64,000 nucleotides of DNA, taken from Craterostigma plantagineum (Eukaryota; Streptophyta; Magnoliopsida; Lamiales; Linderniaceae). Location: contig JAPQWV010000656.1 in the NCBI GenBank assembly GCA_027422505.1, forward strand, positions 235,001 through 299,000, read 5' to 3'. Made by a program: the position numbers and the translations under genes. This document shows positions 1 through 64,000 of this stretch, one piece after another (the stretch's first letter is position 1; every line of letters begins with the position of its first letter). The notes under the pieces are model-generated. The model ran no database searches. It was not told the origin of the DNA and worked only from the letters and a program-made list of their open reading frames with translations.

Positions 1-878
1 AATGAAGCTTAATGTCAATGTGCTTGGTTCTCTCATGGAAGACATTATTTTTTGACAGCAACACAGCACCTTGATTGTCGCAGAAAACATCTATCATGCT
101 CTGCTTCAGCCTCAGTTCATTTACCAGTCCTTTAAGCCAAATCGCTTCTTTGATTGCTCTGTTAGAGCAATATACTCAGCTTCCGTTGTTGATAAATCCA
201 CAATTTTCTGTAAACTCGCCATCCAACTTATTGCAGTACGGATAGAAATGAAGACGTACCCCGTAAGAGACTTTCTGGAATCGAGACAGCCGGCGAAGTC
301 CGAATCAACAAAACCTTCAATAGCTGGTTCCGTTTTCTGCCCTAAACCGAAAATCAGACCTCTGCTCACAGAACCTTTAACATATTTGAGTACCCATTTC
401 AATCATTCCAATGTTCCCTGCGTGGTTTCGCCACAACCTACTCACAAGACTGATAGAATAAGCCAAATTCGGCCGAGTGCACACCATAGCATACATGAGC
501 GATCCCACCGCATTTGCATAAGGTATCTGATCCATATACTTCTGTTCATCTTCAGGCAATTCTTCAGAGCTCGAAGCTAACTTGAAATGGGGAGCTATAG
601 GTGTGGTTACCGTCTTAGCGTTACTCATTTCAAAACGGTTCCGCAACTTCATCAGATAATCTGTCTGAGTAAACTTAATGTACCAGCAGCTCGGTTTCTA
701 CTTATTTGCATTCCAAGAATCTTACTTGCAGCCCCAAGGTTCTTTATTTCAAACTCAGAGCTAAGAAGAGACTTAAATCTATTGATTTCACCTCTGTTTT
801 TGCATGCAATCAGTATATCATCAACGTATAGAAGCAAAAACATGAGCTGTGTAGACCTTTTGGTCCAAACGACTATGA
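1..878 (-). mobile_element. Ty1/copia pol fragment (RT end to RNase H)
   Basis: Reading the minus strand, three overlapping open stretches (about 843-652, 652-377 and 402-121) give the end of a copia reverse transcriptase with the YVDD active site, the connection region and the RNase H start (motif VDSDFAGC, then TEAEYIAL). The reading frame changes between these pieces, so the fragment is not translatable as one protein. The upstream RT, integrase and gag are absent beyond about position 878, and the other end runs off the window. It faces opposite to the copia element that follows and is a separate insertion. The family call is firm; the boundary at 878 is approximate. Confidence 0.85.
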
Positions 879-879
879 G

Positions 880-2204
880 AGTTTTGATTATTCCAAGTAA
901 TTATGTAAATTGGGGGTACAAATTAGAAAACTCGATGTGCATGTTATATTATGTTTAAGTATATGAAAATGTTCAATTAAGTGCTTAATGTGATTGAACT
1001 ATTAAGAAAATCGAATTTGTGTGATCTTGTGCTTAACTGGAATATTTATGTGATCACCTGGTTATAAACGTTTTCGTATGAATGGAATCTCATTGTGTGC
1101 TATATATGGTAAATATATTATGCTGAGTCATATATGAACTGTCTGCGAGAATAAGTTATTTTTGGAAAGAATATCGAAGTGATCACCTATAAATGATTGT
1201 ATGCTATATATATGGAAAATATATTCTGATTGAGCTGAAAACGTGATTGAGTTATTTTAGGAAGGAATATCGATGTGATCACTCAGATATGAATGACTAT
1301 GCTGTATATATAGAAAGGATATTCTAATTAAGTGCTTACATGTGATTAATCTATTTTAGGAAAGAATATCAATGATATAGCCGTTTGAGTGCTATCTTAT
1401 CTGACTCTTAAATCAGTGATTCATGATCTATCTTTCCCTATGCGACATAGGATTTATAGTTTGGAAAGTGATTAATTGATTGGGCTTCTATGTGGTAAGA
1501 TGTCAATTGAGTCTATTTATGGAATGTGCTGAGATCGGATGAGATCACCATACATGGAAAACATGCTTTGCATTATACTCAGTAGATCAAATCTTTCTCT
1601 GTGCGAATTGGCTATCATATTTTGGGAAAGAAATCAGTTGATTGAGCTTACCGTTGAGTGGAATTATATATGGAATATGCTGACAACGGATGAGATTACA
1701 GTGGAATGAAAGTAAGACTGTGGTATTTATGGTAAGAATTCATGCATGATCGTTGAGCTTAAGTGGTTTATTCTTGGCATGATTCTTTGAGTTAATGCAC
1801 GTGATAATTGAGCTGTCTCTTGCATATTTTCGTGCTTAACTTTCCTTGTGAAGTGTAGAAGCGATTGTTGGGACTATATAGAAGAAAACACTTCACGATT
1901 GAAAAAAAAAAGAGACAACGAACACACGAGCTAGCAAATCCTTAGAATTCTTGAGCAAAATTTGCGATTCATTCGTAGTTTGTGGTTGAGCTTTCATTTG
2001 CGAATCTGTACCCTTTGAGCAATCCTTAGAAACTCCAAATCCTAAAAACCTTGTTTTCGGACGTGTTGTGTCTGCGGACACGTTGAGCGCACAAAGGAGC
2101 ACGAGTGGAGTCTTACGCACGTGGAGGGACGAATTTTGTGGATTCGGTGGCCCTTCAGTAGCAAGCTGCATCCAGTCGGAGAATAGGTTCCCTGGGTAAA
2201 CGAC
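880..2204 (+). repeat. Probable LTR/leader region of the following copia element, with diverged internal repeats
   Basis: No gene is visible. The stretch holds a diverged repeat whose units start with GTGATCAC at about 1050, 1179 and 1275 and continue with a conserved AT-rich core (CTATATATGGAAAATATATT-like). Its position directly before gag fits a copia LTR plus leader. I could not find a methionine-tRNA primer site or a matching copy downstream of pol, so the LTR call is inference and the ends are unknown. Confidence 0.4.
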
Positions 2205-3709
2205 GTGGATCGAAACTTGGCGTGTGTCAGCCTAGAAAGGCAAAGAACATGCTCGCATGCGCACTCACACGGGAAGAATACATTCGGGTCAGTTCCTGCT
2301 CTTCAGCAAAGGCTATGTGGGATATGCTCCAAGTCACTCATGAATGAACCCAACGAGTCGTGCAAGAAAGACTGGCTCTGCTCACTCATCAGTATGAACT
2401 GTTCTCGATGGAATCTGACGAGAATATAAGCCAGATGTATGCCAGATTCATGGGAATCATCAACCAAATGTTCTCTCTCGGCAAGAAAGTTCCCGACAGT
2501 GAACGATTGAGAAAGATACTGAGATCACTGCCACGAGAATGGAATGCCAAGGTTACTGCCATCTATGAAGCAAAGGATCTGGAAGCAATTAGCATCTCCG
2601 AACTTATTGGATCTCGTATATCCTACGAGATGATTCAAACGTCAATGAATGAGAAGTCGCAGAACAAAAATCAGAAGTCCATCGCATTCAAATCCAACCA
2701 AGAAGAATCTGATTCTGACAACGAAGAACAAGGCCTGATGAACGACCTAGCCATGCTTACAAAAAGACTTGAAAGATTCCAGAAAAAGAAATTCACAAGG
2801 AAATTCAACAAATTCCAGAACAAAAGCAAGGGAATCTCCAATCTGGAAAGAAAGTTCAGAAATGTTTCCGATGCAACAAACTAGGCCATTATGCACACGA
2901 ATGCCCAGCAACCAACAATGAGAAACCAAGGAAGCAGAAGACTATGGTGATGGAATCAAATGACTCCGAACAGGAACAAACTGAGGACGAGGATCACGCT
3001 TATATGGCTGACGAGGATCAGGTATCCCATTCCTCCTCCATTAAGAAAATTCATATCCTAAACAATTTATATAACAATGATTATGAAAGTGACTCATCTG
3101 TGTCTGATATAGAAGCAAGTAAGGAAGAATTGTGTGCCTTACTTCAAAAAGCAGAGAAAGATTAAGTCACTAAATTCCTTGAATAAGGAGTTGATAAAAC
3201 AGCGAGATCACCTAGCTAAGAAAAAACATGAGGCTGACCTAGAGATCTCACGTTTGAAAGGAGAGTTAGTTACTGCTGAGAAAGAGGGAATTTCATGTGA
3301 CTGTGAGAACTTGGAAAAGAAAAATAGTGTCTTATCGAGAGATATCGTAGAACTTAGAAATTCCTTAGATAGAGAAAAGCATAAAGTTGATAGACTCCTT
3401 AAGGGTAAGCAGAATCTAGACATGGTGTTAAGCATTCCTAAGAATAGTGGTAGAGTGGGTATAGGTTATTCCACTTAAATAAAGCATGCTAAACATTCTG
3501 TGCCTAAGCATAAATGCTTTTGTTGTGGTAGAAGTGGTCATTATGCATACAACTGTCCTTTAAAGAGAATTGATAAAACTAAGTATGTCTGGAGACCTAA
3601 GAAGTCACCTGTAAATGCCACTGTTGTATCTGATTGTAACAGGAGATCACCGTCTATGCAGAATGAATCTCGTATGTTAACAGAAGTTATTTCCCCGCTA
3701 ACATGTTAG
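2205..3709 (+). pseudogene. Copia gag remnant with two CCHC zinc knuckles
   Basis: The readable part from about 2370 matches the copia gag (UBN2-type) domain, for example FMGIINQMFSLGKKV and LRSLPREWNAKVTAIYEAK. It is followed by a lysine-rich region and a first knuckle (C-x2-C-x4-H-x4-C, CNKLGHYAHEC) at about 2875-2910. A highly charged segment (2944-3165) and a leucine/lysine/glutamate heptad region (3134-3478) follow, and then a second knuckle of the same spacing (CFCCGRSGHYAYNC) at about 3520-3560. Frame changes occur near 2350, 2860, 3160 and 3480, so no intact protein can be made. Two knuckles about 215 codons apart suggest the extended gag of SIRE-type elements. Confidence 0.8.
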
Positions 3710-3729
3710 GACCCAACAGAAATTGGGTA

Positions 3730-4710
3730 CCTCAGAAGACAACTTCTTTCTTTAGGTACGAAGGAGGAATTTCATCAAGAAAAACAGGTGGTATCTCGAC
3801 AGCGGGTGCTCCCGCCACATGACAGGTGATATAGGTAATTTTGTGTCGTTAAATGCGGTTGATGGAGGATACGTTTCGTATGCCACGATGCAAAAGCCAA
3901 AATCGTGGGAGTTGGTCCTGTTGGTAACAATTTAAATATCACTATAGATAACGTATGGTTTGTTAGGAACTTAGAACATAATTTAATAAGCACTAGCCAA
4001 TTATGTGATGATTGACATACCGTAGCCTTCGTCAAAGATAAGTGCTTTGTTAAAAAGGATGATGAGATTGTGTTTAGTGCATCTAGGCATGGTAACATTT
4101 ACTGCATCACTCTTGATGATATTGCTAACCAAAATGTCAAGTGTCTAGCAGTTACGCAGGCATAGACATCTGGGACATGCTAACATGGAACTGATGTCTC
4201 ACATATCATGCAATGAATCAGTGAGAGGTATTCCAGATATGAAAGCCTCCAAGGACAGAATCTATAAAGCGTGCCAAATGGGGAAACAGACCAAGACGTC
4301 CTTTACACCTAAGAATGTGATCTCTACGTCCAGAGCACTGGAACTGCTGCATCTTGACCTTTTTGGTCCTGTACAGGTTATGTCATTGAAAGGTAAACAG
4401 ATGACTATACTAGGTACACATGGGTCATATTTCTTGCACACAAAAGTGAGGCTTTAGACAATCTTGCGCCACTGATTAAGAAGCTAGAAAATGAGAAAGA
4501 AATGAAGGTCCGTAAGATTAGGAGTGATAACGGTCTAGAATTTGATAGTAAATCATTTGCTTCTTTTGTGATGAAAATGGTTATAGTCATAATTTTTCAG
4601 CCCCTTTTACCCCTCAACAGAACGGAGTGGTCGAGAGGAAAAATAGAGTGTTACAAGAAATGGCTAGGACTATGCTGAGCGAAGGTATAGTTGTGTCTCC
4701 TGCAGGTATA
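3730..4710 (+). pseudogene. Copia protease and integrase remnant
   Basis: At about 3790 the sequence encodes the copia protease signature DSGCSRHMTG with its active-site aspartate. After a frame change comes the pre-integrase segment (4185-4457, with the ALELLHLDLFGPVQ motif) and then, in another frame, the catalytic integrase motif with RSDNG (about 4520) and [12 protein letters not shown] (about 4612-4650). Stops and shifts separate all three segments. The histidine-cysteine finger is only partly readable. The region is a pseudogene, but domain identity is unambiguous. Confidence 0.85.
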
Positions 4711-6437
4711 CATGTTACTGACAATGAAGTAAACGCAATTTCACTGGAACTAGATACTGAGTCAGAGGAACCTGAGGCTTCAGATGAACAACAGTGCAGA
4801 AAATTCAAACATGTTTCCAGCCATCCCACTGAACAAGTTATAGGGAATATCACTTCAGGGATCAAAACGAGAGAAACTGCACGAAACGATATTGCTGAGG
4901 AATCACATGACGTGTTGTTATCAACCATGGAACCTAAGACAGTGAATGAAGCACTTGACGATGAATCGTGGGTGATTGCCATGGAAGAAGAGCTGGCACA
5001 ATTCGAAAAGAACCAAGTGTGGACTCTTGTGGAAAGACCTAACGACAAGTCCATAATAGGCACGAAGTGGGTGTTTCGCAACAAACTGGACGAAAACGAT
5101 AATGTGACACGAAATAAGGCCAGGTTAGTTGCCAAATGTTATTCCCAAGAAGAAGGTATAGATTTTCAAGAAACCTTTGCACACGTAGCTAGGCTGGAGT
5201 CAATACGTATGTTACTTGCATATGCATCTTTTAAAAGATTTAAGCTTTTTCAAATGGACGTGAAAAGCGCATTTTTAAATGGTTTTATAAATGAGGAAGT
5301 CTTTGTTGAGCAACCTCACGGTTTTGAAAAAGAAGAATTTTCGAATCACGTCTTCAAGTTAAACAAAGCTTTATATGGTTTAAAACAGGCCCCGAGGGCA
5401 TGGTATGAAAGATTGAGTAGGTTTTTACTAGACATGGCTTTACAACATGAACAATAGATGACACTCTGTTTATAAAGTGCGAAGGGAATCACATATTACT
5501 TGTGCGGATATACGTTGATTATTTGGTAGCACTGACATCACTTTTGCGAGAATTTCTCTAAGTCTATGCAACAGGAATTTGAGATGAGCCTAATGGGAGA
5601 ACTCACGTACTTCCTTGGATTGCAAATCAAGCAATTGGATACGGGAACATTGATATCTCAAACGGAGTACCCGAAGGAACTACTTGAAAAATTCGGAATG
5701 GCTGATTCCAAGGTACTTCCCACTCCTATGCACCAGACCGCTAAAATTGATATTGATGAACAAGGTACGCATTTTGACCAAACTAAGTATAGAGATATGA
5801 TCGGAAGTTTGCTATACCTTACGGCAAGCAGACCCGATATTATGTTTGCTACTGGTCTATGTTCTAGATATCAATCGAGTCCTAGGGAATCTAACTTGAC
5901 AGCAGTCAAGCGACTACTTAGATATTTGAAGGGAACAATCAATCATGGTAGGTGGTATCCAAATTCCAAGGAAGTCTCATTAATGGGATACTCGGATGCG
6001 GATTACGCCGGTTCTAGGGAAGTTATGAAAACACTAGTGGTACTTGCCAAATACTAGGAAATTCCCTCGTAACTTGGTCCAGTCGGAAACAAAATGCTGT
6101 GGCCACCACAACCGAAGCAGAATATATGGCCTTAGGAAGTTGTTCTCAACAAATCCTTTGGATGAAACAGACCTTGAGTGATTACGGTTTAAGGTACGAC
6201 CAAATTCCTATTTTTTGTGATAGAACTAGTGCCATTAGTATCACTAAGAATCCCGTACGCCACTCTCGAACTAAGCATATAGAGGTGAAACATCATTTTA
6301 TTCGAGATCGTGTTCAGAAAGGGAATATCAGCGTGAACTTCGTAGGAACTAATGATCAGTTGGCCGATATCTTCACGAAACCCCTTATTGAGAGTAGATT
6401 ATGTGATATCCGTGACCGATTCTGTGAAGGCATTTAA
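4711..6437 (+). pseudogene. Copia reverse transcriptase and RNase H remnant
   Basis: The longest open stretch (4627-5457) carries the RT start ([25 protein letters not shown]) and the motifs [10 protein letters not shown] and [14 protein letters not shown]. It stops at 5457. The active-site motif near 5511 reads YVDY instead of YVDD, so a catalytic aspartate is lost. RT continues at 5566-6057 (LTYFLGLQIK, IGSLLYLTASRPDI), and RNase H follows at 5990-6437 with SDADYAGS, TEAEYMAL, the RHSRTKHIEVKHHFIRD block and ADIFTKPL near the end. Two more frame changes (about 5540 and 6057) make it non-functional. Confidence 0.9.
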
Positions 6438-7747
6438 CAGTTTTTTCGTAATAATACGATATGCTCTTTTAGTTACAATTTAGGGTTTATTATTGTTCTT
6501 GCATAAAATGGGCTTTTGGAGAATGTAATGACGGCATGTTGATAATACTTAACAACGACGGCGATGCTGTTAGTTAATTTTTCAACTTAATACAACGGTG
6601 CTATTTGGGTCTTACGCTAAACATGACATGGCATGCTATAAGAACAATTTAGCGATATATATTCACACTATTGCTTAAAATGCGTAAGTTGCTTGGAATG
6701 TATTATGTTTTTTAAAATACTCACTTACATTCATGATGATTTGGAGATGCAAGAATTTGGTGAAATTGTTCCAAAGATCTTTGATAGCGGAAATCCCCAA
6801 AACATTTATTATATGGTTGGAATAGTTGTAAGTCATTTGATAACGCCGAATATATTTAGATTTTAAGTATATGGTTGGAATAATATAATTTTGAGTAATT
6901 TGTAACAGTAAATATCTGAGTGTAATTTCTTAAACTTCATGTCTACTTACATGACTGAAGGCGATTTCATCTTAATTCGTTTGAATGTAGTTAATGTATT
7001 ATGTCTTTTGGTGCTATAAGTGGCTTGTTCGGAAAGCCAACTCAATATCGAAATTAAAACATCACATTGTGCAATACGCGTTTTAAAACATCGGAAGGCT
7101 GTGAACTATTATTGGCTAAATATGCATGACACAGTAAATCTCGACGAAACAAATGAATACAAAGTAAAAGTAAAAACTCTTAAATATTTGAACATAATGC
7201 ATATTATATCCGACCACCTTCAAATTATGTACTCTTTTTCAGAGTAATTTATTGCGAATGAAATTAATATCGGTTGGATTGCAGATTGTAAGCATTTAGT
7301 TGGTATTGTATATGGATACATTGCCATATAAGTGTACTTTCAGATTGGATAGGATCAAAACGCTACTAATTGTGGATGAGAAATTATCATCAACATGTTT
7401 ATCTTTTAATTAATAAATGATGTAGCTGAATATTTATTTACAAAGCACTTTAATTTTCTAGTCAAATTATCCCCCATTAAAGCTATTATTATAGAGATTA
7501 CATTACCATTAAAAATCCACGTAAATATAATCTCCACTTACTTAAAACAAAATCGAATTGCGGTATTTTGTTCTTCAAAATCATGTAATATATAATCGCC
7601 ACTTATTTAACACAAAATCTGGAGAGAGTTTGACCTTCAAATAAAGTAATTATGTTAATAACATTTTGTTTGACTTTGAAAATGAAAGTTAATTAATTAA
7701 TTCCGTTGCTTGGTGAAAAGAATTGTAAGCCTTAGTAATTCAGAGAG
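6438..7747. other. AT-rich intergenic stretch
   Basis: I see no gene, RNA gene or element ends here. The part from about 7550 to 7700 (for example CACTTATTTAACACAAAATC) is similar to 12960-13090 and more weakly to 9780-9860, so it belongs to a local duplicated block upstream of the genes at 7840, 9967 and 14310. Confidence 0.5.
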
Positions 7748-7756
7748 CTATATAAC
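7748..7756 (+). promoter_or_regulatory. Probable TATA box of the MBD-like gene
   Basis: CTATATAAC lies 84 bp before the ATG at 7840, and a pyrimidine- and CAA-rich leader follows. The spacing is normal for a plant core promoter. This rests on sequence pattern only. Confidence 0.5.
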
Positions 7757-7839
7757 AACCCTCCTCCCCCATTGCAACTCTCACATTCAACAACAATATA
7801 CATATTTCTTCAATTAACTTAATAAACTCTACATTAATA

Positions 7840-9048
7840 ATGGCATCTACTAATCTGAACAATGGAGAAAATCCAATGGAGGTTGAAAATCCAGAAGCGC
7901 TTATAGATGTTTCTATGACATCTATTAAGCCAAGCATTGAACCCAAGAGCGAAGATCTTGCAATCGAGATTGACAATCCAGAAGCCCTCGTGGATGTTCA
8001 AATCTATTATGATTTTGAATTAACTCCACTATTGTTTAATGTACGTAAATCTCAATCTCCTTGTTTATTTTTCTCATGTACATGTTTGATCATGCATGTT
8101 AAAAGGTCTTCCTTGTCTTTTGGCTTGTATTAATTTTAGCAAGCACATGAACCTATCCCATTAAGATCTATAAGACAGCACAAGCCTAGTGCATCATCAT
8201 CTGCCGATGTTGAAAGGGAAAACGCTGAGGTATAATTTTTTCGCATGACGAATATATTTATACGCACATTTGTATAATATAAATATATATATAGATATGA
8301 GTTGAAAATAACTCTTTCACATTTGAGCTGCAGCAACCACGTGGATTGATCAGCAGAAGACCAAGGAATATAGAAGGGGGCAGTGAAGCTCATTTCAAGC
8401 TTTACAAGTTCCCGGGGTATGACGAACGGTACATGCTAGAGATGTACGAGGTACATATATAAAACTCCAAACTAATGATCTTTTGAGGGTTTTTATTTAT
8501 ATGCCCGTATGTAAATTGCGCATCTTTTTGTTTGAAGGGGAATCATTCACAGGCGGGAGAGATATTCCTTCTGCAGTTGCGCACCGATGGAAATAACGAC
8601 CAAAAGCGTAAAATCCAAGTTAGCAACTTGGAACGCGATCCAGACAAGGTCATTGTTGTCCCCGTGTTGGAAGACATGGAGCTGCCTTTGTTCCCCAAAA
8701 CATCGCAGCTTCCACTACACGAGCGCCTCGAGCGGTGGGCAGTGGAGACGAGAAGAAGAAATAGCGGGAAAGAAGATACAGTACGAAATCGATCTTTCTT
8801 TATTAGCTACTGGTGTGCTTTTATTTAAGAAAAATAAATATTGGACGTTTTTTGCGCAGTTTTACTATCACGGCGGGAGGCAGTTCAGGTCCTTTGTGGA
8901 GGTTGCTGCGTTCGTTTTGTACGCTTGCAAGCCAAAAGATTTGCAGCGTACCAACGTCGTAGAATCATCACATTCATCGGATGAGAGACGCGCTATTGAA
9001 GCGTTGCATTCGTTATCAACTTCTACGGATGGTCGAACAAAGGATTAG
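7840..9048 (+). CDS. Methyl-CpG-binding-domain-like protein, five exons
   Basis: The exons I resolve are 7840-8040, 8140-8229, 8334-8450, 8538-8780 and 8860-9048. All introns have GT-AG ends and all are phase 0, giving 279 residues. Residues about 195-240 fit the methyl-CpG-binding domain pattern: a leucine/proline start, ERWAVETRRRNSGKEDT, then FYYHGGRQFRSFVEVAAF across the last intron, like the YY-x-G-x-x-FRS-x-x-EV core of plant MBD proteins. The canonical LPPGW turn is degenerate here (LPLHERLERW), so DNA or methyl-CpG binding is uncertain. The N-terminus has a short internal duplication (NPEALIDV and NPEALVDV, residues about 18 and 46). The remaining segments resemble nothing I recognise. 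Known MBD proteins act in the nucleus on DNA or chromatin; that role is inferred. Confidence 0.65.
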
Positions 9049-9890
9049 GCTGCGTTAACTGATCCCTCGATGTTTATATATACTAGTACTTCGCATATTC
9101 TACGCGTGTGCTTAATCTATAATTATATTAATAGTATTTTTAATTTTGAGAATTATTGTTTTCAGTGTTTAAGATGAAATATAATATTTAAATATATAAA
9201 AATATAAATAGTGCGTCTGTGTAAGTACAATAAAGAAAAAACAGAAATAATATGAAAATTATACAATTAAGTAAATTACAAATAAAGGGACTAAACTGCA
9301 AATAATATCTCAATTAAGTAAACTAGAGAAAAAAGTATCATATCTAAATAGAACTAATTGCCTATAAAAAGAAATTGTATCCAAATCTCATTAATTATAG
9401 AACTAGGGGCGAATGAGAAATTAACACTAGATATGCTGTAATAAATATTTCTCTATTGATTGCATTCATGGTTTACAAGCTAATATCAAACCGGACATGG
9501 TTGTGTCACACGCCGAGTAGGTGCTGAATTGTTGCAAGGATTTTGCGATTGTAATGCATTCGAAATTTATTATTGTTCCACCATCAAAATCACCGATTTT
9601 ATAAATTGTTATATTTTAATTCATCGTAAAATCTTTTTAAGGCGTTTAGTATTTATTACACGTAATTCCTACAAATGTTATATATTGTGTGTGGCCGAAT
9701 TATATCCATCTTCTCTTCTGCAAATATTGCAAAGCGCGTCATAATCTTTAACAAAGTAAAACAAAAATATGGAGAGATATTTTTAAGAAAAAAGCAATCA
9801 TGCAATCTTTAAAGATAATATTTGACTTTGAAACGTAATATCATCTGATTAATACCACATTAATTGAAGGGAAATCTCATTCATTCATCA
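9049..9890. other. Intergenic, no feature seen
   Basis: AT-rich sequence downstream of the MBD-like gene. Short ORFs are present but have no recognisable similarity. The end (about 9780-9860, TTTGACTTTGAAACG) resembles the duplicated upstream block at 7668 and 13063. Confidence 0.4.
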
Positions 9891-9894
9891 TCGA

Positions 9895-9904
9895 TATATA
9901 TAAA
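9895..9904 (+). promoter_or_regulatory. Probable TATA box of the short gene at 9967
   Basis: TATATATAAA lies about 63 bp before the ATG at 9967, followed by a C/T-rich leader. Pattern-based call. Confidence 0.45.
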
Positions 9905-9966
9905 GTACACACTCGTCTTACGTTTCATCTCAATTCTTTCTCTCTTAAACAACTTCAGCAAAGATA

Positions 9967-10260
9967 ATGGATAATAAGAAGGCAAATGCAGAGACCAAGC
10001 TAAAAAAATCAGAAATTTTGACAGTTCAAATTATAATAAACACGGAAGACGGCATCGACGTAACTTTCATATCGATTAGCTTATCTAAGTATATATTTTC
10101 TCTCTTGCGTTTTATTTCTTATTACATCCTTTTTATCTCAATGTTGTAGATGGATTCCTTGCCGTGCCAACCAATGTCTCCCGGCCTTGATGGATGGAGA
10201 CAAGAACAAAAGTCTAAGGCAGAGAAAGAGCCGAGCAAAGAGAATTCGCCGAAGATCTAA
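9967..10260 (+). CDS. Short hypothetical gene, copy of the ORF at 14310
   Basis: The first exon encodes MDNKKANAETKLKKSEILT and continues to about 10088, where a GTATAT donor follows. A plausible acceptor (TTGTAG) precedes position 10150. The frame of the second exon is uncertain: one frame starts MDSLPCQPMSPGLDG and stops at 10260, while the frame set by strict splicing is arginine- and lysine-rich and longer. The first 115 bp are clearly similar to 14310-14420, including the shared GCATCGACGTAAC block. I do not recognise a domain. It could be a truncated relative of the neighbouring MBD-like gene or an unrelated small protein. Confidence 0.4.
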
Positions 10261-11340
10261 GTCTATTAATGACATTTTTACTAGTTTTTTTCTTCATCAT
10301 ATGTAATAATAATAATATGCACCCTTTGGTTCAATAGGGTTTCTAAACCGCTTTAATTTCATGATTTTGCATAAAAACCAGTTTGGTGCGAACGTAGTCA
10401 TGGCGACCAATGGCGATAAACGGTACCAAAAAAACAACGGTAATAAATTGTTTAACTTTGCACTTTCGCACTTGCGCGGACTTGGTGATATCAGAAAAGC
10501 AATTGACATGCCATTTTAATGCAACTCTAAACAATCCATTCATAGTTTTCCATGTTTTTTTAGCGAAAATACTAAACCCGCCGCCATGGAATATATGATG
10601 GCGTGTGCCGTGTAATATCAGAACTGTTAAAATATAACAAAAAGCATACTCTAATGAAGAATGAAAATAATGATAATTGCGAGGAATTTCCAAGCAATTA
10701 TCAGGCTAGTCTTTCATGTATATTGGGAGGATTTCCAAGTCAAGTAATTAATATAAGATGATTTGTAGGTTGTATGCATTTAGTTTGTATTATTTATGGT
10801 ATACCTGTTTGTTAAATTATATGATCTTACATTAAGATTAACACACTGCGGAAATATGGAAGATTATCGATGAACCATGTGTATCAAGTGATAATAAAGT
10901 GCAATAATTAGTCATGAAAGACTTTAACTTTTTTCTTAATTATGTTCCATAAAAACTATTCAATGATACTTTACATAATTATTACAAATATTTTTAACTA
11001 TATTGGGGAATTATGATTACTATTCATACCCCTTATACCCCCTTTACACCCCTTTGACACCCTCTTAGTGAAAACACATGAAATTTGTAAAATTTATTTT
11101 ATCTAACCACATGAATTCAACAATTACTATTTAATTAATTTATTTCTCATATAATTCAAAATAAAATTAATTACATGTGTTATTCAACTAATTTATTTTA
11201 TTTAATAATTTTTATTAATCATTGAACTTTTTTAATCGTCTTAAAAAATATTTATATTTTAAATTATTAGTTTATTTTATTTTAATAAAATATTTATATG
11301 ACACATATATTTTCATATATAAACTTAAATAAATAATTAG
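10261..11340. other. AT-rich intergenic stretch
   Basis: No supported gene. A C-rich run (TACCCCTTATACCCCCTTTA) lies near 11030 and long A/T runs follow. About 10740-10800 resembles 7265-7330 (ATTTAGTTTGTATT), a further trace of local duplication. Confidence 0.4.
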
Positions 11341-11534
11341 CTAAAGACTAATATATTTTGTATCATTCCAATATAACACGATCAGGAGGACAATTGGAGC
11401 ACAACTGCTTTTCATAATTATTAATACGATTAATATACGGAGTACTCCTTGCAGCTGCACATTTATCTCTGAAATAAACCCATTGTGGCATGATAGTCGG
11501 CCCGGGTATCTTTCGGCTAATGAAACTTTCACGT

Positions 11535-12468
11535 AGTGATTATTATTAACATGACCAATCGCAATAGCAACATGTTGATACCATGGTGGCGGAGCACACC
11601 GAAAGGGGTAAGTATGTCATACTACCTCTATTGCTTATAACATGTAATATCACGCTATACTTCGAAGCAATCAAGACGCTCATATCAGGCATAGTCATCC
11701 AGTGTTCACAAGGTGCACACCTATCCGACTCAAAAAAATTATCGAGTTATAGATATTGAGCCATCCTTCAGCAGCAAACATGTCGATATATTGTAACTTA
11801 TTCATCTCCAACTCTTCAATTAAATTAGCCCGGATGATAGTCCATGCATCTTCTTGAAGACCAAGACAGAACGCTATTGCTCGAAAACCACAATTCCATC
11901 AGATCTTACATCTTGCACCTGTCTGATATAAGGTTGAAGTACAGTCAGAAATTGATGAACATATGAATGAGAAGAATAATGCTGATCCGAAAAGTAATTG
12001 TGCCTGGATTTTTTTGGAAATCGTGCATCATCTCGGTCACTAAATTTTGATGAAGGTGAACAACTACGTCAATGAGGTACTTGAATTGGTGCTGAAAATT
12101 TAGCTTTGTGAGGTGGACGGACGTCCACGAGTAATATGAATTTTCGGTTCACGAAGCAATGTTGTTGATGGCGCAATTATCTCTCTCAACTTCTTCAAAA
12201 TACTAAGTTTTCCAGTTCTTGATTGTTTGCTAAATTGAGTATTAATCAGTTGCAGTTCAAAATCACAGCATACATCGTCTTCTTCAAGAGATTTGCATGG
12301 TAAAAGGTCAAGCTTCTTCCAGAACTCGTCGACTGAATCTAATGGGATAGACTGACCTTTATTGAAATGCATTACTTGCATGTTCACATGGCAATCCTTG
12401 ACTCGTACGTAGTTGGCATCCGCAATTTTCATAAATAAATTCAGCTGTTTTCGATCGTTCAAATTCAT
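11535..12468 (-). pseudogene. OTU-domain (MULE/FAR1-associated) pseudogene
   Basis: On the minus strand an open stretch (12468-12100) begins MNLNDRKQLNLFMKIADANY and ends with KLREIIAPSTTLLREPKIHI and RGRPS, the linker seen in plant transposase-derived proteins that carry an OTU cysteine-protease domain. Downstream, in other frames, the OTU core is readable: WNCGFRAIAFCLGLQEDAW (about 11905-11850; DG-NCGFRAIA in the family, with the catalytic cysteine present but D-G altered) and later APCEHWMTMPDM (about 11700). Several frameshifts and stops separate these parts. OTU proteins of this type often come from Mutator-like elements. I see no element ends, so this is a relic. Confidence 0.65.
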
Positions 12469-12469
12469 T

Positions 12470-13167
12470 GAATATTATATCAAGCGCATGAATATATAGC
12501 CAATTGTGTCATGATAAGATAGATAAGTCTAGTACTTATGCGCTAGGGCGCTCATCCGTTTACTTCAAGTGCTTTCCTTGAGCTAACCCTCTTGCAGGAG
12601 CTCGGACAGTTCGTATAATACCAGTTTATCATAATATCGTGTAAACTTGGCTCTGAAATGTGAAAATTTTCAAACTGTGGTTAGCTTGTCGTATGGGAAG
12701 ATACCCATATTGGTATATTTCGAATCCACCAACTTACTCACTATATTGTGGAGTTCGATCCTTTTGAAGTTATGGGATTTGACTTTCCTAGTATAAATCA
12801 TATTAAATATAATAATTAAATTCTATTTCAGGGAAAATTGTGAAAATTATTAATAAAGTGATAAATCTTAAAAATAGAAGTATTTAATGACTTACTTTCA
12901 TTATTAGGTGGGTGTATATAGAAAAAGAGGGTGCCAATAGAATCACCATATTTTCTTTTGCAATCAAGCAGTACTAATAAATAATCCCCGCTTATTTATA
13001 ACAAAATCTGAAGGAAGGTTGACTTTCAGATAGAATAATTTATGTAGATCATTAATAGTATGTCATTCGACCTTGAAAGGATAAAAATTTTCGTTTTAGT
13101 TGGTAGTAAACCAAAGGAAACAACTTCGAAGATCAGATTCATTCATTGTTGAGACATCCATCCATAT
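12470..13167. other. Intergenic stretch containing duplicated upstream block
   Basis: No gene. About 12960-13100 repeats the block found at 7550-7700, including CTTATTTATAACAAAATCTG and the nearby GACCTTGAAAG. It lies upstream of the ORF at 14310 but is now separated from it by a hAT insertion. Confidence 0.5.
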
Positions 13168-13175
13168 GTGAAAGG

Positions 13176-14215
13176 CAGTGACGGAACCAGGATTTTTCAT
13201 TTGGGGGGTCGAGAATACTATACAGTCTATACTAGTATGACATAAATTGAGAAAATATTCAAGTTCTTGGTACAATAATCATGACTTATTATATACAATT
13301 TTCATAAATATAGATAATATTAAATTATAATAAGTTGTAGTGAGACCTACATCTTTAGATAACTGTAAATGCTTCATTTCAAACACTTTCATATAATTAT
13401 TTTTCTGATAAAACAAATGAATAAATATGAGAGAAAGTTATCACAAATCTTGCATAGACTTCTCTAAATTATTAACAAATATGTCAATATTATCTTTAGA
13501 CCTAAAAATCTTTATAGAAGTTGTCGTTGAATAATAATATATGATAGCAAGTTATTAAAAATTCAAAAACAAATTTATATAGAAAAAACAAGAACATAAC
13601 TTTGTTTAATTAATTAAAAATGTATAAGTGAGTATGGTTTAGAAATTGAAATTTTAAAATATTTATTTAAGTAACTCCTAAATAGATTAGAATATAATAA
13701 TTTGAATCAAATTGGGCCTTTAAAATTCAATATAATTTATACTCTTTTATTAATGGGGAGGGGGACTTAAAAACTGTCAATTAGAATCCAATTTGGTGTA
13801 TCAATTACACCAAAAATTAGAGCCAATTAGGTAGTTATTTATTGACAAAAACTGTTCTTGCGTGATAATGAAAACTGCCGGCAAAGACTTCATTTACTTA
13901 AAATAGAAAATAAATAATCTGCTAACCCACGTAGGGGGTGCAATTGACTAGTATATATAAAGCAGCTTTCCCCAAATTATCGATGGCAATTTTGCAGTTT
14001 TCGTTAAATTTATGGGTATAGTGGTAATTAAGCAGCTTTCCCCAAATTATCTATCGTCTCCATCGTCCTTCATCTGCTGTAAATAGAGAACACATTTTCT
14101 CTTGAATCAAACGCTTACTCTACCAATCTCTCCACCATCTCTGCAATACTAGCTTCTAGCTCCGGCCGCCGGGGGGTCGGCCGACCCCTCTGACCCCCCT
14201 GTGGTTCCGTCGCTG
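13176..14215. mobile_element. Non-autonomous hAT element, 1,040 bp, with 8-bp target duplication
   Basis: The element begins CAGTGACGGAACCA and ends with the near-perfect inverse TGGTTCCGTCGCTG. The ends are flanked by the identical 8-bp duplication GTGAAAGG (13168-13175 and 14216-14223). Eight-base duplications and a CAG-type inverted end with GGNGG-like sequence are hallmarks of hAT transposons. No transposase is encoded. The interior is AT-rich and includes a 22-bp direct repeat (AAGCAGCTTTCCCCAAATTA at about 13960 and 14030) and a GC-rich subterminal part. The perfect duplication suggests a fairly recent insertion. Confidence 0.9.
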
Positions 14216-14309
14216 GTGAAAGGCTCTTTTAAGAACAATTCACACACAGAGTACATGTATTATACTTCCTCACTGCAATTTTTCCTCTCTAAATAACTTA
14301 GGCAAGATT

Positions 14310-14447
14310 ATGGAAAATAAGAAGGAAAATGCAGATACCAAGCCAAGAAAGCCAGAAACGTTGACATTTATTCAAATTCTGATAAGTCAAGAAGGGCGCA
14401 TCGACGTAACTCTCCATAATCGCATTTGTAGGCGTAAGAAAATATGA
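14310..14447 (+). pseudogene. Short ORF, broken copy of the gene at 9967
   Basis: ATG at 14310 opens a 45-codon frame beginning MENKKENADTKPRKPETLT and stopping at 14447. It aligns through its first two thirds with the ORF at 9967 (MDNKKANAETKLKKSEILT), with 3-bp differences that keep the frame. The downstream exon of the other copy is not found. The hAT element lies 87 bp upstream of the ATG, within what would be its promoter. It is probably a non-functional duplicate, although a very small protein cannot be excluded. Confidence 0.5.
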
Positions 14448-14595
14448 CGCTCGTTGAGAAAAAAAAAAAACAAACAAACGTATATTTTACGTCAAATCGC
14501 AGCAAAAAAAACATCCAAATAGAAGCGAAATAAGATAGCCAACACCACGGAGAAGGAGAAGAAGATTATTCGAACAAAATCTTCGATCGATTTCT

Positions 14596-17576
14596 TCAAT
14601 TTTGACTCGGAGACTCGGTCAACCGAAGATTTCGGGGAAGCATAAACTCGGCAAAGACGGGATAGTGCGAAGAAGGGTAACGACCATCGACGTTATCGCT
14701 AACTAACTCGCAAGAGACGGGAACTAAAGATCTTCCTCTGAAGAGAATCCAATCTATGTGAAGGTCTTGAGTTTGTCGATCCCAGCAAAGGCAAACCGCT
14801 CGAAAAATCAATTTCAAGAATTCCATCGTCCCTTGTTTGTCGCCTTAATAATAATAAGAAGAAAACAATAGATAAATGGCGAAGATTAAATTCTCAGTCA
14901 TTTTTCTTTTACACTATGCTTGGTTTGAGAAAAGTAGGGTGAAACAAGAAAATGGAGAAAATTATTTTCATGAATTTTTTTTTTTCGTTTCTCACCATTT
15001 GGTGAGGAAATCAGTTTTCCTTGGTTTTAAGTCAACACTAAACTAGATTTTCTTTTCTTTTCTTCTCCTCACCTATTTCCCATATCAACCGAACATGAAA
15101 TATTTTTCTTTTCCTTCCCATTTTCTTTTCCCTAATAATTTCCACAACCAAACACATCCTAAAATTCGTACCTTTGAATCCATGGTAAGTGCGGACCAAG
15201 GAGACGTTTTTTCTAACACGTGCGCTTGGCCAAGCATCTCTCAGATCGCCTACGACGCCGTGTTCCCTACAAAAGAAAAGAATGTAATAAAATTGACTTG
15301 GAAATTGATTTGACAGTTTCGCATTTTCGAAATAGTGTGGTAATAATCCAGTCATAAGCTAGAATTTTTCGCCACTAATAAGGTGATCCTAAAGTTTATA
15401 GATCAAATTCCACGAATCCCGTCTCACGTGTTAAATTCCTCGAAACTAACGATTAAACTAATTGTGGGACCAGATTGGTTAAAAATCGGTAATATTGTGG
15501 ACCAAAAGTTGCATTTCGGAACAAGGAGGACAAAAAACGCCCATATCCCAAATATTGAGGACCGATAGTTTCATTCACCCCAAAGTAGACGATCATATTT
15601 ATAACCAAGTCGACACAACTTCGAAGGTGAAAAAACTACGAATTTTGGCCCCCTTTTTTTCTCATATTTCAGCTCTCAAACTAGCACAACAATTCTTCAG
15701 AGAAACCATACGATATCAGGCAACTCAAGCTTTGCATGTGAGTCCCTAGAGAGTTATGTAAATTCTTCGCGACGAAAATATACATAAGTACGAATCAAAT
15801 TCAAATACATATGCTCACCTCGATCTTCCAAGTAAAAACCTCCCAGTAGTAGATTCCTTCTGAGTGTTGAATCCTCCACCGTAAATAACAGGCAAGTTAG
15901 GGGGCAGAGATGCAATATGCTGCCACGTCAGCAGGGCCCCACGCCTACGAGCGCGAGGGCTAAATTCGTCCATATACGTATTCACAATCTGAAATGAAAA
16001 TCCCGGCGGCTCAACGCCCTTTAGCTGGAACGTGTGTACAAATTTAGTCAAGGGAATCAAAGTTGTCTGAAATTTAAAAAATATAATATGTGGTAATAAA
16101 CGAAAGCGTAAGAAGGATATAGCCCACGTTGCTATGCATGGATCCGTAGATCCCCATGAAAAGCTTCCAGGGACTGAAGGCGACTCAGATAACCAAAAGG
16201 TTCCCCCTTCTAACAGCTCGACCTATAATATAAGAGAATTTGGAAAAAAAAAAAAAATTAAAATCATTGGCTCGATAAGCTTAGACATGTAGAAAGTCAG
16301 CATGTATAGAAAGTACTGTTTATTACCTTTTCCTTGTCGTAGAATATGGTGCAGTGTTGATCAGATGAGTCTTGAGATCCTTTGCGGGAAATACCAAATA
16401 GATCGTAACCTATACAGACGCCAAGAAACGTAAGGAAAATTGAATCGTAAACCATGTTAATCAAAAACCTTATAAAGGTATTATAGACAGCAGATAAATT
16501 TACTAAATAATCAGATGGCTTTCGCTACTATGGATGTAATTCAAACCATACGTAAAATATCTGATGTCTTGGTCAAAACAGAAACCTAGTTTAGCATAGT
16601 CTCATGATACTTAGTTTCAGGCTTTTCAACAGATAAGTTCAGACTCTTAAACGTGTTCTGAAAAGCTAAAATTTCTTGTAAGATCGAATCCAATCAATGC
16701 ACTGAAAATTAATTCTTCTATAGCACTTATCAGACACTACACAGACTTCTTAGAACAGGGCAATGTCACAACAAACCCTGGCATGATGTGCCTAAGACAG
16801 ACAACTATAGACTAATCCTCTTCAGTGGAGCTAAAGAGCGACTTAGTATCATTACAACAAACATTGGGCATGCAATGTTAACGTTAGAGAACAAACGATT
16901 ATTTATCAGCAAACAAACACTTCATCAGTAGAGGTATTGAGTGTATTTCTTTATGGATCGGCCAAAGAAAGGGCTTGACAATTTGCTCATTTACGGTTTT
17001 ACCATAATATATGAAAGAAAAAGAAACGAAGAACTAAAAAATTGCCAGAAAGATTCTTCCCCAAAACCGAATTCATTCACATCCTCGAATGAAGGTGGCG
17101 AGTTTCAACGGTTCACGAAAGGCTTAAGCTTTTACAAAATACAAGTAATACTCAAGAACGTATATTAAGGATACCTGGCAAGCATTGCTGTAAGTAATCC
17201 AACTGTGACTTCACACCTAACAACAATTCACGAGACACAAATGTAAGAACTAAATTGTCATCAGAGAAACCCACCATCAGCCATCAAATCAACCTTCAAC
17301 GGCCAGAAAAAGAACCCAGCTGTGGAATGTAAGATCCAACAAAGCCCACATCGCCGATTTTCAGGTAATCTTCGCCAAACAAGAAAGAGACCTACTTTGC
17401 GCCGAAAAGAGTAAAGAACGGAACTGATTCATACCTTGCTGTGTGCATAAGATCATGGGAGAGTAACTGGTAATGACTGCAGCACACAATTCTTTCCTCT
17501 TGTCCCATGAATTTGGGCTGTCTTCAGATTGATCTTCAAGAAGATTGAAGCTCATCACAGTCAATGACACACTCAT
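14596..17576 (-). CDS. Endonuclease/exonuclease/phosphatase (DNase I-like) family protein, seven exons
   Basis: Exons in coding order are 17576-17435, 17216-17175, 16409-16327, 16222-16121, 16033-15819, 15266-15172 and 14843-14596, giving 308 residues with a continuous frame. The family is recognisable from MSFNLLEDQ at the start, STDPCIATWA, VEPPGFSFQIVNT, the GGFNTQKEST loop (176-185), REHGVVGDLRDAWPSARVRK, HIDWILFRG and SSHYPVFAEFMLP near the end. Introns have GT-AG ends except the fourth, which is AT-AC (separate entry). Three normally acidic active-site positions of the fold look replaced: CTQQ at 44-47 where LQE is usual, GGFN for GDFN, and SSHYP for SDH. A nuclease role is therefore doubtful and substrate and location are unknown. 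Identity as this plant family is secure; function is not. Confidence 0.9.
15360..15590. repeat. Diverged copy of the repeat at 52234-52735, inside an intron
   Basis: This part of the fifth intron of the EEP gene (for example CTCACGTGTTAAATT, AGGACAAAAAACGCCCATAT and ATTGAGGACCGATAG) is similar to the right half of the small inverted-repeat element at 52234-52735. The left half is not recognisable, so it is a partial or old copy. Confidence 0.5.
16034..16120 (-). other. U12-type AT-AC intron in the EEP-family gene
   Basis: Reading the minus strand, the exon ends in TGGGCT and the intron starts ATATCCTTC, the U12 donor consensus. It ends TTTGTACAC before ACGTTCCAGCTAAAG. A U12-like branch site TCCCTTGAC (16055-16047) lies 13 nt before the 3' end, within the range normal for such introns. 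Using these sites joins ATWA to TFQLKGVEPP without any frame problem. The alternative U2 acceptor (TTTCAG at 16070-16067) would insert 11 residues and still leaves no GT donor in the right phase. The intron is 87 nt long. Confidence 0.85.
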
Positions 17577-17833
17577 TCTTTTTTTCTTTTTTGCCCCGAT
17601 TTTTTTCTTTCAATTCATTCTGAATACAACGTTTGACGAAAGAAATCAGAACCCAACTTGTTTGCTGATGTTGATTCTATCCGTCATCAAGGAGTGGAGT
17701 GGGGAAAAAAGGGTTCACGCGAATTGAGCTGAAGTCGTCAAAGGTTGGACTTTTATTATTAGAGGGCTGCTGTGCTGTGTTGGAGAAGAACATGACCATG
17801 TGATGTGCAAAGACAACGTGTCAGCGAAATGCC
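17577..17833. promoter_or_regulatory. Upstream region of the EEP-family gene
   Basis: This 257-bp gap between the EEP start codon and MULE-1 must hold at least part of the promoter and 5' leader. It has a T-rich tract next to the start codon. No clear TATA box is visible. MULE-1 therefore inserted about 260 bp from the start codon. Confidence 0.35.
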
Positions 17834-17842
17834 ACAATAAAC

Positions 17843-17960
17843 GGGTCTTTTTTTAAAAAAAATAGTTTTTGACATGTGGTCAAGATTAAAAAAATAGCAC
17901 TCTTGACTTATTTTTTTGGTCAATAACACTCTTTTTAATTAACACTTAATCATCTTCTTG
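17843..17960. repeat. MULE-1 left terminal inverted repeat
   Basis: About 100 bp align in inverse orientation with 29650-29770, including TGGTCA and AAAAAAATAGCAC. The identity is moderate, so the element has had time to diverge or its repeats were never perfect. Confidence 0.75.
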
Positions 17961-18028
17961 TAATCCCTTATTATTAATAAAAAACGAAAAACAAAAATAA
18001 AATATAACGCATGAAATGAATTAAAACG

Positions 18029-18240
18029 ATGCACGTCCATTATGCAGCAGAAATCATTCAGTCCACCTCACCGAATTATCCTTCTTCTTCTTCCTCATCG
18101 TCCTTAAGAAAAATCACCTATAATTTCTTCTGCTTCTGCAAATCAGTCGACCCGACCTCATATCAGCTTCTTCACAGGCGAAGGAACACTAGCAAGTCGT
18201 CAGTGAAAGATTTCGAACCTCACGCTTCACTGTAAGTATT
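18029..18240 (+). pseudogene. Fragment of MULE-1 transposase N-terminus (outer copy)
   Basis: The ORF starting MHVHYAAEIIQSTSPNYPSS is similar to the start of the minus-strand transposase gene at 26163 (shared SPNY, poly-serine and SLRKI). Nucleotide similarity extends upstream into the leader (ATGAATTAAAAC and TGCAGCAGAAA). Everything after about codon 30 differs and no transposase core follows, so this is a truncated first exon of the outer element. Confidence 0.65.
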
Positions 18241-18449
18241 TTCCTAGTCGTATTTTGAATATAATCATCTAAATTTGTAACTCTCAGTCCTAAACCCTGT
18301 TTTCAAGTAAATGGGTTCTCAAAGCTTCGAAATTCCAATCTGGAATGCCGAACATGTTCATTGTTTGGTTTTTAAAATGTCCAGTTGATCAGGGGACCCT
18401 GCTTGACAGCAGACAATCCGCGCGTTAGATCATATGACCCTATATAAAA

Positions 18450-18670
18450 GCACCACACATTAGTGCGGCGAATAAATTCACGGGACCGGCACATAAATTC
18501 ACGGGACCCGCACATAACTTCATGGGACCCGCACATGAATTCATGGGACCCGCGCATCAGTGCATGGTTCCCGCACATTAGTGCCGGCGCATTAGATCAT
18601 AGGACCCGCACATAAATGCAGGGTACCTGCGTGCAAAAATAGGGGACCCGCGCAGAATCGCTTCTTATTG
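18450..18670. repeat. GGGACCC 21-bp motif array 1
   Basis: Consecutive units of 21 bp start with GGGACCCGCACAT and end in a variable tail (for example GGGACCCGCACATAACTTCAT). Several units in a row keep the 21-bp spacing, then it loosens. The array follows the transposase fragment. Confidence 0.85.
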
Positions 18671-18809
18671 ATAGGTCACATGCCCCCATACACGCGGTGG
18701 TCGTAAACCATAATTTCATTTTTTTTCAAATGTTATATACTGATGTGTGGCCATGAGAGCGTCGAATTTCCGTTGGAAGGACTGTTAGTCGTGGTCAGGC
18801 TTCATGCAC

Positions 18810-18945
18810 TAGAGCTTGGTCACATGCACTAGAGCTTGGTTCCCGTACACAAGATCTTGGGTCCCGCGCACTAGAGCTTGGGTCCCACGCACTAGAGCTT
18901 GGGTCCCGTGCACTAGAGCTTGGGCCCGCGCTATATGTTAGGGTT
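18810..18945. repeat. GGGTCCC 21-bp motif array 2
   Basis: Five or more 21-bp units of the form TTGGGTCCCGCGCACTAGAG, so the motif appears here as its inverse (GGGTCCC). Some units are nearly identical, which suggests recent local amplification. Confidence 0.85.
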
Positions 18946-19062
18946 TTCGAAAGGTCTTACGGTTTTGCAAGCTGTAGGGCTTCAATTATGTCTACATCAT
19001 TATCAAACACACACCATCCGAAAATAACATTTTTAAATAATCTCATAAACAAAACAGGAAGA

Positions 19063-19444
19063 ATGCTGACGGACGCCCAAATCGTCGTCCCCTCTGAAAT
19101 CGTTTCGTAACTCGGACCCCTGGACTACCACGGCCGCCGCCGTCCGCCGCCGTCTAGAGGCCAACCTCGGCGTCGACCTCTCCCAAAGGAGGGCGTTCAT
19201 CGTGGCCGAGATCGACAGATTCCTAAACGGTGACGACGATGCTCTCGAGGTCGACGACGACGACGACGATGCTTTGAGCGAAGTGATTCAAGGACAAGCA
19301 CCCGAGGCTGTCCGAAATGACGACGAAGAAGCTCTGACCAAAGTGAGCCAAGGAGCAGGCGAGGTTGTCCGAAATGCCCCCCTTGCAGAACGAACAAGCT
19401 CGGGTTGGAGAAGGGCGAGAAAAAGAAAAAGAAGGGTAGAATAA
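19063..19444 (+). pseudogene. Captured SWIB/UAF30-type N-terminal exon (DEK_C domain) inside MULE-1
   Basis: The frame that ends at 19444 reads SFRNSDPWTTTAAAVRRRLE, then ANLGVDLSQRRAFIVAEIDR and FL, the three-helix DEK_C pattern found at the start of plant SWIB/MDM2-domain proteins. The likely original start, MLTDAQIVV at 19063, is in another frame, so at least one frameshift separates start and domain. Behind the domain lies an acidic segment with a repeated piece (SEVIQGQ and TKVSQGAG) and a basic end (RARKRKRR). The exon is GC-rich, unlike its surroundings. It has no link to transposition and looks like a host gene piece picked up by the element. Which host gene is unknown. Confidence 0.7.
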
Positions 19445-19839
19445 ATTATTTAATAATATCAAGATATGCTATTGTAATTGTATTGCACGTGATAATGATT
19501 TACATCTAAATATTTTGGATTTAATTTTAAGCATTATATATTATGACCCTGATCTAATTAGTATTGTATTTTAAATTAAATATATTTTATAATATTTAAT
19601 TAGGTTTAAAAATATATAGATAGTTGTATTTAATTAGTTAGTTATGTAATAAACATAAAGGGGTATTAAAGGGTTTCAGGTTTTACTGTAGCGAATGGAC
19701 CCGTGATAGAACAGTAAAAGTAAAAAAGCAACCATCGCTTTAACTTTATATTCAATTCAATCGTTCTTTCTCCTGCACACAAAACACCCTGCAAATCGTT
19801 TCGCTGCAAGTAAAACCCAAATTCAAACCTCAAACGACA

Positions 19840-22800
19840 ATGGCAATCAGCGCAACACCCAGAGAGTGAAGGTATTTGTTCTACTCTTCGTCTTCAATTA
19901 GCACCCATCGAACCCTAATTTGGTGCGGACCCGTGCTTGCAAGCATAGGACCATGCTTGCAAGCATTGGACCGTGCTTAGAAGCATATGACCCATTTTCA
20001 CGGCACCCGCCCATAAGATGATGGTCCCAGCACGGGTCCACTGCGTATAAGCGTGGTCCCCTGCTTATAACGAGCGGGTTCCCTGCTCGTAGCGAGTGGG
20101 TCCCGTGACCTTGCGCCTGTGAAGAACAACACGGGACCCGCGTGCTAGTAGCAGGGGACCCGCGCGTTATTAGCATGGGACCCGCGCGTTTACGAAGGGG
20201 ACCCGTGCGTGGACCATCATCTTATGGGCGGATCCCGTGAAAATACGCACAGGTCCCGTGATAATTCGCACAGGTCCCCTGATCATGTGCAGGGGTCTCA
20301 TTTTGCATCTGTGCTTGAGTGTCAGCATATGCGATGCGGTCCCCTGCCCATATGTGCATAAGGGTTTTCTATTGTCAATATTCTTACCAAGTAACAGGGG
20401 ACGAAGTTCCTGATTGCGTCTTACGCTGAGCTCGTTATACAGCGAGGCCAGCGAGCTGATAAGACAGTGTCTTAACCAGGAAGAGCTTCAGATTTTTTGT
20501 GCCGAGAGTCCATTCGGCCGCCTTGTTATAGCCGAGCCGGATTTTAACCTCTCGCTTCAGGTGCTGTGGTACCTCATCCAGAGGCAGACCACTCTGCACA
20601 ACCGCGAAGAGCTGTCGATGATTGTTGGCAACAAACCACTCCTATTTTCAAAATCGTAGTACTATCTAATCACCGGGCTCAAGTTCGAAGTCGTGCTACC
20701 GCCGGTGAACGGCAATGAAGCATTGGCGAGGAGACATTTTTGCGGAAGATCAGCAATTAGCATGTCGCACGTCAAGCATGCGTTAGAGGAGTTGACTGGC
20801 GACGAGGAACGTGTGGAGTTGGAGAAGCTGAAGTTGGCGAACGTCTACTTCGCCACCGCCGTGTTGTTGGCTCGAAAGTCAAAGAAGGACACCGCCGTCA
20901 GTCCCTGGGTCCTTCATCTCGCTGAAGACCCGTTTGCTTTCTCGCAGTATCCTTGGGGCAGCGTGGCTTTCAAGGATATCATACGCGCTGTTAAAAAAAA
21001 TCTACGAGAGATCCCACGGGAGTGGCTGATAAGTGGGTTCGTGCAGCCACTTCAGGTGATTTATAATTAGGCTTTGCCACACATTAGATTTTGACATGAT
21101 TGCTAATATTTTTGCGTTATTTGTATTCAGACTAGCATACGAGTGCATACCGGGCATTGCGGACGAGTTTTCGAGGCGCAAAGAAGAAGATTCCACGCCA
21201 CGCATGCGCAGGTGGGTGATGACAAATTGAGTCGCAAGGGATGCCCGAGTTTTAAGTCTGTCGCAGCTGTCGCTGACGTGCCCCATGTACGAGGATTGAT
21301 AGTGCCGTCAGCGGACGAGCTGGAGGGGTCGTACTTTAGGGACAGCGTTTTCGTCGTTGGGGCGGCACACGAGCTATTCGATCGTGTGACGGGCCTACTC
21401 ATGCAAGGTGCGGAGGTCAGATGTTCCCGCGGCCACCGCCATCGCGACGAGAGTTCTAGTCGGCAGACTTTGGAACCTGAGACCATCCCCCAGATCGAGA
21501 GTAGTGGCCATCGCGACGACGATGTGATGATGCCTCACGTCGATCCCCGAACATCCGCACGAGCACGACATTCATGCAACTCCGGAGACGGGTCCATCAA
21601 GTAGTCATGGTTTTGCCTCGGGTCCACGCTTCTAGGAATGGTCAGTCGTGTGGAGCAAAACTTCACCAACTTGTTTGGGCGATTCGCCAATTTGACACGC
21701 ACTTCCAACAGTTTCAAGAAGAGGGTCGACAGTGGTCGACGAACGAGAGAAGGTGGGATGCGTACGAGGAACATTGGACCCAAATACAATCGTGGGGCGA
21801 AAGCATCAGGGAGTTGGGGAACTCGTTTCAGGGTTTGGCGAGCAGATTTTTTGGTGGATCGCGCACTCCGCCTATCAAAGCTCGTTATAGTAAGTTTTTT
21901 ATACTTAATGGTTTTAATTAGTTGTGTAGATTACTTATCAGTTAAGATTTACGATGTAGATGTCGATCCAAGCGAGTTTGCTGGTGGATCGCACGCAACA
22001 CACGCCGAACAGTGTTACGGTAAGTTTTTATACTTAAGGACGGGAAAAATAATATATAGTTATTTTCGAATTTTCTTGTATAGATTACGATGAGAGATGG
22101 AACACATCGTACACGGGACCGGATGGCTGTCCGAGCCAGGAGGCATGGGTCGGTCACAGTCCGTCGGAATGGGCGGATTCCCATTATGGAGATTATGTCC
22201 AACCGGAATTGACCGGCGAAGAGGAAGAGAGAAGAGATGAGGTGGTCTCATCGTCGTGGATAGGCGCTTATGGTCTCGGGGTTCACGAGGTCGCGACGAA
22301 CATCGAGGCTCGGGACATCGTGCATTGGGAGGTCGAGAGGCACGACGATCCTCAGGAGGTGGACGCTCATGTCGAGACGCACGCCGAGCCTCCAGAGGAC
22401 GACGCTCAGGTGGAGACGCGCGTCGAGGCTTCGATTTCTGTCCAAGCGGCCGACAAAAGAAAAGGCGTCGTGAAAGAGAAGACCCCTGAGCGGCCGAAGA
22501 AGCCATCTTGGTAATTGACGCCGTTCACCGATTTCCCCTTGACGAATACAGTCAAAGCTCCTAAACTTTCGGCGTTCGAGCGGCATATCCAGTTCAAGGC
22601 AACCAAACACTAGCCGTCGATCGAAAGTAAACTTTTAACGCTCATGAAGATTACCAATGCAAAAGTCGAGGGAAAGCTACAACAACACGACCCTGGATGG
22701 ATCCTGAACGTTGCGACTGAGGGTATTCCACTCGATGAGATGGTACGTATGAATTTACCAAATACCGTTCGTCACCTTACCTGAATGTGTTGAAAAAGGT

Positions 22801-23491
22801 CTATATTTTATTGCAGCACGTCGATGAATGCCTCGCTGGGATCGTCAACATGCAGAAATTTAGCAAATCGGTTGCGAGCTCAGTCGCGTACATGCCCCAT
22901 AGCTTTAAGACGCTCGTCGATGAGCGAGGGGTGCTAAGTACCACCGGGAAGCCATGTGGGAAAGGCTTCAAGAGATTGCTCCCGTTTGCCCGGGGAGAAG
23001 ATAAAGATTGGAAGAACAGGTCGTGGGATCTAGCGACCCACGTTGCCATCCCCATGTGTACGCGAGGCCGATGGGTGTTGTTCGTTGTTGATGTGTCAGG
23101 GAAGTCGTTCAAGATTTACGACTCCAATGCGCCTCCTGTCTTCGAGTGGCGATATATCGCCGACGACGTCAATAAACTTCTGATCGTAATTCCGATGATT
23201 TTCAAGGAGCTGAACCTGATAAAACGCATGCCATCCAAGGGCAAGAGCTGGCCAGCTGATTGGCGTCGCGACTTCAGAAAACAAAATGAGTAAGTTTTTT
23301 ATACTTAAGTTTGCGTTAAGTTTTCAAGAATGTTGCGTTGTATTTATCGGTCGTCGTGTTTAAAAATAAATGTCATGTCGGATATGATTTTTAGGGGAGA
23401 AGCTGGCGTGGCGATGTTGCGGGCTGCAATGTCGCTTATGATGAAGAAGGACGACGTCTCGCCTCAATCAAACTCATATGAAGGATTTTAG
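19840..23491 (+). pseudogene. MULE-1 DUF1985 + C48 (Ulp1-like) protease gene, copy 1
   Basis: A short first exon (ATG at 19840) runs into an in-frame stop before the donor at 19872; the first intron contains a motif array. The DUF1985 part follows (20398-21060): LYSEASELIRQCLNQEELQI, SPFGRLV, LWYLIQRQTTLHNREEL, then a stop at 20657-20659 where copy 2 has glutamate, then YYLITGLKFEV, SPWVLHLAEDPFAFSQYPWG and EWLISGFVQPLQ. Later exons hold VRGLIVPSADELEGSYFRD and a charged linker. The protease part (about 22790-23491) shows HVAIPM with the catalytic histidine and KIYDS with the aspartate, but the segment expected to be DCGV reads EAGV after the last intron, so the nucleophilic cysteine is missing. 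It lies in opposite orientation to copy 2. Confidence 0.8.
19915..20365. repeat. GGGACCC motif array 3, inside intron 1 of DUF1985 copy 1
   Basis: The array combines GGACCCGTGCTTGCAAGCAT-type units with GGGACCCGCGCGTT- and GGTCCCCTG-type units. It starts directly after the splice donor region and ends before the acceptor near 20397. The inverse array at 28870-29350 sits in the same intron of copy 2, and the two begin with almost the same sequence (CGAACCCTAATTTGGTGC). Confidence 0.85.
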
Positions 23492-23809
23492 AAAATGCAT
23501 GTTCTATTTTGAAGAATGATTGGGACAGTTTTTAATAATATTTTTTGTTGATTAAAATTTCTTGTGTTGTATATAAATTTCATGTATTGTTGAATTTCTC
23601 TGTTGAATTTTAATTTTTACTTGTTTGATATTAACTTTACGTATGTTGGATATGAATTTAGGGTTTAAAATTGTGAAAGATTGATTTTTTTTTCTGTGTT
23701 TTCCATCTTTTTGTCAGTATGAGCGTGATGTGTAATTTGACATAAAAAATCTGTTGCAAGTGATTTGACATAACTTTACTAGGTTGATATTAACTTTTCA
23801 GCTGTTTGC

Positions 23810-24065
23810 TACGCACGTTCCCTGCGCGGGTCCCCTGAATATAAGTGAGGGGACCCTGCTCATAACGCGTAGGTCCCCTGCCCTTTACGCATGGTCCCCT
23901 GCTTATGTCGCGCAACAATTTGACGGACCAGGCAATAACATGCTCATAATTTTGACGGGACCAAGGACAACCCGAACATCTCAGTATGGGGACTATGCAA
24001 TATGCGCGGGTCCCCTGTTTTGACGCGCGGGTCCCCTGCCCATAACATGTGGGTCCCCTGTGTTC
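23810..24065. repeat. GGGTCCCCTG motif array 4
   Basis: Units such as GGGTCCCCTGAATATAAGTGA and GGTCCCCTGCCCTTTACGCAT repeat at about 21 bp downstream of DUF1985 copy 1, with one diverged gap in the middle. Confidence 0.8.
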
Positions 24066-24507
24066 ATGTGCAATTTTTGCAATGTTAATTCATGGAAGTA
24101 AGCGATTAATTGTGCGTATTTATACTTTGTTTATCGTATAATACAATATAAAGTCATCATAAAATAGCACAGAACCAAAAAATTGGATAAAAACACAAGA
24201 ATTACATTCAGTCTATAAGATTGTTACATCCTACAGAAATCACAAACACGAGTATGTTTTCTGGGTGTGTTCTCTTACTATATTCACGTCAGAGGTCGTT
24301 CAACTTCAAATACTTGTTGGAATATTTTTTTTTTTAAAACTTGGAGTTAGATATTGTTAATCTAGCGGTTAATTTTTTTTAACGCGCACTTAATTTTTTA
24401 TTAATTATTATCTTATTAAGGAATTTTATAATATTAGATTTTCACATCCTTTGAAGCCCCAAATTGGGAATCAAATGTCAAGTCATCTGTCATGTACATC
24501 TGTATAA

Positions 24508-24573
24508 TGACACTGCTCTGACATGTCACTTTTGACCAAGAAATGAAGACACTGCTCTGACATGTCACTTTTC
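24508..24573. repeat. 25-bp direct repeat
   Basis: GACACTGCTCTGACATGTCA plus CTTTT occurs twice, about 39 bp apart, next to the palindrome at 24575. The TGACATGTCA part resembles the very end of DUF1985 copy 2 (GACATGTGA) and may be a remnant of the same 3' end. Confidence 0.6.
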
Positions 24574-24574
24574 A

Positions 24575-24596
24575 TCAATAATTGAACAATTATTGA
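24575..24596. repeat. Palindrome CAATAATTG-AA-CAATTATTG, first copy
   Basis: A perfect 9-bp inverted repeat with a 2-bp centre. The same 21 bp occur at 26621-26641, and the flanking sequence there (GGTTGGTCACG) is the inverse of the sequence here (CGTGACCAACC). It marks the boundary between the protease gene end and the motif array in both element halves. Confidence 0.8.
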
Positions 24597-24634
24597 TCCC
24601 ACTCAATAAGCGAACGTGACCAACCTTAATGTGC

Positions 24635-24890
24635 GGGTACCATGTTGTAATCGGCGTCCCCTGCATTTAACGTTTGGGTCCCATGCTCGTAACGCGCCCC
24701 TCCCTACGCGCAAGGCTATTGGGACGCGTTACTAACATGGTACCCAAACCTTAAAATCAGGGGACCCTCACGTTATGATCAGGGGACCCGCGGGAACCAC
24801 AAAGATGCGCAGGGGTCTCATGCGCATCCGTGCGGGATTCTCTGCATATGCGATGCGGTCCCCTGCGCATCTGTGCATAAGGGTTTTCTA
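24635..24890. repeat. GGGACCC motif array 5
   Basis: Mixed GGTACCATG-, GGTCCCCTGC- and GGGGACCC-type units between the palindrome and the truncated end of the transposase. The spacing is less regular than in arrays 1 and 2. Confidence 0.75.
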
Positions 24891-24928
24891 ATTCCGTATT
24901 CATATCGTAATTTTCTAAAATGTGCTAC

Positions 24929-26163
24929 CTAAACTTGAAAGCCTAACATGGCAACGCAACACAGAAAGCAGACGCACTTAACACAACCTAACATAACGGA
25001 ACACAAATGGCAACGTATAAACGTACGTAATACAAAACTATGAAACGCGTTCAGAAAAATGGCCGAAACTGCATTCTTTATTCCAGGATTCCGATCAGAA
25101 ATTATCACGAGATCGTCGCCATCTGCGACAAAACGTCGCAATCTCGAGAGAAACCACGTCCACGACTTCGTTCCCTCCGTCCCGTCGGCAAGACCCCATG
25201 CCACAGGATATTGATGGTACTCGTCGTCTTGCGCAGTGGCAATCATCATGACACCCTTATACTTCCCCTTTAGAAAAGTCGCGTTGATAGAAATGACTTT
25301 TCTCATGAACGTAAAGCCTCTGACGCATGCGCCGTATGCCAAGAACATGTACTTGAACCGATTGTCTTCGTCCATCTCCCAATCGATGATATTGCCCTCG
25401 TTTGCTTGCTTCACCGCAACAAAGTATGCCGGCAGTAAACTGTAGCAAGCGTCCTTGTTACCAACTAGTTCATTGGTCGCAATTTGTTTCCCTCTCCAAG
25501 CCTTGTAGTATGAAACTTGTACCCCCTGCTCTGCACCATCGATGTCTTTAGGAGCCCTGAATTTTTCCAACAACGTGCTCGATACGAGCGACAAACTTCC
25601 CTGACGATGTCTCCGGCGTTTATATCGCACTGCGCTATAAGGCCAATGCCGAAACCAGACAAATCATTACCATGAGTTTGATGTGGCGCAATGACGGATA
25701 ACTCAAGTTCCACGTGAAGAGGTGGTCTTGATCGTGGACAACCACAACCAAGGTACGCACGTATGCCGTAATCATTCTCGATGTAGATGGGGCGCACATA
25801 ATTGTAGTCTATGCAAGGCATGTAGCTTATCCTTACTTTGGTATTGTCGTTGCGTAACGACAATGCATTCATTATCTCGTTAGTGAGATCCACTAACGTG
25901 CATGAACCGTCGTCGACAAGATTGATTGCCACCGGCAACTTGGATGGGGAACCCAGTTCGACGTATTGTCCTCACAAATTATCCACTGACCATCGACTTG
26001 AAAAACAATGCTCGTGATCGTCATGATTATCACCTATCTTTGGCCAAATGTAGCTGATTTTTCTTAAGGACGTTGATGTAGAAGAAGAATAATTAGGTGA
26101 GCTTGCTTGGTGGAATGAATGCTTTCTGCTGCAAAATGGTCGTGCGGCTTTTAATACATTCAT
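24929..26163 (-). pseudogene. MULE-1 MudrA-type transposase, truncated
   Basis: On the minus strand the gene starts at 26163 (MNVLKAARPFC), changes frame near 25975, continues with LPVAINLVDDGSCTLVDLTN and PCIDYNYVRPIYIENDYG (N-terminal MuDR region), shifts frame again near 25630 and then reads the DDE core: GVQVSYYKAWRGKQIA, FKYMFLAYGACVRGF, ATFLKGKYKGVMMIATAQDD, WGLADGTEGTKSWTWFLSRL and DLVIISDRNPGIKNAV. The first catalytic aspartate (family form VDGTF) reads INATF, so it is lost. The second (SDRN) is present. The zinc-ribbon part, the catalytic glutamate region and the SWIM finger are missing; the sequence stops making sense near 24960. It is an inactive remnant. Confidence 0.85.
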
Positions 26164-26234
26164 CCGTTGTTTTTAATTAATTTATTTTACTTTTTCTTTT
26201 ATAAGAGAATTAAGGGAATAGAAGAAGCTGATTA

Positions 26235-26570
26235 ATTATACACAAGGGACCCGCACATAAGGTAAGGTCCGTGCACATATACACAAGGGACCGACGCTTT
26301 GTGATCTGGAGACCATCACGTGAAAGCAGGGGACCCGCACATATGGTAAGGTCCTTGTATACACAAGGGACCGGCGCTTTTTGATCTGAGGACCATAACG
26401 TGAAAGCAGGGGACCCGCACATATGGTAAGGTCCTTACGCATATACACAAGGGACCGACGCTTTTTGATCTGGGTACCATAAGGTGAAAGCAGGGGACCC
26501 GCACGTAGTCACCAGGAGACCCGCGCATATTGCATTGGCACTGATGGACGGGGCCCAAGCGTATATGAAT
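26235..26570. repeat. GGGACCC motif array 6
   Basis: Units of GGGACCCGCACATATGGTAA and GGGACCGACGCTTTTTGATC alternate in a higher-order repeat of about 88 bp (three copies). It begins directly upstream of the transposase leader. Confidence 0.8.
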
Positions 26571-26620
26571 GGGTCGTCTGCCAAATTTAGGGTTGGTCAC
26601 GTGCGCCTACTGAGTCGTAC

Positions 26621-26641
26621 CAATAATTGAACAATTATTGA
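26621..26641. repeat. Palindrome CAATAATTG-AA-CAATTATTG, second copy
   Basis: Same 21 bp as at 24575-24595, with inverted flanks. It lies just past the end of DUF1985 copy 2, as the first copy lies past the presumed end of its partner. Confidence 0.8.
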
Positions 26642-26664
26642 GTATTGGGTCAAAAAATTTTCTC

Positions 26665-29457
26665 AGTCACATGTCAAATGCCGCATGAACCCGACAATCC
26701 AAACTGCCGGTCTTCTGACTCTGATTTATTTTATTATTCAGCTCCACCTTTACAGTGATATCGAACTTGAAACGCCAATATGCGGAAAGAAACTCCGCCG
26801 GTAAAATATAGCAAATGTTACGAACATGTTACTAAATAAATAAAAATGATAGGCATACGGATTGAAGCTACTTACGAACACTCTCCCGGCGAATTGCACC
26901 CGCGACACGCCCAACGAATCGTTAAGGACGAATGTTTGCGTTGACGCGTCAAAAATAAGCACAGCCCAGTGATTTTTGCGAACACGGGACATATATGTAA
27001 TTGCATCGCACCAATTCATCCTCCGTGAGACGCTCCAACCAGCTTCGACTGCTTGTCGACAATCCATTGAGGAATTCCGACATATCATCCACCGTCACTT
27101 TCGCCATCCTATTCAACTTCTGTGCCTTTCTAAAGTGCTCGTCTTGCACGTAACTTGAAAAGACAATGACGCGAGGATAATTATCGAAGTCCACATAGAT
27201 TCGTCTCAAGCAATCGAGATATGAGTCAAGACAATTGGACATGAGCATATCATCGAAGAGCAACATGTAGAAGCCTTGGGAATCCACGTCGAACATGTCA
27301 CTTTCCCAAACCTTATCACTGCAAAAAAAAGTATTATTACGTGGTTATGTACGATAAATGAGTTCACATCGACAAAAAAAATTACCTAAATCTTGCCGCT
27401 GCAAGGTACTTGTCAATGAGCACCCGATCCCATGCATGAATCAGTTGATGCCCGGAGAAGTTCATTCGCCCGAGGTACTTCTTGCTCCACTTCTCACTTC
27501 TATTTGATTCTAAATCCTCGTCACTTAGATCAACAACTTCAACGGGCGATTTGCCTCTTCTTCGCACTCCTCGGGCACTCGACGAAGCAGCAAAATCTCC
27601 AGCCTCAACCACCTCCACAGGTGTGGAAAACTCTTGAGCAGCTACAATCACTAAATGATCGTCGTCGCCACGGCCACTGCTCTCGATCTGGAGGATTATC
27701 TCAGCTTCAAAATTCTGCCGGCTAGGACCCTCGCTACGATCGCAGTGGCCACGGGAACACCTAACCTCCACTCCCTGCAGGAGTAGGCTCGTCACACGGT
27801 CGAATAGCTCGTGTGCCGGCCCAACGTCGAAAATGTTGTCCCTAAAGTACACTGCCTCCAACTCTTCCGCTGACGGCACTAACAATCCTCGTACAAAATT
27901 GCCGTCGACGGCATCTACGATCGTCCTAAGAGTCGGGCATGCTTTGCGACGCCAATTCTTCGTCGTCCAACTCAGCATGCGTGGCGTAACATCTTCTTCT
28001 TTGCGCCACTCAAAGGCGTCTTCAAGGCCCGAGATGCACTCGTATGCTAGTATCTGAATATAAATAATGCAAAAAAAATTAGCAATTATTTATATGTTCC
28101 AACAAGGTATGCAAAGAAGCTTAATTATAATGCACCTGAATTGGTTGTACGAACCCACTGATCAGCCACTCTCGTGCCCTCTTCCGTAGATTTACCTTTA
28201 CAGCGCGTATCACCTCATCGAAAGCCATGATGTCCCAAGGATACTGGGAGAATGCAAACCGATCTTCGACGAGACTAAGGACCCAGGGACTCACGACGGT
28301 GTCCTTCTTCGAAGGTCGAGGCAGCAACACAACTGTGGCGAAGTACACGTCCGCCAACTTCAGCTTCTCGAAGTCTACATCGTCCTCGTCGCCAGACAAC
28401 TTCTCCAACACGTGCTTGACGTGCGACATGCGGACTTTTGAGCTGGGGCCGCCAAAATGTCTCCTCGCCAATGTTTCGTTGCCGTTTACCGACGGTAGCT
28501 CGGCTACGAACTTCAGCCCGGTGATTAGGCAATACTCCGATTTTAAAAATCGAAGTGATTTATCGCCAACAAGCATCCACAGCTCTTTCCGATTGTGCAG
28601 CCTCGTCTGGCTCTGGATGAGGTACCATAGCAACTGGCCCGAGAGGTTAAATCAGGCTCCGCACTAACAAGGCGGCCGAACGGACTCTTGTTCCTGAAAA
28701 TCTCCCACTCGTGGTGGTTCACACATTGTCTTATCAGCTCGCTGGCCTCGCCGTATAACGAGCTCAGCTTTACACGGAAATGGGGAACTTCGTCCACTGT
28801 GTCGAACTGATTCTTCATCACAACCTAATTTATACGTAAAACACATACGTGGTATGAATATTGAATATAGAAAACCCTTATGCAAAGGTGCGCAAGGGAC
28901 CGCATCGCATATGCTGAGATTCAAGCACAGATGCGCATGAGACCCCTGCGCATCAGCGCGGTCCCAGCAAGGGTCCCCTGCATATAAGCGCGGGTCCCCT
29001 GGTCATACCGCGAGGGTCCCATGCTTATAACGAACGGGTCCCCCGACCTTGCGCGCGTGCAGTGACACGGGACCCTCCCGTTAAGGTCAGAGGACCCGAG
29101 CGTTTAAGCAGGGGACCCGTGCTAATACGCAGGGTCCTCATGAAATACGCACAGGTCCCCTGCTCATATGCGGGGGTCGTGTGCTTGCAAGCACGGGACC
29201 CATGCATTAAAAAGCGACGTACGCTTGCAAGCACAGGTCCTATGCTTGCAAGCACAGGTCCTAAACTAGCAAGCGCGAGTCCTATGTTACCAAGCACGGG
29301 TCCTATGCTACCAAGCACGGTCCTATGCTTGCAAGCACGGGTCTGCACCAAATTAGGGTTCGATGGGTCGTTCCCAGATCCCTTCTCGCGTTAAGTTGAA
29401 GAAGACGAAGAGTAGAACACATACCTCCACTCTTTGTGTGTTCGCGTTGAATGCCAT
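26665..29457 (-). pseudogene. MULE-1 DUF1985 + C48 (Ulp1-like) protease gene, copy 2
   Basis: On the minus strand, exon 1 is 29457-29425 (MAFNANTQRVE, good donor). Intron 1 holds a motif array. DUF1985 follows (28821-28130): FRVKLSSLYGEASELIRQCV, SPFGRLV, then a frameshift near 28650, LWYLIQSQTRLHNRKELW, EYCLITGLKFV and AREWLISGFVQPIQ. The next exon (to 27395) has VRGLLVPSAEELEAVYFRD and an acidic/basic linker with RRRGKSPVEVVDLSDEDLE. The protease part reads FYMLLFDDMLMSNCLDSYLD, then after a frameshift near 26985 NHWAVLIFD (histidine) and LNDSLG (aspartate). A final exon (about 26800-26665) ends SLDCRVHAAFDM, keeping the cysteine although DCG reads DCR. At least two frameshifts make it a pseudogene, but it is better preserved than copy 1. 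Confidence 0.8.
28870..29350. repeat. GGGACCC motif array 7, inside intron 1 of DUF1985 copy 2
   Basis: More than 15 units, among them GGTCCTATGCTTGCAAGCAC and GGGTCCCCTGGTCATACCGC. The TTGCAAGCA sub-motif is itself palindromic. The array matches array 3 in inverse orientation at its outer end. Confidence 0.85.
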
Positions 29458-29649
29458 TGTCGATTGTGTCGATTGATTTGGGTTTGAGTTGTAGACAGAA
29501 TAAATGATTTGCAGTGCAGGGGCGGGAGATAATGCTTACTTTTTTTACTAAAAGTGAAAGTGGTTGTTTTTTTACTTTTACCATACAGTATAACATGTAA
29601 ACCCTTTAATTAATTTTTTCGTTAAGTGTTGTTGAGGTTGTTGATTGAC

Positions 29650-29770
29650 ATTAAATAAGGGCAAAATAGTCTTTAGCGCAGAGTTAGTAAGGGTACAAAG
29701 GTAAAATCCGATTTTGGGTGCTATTTTTTAAAAGATGACCAAATCAAAGGCTATTTACTTAAGTAATCCC
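29650..29770. repeat. MULE-1 right terminal inverted repeat
   Basis: This is the inverse partner of 17843-17960. It is followed immediately by the target duplication ACAATAAAC at 29771-29779. Confidence 0.75.
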
Positions 29771-29779
29771 ACAATAAAC

Positions 29780-31866
29780 TCAAAATTCAATATGTAATTT
29801 GATTCTAACTTAATCAAATGTACCAAGATATCAATCCCTCAGATATTCGTATAAAGATATAACTTTAACACTCACGCAGTAAAAATAATTTCGAAATTAC
29901 TATAAAAAAAGGCGTATTCTACAGTCTACACTATAAAAACTCAAAAGAATAAAAAAAAATATTTGTCCAGTACCATGTTAGAAAAATTTTATATAAGAAA
30001 AATTCTTTATACATTGTTACTCGTTTGATTGCTAATACCACTTTATAATCGTTTACATATCTTTTTATATGTATTGACTTATTATATCACGTGTGTTTAT
30101 GTGGTACCTAATTTTCCAGAATATTGGGTGATATTTCTGTAAGCATGATATACTTTTTTCAATGTATTATGGACCAAAATTCGTTTTCATACGATATTAT
30201 TGTGATGTATCATCAGCCAAATGGATACCAATGTATAAAATGTCAATAAAAACAATGATGACAATGGACTGATTTGATGTTTTTTATAATGTTAGGTACT
30301 TACTTAAGTGTAAAATTTTCATTAAAATCAACCTTTTTTTTCCTATATTCAAGAGACTGTATCTACTAATTCCGAGTGTTTTGGTCCTAAAAAAGATGGC
30401 ACTTTCATGGTTCGTATTCGTACTGAAACTCAGCATCATAAAGTTTTTATTCTTTTGTTCTGACACGATGGGGGAGCACATAATACAGATGGGACTCATA
30501 AGCCACTAAACATTGACATTCATGGAATTTGAAATCGCGATTAAGAGAAAAGTATCCATGTTCTCAAAAAATTTCATTAGTAATAACAAAATATACATAG
30601 GATAAAAAGATCAAGGGACACAAAAAGAGAAGAAAAAAATAAGACCGAAAGAGAACAACATTGAGAAAGAACACTTGTGAGTTTTATGTTTACTACATTT
30701 TTATTTCATGTAATAGCACATATTGTCTAAAGAATGCTCAACTTTGTATAGGACCTTTCGTAGGTATAAAAAATTAGCGTTGCTCAAATTTTAATCAAAA
30801 TGAATGGAAGCCCACTAAAAGTTGCCCAAGCACATAAGAAGCCCAATATATGAATTGCGTATGGATGGAGATCAGTAAGCTTTTAGAAATAATCTTAGAA
30901 AGTTTTAATTTAGGAAATTGTCTAAACGAATAATCGGTGAAGCCAACACTTGTCCTCTTCAAATTTGGGTTTCTTGAATATCAGTGCTTTGATTTCTTCT
31001 ATAAAAAAACTCATTTTGGCATAATATATGTTCTTACATCTTAATCAAAAGAGAGTCAAACTTATGTTGCTACGCGTATTTGAATGTGTCGTAATTGAGC
31101 CGTAAAATAAGGGTCCAAAAAACAGAGTTAAGGTTGTAATTGTAATAATAATTCCGACGCTTGCAAGCTAAACCACACCAAGATTCCAATTAAGGAAAAA
31201 TTATAATGTAATTGAGAATCCCATTTACTGTATACATAAATAAAATGAGCCGATTCTGACATCATATTGATAGGAGAGAGTCAACCACCTTGCCCAAAAA
31301 TCTAGTCTTTAACTAGTAAAACTTATTTGATCTCCACCGTTGGATCGGCTCTTTATTTGGAATCCGACGGCTGGATGTTAAAGGAGGAAGGTGGTCCCCA
31401 CTTTGCCATCTCTGATATTCTTTCTTTCTTTATAAGACGAAAGAAGAAGAAAGAAGAAGATTAGTAGTTGTGCGGAGGTTAGGAGATAGGAGAGCCAAGT
31501 CAAATAATTTGAAATCCCAACTAACTGTAGATCAAAAACCCCTTCTCCAAAAAACATTCGATTCGATTCTATTATTGCCTATAATAAGACCCAAGAATTC
31601 CTCCATCTTTTTCCTTCTATGTTAGTACTTCGTCCTCTAAAGTTCTTTGTCTGAATTTCATCTGTTTTTAGCCAAGCGAAGGAAGTGAAGTCTTTTGATG
31701 TCGTCTGATGAAGTTCTTGGAATCGTTTCCGCAAATTCATCCTCGTTATTGATTCGTTGACTTTCGTCTTTCGTTGACTCAATTCGTTCAATCGTTGGAT
31801 TTTAATCGGAAATATCTTCCCCATTTCTTGAAAAAAAAGATCGGATTTTTAGTCGCCGGTAAAAAA
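29780..31866. other. Intergenic region and upstream region of the BTB gene
   Basis: Mostly AT-rich without coding signal. The last 480 bp look like a promoter and leader: TTTATAAG near 31430, a GAAGAAGAAAG purine-rich repeat (about 31438-31460), then a pyrimidine-rich leader with several short upstream ATGs before the BTB start. No transposon ends were found. Confidence 0.4.
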
Positions 31867-33664
31867 ATGGGGCTTCAAAAGGACAGAGTGAGGCTAAACG
31901 TCGGCGGAAGAATCTTCGAAACGACGTCGACGACCCTCGCCAACGCCGGCCGGAACTCCCTCTTCGGCGCCATGTTCGACGACGATTGGAACCTCCACCG
32001 CCTCAACCCCACCTCCGCCGCCGCCGCCGAGCACTTCATCGACCGAAACCCAGACTGCTTCTCCATCCTCCTCGACCTCCTCCGCACCGGCGAGCTCCAC
32101 ATCCCCGCCGCCGTGCCGGAAAAACTCCTATACGCAGAAGCCTCCTTCTACGGCCTCCTCGACCACGTCAGAGCCGCCAAGTGGGGCCCATTCGACGGCA
32201 ACCGCCTCCACCTAACCCGCTCAACCCTCGGCCGCGCACCCGGCGACGGAACCGCCATACGCGCCGCCCCAGACGGCGGCTGCTGCGTCGCCCACGGCAG
32301 CGTAGTCCACGTCTACGACTGGACCCTCGCCGAGCGACCCACCGTAAACCTAAACTACCAGCGCGTCAACGACGCCCTATGGATCGACCCAGAAACCCTA
32401 ATCGTCAGCGCCTGCGAGCGCCTCGGCCGCGACGACGGCGGACTCGCCCTCTTCAGCTCCTCCACCGGCGAGCTCAAGCACAAGCTCCACGTCACCCACG
32501 AAAACCAACCCAAGAGCTTCGCCGGCGGCGCGCTGGCCCTCAGCTCCGACTGCAAGCTCTTCGCAAGCTGCAAGGGGAGGAGCAACGAGTACGGCGTTGG
32601 CGCGTGGGACCCACTCTCCGGCCGGCAAGTGGACTTCTTCTACGAGCCGCCGGGCTGGTCCCTGGGCGAGGCCGACAGGCTACAGTGGCTCGCCGGCACA
32701 AACTGCCTTTTAGTAGCCACTCTGTTCCCGAGAAAGGTACGCAATCGGTGACAGGTGGAGTAGCCATCGACTTATAAGTTATTCAATCTTTTCTCACTTA
32801 ATCCGTCACATGTGACTTACTAGTGTTTTCTATTTTAACTTCCCTTCACATGTGAACAATTTTTTAAAAATTCGGTCATGAACATCACTTTACTTTTTCT
32901 GAATCCGCCGCATCTTTTTTTAAAATTTGAGTCGGGTGACGAACGTTATTCTTTTCGAACCTCACGAACCATTTAGGGTCACCAGCTCTCATATCATGTA
33001 CAATTTCATTAATTGGGCCTCATATCCGCCCACCTAAGAGGAGAGTTAGGCCCATGTAAGTTGATAGAATTCCATCCTAAAGCCAATTAGTGATAGGTGG
33101 AGTAACTCATCTACTTATAAGCTGCTCTCATTTATCCGAGGTGGGACTCATTTGATTTATTAGGGTTTTCTATCTTAACAAAAGGACAACTGCTACATAA
33201 CCCTACTCGACTTTCGAGACAAGAACATCGTTTGGTCGTGGTCCGATTTCGGGCCGGGCCTTGCAGCGGGGGGCCACGACGAGCGAAGGGTTAGGGACGC
33301 AATAGCCGTGGATGGTTCGATATGCGTTGTGAACGAGTTCGAAGAATTAGGGTTTATGGACCTGAGGCGGCTCGGCGGCTCGGTCAGGTGGAGCTCGAGG
33401 AGCAGGCTCGTGAGGAACGGGAAGGTGCTGCCCGACGAGCCGTGCTGCCCGAAATTGGCTTTCCACGACGGGCAGCTATTTTCGTCGATGGACGACTCAA
33501 TTTCGGTGTTTTGCGGGCCCGACTGGGTCCTGACGTCGAGGCTGAGGAACGGGTACGGAGGGTCGATCTGCGATTTTTCGATCGGTGGGGATCGTTTGTT
33601 TGCTCTGCACAGCGAGGAGAACGTTTTCGACGTGTGGGAGACCAAGCCAGTTGCCATTCTGTGA
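31867..33664 (+). CDS. BTB/POZ (KCTD-like) protein with WD-like C-terminal region, two exons
   Basis: Exon 1 is 31867-32736 and exon 2 33185-33664 (GTACGC donor, AACAAAAG acceptor, phase 0), giving 449 residues. I chose the ATG at 31867 because MGLQKDRVRLNVGGRIFETT is the usual start of this plant family; an in-frame upstream ATG at 31774 would add an unconserved 31 residues. Residues about 8-105 form a T1/BTB domain (LNVGGRIFET, FIDRNPDCFSILLDLLRTGE, ASFYGLLDHVRAAKWG). The rest matches the conserved repeat-like region of plant proteins such as Arabidopsis At2g24240 (GGCCVAHGSVVHVYDW, SACERLGRDDGG, ASCKGRSNEYGVGAWD, ICDFSIGGDRLFALHSEEN). Such BTB proteins usually act as CUL3 ubiquitin-ligase adaptors; that is family knowledge, and the substrate is unknown. 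Exon 1 is strikingly GC-rich (C at third positions) compared with its surroundings. Confidence 0.95.
32747..33181. repeat. Diverged direct repeat within the BTB gene intron
   Basis: About 95 bp at 32747-32841 (GTGACAGGTGGAGTAGCCAT and onward to TTTTCTATTTTAACT) recur at 33091-33181 (GTGATAGGTGGAGTAACTCA to TTTTCTATCTTAACA). The second copy provides the functional splice acceptor, so the first copy contains an ancestral acceptor-like end. Confidence 0.7.
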
Positions 33665-35521
33665 CTGATGATTCTTTTTTTTTTTTTTTGGAAGTTATAG
33701 TGTTAAAAGGGTTGTTGTTTTGCATACATACCCTTTTTGTTCTTGTATGTAATTTTTCATGCTCAATTCTATATCAAGCCCAATCACATATAAGTTTTTT
33801 TGTATTCCTCTCTAAAACAATTGTCAACTATTTGGCAATAGAGGGAACTAGCCTGCATACTTATATACATGACCAACTTTTTCGATTTATCCGATTTGGG
33901 ACTTGAGTTTGACCCATCATTCTTTCATCATAGGTGTGAGGTTGGAGAAGGAGGTGAGATTGTTGTTACATTTATTTGGGGAGGGATTGGTTTGAATCAC
34001 TTGATAAATGAGTTTTCATTAAGCGGTTTTTTGTGATCGAACGCCTTGATTTTGATATTTTTCTTACTTGAATTTGCGTGCAATATCAAGGAAAACTCTG
34101 ATGGCCTTTCTGGTGCTCGAGGCAGTCGGAGTTATTTCTATTTTTTTTCGAAATATCGCTTCGCCGTAATATGTAAGAGATTACCTAAATTAAGGTCTGA
34201 AATGGTTTTTGTTCTGTAAACTCGAAGTTAACATTACTAGGGGAGAAACTGATGTCTCTCAACAACCATACATTTACCAGTTTTCTGTTAGCTTCTAACA
34301 CTTACAGATTTTTGTTTATGTCGAGATTCTTTTTTTTTTTGGTCAAAAGTTTATGTCTGAGATTCAATGGAAGCATAGAAAGAAGGTTTCTTTTGGGCCA
34401 CAAGTGAAAGAGGAGAAGTGCTTTTGAGCCATAGCTCATGTGTTCTTTCTCAACTTTTTTACAACTTTTAATAAAGACGATTGACCTTTGGAGCTTTTTT
34501 TGTTGGGAGCTTTCCTTTTTCCTTTCATATTTGAGGAAGGTGTGGTATAATAAGGTGCATTTGAGCAGTTGGAAAACATGAAGCAGTTATTGTTAGTTTC
34601 TGAGGTTTAAGGTTTTTGTTTAACTACGTTTGTCTGAAATTGGCTTTGCGAGTTAGTTTGTGATTATTGGGGTTTGGTTTCTTTCTTGGAAACAGAATAG
34701 AGTTTGAGCTGAGTTTTTATCTCTTGGCGAATCATTCGTAAGGCAGTTTACTTTTGTAATTTGGTATATGTTTAAATTCCAACTACTTTTTTCCCAACTT
34801 CTAACCAAAGCAAATATTAGTTCTTTTTCTACATGATTTTCTTAAATTATATGCAACTCAATTTTTCCTTTTCCTTTTCCTTTTTTCCCCTCTTTCGAGG
34901 ATTATAATTTTTCACAATTTAAGGGCGGCACATCTCTCGCCAAACGCTCCTCTAAGTTGGTGAAGTTCATTTCTTTCTTCTCTACTACCGTTTCAATTGA
35001 TTAAAATACTTATTTGAGTATATGCATTTTAAAGAATTATTAAATTCGTACAAATTTGACTATGGCCGGCAATAAACAAGACACTTAACTATGTTTTAGC
35101 ACGGCACGTAATTATTGTCTGACCAAGTTCACGCATCTCATTCATCGAACTTATCGTAACTCAATATTTATATGTATCTATAGATGTCATACTTAGTCAA
35201 CTCCACTAATTAGAGACCATTATTACATAAATATAACATATCCTTATTTGTTCCGAATATCTTGTAATGAGCCAATTCAAATTCAAGCGGCACGTTGTCG
35301 ATTATCATTTTCGTGGGTGTTTGCTACTAATTTCTTTCATTTGGTATTCGTAAGAATTTCTTTTCGCGTGCTTCCTATAAAATTGCACCAATACAAATTA
35401 CATCGGAGATGTAATCGTGAAAAAACTAAAACTAACGTACATACATAGCTATTCATATTCATAATTTACCTTCACTCAACGTACATTTTTAGCAATCCAA
35501 ATTTAGTACAATCCAAACATA
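33665..35521. other. Intergenic, no gene seen
   Basis: T-rich 3' flank of the BTB gene followed by AT-rich sequence. Short ORFs have no recognisable similarity. Probable polyadenylation elements lie in the first 250 bp but none is decisive. The right edge is the Helitron insertion point. Confidence 0.4.
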
Positions 35522-35739
35522 TCTATTACTATTATAAAAGCACGAATGTGGCCAGTTTTCAATGTGAGTTGCAGGTTATTCATTGCTTTTAATTATCTGT
35601 GCAAGTAACCTGCATTTCCAAGTTCCAAGTTGATTCCATTACCTTTCTTGTATATTTAACTTTATTGTAACGTAGATGTATGTAACATGTTACAACAAAA
35701 TATATAAATAATAACAAAATCGCTTATGAGTATATTATA

Positions 35740-35890
35740 GGGGTAACCTCAACTAAATTCCCGTTTGTTAAAAGTTTATCAAGTAACTCCCCATTTCAGT
35801 TTATTTATTACTAAACTCCCTACATGAAAACATTGCATCACATCACTACCCATTTAATTGAATAGACGATTTTACCCCTCATTTATTATT
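35740..35890. repeat. MULE-2 left terminal inverted repeat
   Basis: Aligns inversely with 47165-47309, including AACTCCCCATTTCA, TTATTACTAAACTCCC and GACGATTTTACCCC. Moderate identity. Confidence 0.8.
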
Positions 35891-36424
35891 TTTTAAATAT
35901 TTTCTTCTCCCATATTATCGAAGACACCGCGCGCCACCGTTCCCAGACCTCGTCACCCATATTTTTCTCCCCTTCGTCTTCAGCTCCTCGCCGGAAAGCT
36001 CCTCACCTATCCAATCACACTGGGTTTCTCGGTCCAGGTAAGTTGAGGTAAGTTTTATGTTTTTTTTCCACCGAGGGTTACTCGTCGAGTTTCTTGACTC
36101 GAGCGATTTGAGCTCGATCGAACGAAGTTGAGCTCAAGAACCCTCCGTTGAAGTGCTCACTTAACGTTTGTGGCAGTGAAATAGGGTTTTTCCCACTTTG
36201 TTGTCGAGCTGTGGCTGTCGAGTATTGGGGTCGAGCTGTAAAAAATTGGATTTTATCCTCCATTTTCTACCATTACCATACTGTGGGTGTCGAGGGAGGT
36301 GAGCGATTGGTTTAATTTTGGCTAATTTGTTGGTTGAAGCAATTTCTTATATGCAGTACCAAAGCGTCTTGAAGGTGAGTATCATTTGCTGTTCAAATTT
36401 TAACAGGTCCGATTATATGAAGCT

Positions 36425-38834
36425 ATGTTGTCTACAAATGTCTTTGGTGGACTCACGTTGTTTGCATTGTGCGAATATAAGAAGAGCACGTATTTATTGA
36501 CGATCAATGAAACGACGAGTCTAATAGATTTATACGTAATCCTCCAAAGAAGATGGCCGGAGATCGATTCACGAGATGACTGGATAAAGTTTCAGGTTCC
36601 GCTTGAAAGTATTTACGCAACTTTGAAAGAAAATGGAGACGTGTTCAATATGTTCCAACTCTATCAACGGCTGAAATTTTCTGTGATCCATATGAAAGTC
36701 GAACGTAATGATGGAAATGGAATGGGTGAAATCAGTCGGGTGGAGACGTTTGTTTTATTTTCTGAATTTAAACGTCTATGTATATTAATTTCCTACCAAT
36801 GATTGATGACATTTTTTGATTTTTCTTGTAGTGTGGAAGAGAATGAAGACTCCATGGAATTTAACATTGAAAGAAATTCAATAGATGCATTTCGTCACTG
36901 CATTGATGGAGAAGGGCAAACCTTCGAGGATGCAAATGATTTCAGACGGATCTTAAAAAACTACTCCATTGCCATCCGTCGTAACTTTTTGTATAAGAAG
37001 AATGATTCCCAAAAGATCATAGTTGTTTGCAAGGATGAGACGTGTCAATGGCGGATATATGCATCACTTCATAAAAGGGATAGATCATTTGGCATTCGAA
37101 GATGCAACTTGCGGCACACTTGCGGAGAAGATAGTATTAAGAGTCGTGATCATCCTCGAGCCGACTCCCCTTGGATTGGGAACATAATGAAGGATAAGTT
37201 ACGGGACGAGCCATCTTATCGTCCAAATACCATTGTCAAAGATATTTTGAGGGACTATGGCGTAGAAGTGGGTTACCAAAAGGCTTATAGAGGCAAAGAA
37301 GCTGCTATCCGTGATGTTTATGGCTTAGAGAATGGCACGTTTGATCAATTACGGTGGTATTGTAGCGCGGTTAGGGAAACCAATCCCGGCAGTGTGGCGG
37401 AGTATGATTTATACCCTAACGACAATAAGTTTCGGAGGCTATTTATTTGCTTCCGCGCATGTCTGGTTGGTTTTGTGCAAGGATGTCGGCCACTCATATT
37501 TGTCGATGGTACTCACATCAAGACAAAGTTTAAGGGTGTGTTGGTTACCGCCGTGGCAAAGGATGCCAACGATGATTTGTTCACGATAGCGTATGGCGTC
37601 GTAAGCGTTGAGAACGATGAAAATTGGGAATGGTTTCTTGTAAAGCTGAGGAGCATGTTCGATCACTACCCGACGATAGCGAGAGAATTCACTTTTCTCT
37701 CAGATAGGCACCCAAGTATTGTAAGTGCTGTTTCGTTGGTATTCCCGGGATCCCGACATGCATATTGTTTGCGTCATTTAGTTGACAACTTCAGAAAAGA
37801 GGTAATTATAAAGGCTGTTAATTTACTATAAAGGCTGTTTAGTTAGAGGGTACTGCAAAAAAACAAATATAGGTACTATGCAGATAGCAACATAGGTACT
37901 GTCATACTGTATCTACTGGTACTACAGGATTATTTGTGCATTTTCTATGTTTTAGTGTGTTTCTGTACATATATGATCACTCATGACTTGTTTGTATCCG
38001 TGTTTAGGTGTTGAGGCATTATCCATTGCTCAACAAGAAGCACTGGTGTAGTGTTTTCAAAAAAGCAGCATACGCCACGACGGCTAGCAAGTTTTCTGAA
38101 CACATCACCAACATTTTCCAGTGTATGCCCTTGGCACAGCAATTTATTAGAAATTCTCAACCAAATTGTTGGGAGAATTCATTGTTTGATGGGAAGAGGT
38201 GGGGTGTTATTAATAACAATCTAGCGGAGTGTTGGAATAGTTGGGTGAAAGATGCACGATCGTTGCCGGTGAAGGGAATGGTTGACAACATTCGTGTGAA
38301 GATAATGACGCAAATGTATGAAAGACGTGAAAAGGGATTGACCCTTTCCGATGATCTTTGCCCGAAACAAGAGAAGAAACTCGTGGCCAATATAGAGAGT
38401 AGTCGTACATTGAAGTGAGTAAGTCTAGCGCCGTTAAAATTGAAGTTGTTGCTCAAGATGGCTCATTCTCCGTGGATATACAACAAAGCTCTTGCTCGTG
38501 CAAAGAATGGGATGTTTATGGGATACCATGTAAGCATGCGGTGGCGTGTATATGTTCGATGGGGCTATCTGTTTATGACTATTGTGATCCATATTTCCGA
38601 TCCCAAAAGTATAGGGATGCATATCGCACTGTCATCAACCCTATTCCGACAAATGAGATGAATGCTCAAGCCACTGATAAAGAATATATTCGTGATCCAG
38701 ACATCCGTGTTATGCCCGGTCGCCGAAAGATGCGGAGGTACCCTTCACAAGTTGATAGAAATAGAAACAAGTGCAAAATATGTGGAAAATATGGGCATAA
38801 TCGTCGTACGTGTAAAGAAGCCGTACGTACATAG
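36425..38834 (+). CDS. MULE-2 MudrA-type transposase (DDE + SWIM + CCHC), one frameshift
   Basis: Exon 1 starts at 36425 (MLSTNVFGGLTLFALCEYKK) and ends near 36740; the donor phase is not fully resolved. Exon 2 runs from about 36832 to 37801, exon 3 from 38008. The protein has a MuDR N-terminal part, a zinc-ribbon-like segment (IIVVCKDETCQWRIYASLHK), and the MULE DDE core: IFVDGTHIKTKFKG (first Asp), FTFLSDRHPSIVSAV (second Asp), HAYCLRHL (C-x2-H) and NNLAECWNSWVKDAR (Glu). After position 38415 a one-base shift is needed to reach the SWIM finger CSCKEWDVYGIPCKHAVACI and the final CCHC knuckle CKICGKYGHNRRTC, ending at 38834. All catalytic residues are present. The single frameshift may be a real mutation or a sequence error. 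Intron 2 contains a GGTAC array. Confidence 0.85.
37849..37940 (+). repeat. GGTAC 23-bp array inside the transposase intron
   Basis: Four consecutive units start GGTACTGCAA, GGTACTATGC, GGTACTGTCA and GGTACTACAG. The first three are each exactly 23 bp. The array lies in intron 2 (37802-38007) of the transposase, the same motif and period as the large array downstream. Confidence 0.9.
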
Positions 38835-38869
38835 CTTAGTTGCCCGCATTTTGCATGTATTTTGTTGTG

Positions 38870-39065
38870 TTTTTTGTCGTTTTGTCCATATGGTCGTTAT
38901 GCCATCTTTTTGTGGTTATGGCATATTCTTTTGTCTATAGGTTGTCGATTGGTTATGACACATTCTTTTGTCGATATGTTGCCGATAGGTTATGGCACAT
39001 TCTTTTGTATTGGTTGCGGCACATTCTTTTGTCGATATGTTGCCGATAGGTTATGACACATTCTT
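38870..39065. repeat. Short tandem repeat after the transposase stop
   Basis: Units of GGTTATGGCACATTCTTTTG followed by TCGATATGTTGCCGATA (about 37 bp, with shortened versions) repeat four to five times in the probable 3' untranslated region of the transposase. It is distinct from the GGTAC repeat. Confidence 0.75.
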
Positions 39066-39319
39066 AGTCGATACGTTGCCATATCTTTAATTTTTTGTTA
39101 TACAAGTACTGTAAGATACTACAAACAACCTATATATGGTACTACAATAACGAACATTATGACACCACAATCATCCAAGGTTAGGTACTACAAACCACGC
39201 ATTTATGGTACTACGAGAGCTCATTCTATGGTACTTCAACGGACCAAGTTATGGTACTACGAGAGCATAACTTATGATACCACAATAATCCACGGTTAGA
39301 TACCGCAAATATCTACGTA

Positions 39320-40207
39320 ATGGTACGACAAATTAGATTTGGCGTACTCCGAAGCCGCTCGCACGGCATAGAAAAGGTACTACAAAGACCAATTTATGGT
39401 ACTACGAGAGCTCATTTTATGGTACTTCAACGGACCAAGTTTAGGTACTACAAATCGTACGACAAAATGGATTGGGCGTACTTCGAAGCTGCTCGCACGG
39501 CACGGAAATGGTACTACAAACGACCTAGTCGTGGTACTACGGGTTCATAATTTATGGTACCACGAACGTATACAACATGGTATTTCAATATTCCGGAGCT
39601 AGATACTACAAAAGTCTAGGTGTTGGTACCTCAAGATTCTACATATTTTGGACAATCGAAGGGGCACGGAAAAGGTACTACAGAGTACCTAAATATGGTA
39701 CTGTAAAAACGTAAGGGACGGTACTGCAATTATCCTTAAGCAGGTACAACAATTGTCTACGTAATGGTACGACAAATTAGATTTGGCGTACTCCGAAGCC
39801 GCTCGCACGGCACAGAAAAGGTACTACAAAGACCAATTTATGGTACTACGAGAGCTCATTTTATGGTACTTCAACGGACCAAGTTTAGGTACTACAAATC
39901 GTACGACAAAATGGATTGGGCGTACTTCGAAGCTGCTCGCACGGCACGGAAATGGTACTACAAACGACCTAGTTATGGTACTACGTGTTCATAATTTATG
40001 GTACCACGAACGTATACAACATGGTATTTCAATATTCCGGAACTAGATACTACAAAAGTCTAGGTGTTGGTACCTCAAGATTCTACATATTTTGGACAAT
40101 CGAAGGGCCACGGAAAAGGTACTACAGTGTACCTAAATATGATACTATAGAAACGTAAGGGAGGGTACTATAATTATCCATACGTAGGTACAACAATTGT
40201 CTACGTA
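39320..40207. repeat. Higher-order repeat, 444-bp unit, two copies
   Basis: 39320-39763 and 39764-40207 are almost identical, each made of the same series of 23-bp units. A third copy begins at 40208 but diverges after about 25 bp. Confidence 0.9.
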
Positions 40208-40534
40208 ATGGTACGTCAAATTAGATTTGGTACTAGACCCGACCGAGTTATGGTACTACGAGAGCACAAGTTCTGGTACAACAATCATCCAAGTCTAGGG
40301 ACCGCAAAAATGTACGTTATGGTACGACAAATTAGATTTGGCGTACTTCGAAGCTGCTCGCACGGCACGGAAAAGGTACTACAACCGACCGAGTTAAGGT
40401 ACTTCGATATCACACTATATGATACCACAATCATCCCAGGTTGGTACGGCAAAAGTGTAGGTAATGGTACGACAAATTAGATTTGGCATACTTCGAAGCC
40501 GCTCGCACGGCACGGAAAGGGTACTACAATCGAA

Positions 40535-42840
40535 GGGGCACCGAAAAGGTACTACAGTGTACCTACTTATGGTACTACAGAAACGTAAGGGATGGTACCG
40601 CAATGATCCATATGTAGGTACACCAAATGTCTAGGTAATGGTACGACAAATTAGATTTGGCGTACTCCGAAGCCGCTCGCACGGCACGGCAAAGGTACTG
40701 CAATCGACCGAGTTATGGTACCCCGTTATCACACTCTATGATACCGCAACAATCCAGGCATAGGTACCACAAAAGTGTACATAATGGTACGACAAATTAG
40801 ATTTGTCGTACTTCGAAGACGCTCGCACGGCACGGAAAAGGTACTACAAACAACCCAGATATGGTACTGCGCTGTTACATTCCATGATACCAAAATTATC
40901 CACGGATAGGTACCACAAATGTGGACGTAATGGTACGATAAATTAGATTTGGCGTACTTCGAAGCCGCTCGCACGTTTCGAAAAGGTACTACAAACGACC
41001 TAGATATGGTACTGTAAGAGCACATATTTTGATACCACAATTATCTACTATTAGGTACATCAAATATGTACTTACTGGTACCACAATTAGATTTGGCGTA
41101 TATCGACGTCGTTCGGGTCATTTTTGGTCCGTTAGTACTTTACCGTAGTAAATCATAGTAATTTGATCAATTGGTATCGAAGTTGGTGTGTTGAAGATTA
41201 GACTCAAGGATACCTACATTGAAATCCCAACTTTCTTTCCACTCAATTGATGCTAGTAACAATATCTTACCACATAGTCAACATTTAACGTTGATTTATA
41301 TTTAAAATTTTTGTTCTTTGCCATGTTATGCAAGCTCTAGGTCTTTAATACTCAAGATTCTACGTGCTTTCGACAATCGAAGGAAGGGGCACCGAAAAGG
41401 TACTACGGAGTACCTACTTATGGTACTACAGAAACGTAAGGGATGGTACCGCAATGATCCATATGTAGGTACAACAAATGTCTAGGTAATGGTACGACAA
41501 ATTAGATTTGGCGTACTCTGAAGCCGCTCGCATGGCACGGCAAAGGTACTGCAACCGACCGAGTTATGGTACCCCGTTATCACACTCTATGATACCGCAA
41601 CAATCCAGGCATAGGTACCACAAAAGTGTACATAATGGTACGACAAATTAGATTTGTCGTACGTCGAAGACGCTCGCACGGCACGGAAAAGGTACTACAA
41701 ACAACCCAGATATGGTACTGTGCTGTTACATTCCATGATACCAAAATTATCCACGGATAGGTACCACAAACGTGGACGTAATGGTACGATAAATTAGATT
41801 TGGCGTACTTCGAAGCCGCTCGCACGTTTCGAAAAGGTACTACAAACGACCTAGATATGGTACTGTAAGAGCACATATTTTGATACCACAATTATCTACT
41901 ATTAGGTACATCAAATGTGTACTTACTGGTACCACAATTAGATTTGGCGTATATCGACGTCGTTCGGGTCATTTTTTGGTCCGTTAGTACTTTACCGTAG
42001 TAAATCATAGTAATTTGATCAATTGGTATCGAAGTTGGTGTGTTGAAGATTAGACTCAAGGATACCTACATTGAAATCCCAACTTTCTTTCCACTCAATT
42101 GATGCTAGTAACAATATCTTACCACATAGTCAACATTTAACGTTGATTTATATTTAAAATTTTTGTTCTTTGCCATGTTATGCAAGCTCTAGGTCCTTAA
42201 TGCTCAAGATCCTACGTGCTTTCGACAATCGAACGAAGGGGCACCGAAAAGATACTACCTACTTATGATACTACAGAAACGTAAGGGATGGTACCGCAAT
42301 GATCCATATGTAGGTACAACAAATGTCTAGGTAATGGTACGACAAATTGGATTTGGCGTACTCCGAAGCCGCTTGCACGGCACGGCAAAGGTACTGCAAC
42401 CGACCGAGTTATGGTACCCCGTTATCACACTCCATGATACCGCAACATCCAGGCATAGGTACCACAAAAGTGTACATAATGGTACGACAAATTAGATTTG
42501 TCGTACTTCGAAGACGCTCGCACGGTACGGAAAAGGTACTACAAACAACCCAGATAAGGTACTGCGCTGTTACATTCCATGATACCAAAATTATCCACGG
42601 ATAGGTACCACAAACATGGACGTAATGGTACGATAAATTAGATTTGGCGTACTTCGAAGCCGCTCCACGTTTCGAAAAGGTACTACAAACGACCTAGATA
42701 TGGTACCGTAAGAACACATGTCATGATACCGCAATTATCTACGTTTAGGTACATCAAATGTCTACTTACTGGTACCACAAATTAGATTTGGCGGGTCATT
42801 TTTTGGTCCGTTAGTACTTTACCGTAGTTATGGTACTACG
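40535..42840. repeat. Higher-order repeat, 851-bp unit, two full copies and a partial third
   Basis: GGGGCACCGAAAAGGTACTAC recurs at 40535, 41386 and 42238, and the sequences between are nearly identical. Each full copy includes about 200 bp without the GGTAC motif (41150-41340 and 42000-42190). The third copy is truncated near 42840. Confidence 0.9.
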
Positions 42841-43721
42841 GGTGCATAATTTATGATATTACAATTATCCACGATTAGGTAGTGTAAATGTCTATTTACC
42901 GGTACCACAAATTGGATTGGGCTTACTTCGCAGCCGCTCGCACTGCACGGAAAAGGTACTACAAACGACACATTTCTGGTACTACGAGAGCTCACTCTGT
43001 GATACTTCAATGGACCTATGTTAGGTACTACAAATCGTACGACAAATTGGATTGGGCGTACTTCGAAGCCACTCGCACGGCACGGAAATGGTACTACAAT
43101 AGACCAAGTTATGGTACTACGACAGCATATATAATGGTACCTCAATCATCCACGGTTACGTACTACAAATATCTACGTATTGGTACCACAAATTAGATTT
43201 GGCGTACTTCGAAGCCGCTCGCACGGCACAGAAAAGGTACTACAAACGACCCATTTATGGTACTACGAGAGCTCATTCTATGGTACTTCAATGGTTATGA
43301 TTAGGTACTACAAATCGTACGACAAAATGGATTGGGCGTACTTCGAAGCTGCTCGCACGGCACGGAAATGGTACTACAAACGACCTAGTTATGGTACTGC
43401 GGGTTCATCATTTATGATACTACAAATATCCACGATTAGGTACTATAAAAGTCTACATAATGGTACGACAAATTAAATTCGGCGTACTTCGAAGCCGCTC
43501 GCACGGCACAGAAAAGTTACTACAAACGACCCATTTATGGTACTACGAGAGCTCAGTCTATGGTATTGCAATGGACCACGGAAACGGTACTACAAATCGT
43601 ACGACAAATTGGATTGGGCGTACCGTATGGTACAACAACCGATCCAATTTAAGTACTACAAATGGTACTATAATAGAGAAACTTAGGTACTACCTTCTAG
43701 TAATATTGGTACTGCGTAGAT

Positions 43722-43887
43722 GTTTGTTCAGGTACTACAAAACCTACAGATGCCAAAAACATACACAAGTCACATCCTACCAATATCAACAGCATCTCAG
43801 TCTGTTTGTTCAGGTACTACAAAACCTACAGATGCCAAAAACATAAACAAGTCACATCCTAAGAGGATCAAAAGCATCTCAGTCTCA
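43722..43887. repeat. 83-bp tandem duplication at the end of the array
   Basis: TTTGTTCAGGTACTACAAAA and the following bases occur at 43722 and 43805. It lies directly beyond the stop codon of the protease gene (minus strand), so it may be part of its 3' untranslated region. Confidence 0.8.
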
Positions 43888-43902
43888 AAACACAGGCAAA
43901 CA

Positions 43903-46559
43903 TCACTCAAACAAGTGGAGCATGCAACTAAGATCATCCTTAAGTATCGTGGCAGCCATGAAGCCACGATACAGTTCGACGTCAACCTCGTCAAGGTACC
44001 TCCCACGAGCCACAGGTCCAACGATATATCGATCCATGGACATTGCAGTATGCACGCCGCAATCAACGCCATCCGGATTCTGCTGCCTCGTGGACTCAAA
44101 CTCTGGCATGATTGACTTTGCCTTATAGTCCCACTTGTATGTCCAGTAGGTCGACAGAAAACGGGCCTGTACAATATACCTCTCGTTAAGAAAATGACAT
44201 AAAGCATTTAGTTCACAAAAATTCAAACTTACAAATGATCTAGTCGCCCATTTCATGTGATTGTGCTTCAGCGAATCTCGTACGTAAAACCGTCTTTCCC
44301 CCAACTTGTAAATCAACACAGCCCAATGATTTCTCATGTATATAGGGGATATGATGTAGTGTAGGGTTCCCAAGGCAACATCATCAATCTTATCCAACCA
44401 GGCCACCGCGCTATCGGAAAGTGACTCCACAATCTCTCCAATCGTGTTCATGTTTACCTTCGCGGTCTTCGTTATGTTTACCACCTTCGTGAAGAACTCT
44501 ATCTGGACGAAGGACGGGATCACGAACGAACGAGGTCTGTCTTCGGGATTGCCTCCATAACGTTGGAGACAATCGCCGAACGCATCTATCACGGGAGACG
44601 ATATCAAGCCACCGTAGAGCAACATATAGAAAGCTTCGGGATTAACCTCACAAAGGTCGTTCTGCCAAACCATTAACCTTGCAACAGCCCAATAAGAATT
44701 AAAACACATTAATTAAAGGCAACATATTTAAAAAGGCAATTAACAACACTGGCACTTAAATTAAACGTACCCAATCTTCCTCGCCTCTATGTACGTGTTG
44801 ATGCAATCTCTCTGTTCGGTTTGCAACTTCTCTTTCCCAGCGTAGTCCGTACGACCCATGTACCTCTCATACCAGTCAATGGGAGCCTCCTCATCTGATC
44901 CTTGCTCGCCTATTTCAACTACTTGAGTTGGTGCTTTCGCCGTCTTCCTTTTTTTCTTCGGCGCTGTAATATCGGAGGATCCTGGCGTAGTAAACTCAGA
45001 ATCCCGCTTCTTCTTTCTATCTTCACGGCCTCTCACTGTTCGTGCTATCGATGATGCCGCTGACAGTGCCACGGGCTTTGGCTCGAGTTCAACTTTATTC
45101 AAATCAGCAAGGACGATTGCCACTGTCTCATCAGCCTGTGCCTGCGCCTTCGCCGCCTCATCAGCCACCCCAGCCTGTCCAACCTCAGCCTCCTTTGCGA
45201 CCTCATCCTCCCTTGCGACCTCATCCTCCCTTGCAACCTCAGCCTCCTCCTTTTCAACCTCAGCCATCTCATCCCAGCCCTCACCAACACCACCCCCACC
45301 GTCTAAATCAAACGATGCAGCAATCTCATCATCACCTCTGGACTTTCCATCCTCAGCCTCAGCCTCAGCCTCCTCTGTCGCTACCCGAATCCTCGCTCTC
45401 AACTTTTCAATTACATCATTTTTTTCCGCATCGCAGCCTCCAACTGTTCAACACGTGCTCTCAGATCATTCTTCAGTTTCGAACGTATCTCATCCCCTTG
45501 ACCTTGTTCCCCTCCAATTACCTAAAGAAAACAAATATTGTTAATATTAAGAAACATAAAAATGCGCTATTTGAGAACCCATGTTATATACCATTTGCAT
45601 TTGCGCAATTGGTTCCACAAACTTCATCTCGTTTCTTCGAGGGATAATCGGAAGAACACTGGTAATTTCAGCTAGTTGTGTCTCCGCAATCCTACTATCA
45701 TTTGGAACATACGGAATTCCCAATTGAACCATCGTGGGAACATATAGGGATGCCTCTTTCGTGCCAACGAAGGCACATGCTCATACACCCACATCTATAA
45801 ACACGAACGCACGCATTAGAATTATAGGAAGAGCACAAAATACAAGCTGAAATAACAAAATAAATAAAGTAACTTACCATCAATCCAATAGTGCAACCAT
45901 TGATCGTCACATTCGATCCCTCATTTTCAAAGGCAGCGGCAATTTTCATCTCCTCCAACAGAAAATTATGCACGGCCGCTCCCCAAGCATATTCTCCAAG
46001 ACCCTCTAGATCGTCCACGTATACATTAACAAAAGATGGGTTTTTCGAATTACCCATCGGAAAAAGTACAATTAAATAAGAGAAGAATGACAGCACGAAC
46101 AAAATCCTCAACACTCTCCTTCTCCTCCTCACCAACTAAAGACTTCAACAACTTCATTATACTTTTTCGTGTTACATTGCCATTTTTCCCATCAAAATGG
46201 CGTTCAACGATTGACGCCGTAAATTTACTATCCGGATCAACGGGTTGCCCTAAATGGTGCAACCCCATCACCAAACTAAACTCCTGAGGTGAGAATATAA
46301 CGTCTATATCATCACCGAACCGAAAAGTGTTCTCCTCCACTTTATAGCGCCTCAATAATGCCACAATTCTTGTAAAAGATTGTGACATCTTCGGCATCTC
46401 CAAGAAACTGTAGAATGGAGTCTGCTTTAACAGTTTTTTGTGTTCCTCCTTCAGCCCTAATTCAATTATCGTCTCTCTAAAAAGGTTGGGATGACACCGT
46501 GATGTCATCTCGTAATTATTTCTTCTTGAGCCGGAGGGTTTTTTCGACTTCCGTGCCAT
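43903..46559 (-). CDS. MULE-2 DUF1985-like + C48 (Ulp1-like) protease gene
   Basis: The start is the ATG at 46559 (MARKSKKPSGSRRNNYEMTS). The N-terminal part (TPFYSFLEMPKMSQSFTRIV, IFSPQEFSLVMGLHHLGQPV, YAWGAAVHNFLLEEM, WVYEHVPSLARKRHPYMFPR) resembles DUF1985/plant-mobile-domain proteins. A one-base shift in a T run near 46076 and another near 45740 are needed. A long acidic linker with repeats (REDEVAREDEVAKEAEV) and a basic KKKRK patch follow (45525-44773). The protease exons are 44677-44233 and 44166-43903: NHWAVLIYKL (His), YVRDSL (Asp), QQNPDGVDCGVHTAMSM (Gln and Cys), a complete C48 catalytic set. C48 enzymes cleave SUMO-like modifiers; the substrate of transposon versions is unknown. 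The GGTAC motif recurs upstream of the start. Confidence 0.8.
44167..44232 (-). other. 66-nt in-frame intron within the protease domain
   Basis: The minus strand reads ATTT then GTAAGTTTG and ends TTGTACAG before GCCCGTTTTC. The intron is 66 nt, divisible by three and free of stops, so retention would add 22 residues between the aspartate and the cysteine of the active site. The sequence on both sides joins well when it is removed. Confidence 0.7.
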
Positions 46560-46594
46560 TTCTGCACGCGACAACAACAAGAGGATCAAATAAT

Positions 46595-46725
46595 AAACTT
46601 ACGGTACCATTAACTATGTAATATGGTACCAAAAACCACATACAAGGACCAATTCAATCATAGTACCAAAAAACTGTCAAGACTCGTACCAAGGCATCAC
46701 AAATGCAGTACCTTACATCGCACAG
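46595..46725 (-). promoter_or_regulatory. GGTAC motif cluster upstream of the MULE-2 protease gene
   Basis: Six to seven GGTAC or GTACC occurrences within 130 bp (for example ACGGTACCATTAAC, ATGGTACCAAAAACC, GCAGTACCTTAC) lie immediately upstream of the start codon at 46559. The 23-bp spacing is only partly kept. This would place motif sites in the gene's own leader or promoter. Confidence 0.6.
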
Positions 46726-47164
46726 TGAAATTAGAAGCTAACAAACCCTAATTTCAGTGATACCAACTTCCCCAAATCGAAAAACGAAATAATTAAACCC
46801 TAATTTTGCCATAAACCCCAAATTCGAGCCGAAATCAACAATTAAACACAGCCCGACATGAAATATTTCAAGGAATGCAACTATGAAAGCCCTAATCTCT
46901 ACATTAACACAAAATGCCACAAAAAACGAAAAAATTACAGTCGAACGAAGCGGCCGTACCGTTGAGGTGATGCGTGAAGGCCTAATATCTCGTTCGCTGC
47001 TCGTTGTGGAGGCGAAGCTGGGCCGACTGCTCTGTATCGTCGCGTCGTCGTCTGCTCCTCGTTCGTCTGCTTTTCGTTCCTCGTCTGCTTTTCGTTCCCC
47101 GTCGCTGCTTTCTTTCTTCGTCGTCCTCTCACAGTATATGAGTTCAGTTGGTTATTTTGCAATA

Positions 47165-47309
47165 TTAATGTTATAAAGGGGTATATTTGTCCATTAGTAG
47201 CTATGTGATATAATAGTTTGAAAGGGGGGAGTTTAGTGATAAATGAAATGAGAGGGTGGAGTAAGTTGATGTATAGTTTGGGGTAGGGGGATTTATGTGT
47301 AGATTTGCC
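47165..47309. repeat. MULE-2 right terminal inverted repeat
   Basis: Inverse partner of 35740-35890 (GGGGGGAGTTTAGTGATAAAT and neighbours), directly followed by the duplication TATATTATA at 47310-47318. Confidence 0.8.
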
Positions 47310-47318
47310 TATATTATA

Positions 47319-48461
47319 TCTAATAAAATGTATTTTGATTATCTGAGTGGGTTGTACTTCCAAGTTGATTTTGTTTTTCTTTTTCTGCTTTTTGGTTATA
47401 ATAATGCAGATTTGTATATCGTAATTAACTAAAAATATAAATAATAATCAATCACATATAAATATATTAAATTTAAATAAATTTATTAAGTTATCTATTT
47501 GGGTTTACCTCTATTTCGAAGATGATTTTATTTTCTTTTTTCCTCTTTTTTTAATAAAAATGCAAACCTACTAGAGTTGTTGTTCGTTGGGTATAGTGTA
47601 AGTGGACAAATACAACATAACAATCTATACCATGGACTTTAACTAATTTTTTTCGAGGATAAAAACATAACGAGATATAATAAAAATTGAAACAAGCTCA
47701 TGGACGGATCAAGATTGTGAAGTTCCTAACGATCGGGGGAAATAGGGAAGACAATGTTCAATTTGTGATGCACAAATTTATTGTTTTTATGCAGTTTTCT
47801 ATTTGTGGTAATAGTTTTTGATGTAGCATTTTAGGAGAATTACTGGAATACTCCGCGGTAATTGATGCGAAACTTTAAAGCTTTTCGTAGTGACAGAGCT
47901 AAGATTTACAGCTTAGGAGATGAAAAATATTTCAAACAAAGACAAAAAGCAAGTTCGTGTCAAAATTAATATGCAAGTTAGACATACTTTTCTATCCATA
48001 ACTTGAAAATGAATCGGATAATTGTGAAGGTTCTTTGAAACCTTTTTAACATTTGCTTTAGCTTTAAATTTTTCTTTCTCATAAATTTTTATTTCTATTA
48101 ATGTTACACCAGCAAATGTGCCATTCATGTTGTGTTCCTAAGCATACCAACATTTTTTGTAGATAAGGTGTCATTGTGTCAAATATTTTTTTCTGATTGG
48201 ATAGTAATAAATCATAGTTTGATTAAAAATTGTTAAATGGAACGTTCACATAAGTATTTTATTTTATATGAGTATGCGTGTACGTGCTGAAAAATCTACC
48301 ATCACATCTTTGTATCAATTTTATTACGGTAGAACTCACCATAAGCAAAATGAATATGCAATGTGATTTTCTCTTTATATCAGAATAAGGTTTTTTCAAT
48401 ACATTCAGTGTCCCGGAGTATTTTAGACCAATGCCGTGCAACGCACGGCTTCACCGTCTAG
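47319..48461. other. Right part of the Helitron, no gene
   Basis: AT-rich sequence with the diverged Helitron repeat at its left and the terminal hairpin and CTAG at its right. Small ORFs show no similarity. Part of the Helitron described above. Confidence 0.6.
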
Positions 48462-48705
48462 TTATAAATAAAGGTATCCATTTTTAAGCATTCCCTCCTT
48501 TCCCAATTAAGTGTAATTTTGAAAAACATCACAGTTTTATACACCTCACACGTCACACCCTCACAAAAATTGAATGTAGTAAGCTACATTACTACATAAG
48601 ATCACATAGACAATTAACAGATACCTAACCTTGGCAGCCAAAAATTATAACAAAAAAAATGTAATAACAGCAATAATTCTAAACATGATATAATAAATCA
48701 TAAAA

Positions 48706-51700
48706 TCAAGCATAATCAGGCATGACTTTTTTCAAGAACGTAATCGGCCGGGACTCGTCGGGGGCAATTTCGTCAAATCCTACGTAGTTTCGTCCTTCGT
48801 CGTAAACGTGACAAGTGGTGAGTATCGTCTTCATCAGTCGCCAGTTCCAGCTAGCCTCGTTCAAGTACTAAATTACGAAAAAAGTACGCCAAAAAAGGCG
48901 AACACATTTCAACTACATATTCGAATTTGTTCGAAAGTTATTTCGAGGATTAAACTCACCTTTCCCCAATTTTCTTGGAGGGATTTGTGAGCGGCCCTCA
49001 AGTTGTAGCTCGGGATTCTCGGGGATATGTGGTGAGGAATGTGCACGTTTATGTCGTGGCAAAGAATTTCTACCCTGTTAATTAAAACGAATAATTAAAA
49101 AATTCGCCTGTTTCGACTCGAAAAAACTTTTCTTGAAATGTAGAAAAAGGGCAAAAAAAGCGTACCAATTTGGATAATCGCAATGAACGGTGCCGTTGAG
49201 CTGCGCCTGGGCGGCGTTCCACTTATCGGAGGACTTGAAGGGTATGTGAGGAGCAGTGTGGTGGACCATTGTGAAAGTACTCATCTGAAAAAAAAAAAAA
49301 AAACAAAAAAAAAGTCGAATCTTTTAAGAACGAATCCTTGAGTCGACCTTCGAATAGGGAGGGTCGTCGAGCTTCTAGGTGTTGAAAACATATTTGAATT
49401 AAAATATGATACAATCTCTTTAGGCTTAAGATTTTCGGCAAAGTGATCATTCAATATGGTATCAGACCGCAAGCCAAGGGACTGCTACTTAATAAAGAAA
49501 TCAGCATATACGTACTGGAAATATAATATACAGGAATTAAAATACTATACACTTTATTTAAGCTTGAGGCAAAATGGTCATTCAGCACTGTATCAGACCT
49601 TAGGCAGACACGAGGAGACGTGTTGGAAATATAATATATACGATTAAAATAGGATAGTCCCTTTCAGCTTAAGCTTTTAGGGGAAACGGTCATTCAACGG
49701 AAGTTATAAACATATAAAGAAATCGAGAAATTACCCAGAAGTGATAGCCTAGCCACGGCATTAGCCAGAACTTGACCCAACCCACGAGCCCAGTCTTGAA
49801 AACAATCAGAGGCCAGCCGACGGCCATGAAAGCAAACACGCAAGCCAAGCTTATCTTCACCCTATTCACTTCGTTGGGCCTAAACTTCTTCGCGTCGAAA
49901 TGCCAGATCAACCTATTTGGAACGATGTTTCGAGGTTTTAAGAACGAAAATCAAAGCAACTCTTTTTTTATTTGGGATTAAGAAGAGATTTTCATATGGT
50001 TATTACCAATGTGCTATGGACATCCACGGCCTAAGCGGGCCGTACCCGAAAACAATCGCCTTTCGAAGGATCGGAGAGGACTCGAACTCTTCTGGGTCGA
50101 CTGGGAGCCAAGCAGTATCTTCTTGCAACCTATGTTCGAAAGCGAAATAAAGAAAGAACGAAAAAAATGATGAAATTTATTTTCATTACGCTACGTCGAT
50201 TCTATTGCTAGAATAAAAGGCAAGAAAAAAGACTGACATGTTTGTTCGAGCGTGATGCTTGTCGTGCTTGAACCTCCATGGCTCGTAAGGGTAGATCAGA
50301 GGCATAAACGCCAAAGTCCCGATAATGTCTTCCACCATTTTGTTCCTCGAGAACGACTTGTGCGCACAGTCATGGCCTATGACGAAGAACTTCGAAAGGA
50401 CAAAAAAAAAAAAGAAACGTTTTTTTTTTTCAGTGTCCATAAATTGCTTAATTTTGAAGTTATTGTTATAGTGCCACCCCTTAAATTACTACAAGAGTGA
50501 AAAATAATCTAACAAAAAACGAAATATTTCGACCAATTTGGAAAAAGGAATCTGACCCCAGTAATTGCAGTCCCAGTCCAAGCCCATGCGAAAGGAAGCA
50601 GATACCAAGGAGCTTTGGCTATGGCAAAGATTCCCAAGGCATACGATGTTACGGAGATCAACACAGATTTCCACGCCTTTATGTCGTCAATCTCAAACAC
50701 CTTTTTTTTTTTCGATGAAAAAAAAAATAACATCAGCGAACTACCACAGATGTCGAAACTTAGATTTTTATTTTTACAACTACCTTTTTTGGGAGCGTTT
50801 CGACGATATCTCTGAGAGTGACATTGTCGGGCAGAGGTTCGCCGATCTGACGAAAGCCATATTCGTAAGATAATTTCTGCCTGTATTCTGCGCTCTCTGC
50901 AGAAGAAGGCGGCGCCGTAGAGACAGCAACAGCTTTGATGATATTACATCTTCTCAGGCGAAGAAAAGGTTGTTTTCCTCGGATTGTTGTCTTAGGTAGA
51001 TTTCCCCATTTTGGAACGTATACACCTGATTTATACGCAAGAAAATAGTATACCGAGTAAATAAGGTGGTTAAATCGATTTCAATGGCTTAGCTCGGTTT
51101 TTTCATTCTTTCCCTCTTCGTTTATTTCGACTAAACGTCGAAAACCCGAGAAAGTTGTCTGTTTCGACAGTGATAATAGGAATACATGGCATTTCTTTCA
51201 CATAATAGCTGAGAAAGGTCGATTATACGATTGTACGAACATCGTTTGCCGGCTTTTCTGCACTCGAAAGAAAGGCTTTTTTAACAAGCATTTACACTAA
51301 ATTTCAAGATGGAAGACAACCTTCAAGTCCCAGAAACACATTTGGAAATTCGAAGAAAGGTCGATTATAAGATTATACGAACATCATTTGCCGGCATTTG
51401 CACTCGTAAAAAAAAAAAAAAAAAAAAAAAAGCCTTTTTCACAAGCATTTGCACTAAATTTCAAGATTAAAGACAACCTTAACATCCCAGAACGCTGTCT
51501 GAAATTCAAATTAAAAAGACCAGCTAGATCAGTCTTCTGAAGCTACATAGAAAGATTAAGCTAAACAAAACAAGAAAATACCTGAAGAAATAGGATTCTG
51601 GGGAATAACTCTGCTGCTCTCCGAAGGAGATTTCTGGGGCCTCTGAATTCGCAAGAAAACATAAAATAACAAATATATAAATTCAACCCAAAATCGAAAC

Positions 51701-51798
51701 ATTCCTCTTTATCAAACACCTCCCATCAATAATCTGAATCTTTGAATTACTTTACATACCGGGAGAAGGAAAGTGGAGTGTGCAATTCTGCAGGCCAT
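48706..51798 (-). CDS. FAD6: Plastidial omega-6 (delta-12) fatty acid desaturase, ten exons
   Basis: Exons in coding order: 51798-51760, 51642-51582, 51025-50784, 50700-50557, 50389-50238, 50129-50007, 49912-49735, 49284-49166, 49074-48960 and 48867-48706; 444 residues, no interruption. FAD6 desaturates 16:1/18:1 to 16:2/18:2 on plastid galactolipids and other glycerolipids in the chloroplast envelope, using ferredoxin. The three histidine boxes are intact: HDCAH (168-172), HDKHH (204-208) and HIPHH (364-368). Family blocks include [36 protein letters not shown] and [20 protein letters not shown]. The first about 65 residues are rich in Ser, Arg and Lys with few acidic residues, as expected for a transit peptide. 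Length fits the family (about 440-450). The Helitron sits 244 bp beyond the stop. Identity is secure. Confidence 0.97.
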
Positions 51799-52224
51799 TG
51801 AGAAATAAACAAACGCTTTTTATTCGATTCTTTGACTACTTGTTGAAAATTACTATGTATCTGAAGTATACAACACTCTCTTCAACCTCCTATCTATGGA
51901 GCAAAAAGGACGAAGAGAGCGTTTTGCTTGGCCGGCGATAGGATTGAGGGAACGTAGCAATATGTGGACCTCAAAATCTAAACCTTGAACGTATATATAA
52001 CAAAAGGGTTTTAGACTTTTAGTTCTGTCACTTGCAACTTCACATCATGATGTTGTGGTCGGTATTTGATTTGGGACCTATCATCATCAGCCAATCAAAA
52101 TTCTTGGCCGTAATTTTTGTGGGTCAATTTCTTCAACTTGATGGAAGAAGGGCTGTGATATGGTTGGCCGATGGCTCGATGAATTTGGACTTGCTTGGAA
52201 CCATTTGCTTTTTCCAAGTTTAGA
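51799..52224 (-). promoter_or_regulatory. Upstream region of FAD6
   Basis: The leader and promoter of FAD6 (read on the minus strand) must lie here. TATATATAACAAAAGG near 51992-52007 on the plus strand gives TTATATATA on the minus strand, a possible TATA box about 190 bp before the ATG. The MITE-like element at 52234 bounds the region. Confidence 0.45.
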
Positions 52225-52233
52225 TGAATATAA

Positions 52234-52735
52234 GCGACAACGACATTTTTACTCTCCGATGCCTCGGGCATGGATGTTTTCGATCCCGTGATGCCACTTT
52301 AATCCCTAATCTTAACGATTTTCGACCATTTTGGTCCTCCGGTTATAATCACTAATTTAGATGGAATTTAACATGTGAAAACACATGATTTTCTTTAACT
52401 TGATTTAACACCTCATGAGTCATTATCTTCTTCAACTAAAATACATGTGTGCATCATAACGTATCACATTTCACTCATTTTCAAGGTTGTCGATCATTTC
52501 CTAAATGTGATAGTCCATGTGCGTTTAAATCGAAGAAGAAGATATGTTATGAGGTTTTACGTCGAGTAAAAGGAGGGTTTCTCACGTGTTAAATTTCGTC
52601 TAAATTATCGATTAAATTAATCGAGGGACCGAACACTCCAAATCGGTAACATGGGGACTAAAATGGCACCTCGAAACACGAGGGATAAAAAACGTTCATG
52701 CCTCAAACATTGGGGACTTAAAATATCGTTCGCCC
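52234..52735. mobile_element. Small element with about 130-bp inverted repeats (MITE-like, Mutator-type)
   Basis: The left part (CGACATTTTTACTCTCCGAT, GGGCATGGATGTTTT, CCACTTTAATCCC) matches the inverse of the right part (GGGGACTAAAATGGCACCTC, AAAAAACGTTCATGCC). It is flanked by TGAATATAA (52225-52233) and TAAATATAA (52736-52744), a 9-bp duplication with one mismatch. No coding capacity. A 9-bp duplication suggests a Mutator origin. Confidence 0.7.
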
Positions 52736-52765
52736 TAAATATAACAAAAATACATATTTTAGTTA

Positions 52766-53182
52766 GGGGAATCTACACAAAATACCAATTACAAAAAAAA
52801 ATTCGCAAGTCAGAACCATGTCAGATTTTTTTTATATGTAGATACATATTAGATAAATTTTTTGCAGCTTGGTACTCGTTCCGCCGCAAGTACGTCATAG
52901 AACACATTTAGGTATCATAGAGAAATGTATTGTGGTACATAATAGAGTGAGGAAATGGTACATCATAAACACAATAAGTCACCATATAGAACGTATATAG
53001 ATACCATATGTGGGTACCGTGTAAACGCCTGACGTGGTAGGCAATACACGTATAAAAATTAAAAAGTACGTCAAAACTGGAAAAATGGTATACAATCGAA
53101 CAGGTACTTATATGAAAAATTTTCTGACATGGTACTGAGTTGCAAATTTTTATATAAATGGATATTTTTTTCTAGATTGCAC
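52766..53182. mobile_element. 417-bp MULE derivative carrying the 23-bp GGTAC motif
   Basis: The left end GGGGAATCTACACAAAATACC is closely similar to the MULE-2 right terminus, and the inverted right end GTGCAATCTAGAAAAA is a diverged partner. Both are flanked by a perfect 9-bp duplication TTTTAGTTA (52757-52765 and 53183-53191). The interior has about ten GGTAC-type heads; two consecutive units (GGTATCATAGAGAAATGTAT and GGTACATAATAGAGTGAGGA) keep the 23-bp period. It encodes nothing and ends about 200 bp before the PCC1 start codon. Confidence 0.85.
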
Positions 53183-53191
53183 TTTTAGTTA

Positions 53192-53388
53192 TTATTATTA
53201 AACCCCTAAAATATAAAAGAAAGAATTGAAAATTCTTAAAAACCTAGCAACATCCGTAGTCCAAGTTTAAATCAGCATTAGCCCTAAACCGTCACGCATC
53301 TAATTTTCACTTCAATCTCTTCTTCCCTACTCATCATTGCTAAGAAAGTATACTTTTTCCCTGCAATTTCAGTAGTGGGTGCTCAAAT
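53192..53388 (+). promoter_or_regulatory. PCC1 upstream region
   Basis: Only 197 bp separate the MULE derivative from the PCC1 ATG. The stretch has AAACCCCTAAAA and GCCCTAAACC (telobox-like elements common in promoters of translation-related plant genes) and a C/T-rich leader. No clear TATA box is present. Confidence 0.5.
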
Positions 53389-54107
53389 ATGGCTGCTTTA
53401 TCTGCTGATTTCGCTTTAAAAGATTCAAGCAGCTGGGATTTTAGATGGTAACACCTATTTTATTCTCTCTTTTTTTTTTTATTTAATTTTGTGGACTTTT
53501 GGGCTTGTTTTGGGTATAATAAAGAACAATCCTATGCTTTTACCACCTTGTTCAATGAAATTGTGCCTAATTTTCGAGCTAGCATCCCTTCGTTTAGTGT
53601 GGGAGTGGGAGATATGTTGAAAAAAACTTAATTGGATACCTTTTGGGAGCTTTTCGCAGTGACTTGGAAGTAGATTATGGCTCTGATGAAATCGCTCGTA
53701 TGGTTTACAACGCATTAGCCGTCGATAAAGAGGTAAAAAAAAATCGAACACTATCGAAACTATTCGAGCCATTTCTGATGTTTCTTTTTCTTTCTTTCGT
53801 TGCCATTCATTGCAGCTACAGCCCGACAAGGTGAAAAGGGTAATGTCCGTTTCTAATGGAAGATTATGTGTGTAAGTTAGTTCTCTTTCGTGTTTTAAGA
53901 AGCATTGAGCCATATGCTCTAATCTGCATTCCATGATAAAATCGTTACAATGGCTCGTATGAATGTACCTAATGTATGTATGCGTGTAGGCATTTCGAAG
54001 CAGTTGAAGCTCGATTTCTCCGTGCATCGTATAGTGCTTTCGTTGATGTTCTTACGCTTGCTTCTAAGACAATTGAGCAGTTTGGTCAAGAAATGACTGT
54101 GTTATAG
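53389..54107 (+). CDS. PCC1: EKC/KEOPS complex subunit PCC1, four exons
   Basis: Exons 53389-53447, 53660-53732, 53816-53871 and 53990-54107 give 101 residues with GT-AG introns. The protein matches the small Pcc1 fold: CDLEVDYGSDEIARMVYNAL, AVDKELQPDKVKRVMSVSNG, then HFEAVEARFLRASYSAFVDV and LTLASKTIEQFG. Family members are 80-110 residues, so the length is normal. Pcc1 is the dimerisation subunit of the KEOPS complex, which makes the N6-threonylcarbamoyl group on adenosine 37 of tRNAs reading ANN codons; it binds the Kae1 subunit. In plants it is expected in the cytosol and nucleus. The start is the only ATG that keeps the first exon in frame. A 417-bp MULE derivative sits just upstream. 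Confidence 0.9.
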
Positions 54108-54513
54108 ATTGGTTGTTTTGAGTGATTCTTCCAAAATGGCGCTAGACTTAGGCTGTAATGGTGATTCTTGATTAGATTCTCATGTTATTAACCGTACAAT
54201 TCTCTTTTATGGGATTTGCTGTAATGTAAATTCGATTCGATACAGGCGAAAAAATCGCCAGGAAAACTTGGTAGGAACACAAAGGCATCATTTTTAGGCT
54301 GTAAGATTGAGGCACACCCTTGAAGTAGGGATGAAAAACGAGTTTATAATTCGAAGTTTTGGTATTATTTCTCTGCGGGCCTCGACCCGTCCGAAACACG
54401 GGCCGTCTACGTGGGCTCGGTCCAAAATGCGCTTTTATGTAGGTCCGGTCGCTTTACGGGCCTCGTCTAGCATTGCAATAAAATTGAAGTTTTATATGTC
54501 CGAAAAATATATA
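54108..54513. other. PCC1 3' flank
   Basis: Probable 3' untranslated region and spacer before the gypsy element. A GC-rich part (CGGGCCTCGACCCGTCC, about 54378-54480) contains near repeats of CGGGCCTCG. No gene seen. Confidence 0.4.
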
Positions 54514-55277
54514 TGTTACCCTCGGGTATAACCGACTCCGCGGCAAAACACCCGACCCATCTCAACTAATCTAACGGCATGATTCGAGGAAGACCTATCA
54601 GCACCATGGGCCCGAGGGCTATACGGCCGAACCGGCGACGAAGATCCAAGCCCCTCAGAACACAAGTATGAGGGGTCCTCGGGCGCATCATCCGAAGGGA
54701 CTCGTACCATCGAAAACACTCCAGGAAGCTACCCGAGAAGAGAGAAGAGACAGGGCCTACTCGGGTATATTGCCCGATGACGAGGGAAGACCATGCCCTC
54801 AAGAATAGCGGTCATCCGACTCAGGAACTGCCACGATCCGCCCACGATGACGCAAATAAGACGTGCAGAATAACCGTCTAATACTCGATAGGTTAAGGAA
54901 ATGTGCCATCGTGGGAAAGGGGAAGACCCGAGCCCTAAACATACGGAACGTGGGTCGTAACCGCCTTGAAACCACCTAAGGACGGAAACCCTATAAGTAT
55001 CGCCATGAGGCCCAAAAACAGGTATCGATTTCTTATGTATCCTACTGTTACTCTGCCAAATTCATTACTCACACACACAAAACACACACAACACCTCATC
55101 TTCTATGCTACTTTATACCTGTAACATGGAAAATACCCTCTTGACCTAGGCAAGAGGGCAAACGACCCCCAACTTCTATCTTGTTTTCCATTCCTCAGAC
55201 GAAGAACGCAGCGGAGATCAGGCGGGAAAGTGCTCGTTGGCCGTCTAGCGCGGTAGATCCATTTTTTGGCGGTATCA
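54514..55277 (+). repeat. Ty3/gypsy 5' LTR
   Basis: The LTR begins TGTTACCCTCGGG and ends TATCA directly before the primer-site region. CTATAAGTA at 54989-54997 is a likely TATA box. The start was chosen by the TG dinucleotide and the change in base composition and is less sure than the end. I did not find the 3' LTR; it probably lies past the window. Confidence 0.65.
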
Positions 55278-55300
55278 ACTTGGCGCCGTCTGTGGGAACA
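55278..55300 (+). other. Gypsy primer-binding-site region
   Basis: ACTTGGCGCCGTCTGTGGG directly follows the LTR. TTGGCGCCGTC-type sequence at this place is typical of plant Tat/Athila-group Ty3 elements. Confidence 0.7.
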
Positions 55301-55327
55301 TCTAGTTTCTTACAAATAAAATTCAGT

Positions 55328-57090
55328 ATGGTAGTTGTCGAAAATGATCGCGAACCGCCACCCGATGGCAATGGGCCAAGACCGACTGATCCTGCGGCGA
55401 TGTTCGCTGCTGTCATGCAAGAAATGCGAAGGATTGGAGCTGATGTAGGCATCTTAATGGCTGAAAGAAATCAGAGAGGTAACCGCCATGGACAGGACAG
55501 AGAACGCGAAGCCGCACGAGAAGGTAATCGACATGAAGGAAGTGGAGAAAACGACGCTGGATCAGGGATCGGAGAACATGATGATGACAATCACACCCTG
55601 GCGTTTATGCAAAGAAGGGCCCGAGCGGACAGGAGGAGGCGCGCCGACCAACAACGCGCTGATCAATTACGTGTCGACCAGCAAGCAGTTGATTTAGAAA
55701 GAATGAGGGAGGAGATTCGCCAGCTCAAGAACCTCACAAACCCACCAGAACCGCCGATCCTGCCTCGGGCATCGCCATTTTCACCTGAAGTTTTAGCGGC
55801 CCCTTTACCCGAGCACTTCCGATCTTTTGAGATGGGGAAGTACGATGGCTTCGGACCCCCTGAGGACCATCTGGCTGCCTTTGAAGGAAACGCGGCGTTG
55901 TACCAGCTAAGTGACCCGGTTAAATGCCGACTCTTCGTGACCACCCTGTCGAAAGGAGCCCAACAGTGGTTCACCTTGTTACCACCGGAGGAATCAAAAC
56001 CTTTCAGGACCTCACCAGACACTTCTTGAAGGACTTCTCCAGCAATCGAAGACGCCCTGCGTCTGCAGTAAAACTGTTAAATATAAAACAGGCCGACAGA
56101 GAAAATTTAAGGGATTACCTTCGGCGCTTCAACCAAGTAAAGATGGAGGTCCCGAACATCGCACCCGAATTGCTTATTGGGCATTCCACCACGGCCTGAG
56201 AGACGGAGATCTGTTCAGATCACTGGTGAAGAAATATCCTACCACGGTAGAGGAATTGGTGGCTCGGGTCGAGAAATATGTCCGAGTAGAAGAATCGCAG
56301 GCTCGGGAGCCCGAAGACAGGAAACGCAAGAGTCCTCCACGAGAGCGTCGAAAGAGCCCGCCAAGAAACCAAGACCGCAGGGTATTTCCCCGAAGGGATG
56401 ATCGCTCCTATCCGATGCCCCCGTTTCCTAGGGCGGATTACCCGAAGCTGCGCGTGAACAAAATACGAGCACTAGAGATATGTGAGGAGAATGATTTCCT
56501 TCGTCGACCACCTTACATTGAAGGCAACCCGAGGCGACCAGTATCAGACACTTACTGCAACTATCACCATGAATATGGGCATACCACGGAGGAGTGTTTT
56601 CAGCTAAATCAAGAATTGGAGAAATTAATCGCGACCAACCCCGAAGCTCGAGCTAAACTTGCAGGAATCGAGGGGGGTTTCGGGACCAAACCGCGATACC
56701 CTGGGACCGGGAACCGATCCAATACCCAACTAGATCGCCAACTTCACCACCAAAGAGAAACCCGAAGGAGAACGCCGGAAAGGGAAGATAGACGAGGATC
56801 GAAGCAGGAAGGGAACGACAATCAAGAGAATCGAGGCAACAAAGAAGCAGGACGACGGAGATCTCCAGAGAGACCCGCGCCGCGACAGATCAATATCATA
56901 TCGGGTGGACCAACGGGAGGAGACTCTAATCGGGCAAGGAAGGCCGGAATTCGCCGATTGGAGAACTTTGAAATCAAGACAGGAAGTAAACGATCGGGAC
57001 CTACTATTAGCTTTGGTCCCGAAGATTTTCACGGAGGCGACAACTCCCATGAAGACGCCCTAGTTATTCGGGCGGAAGTAGCTAATCATG
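55328..57090 (+). pseudogene. Gypsy gag remnant
   Basis: The ATG at 55328 starts an acidic/arginine-rich leader, followed by the retrotransposon gag domain (AAPLPEHFRSFEMGKYDGFG, DHLAAFEGNAALYQLSD, GAQQWF). Frameshifts occur near 55990 and 56170. Downstream is a basic region and a knuckle-like motif near 56557 (C-x2-HH-x3-GH-x4-C), then a long Arg/Glu-rich linker. Not translatable as one protein. Confidence 0.85.
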
Positions 57091-60000
57091 ACGTTGGCAG
57101 AGTTTTTGTCGACAATGGAAGTTTTGTCAACATCATTTACAAGAAGGCCCTCAATGGACCTAGGAGCGTACCCCATGGACAGGGTGGAAACGGCTCTGTT
57201 CGGCTTCACTGGGCATTGCATCGAGGCGGTTGGGATCTTACATCTGCCACTTACCCTCGGGGAGGGTAGTATGAGGAAAACACGGATAGCGCCCTTCATG
57301 GTCATCAATGGAACAAGCCCCGTACAACATCATCCTCGGGCGGCCTGCTCTAACTTCTTTCATGGCCATAGCCTCGGCGCTTCACCAAAAGATAAAGTAC
57401 CCCGTGGGAGACAAAGTAGGGGAAGTGTTGGGAGATCGCAAGATGGCTAGGAAATGCTACGTGGAAGAAGTTCGGGTAGAGATCAAGTCCTCTAAAACAC
57501 GAAGGGAAGACTACCTGAGGGGAAGGGAAACGTTATACGCCATAGGAACCGCTCAAAAAGAAGACAAGGAAGAAGAAACCGAAGAAGTTATGATCAATCC
57601 GCCAGAAGGGATAGTTAAAGTTGCCAAGGATCTTCCCCAGGACCTGGGGGAGGGCCTAATCAGGTTACTAGAAATAAACAAAGACGCGTTCGCATGGACC
57701 TCCAAGGACATGATATGTATTGACCGAGGGATCATTGAGCATAAATTGAATGTCTCCCGAGCAACTCGACCTGTCTTTCAGAAAAGGAGGTATCTTAGCG
57801 CTGAAATGAATGCTGAGGCACGACGACAGGTGGAGGAGTTGTTGGAAGCAGGCCACATTCGGGAGGTTCAGTTTCCCACATGGCTCTCGAATGTGGTCTT
57901 GGTCCCAAAGTCCTCAGGCAAATGGCGCATGTGCGTGGATTTCCGGAACTTGAACGAAGCATGCCCGAAGGATTGCTACCCCTTGCCCAGAATAGATCAG
58001 TTGGTTGATTCCACTTCAGAACATGAGCTACTTTGTTTTCTCGACGCTTTCCAGGGATATAATCAGATCTTACTCGCAAAAGAATATCAAGAAAAAACAA
58101 GCTTCATAATCGCCGGAGGAACCTACTGTTACACCTTATGCCCTTTGGACTAAAGAACGATGGTGCCACATATCGGAGGTTGATGGACAAGGTTTTCAAG
58201 GATCAAATAGGGAGAAACGTGGAGGTCTATGTCGACGATATTTTAATCAAGTCCCGAGAACAAAGCTGCTTTTTAGCCGATGTTCAAGAGACGCTCTCGA
58301 CCGTCCAGAGATACAACCTGAAGATGAACCCCAGCAAGTGTACCTTCGGAGTCAGTTCGGGCAAATTCTTAGGATACATGGTAACGAGGCGAGGAATCGA
58401 AGCTAATCCCGACAAAGTCAAGGCCTTGTTGGATATGACATCTCCCCGAAGTCTAAATGAGGTTCAGAGGTTAACAGGGAGGATCACCGCCCTTTCGCGG
58501 TTCATCTCCCGATCCGCGGACCGCAGCTTACCCTTCTTCAAAGTATTGCGCAAAGTCCAAACTTTGAATGGACACCCGAGTGCGAGAAAGCCTTCCAGGA
58601 CCTGAAGGAATATTTGATGAAGTTGTCCGTGCTTAACAAGCCATTGCCGGGGGAGGAGTTAACAGTCTATCTTGCAACATCGCCTCGGGCCATAAGTTCC
58701 GTGATGGTTCGGGAAGAAGAAAGAGTGCAGAAACCAATCTACTTTGTCAGCCACGTCTTGAAAGGCCCCGAAACAAGGTACACAAATTCCGAAAAACTTC
58801 TGTTGGCCCTTCTTATCACTGCTAGGAAATTACGACCCTACTTCCTATCACACCCGATCGTGGTGATGACCAATCAACCCATCGGGAAGATCGCCACACG
58901 GCCGGACGTCTCGGGAAGGGTAGTCAAGTGGTCAACAGAATTAGGAGAATACGATATTCAATTCAAACCTCGGGCCGCGATCAAAGCACAGGCGTTGGCC
59001 GATTTTATGGTAGAAATAATCGGTGACGGTCCCGAGGAGGTATGGAAGATGTTCGTGGATGGTTCTTCCTGTAATTCGGGGAATGGAGTTGGGATACTTC
59101 TCATATCACCCTGGGGAGAAGAGACCAATCTGGCTATTAGGCTAGACCACAAGGCATCAAACAACGAGACAGAATACGAGGCGCTACTTGCTGGACTTCG
59201 AGCGGCACGGAGAATGGGGATCACCCGATTACTGGTGCACTCAGACTCTCAACTCGTGGTTCAGCAACTAGAGGGGAACATTGCCGTCAAGGGTCCGATT
59301 TAGAAAAATATGTCAAGGCATTCGAGGAAATTAAAGGAAGTTTCGAAGAACTTAGGATCGTCTTAATCACCCGGGCCCAAAACGAGAAGGCAGACCGGAT
59401 AGCCAAATGGGCAAGCGCCATCGGTCCACTTGAGGGAAAGGGAAAGGTCCTAGCCGTTTGGCAGATCGAGGACCAAAATGTGCCCGAACCAGACATTGCC
59501 CGAGAAGATTGGAGATATGAGATCTACCAATACCTGCGCCACAAGATCCTTCCCGAGGATAAAGCTCAAGCCCAAAAACTCATGCGAAAGATTCAAAGGT
59601 TCACCTTAATCGATACAACGCTGTTCAAAAGATCTTTTGCGGGACCCCTCCTACGGTGCATCTCCAAAGAAGAAGGTGAGTATGTCCTTCGAGAAATACA
59701 TGAGGGGATTTGTGGAAGTCACATCGGGAGTCGAGCTCTGGTAAGGAAGGCACTCCTCGCAGGTTTTTTCTGGGCGACAATGAAGGGAGACGCCATGAAG
59801 ACAGTTCGAAGCTGTCTCAATTGCCAGAAACACGCCAGTTTGCAGAGAATGCCTGCCGAAGCTATGAAGTCAGTAACGTCTCCGTGCCCCTTCGATCAAT
59901 GGGGACTCGATATTGTCGGACCATTCTCCGGGAACGTTGCTCAAAAGTAGTTTTTATTGGTGGCCGTGGACTACTTCTCGAAGTGGGTTGAAGCCGAAGC

Positions 60001-60733
60001 CTTGGCTAAGATCACCGAAGCCGCTATCACAGCCTTCATTTGGAAAAACATCATCTGGCGATACGGAATCCCCATGAGACTAGTATCTGACAATGGGAGG
60101 CAATTCAGTGGAAAGAAGCTAAAGGAATGGTGCGGTGAGCTCGGGATAGAGCAAATATTTACCTCGGTAGCATATCCACAGAGCAACGGCCAGGTTGAAG
60201 TGACAAATCGCACCATAGTGCAAGGATTAAGGACCCGGCTCGAGGGGCTCGAGAAGTCATGGTTCAACGAGCTTCAAAGCGTCCTCTGGTCATACCGAAC
60301 GACACCCTGGGAGGGGACCAATGAAACACCTTTCAGTCTAGTTTATGGGAGCGAGGCAGTGTTACCCGCGGAAATTGGCATGGAGAGCGCCCGAATTCTC
60401 ACATATCCTGAGGACAATAATCAACTCCGTATAGAAGACCTCGACTTGATCGAAGAAGGAAGAGATAGAGCCGCCATCAGGATGACCGCCTACCAGAGAA
60501 GAATGACTAAGTCCTACAATCGCCGAGTCCGAGGCAAGAAATACGAGGAAGAAGACTTAGTGATGAAAGAGATCCTGAATCAGGAAGGAAGGAAGAAGCT
60601 AGAACCCAAGTTTGAAGGACCTTATCGCATTGTCAAAAAAGTGGGAGAAGCCTCCTACTATCTCGAGGACACCAGCGGAAAATGGCTCGATCGCCCTTGG
60701 AACGCCCGCAAGCTACGAAAATACTATCCCTAG
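57091..60733 (+). pseudogene. Gypsy pol remnant: PR, RT, RNase H, archaeal-type RNase H, IN
   Basis: The protease motif near 57103 reads VDNGSF where VDTGSS is usual. Frameshifts follow near 57150 and 57310. RT spans about 57650-58560, with RPVFQKRRYLSAE, KWRMCVDFRNLNEACPKDCY, a shift near 58130 and the intact YVDDIL at 58228. RNase H spans about 58620-59010 (shift near 58565). The second RNase H (59038-59460) has FVDGSS, NNETEYEALLAG and HSDSQLV, with a shift near 59295. Integrase has the HHCC finger (HEGICGSHIG and CLNCQKHA), a nonsense codon near 59950, then the catalytic core with VSDNGRQF and PQSNGQVEVTNRT and a C-terminal end at 60733. No part is complete enough to act. Confidence 0.9.
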
Positions 60734-60962
60734 AGGGGGGTACCCTCATTTGCATATGTTTTTCTTTGATTTTCGCACACTATTTCTCTGAAGTTTACTT
60801 CTATTGCTTTTGAGATGTAAACTATGTTAAGTTATTAATGAAGTTTATTTTCCTTTCGTACGAGGAACTCCCGATTCAACATTCAAAGAACTTAAAAAGC
60901 CATGAAGACCCGGGTAGAAGACACTTCACCTCACAAAGAGGCCACTACTCCGAAAAGCCCTA

Positions 60963-61325
60963 GGGACAACTCCCCTCGGGTAAAGCAAAATATGCACAAT
61001 GAATTCCCTCTGCGAGAGGCTGAGACATCCTTCCCCCAAGGGGAAGTGAGATTTTTCGCGCACACTGTTATCCCTCTACGCGAGGCAGCGCCACCTCTAT
61101 ATAAGCTAGAGGCAAAGAAGACCCATCGGGACCTCTCCCTTCGGGTGACAGAAAATACGCACATTGAATTTCCTCTACGAGAGGCTGAGACATCCTTCCC
61201 CCAAGGGGAAATGAGATTTTTCGCGCACACTGTTATCCCTCTACGCGAGGCAGCGCCACCTCTATATAAGCTAGAGGCAAAGAAGACCCAACGGGACCTA
61301 TCCCTCTACGCGAGGCAGCGCCGAA
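60963..61325. repeat. 165-bp tandem repeat behind gypsy pol
   Basis: Units at 60963-61127 and 61128-61292 are about 90 percent alike, and a truncated third starts at 61293. Each unit contains two to three short palindrome-like elements such as CCTCTACGCGAGG and CCTCTACGAGAGG and a TATATAAGCTAGAGG stretch. Such repeats between pol and the 3' LTR are common in Tat elements. Confidence 0.85.
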
Positions 61326-61439
61326 GTACCTCTGGTCCGAACCGCCATGACGGGCAGAACACCCGAGCCATCACTCACTGGGGAAAAGAGAAATAATAAG
61401 AACGGAGAAACTACCCTCTAACAGGCAAAGGTAAAAGAA

Positions 61440-62310
61440 AAGTATACCTAAAACGCGGGGAGGAGCAACCGAATCAGAGGGAGCAGCCGACATCAACTCT
61501 CTCACCGAGAAACTCTGACCCCCGACACGGTCCATGAACGCCAGCAGAAGGTCGGGGTCATTGACCGAAGCCTGACAATGATCTCGCCACTGGAGTAAGG
61601 AAAACCTACGGTCCTGATGCTGGGGTGAAGGACGTACAAAGAAGAATTTGTTCATCCATCCCTTGGTGGCAGTAAAGTTATCGTGAAAAACGTCCGTGGA
61701 AGGCACGAAAACAAATTTACCTACATCCCGCTCCCACACACGGAAGAAACTAAGAACCAACTTAGTGGTAAGAGGAAAATTAAGTTTGCGAGTAACGACG
61801 GCTAAGGCTAGAAGTAAGCTACAGGAATTGGGGAATATCTGTCCAGGAGAGATGCCTAAGGCCTCACATAAGTCGAGAAGGAAAAAGGGATGGGGAACCT
61901 CAACCCCATGTCTATCTGATCAGCGAAAAACGCCAAGAAGCCAGGAGGGGGAGAAGATACCACTTGCAATGGGTCGGGCAGCTGAACTTCATAATCAGAG
62001 GGAATCCTAGCCTTCTCGATATACTCCCGAAGCAATTGGGGGCTAAGGGTCGATACTTTTGTTCGATGCCATGGGAGGTTCACCTTGGATCGAGCCTCTT
62101 CTGCTTCGGCAGACCATCTAGCCAAATTCTTGCGGTAACTCTTGTCCTCACCATCGCCTTGAGGAATTGGCGATTTCACACCAAAAGCCGGGTCAGGTCG
62201 TAGACCCGATTCAGGTCGGAAGCCGGAAGAATTACTAAAATCAAAAGGAACACATTCCGCCTTGGGAAAACACGCAACAGTACGCTTGCCCTTAGAAGAA
62301 GAGGAAGCCA
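61440..62310 (-). pseudogene. Antisense ORF of the Tat element, N-terminal half
   Basis: On the minus strand the ATG at 62310 (MASSSSKGKRTVACFPKAEC) starts a protein with LLREYIEKARIPSDYEVQLP and, after a frame change near 61860, ALGISPGQIFPNSCSLLLAL and RKLNFPLTTKLVLSFFRVWE, then GKFVFVPSTDVFHDNFTATK and KGWMNKFFFV. This is the domain of the plant gypsy-associated antisense protein (Pfam Transposase_28 type). It breaks off at a donor-like site near 61445 and its C-terminal half does not follow. The function of these proteins is unknown. Confidence 0.65.
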
Positions 62311-62880
62311 TATAAACTCTGAGAATGAAAGGCAAAAACGAGAAGACACAGGAAAGGGGATAATCTGGGGAAAGCTAGAGGATTTTCGGTATTTATAGAG
62401 GACTTGGGCGAGAAGTCGGTAAACACGAAATTCAAAATTTAAACGGTCATCTGACTTGGTACCCGATATTCTAGGAGCAGTCGTTGCTAAACCTTCGAGC
62501 GCATTGTTTTAAGTAAGTTTGGTTTTTTGCTTGGACTAGGTCTGCGCTACTTTTACGGAATTAATGAAGACCGGACAAGAACATCTCAAAACGACCCGAT
62601 GCCCGTAAAAAGATCCGGGTAAACTATGTACCCTCGGGACTAACAACGTGCCATCGGGCAGACTATCCGAGAATGAGGAAAAGCATATGAGGGACTGAAG
62701 CAAAAGAGAGCAAACTCGATAAAAGGGAAAATGCCCGAAGGCTCTGCATTCATACATATATTGTGCCCCGATGAGGGCTATGTTCAAAGGGACAGGAAAG
62801 AAATATATATATATATTAGGGTTCATTACAATCATCCCGAAAAGAAAAAAAAAAAAGAGAGAAAGAAGAGAAAAGGGGAC
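62311..62880. other. Spacer between antisense ORFs
   Basis: No coding signal. GGTATTTATAGAGGACTTGG near 62388-62407 has a TATTTATAG that could serve a promoter for plus-direction reading; on the minus strand CTATAAATA at about 62399-62391 is a likely TATA box for the ORF starting at 62310. A (TA)n stretch lies near 62805. Confidence 0.45.
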
Positions 62881-62882
62881 AC

Positions 62883-64000
62883 TTAGGCGGCCTGATCGGC
62901 CTGATCTTCGGCCCCGACAACGTTCTCGGGCATTTCCTCCTCAACCGCCTCCATCTGATCTTCACCCTCAGCAGGCTCTTCACGAGCTTCTTCCCCAACG
63001 GGCTCCTCGGGAATGGTGGTCTCCTCGGACTCCACTTGGACATCATCCCCCGAAGCACCCCTCGCTTCCTCGAGCACAGGTTCGGAAACCCTCGCCAAAC
63101 TGAGTGGCGGATTAGGCGTCCTCAAAGGACCGCTCTTGTCTGTTGGCTCAGGCAGATAGCCCCCTTCCGGGGTCTTCTTTAGAGCTTGAGTGGCGTTCAG
63201 AAACTCGAAGGGGTGGTCGGGACGCTCATATCCAAAGGCCCGGAGTTGGGAGACACAGCCGTAGAAGCCCCACTTAAAGTAGGTCTTCATCTCCTTCAGG
63301 AAGGTGGCCCGGGGAATATGATTACGCTCCAAATCTTCCTCCCACTTCTTGCGGTCCTCGACCCGAGCCACCTCCGACTTAGAAAGATGACGCTGGAGAT
63401 CCGCGGCTTGACCCTCGAGCTTCTTCTCCCGAGCTTTGGCTTCGGCCACCTCTCGCTCCAACACATCGACCCTCTTACGAGCTTCAGCCTCAGCTTGGGA
63501 TAACTCCTTATTTCGCTCCGAGAGACGGGAGACGCGCTTCATGGCCTCAGTCCCGAGAGAAAGGGCCTACACAAGAGAAATATGTTAGTTTTAGCAAGAC
63601 TTAAGGAAGCACGAGACATGAAGGAATACGTACCTGCCCATGGATGACACCAAGAAGACTCCTGAGGTCAGGGTAAGAGAGCTCGCGAGTATATTGTCTG
63701 TTGGCTTCGTTAGGGAACTCCCGTAGGAAATCCCAGCTCTCCTCCTTCGAGGGATCACCAAAGAATTTGGGCTGCTTAGCCCGACCCAGGGCAACTTGGC
63801 CTCCCGGAGGCGAGGAAGCAGGCTGACTGGCAGAAGCTCGGGTTCTTTTCGTCGAAGCCTCTCCTTGGGAAGAGGCAGCTCTCTTGGGAGGTTTTTTCGC
63901 GCCCGAGGAAGAAGCAGGAGCCTTACCCTTACTCCTGGACCGGGTATTCGGGGCATCCTGAGAGGGTTGAGTTTGAGGAATACTGTCGTCCTCCTCATCG
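62883..64000 (-). CDS. Antisense ORF of the Tat element, coiled-coil C-terminal half (partial)
   Basis: On the minus strand an exon from the window edge to about 63633 encodes a Ser/Pro/Arg-rich segment (SKGKAPASSSGAKKPPKRAA) ending GVIHGQ. It has a GTACGT donor, and the next exon starts after TTGTGTAG near 63569 (ALSLGTEAMKRVSRLSERNK). A coiled coil follows (EAEARKRVDVLEREVAEAKA), then FLKEMKTYFKWGFYGCVSQL and an acidic end, with the stop at 62883-62885. This is the usual C-terminal half of Transposase_28-type proteins. The start lies beyond the window. It is intact as far as seen. Confidence 0.6.

Follow-up and report, generated by a model that had tools for sequence, protein, structure and literature searches.

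Two neighbouring Mutator-like elements of Craterostigma plantagineum that pair DUF1985-type genes with private motif arrays: probable members of the VANC/VANDAL kind

The Mutator-like elements MULE-1 (17843-29768) and MULE-2 (35740-47309) lie side by side in a 64,000-nucleotide stretch of contig JAPQWV010000656.1 from Craterostigma plantagineum (hereafter, the window). We consider it probable that each element pairs a DUF1985-type gene with a private, non-coding motif array, and that each protein would bind its own array and desilence its own family. Judged from sequence, the two are best read as belonging to the VANC/VANDAL anti-silencing kind. Most of what is understood about how transposons evade silencing while sparing their host comes from Arabidopsis.

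MULE-1 contains two DUF1985 exons on opposite strands. The first DUF1985 gene (20660-23293, + strand, with predicted exon joining) opens with its DUF1985 exon (20660-21070; Pfam DUF1985, 6.6e-9) and continues through further ORFs at 21107-21604, 22053-22514 and 22739-23293, the last with a weak C48 match (0.0023, under the Pfam cut-off). The second (26949-28651, - strand, exons again putatively joined) comprises a DUF1985 exon (28121-28651; Pfam DUF1985, 7.7e-15), a middle part (27382-28089) and an end part (26949-27344) that bears an HWAVL box near 26971 and gave no Pfam match to C48 up to E 1; six-frame inspection of MULE-1 found this box and no DCGVH box. Transposase ORFs of the MudrA type occupy 24929-25971 (- strand), with the MULE domain in 24929-25663 (Pfam, 3e-11) and no match in the Pfam search for the ORF at 25465-25971, and an ORF at 19070-19444 (+ strand) encodes a DEK C-terminal domain (Pfam DEK_C, 1.2e-9). 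Motif clusters surround these genes: 21-bp units with GGGACCC upstream of the DEK_C ORF (18393-18931), a cluster upstream of the + strand DUF1985 gene (20023-20343), clusters between the 3' ends of that gene and the transposase (23829-24863), an 84-bp tandem array that contains GGGACC motifs and lies upstream of the transposase (26246-26504), and clusters upstream of the - strand DUF1985 gene (28896-29343). The C521 copy of MULE-1, a candidate separate insertion, was ruled out as such: it is allelic, flanks included, and hence not an independent insertion.

In MULE-2, a MudrA-type transposase (36404-38834, + strand, with predicted exon joining; Pfam MULE, 4.3e-21) carries DBD_Tnp_Mut and MULE domains at 36803-37831 and a SWIM domain at 38403-38834. 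The gap between its ORFs, likely an intron, holds five GTAC motifs (37850-37968) spaced 23, 23, 23 and 46 bp apart. The main motif array (GGTAC[TG]ACAAA in 23-bp steps, 39106-43817) sits where the transposase and DUF1985-C48 genes converge, and higher-order repeats of 146 bp (in this array) and 444 bp are found in the element. On the - strand follow the C48 (Ulp1-type) end of the DUF1985 gene (43903-44712; Pfam C48, 2.1e-8), with both His and Cys boxes present, a linker ORF (44761-45447) that is likely part of the same gene, and an interrupted DUF1985-like exon (45698-46598), where the window has a 182-aa frame and many sister copies keep 309 aa open. The window exon had no Pfam match at 1e-3. 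The order of these ORFs suggests that DUF1985 and C48 belong to one gene, upstream of which lies a small GTAC cluster (46604-46711).

The termini of both elements align imperfectly over about 75-105 bp. For MULE-1, a degenerate left terminal inverted repeat (17843-17935, + strand) scored 50 in local alignment against the right end, and the right repeat spans 29680-29768 (- strand); for MULE-2, a degenerate left repeat (35740-35845, + strand) scored 72 and the right repeat spans 47203-47309 (- strand), its edge identical in position across 14 of 14 sister copies examined. The maximum local score among 500 random pairs was 44. Neither element has the long, well-matched terminal inverted repeats of a classical TIR-MULE (MuDR type); the parts of PMC10398659 drawn on here describe VANDAL terminal inverted repeats as degenerate, and those of MULE-1 and MULE-2 are likewise detectable but degenerate.

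The preliminary description had given both elements terminal inverted repeats, a MudrA-type transposase and one or more DUF1985-type genes, all of which we recovered, together with a 9-bp target-site duplication and a C48 domain in each, which hold for MULE-2. Its duplication, TATATTATA, flanks the element at 35731-35739 and 47310-47318; MULE-1 is instead flanked by an exact 11-nt direct repeat, CCACAATAAAC, at 17832-17842 and 29769-29779. A C48/Ulp1 domain within the DUF1985 gene appears in MULE-2 and in the MULE-1-family copy L012 (4.8e-5), and is weak or without a match in the window's MULE-1. Because the MULE-2 DUF1985 exon is interrupted and MULE-1 has no DCGVH box, the window copies look damaged. 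The window's gene content also includes an At2g24240-like gene.

Each element has its own short, tandem, non-coding motif. Counts of GGGACCC were 32 in MULE-1, 0 in MULE-2 and 2 in the 40.3 kb of flanks, and those of GGTACTAC were 0, 45 and 0, respectively; GGTAC[TG]AC had 56 occurrences in MULE-2 and a single one in MULE-1. First-order Markov sequences (100 for each count) yielded a mean of 0.86 and a maximum of 5 for GGGACCC in MULE-1, and a mean of 0.91 and a maximum of 4 for GGTAC[TG]AC in MULE-2. The counts agree with the earlier statement that the motifs hardly mix. The unit lengths claimed there (about 21 and 23 bp) were also recovered: MULE-1 steps measure 21-22 bp, and those of MULE-2 are mostly 23 bp. 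None of the 32 GGGACCC motifs fell within ORF exons, which make up 42% of MULE-1, and none of the 45 copies of GGTACTAC did so in MULE-2 (40% ORF exons).

The MULE-1 DUF1985 exon at 28121-28651 is, by sequence comparison, a relative of Arabidopsis VANC21 (9lnj; 2.5e-6), and the family copy L012 matched VANC21 at 4.4e-9. The MULE-2 protein is likely related to VANC21 as well. DUF1985 was matched in the sister copy L044 (1.3e-6, under the Pfam gathering score) and, also under that score, in the MULE-2 relative L074. Neither a single MULE-2-family sequence nor a MULE-2-only profile found VANC21 in the PDB; in hhalign the MULE-2-only profile aligned weakly with VANC21 (P 0.026), and the MULE-2 profile aligned with that of MULE-1 at P 5.6e-4 (probability 29.7%). 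Structure models of the two DUF1985 domains reached a mean pLDDT of only 40.3 and 37.5. The preliminary description is right that DUF1985 occurs in VANC proteins (PMC5735166). The VANC-like self-recognition put forward in the preliminary description is partly supported, by the motif partition, the avoidance of exons, the helical phase, the conservation of motifs relative to spacers and the kinship of MULE-1 with VANC21; its cognate binding is a prediction.

For GGGACC, the partition extends to the other copies examined. At least five GGGACC motifs were present in 30 of 30 MULE-1-family loci and in 0 of 30 MULE-2-family loci among those examined, though the MULE-1-family loci are not independent, being mostly near-identical copies of one burst. 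Plain GTAC did not separate the families (median of 13 in 3.5-kb loci of both). A search for GGGACCC pairs returned 45 matches, compared with 2 for the reversed control; among eight of these loci examined, three held arrays (L001, L003 and L008), all with DNA similarity to MULE-1, two with transposase similarity and one with DUF1985 similarity, and the other five showed neither an array nor any such similarity. The MULE-2 tandem pattern had 22,884 matches (reversed control, 685), a count made without assignment to families, and two of three matching strings inspected resemble a sister subfamily more than MULE-2 proper. Different motifs (GTACCAAA, GTACCTTA), built on GTAC, a core common to several subfamilies, were found at three sister-subfamily loci. 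Among six 8-kb kin loci, no motif array was found in L072, and the GTAC core was weak in L073 and L076. Motif type varies among DUF1985 subfamilies that are 57-64% identical to the MULE-2 family. Since related elements share DNA by descent, agreement between motif type and protein type alone does not amount to co-evolution.

The arrays could be ordinary minisatellites, grown by slippage in transposon non-coding DNA with no dedicated reader protein, which we think unlikely. Duplication does expand them, as the higher-order repeats of MULE-2 attest, and one of the seven indels of at least 5 bp between MULE-1 alleles is a 21-bp indel inside an array; a broader case for array instability from these alleles was set aside, as three of seven indels in arrays (17% of the element) are too few. 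Unconditioned folding of the arrays by period is blurred by indels, and we therefore compared each unit with the following one, scoring identity in motif and spacer columns. Motif columns were better kept than spacers in MULE-2 (0.65 versus 0.33), L074 (0.89 versus 0.41), L075 (0.75 versus 0.40) and MULE-1 (0.59 versus 0.36), which argues against slippage alone; values for L071 were 0.54 and 0.35, and off-register controls gave 0.09-0.28 in motif columns. In L008, motif and spacer were about equally kept (0.72 and 0.66), as a minisatellite would predict. Such an origin also fits poorly with a motif common to several separate clusters, some of them in the transposase intron gap or ahead of genes, and with intervals that, apart from the unit length, come close to 1, 3 and 5 helical turns. 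The helical period was 10.3-10.7 bp in the arrays of MULE-1, L012 and L008, and 11.2-11.5 bp in MULE-2 and five kin loci, with the observed power reached in at most 1 of 200 nulls.

If the arrays do have a dedicated reader, it might be the MudrA-type transposase, which both elements encode, rather than the DUF1985-type protein, a reading that strikes us as very unlikely. Subterminal site arrays exist in some plant transposons. The main MULE-2 array, however, lies in the interior of the element, 3.4-8.1 kb in from its left end, other clusters sit in the transposase's own intron gap or precede genes, and a DUF1985 protein, VANC21, is known to read such arrays (per the part of PMC5735166 consulted). 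We give still less credence to a host factor that would read the arrays as promoters or as sources of silencing small RNAs. RNA-directed methylation can be fed by tandem repeats. RdDM and VANCs moreover share non-coding target regions in Arabidopsis (PMC10398659, in the portion used here), but with a host factor it is hard to see why each family has its own motif and three sister-subfamily loci have theirs. This reading and the VANC-type explanation can hold together.

Under the VANC-type explanation, the DUF1985-type protein would be the reader of its element's array, and sites in helical phase would allow many protein copies to line up next to one another along the DNA. Occupancy of the array may then clear DNA methylation and free the transposase gene. 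A further role, deSUMOylation of silencing factors, might fall to the C48 domain, though this is a guess.

A broader interpretation, which we offer tentatively as a possibility short of an even chance, is that at least five DUF1985-type protein/motif pairs (CAGGGGACCCGC; GCAAGGGACC; GGTAC[TG]ACAAA; GTACCAAA; GTACCTTA) exist in this one genome as a radiation of address codes. In such a radiation, two cores, GGGACC and GTAC, would be shared and the flanking bases would shift specificity; given clade pitches of about 10.6 and 11.4 bp, the proteins would pack differently along the DNA. Sasaki and colleagues (2022) reportedly dealt with the gain and loss of domains, the diversification of motifs and their helical periodicity. 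If the radiation is real, comparing sister subfamilies would read the VANC protein-DNA code directly. Having two private systems inside 30 kb, and sister motifs that differ by a few bases on one core, offers a natural series for studying how VANC-type proteins select DNA and how changes in protein and motif go together, and protein/motif pairs could become motif-addressed tools for clearing methylation.

Among the papers found on DUF1985, VANC/VANDAL and Ulp1 MULEs, we recognised none on MULE-1 or MULE-2. The closest described systems are VANDAL21/VANC21 and VANDAL6/VANC6 in Arabidopsis (Hosaka et al. 2017, PMC5735166), which like MULE-1 and MULE-2 are MULEs with degenerate termini and which share with MULE-1, and likely with MULE-2, a DUF1985 protein. 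Their motifs are YAGTATTAY and AGTTGTCC/AGTTGTAC, in contrast to GGGACCC and GGTAC[TG]ACAAA here. An apparent likeness links the MULE-2 core to VANC6 AGTTGTAC (reverse complement GTACAACT) and the MULE-1 core to AGTTGTCC (GGACAACT). MULE-1 and MULE-2 differ from the Arabidopsis pair in their C48 part, MULE-1 in its two DUF1985 genes and DEK_C ORF, and MULE-2 in the placement of its main array, which has convergent 3' ends on either side. PMC13317346 attributes Ulp1-carrying VANDALs (Kaonashi, KIU) and eudicot VANC systems to Hoen et al. 2006 and Sasaki et al. 2022; in the KIU type, a MULE with its own motifs holds a VANC-type gene that includes Ulp1/C48, a make-up that MULE-2 probably shares. 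MULEs with a ULP1-type gene are also on record from melon, rice and grapevine (van Leeuwen et al. 2007 and Benjak et al. 2008, as mentioned in that review). Motif co-evolution in systems of this kind is likewise already in the literature. Because PMC13317346, with reference to Sasaki et al. 2022, already describes Ulp1-bearing VANC elements with their own motifs, the underlying logic has a precedent, and the 'new instance' of the preliminary description stands in the sense that MULE-1 and MULE-2 are new members of this kind.

The preliminary description held that the motif sets of MULE-1 and MULE-2 stay apart beyond stray cases, and this was borne out by the over-represented words: GGGACCC occurs 32 times in MULE-1, never in MULE-2 and twice in the flanks, and GGTACTA occurs 51 times in MULE-2 and in neither MULE-1 nor the flanks (Markov controls averaged below 1). 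In MULE-1, clusters stand upstream of the DEK_C ORF, the transposase and both DUF1985 genes, and others between convergent 3' ends. Convergent 3' ends also flank the 4.7-kb main array of MULE-2; besides this array, MULE-2 has one cluster upstream of its DUF1985 gene and another within the intron gap of the transposase. ORF exons contain none of the 32 GGGACCC or 45 GGTACTAC occurrences and few of the shorter words (GGGACC 1/49, GGTAC 7/163, GTAC 14/181).

MULE-1 (17843-29768; 11,926 bp) is flanked by 11-nt direct repeats and MULE-2 (35740-47309; 11,570 bp) by 9-nt direct repeats. Both had been credited with inverted termini and a 9-bp target duplication; the termini stand, being degenerate yet scoring above 500 random pairs, whereas the 9-nt length applies to MULE-2 and not to MULE-1. 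The genome searched comprised 1.71 Gb, the window lying within contig C656. At its right terminus MULE-2 has the same edge in all 14 sister loci inspected (of 29 other family loci), with the first base altered in L067 and the third in L060, and the flanks beyond mostly differ, being common within the pairs L042/L043 and L053/L056. MULE-2 is therefore one member of a family whose copies inserted separately. Another copy (L046, near 312348 of the allelic contig C521) differs in place and orientation, and its DUF1985 part passes directly into the array. Within the window, the DNA flanking the two elements (2348-6437 and 55145-60733) holds Copia-like and Gypsy-like retrotransposon reading frames, as judged by eye.

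MULE-1 encodes a DEK_C ORF, a MULE transposase and two oppositely oriented DUF1985 genes. The DEK C-terminal domain ORF (19070-19444) is perhaps a captured piece of a host gene. Since both DUF1985 copies sit inside an inverted duplication (19500-23293 and 27700-29768), MULE-1 may combine two related elements; the duplication, possibly reaching ~19500, scored 99, where 300 random stretches gave at most 80, but its outermost part scored just 43. In MULE-2, a MudrA-type transposase (+) converges with a DUF1985-like, linker and C48 gene (-), an order shared by subfamily member L074 (DUF1985 exon 58% identical). Plant mobile domain (PMD) matches to MULE-2-type DUF1985 exons were weak and below cut-off (L044:1108-2037, 6.3e-5; L074:1345-2346, 2.6e-5).

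Sequence searches with the MULE-1 DUF1985 exon recovered Arabidopsis VANC21 (PDB 9lnj, 9lnk) at 2.5e-6 for the window copy and 4.4e-9 for family copy L012, and a joint profile with MULE-2 rows added did so at 1.9e-13; a profile of MULE-2 rows only found no match to VANC21 in the PDB. The two profiles aligned with P 5.6e-4 and probability 29.7% (hhalign; identity 18-20%). By this sequence test MULE-1 is a relative of VANC; MULE-2 is likely one, judging from less strong domain matches, the order of its genes and the logic of its array.

For the MULE-1 and MULE-2 DUF1985 queries, 150 of 5,909 and 150 of 2,167 first-look candidates were scored, the remainder standing as unconfirmed; many copies among the matches listed have open frames. 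At least five GGGACC were present in 30/30 MULE-1-family loci (including the window's own and its allele, the rest mostly near-identical copies) versus 0/30 MULE-2-family loci examined, and plain GTAC counts did not separate the families in these short loci. Among six 8-kb loci of MULE-2 kin, two carry GTACCAAA (L074, L075), one GTACCTTA (L071), two a weak GTAC core (L073, L076) and one, L072, no motif array. Across the whole genome there were 22,884 occurrences of GGTACTAC with GGTAC 20-26 bp further on, versus 685 for the reversed control. The first 100 matches listed formed 29 clusters (20 with at least two matches), and 78 were spaced exactly 23 bp; of three matched strings seen, two (identical) were closer to the L074 type than to MULE-2. 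Locus L008 holds an array (1501-2260) of 21-bp units with variant motif GCAAGGGACC, adjoining a DUF1985 match ~48% identical to the MULE-1 family.

When each motif was compared with the sequence one unit downstream, whether or not a motif stood there, motif columns matched more often than spacers in MULE-2 (0.65 vs 0.33; two units on, 0.52/0.30), L074 (0.89/0.41), L075 (0.75/0.40), L071 (0.54/0.35) and MULE-1 (0.59/0.36), with 0.72 vs 0.66 in the L008 array; off-register shifts gave motif-column matches of 0.09-0.28. Motif distances are periodic, with a peak at 10.7 bp for MULE-1, 10.6 for L012 and 10.3 for L008, and at 11.2-11.5 bp for MULE-2, L071, L073, L074, L075 and L076. Randomised gaps equalled the observed power in at most 1/200 runs; fixed unit length adds to this signal, but gaps close to one, three or five helical turns are present too.

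VANC21 is described as binding its own motif arrays, with methylation loss following (PMC5735166). By analogy, the DUF1985-type protein of each element would bind its own array, side by side along the DNA, and thereby lift silencing from its own family while leaving other elements untouched; such family-restricted reading and desilencing is likely here. Because the window copies of both proteins look damaged, sister copies are the more likely source of active proteins. MULE-1 and MULE-2 are a real, well-formed case of an already known kind, in which the sister subfamilies offer a useful series and the motifs differ from those of Arabidopsis VANC21 and VANC6, the two compared.
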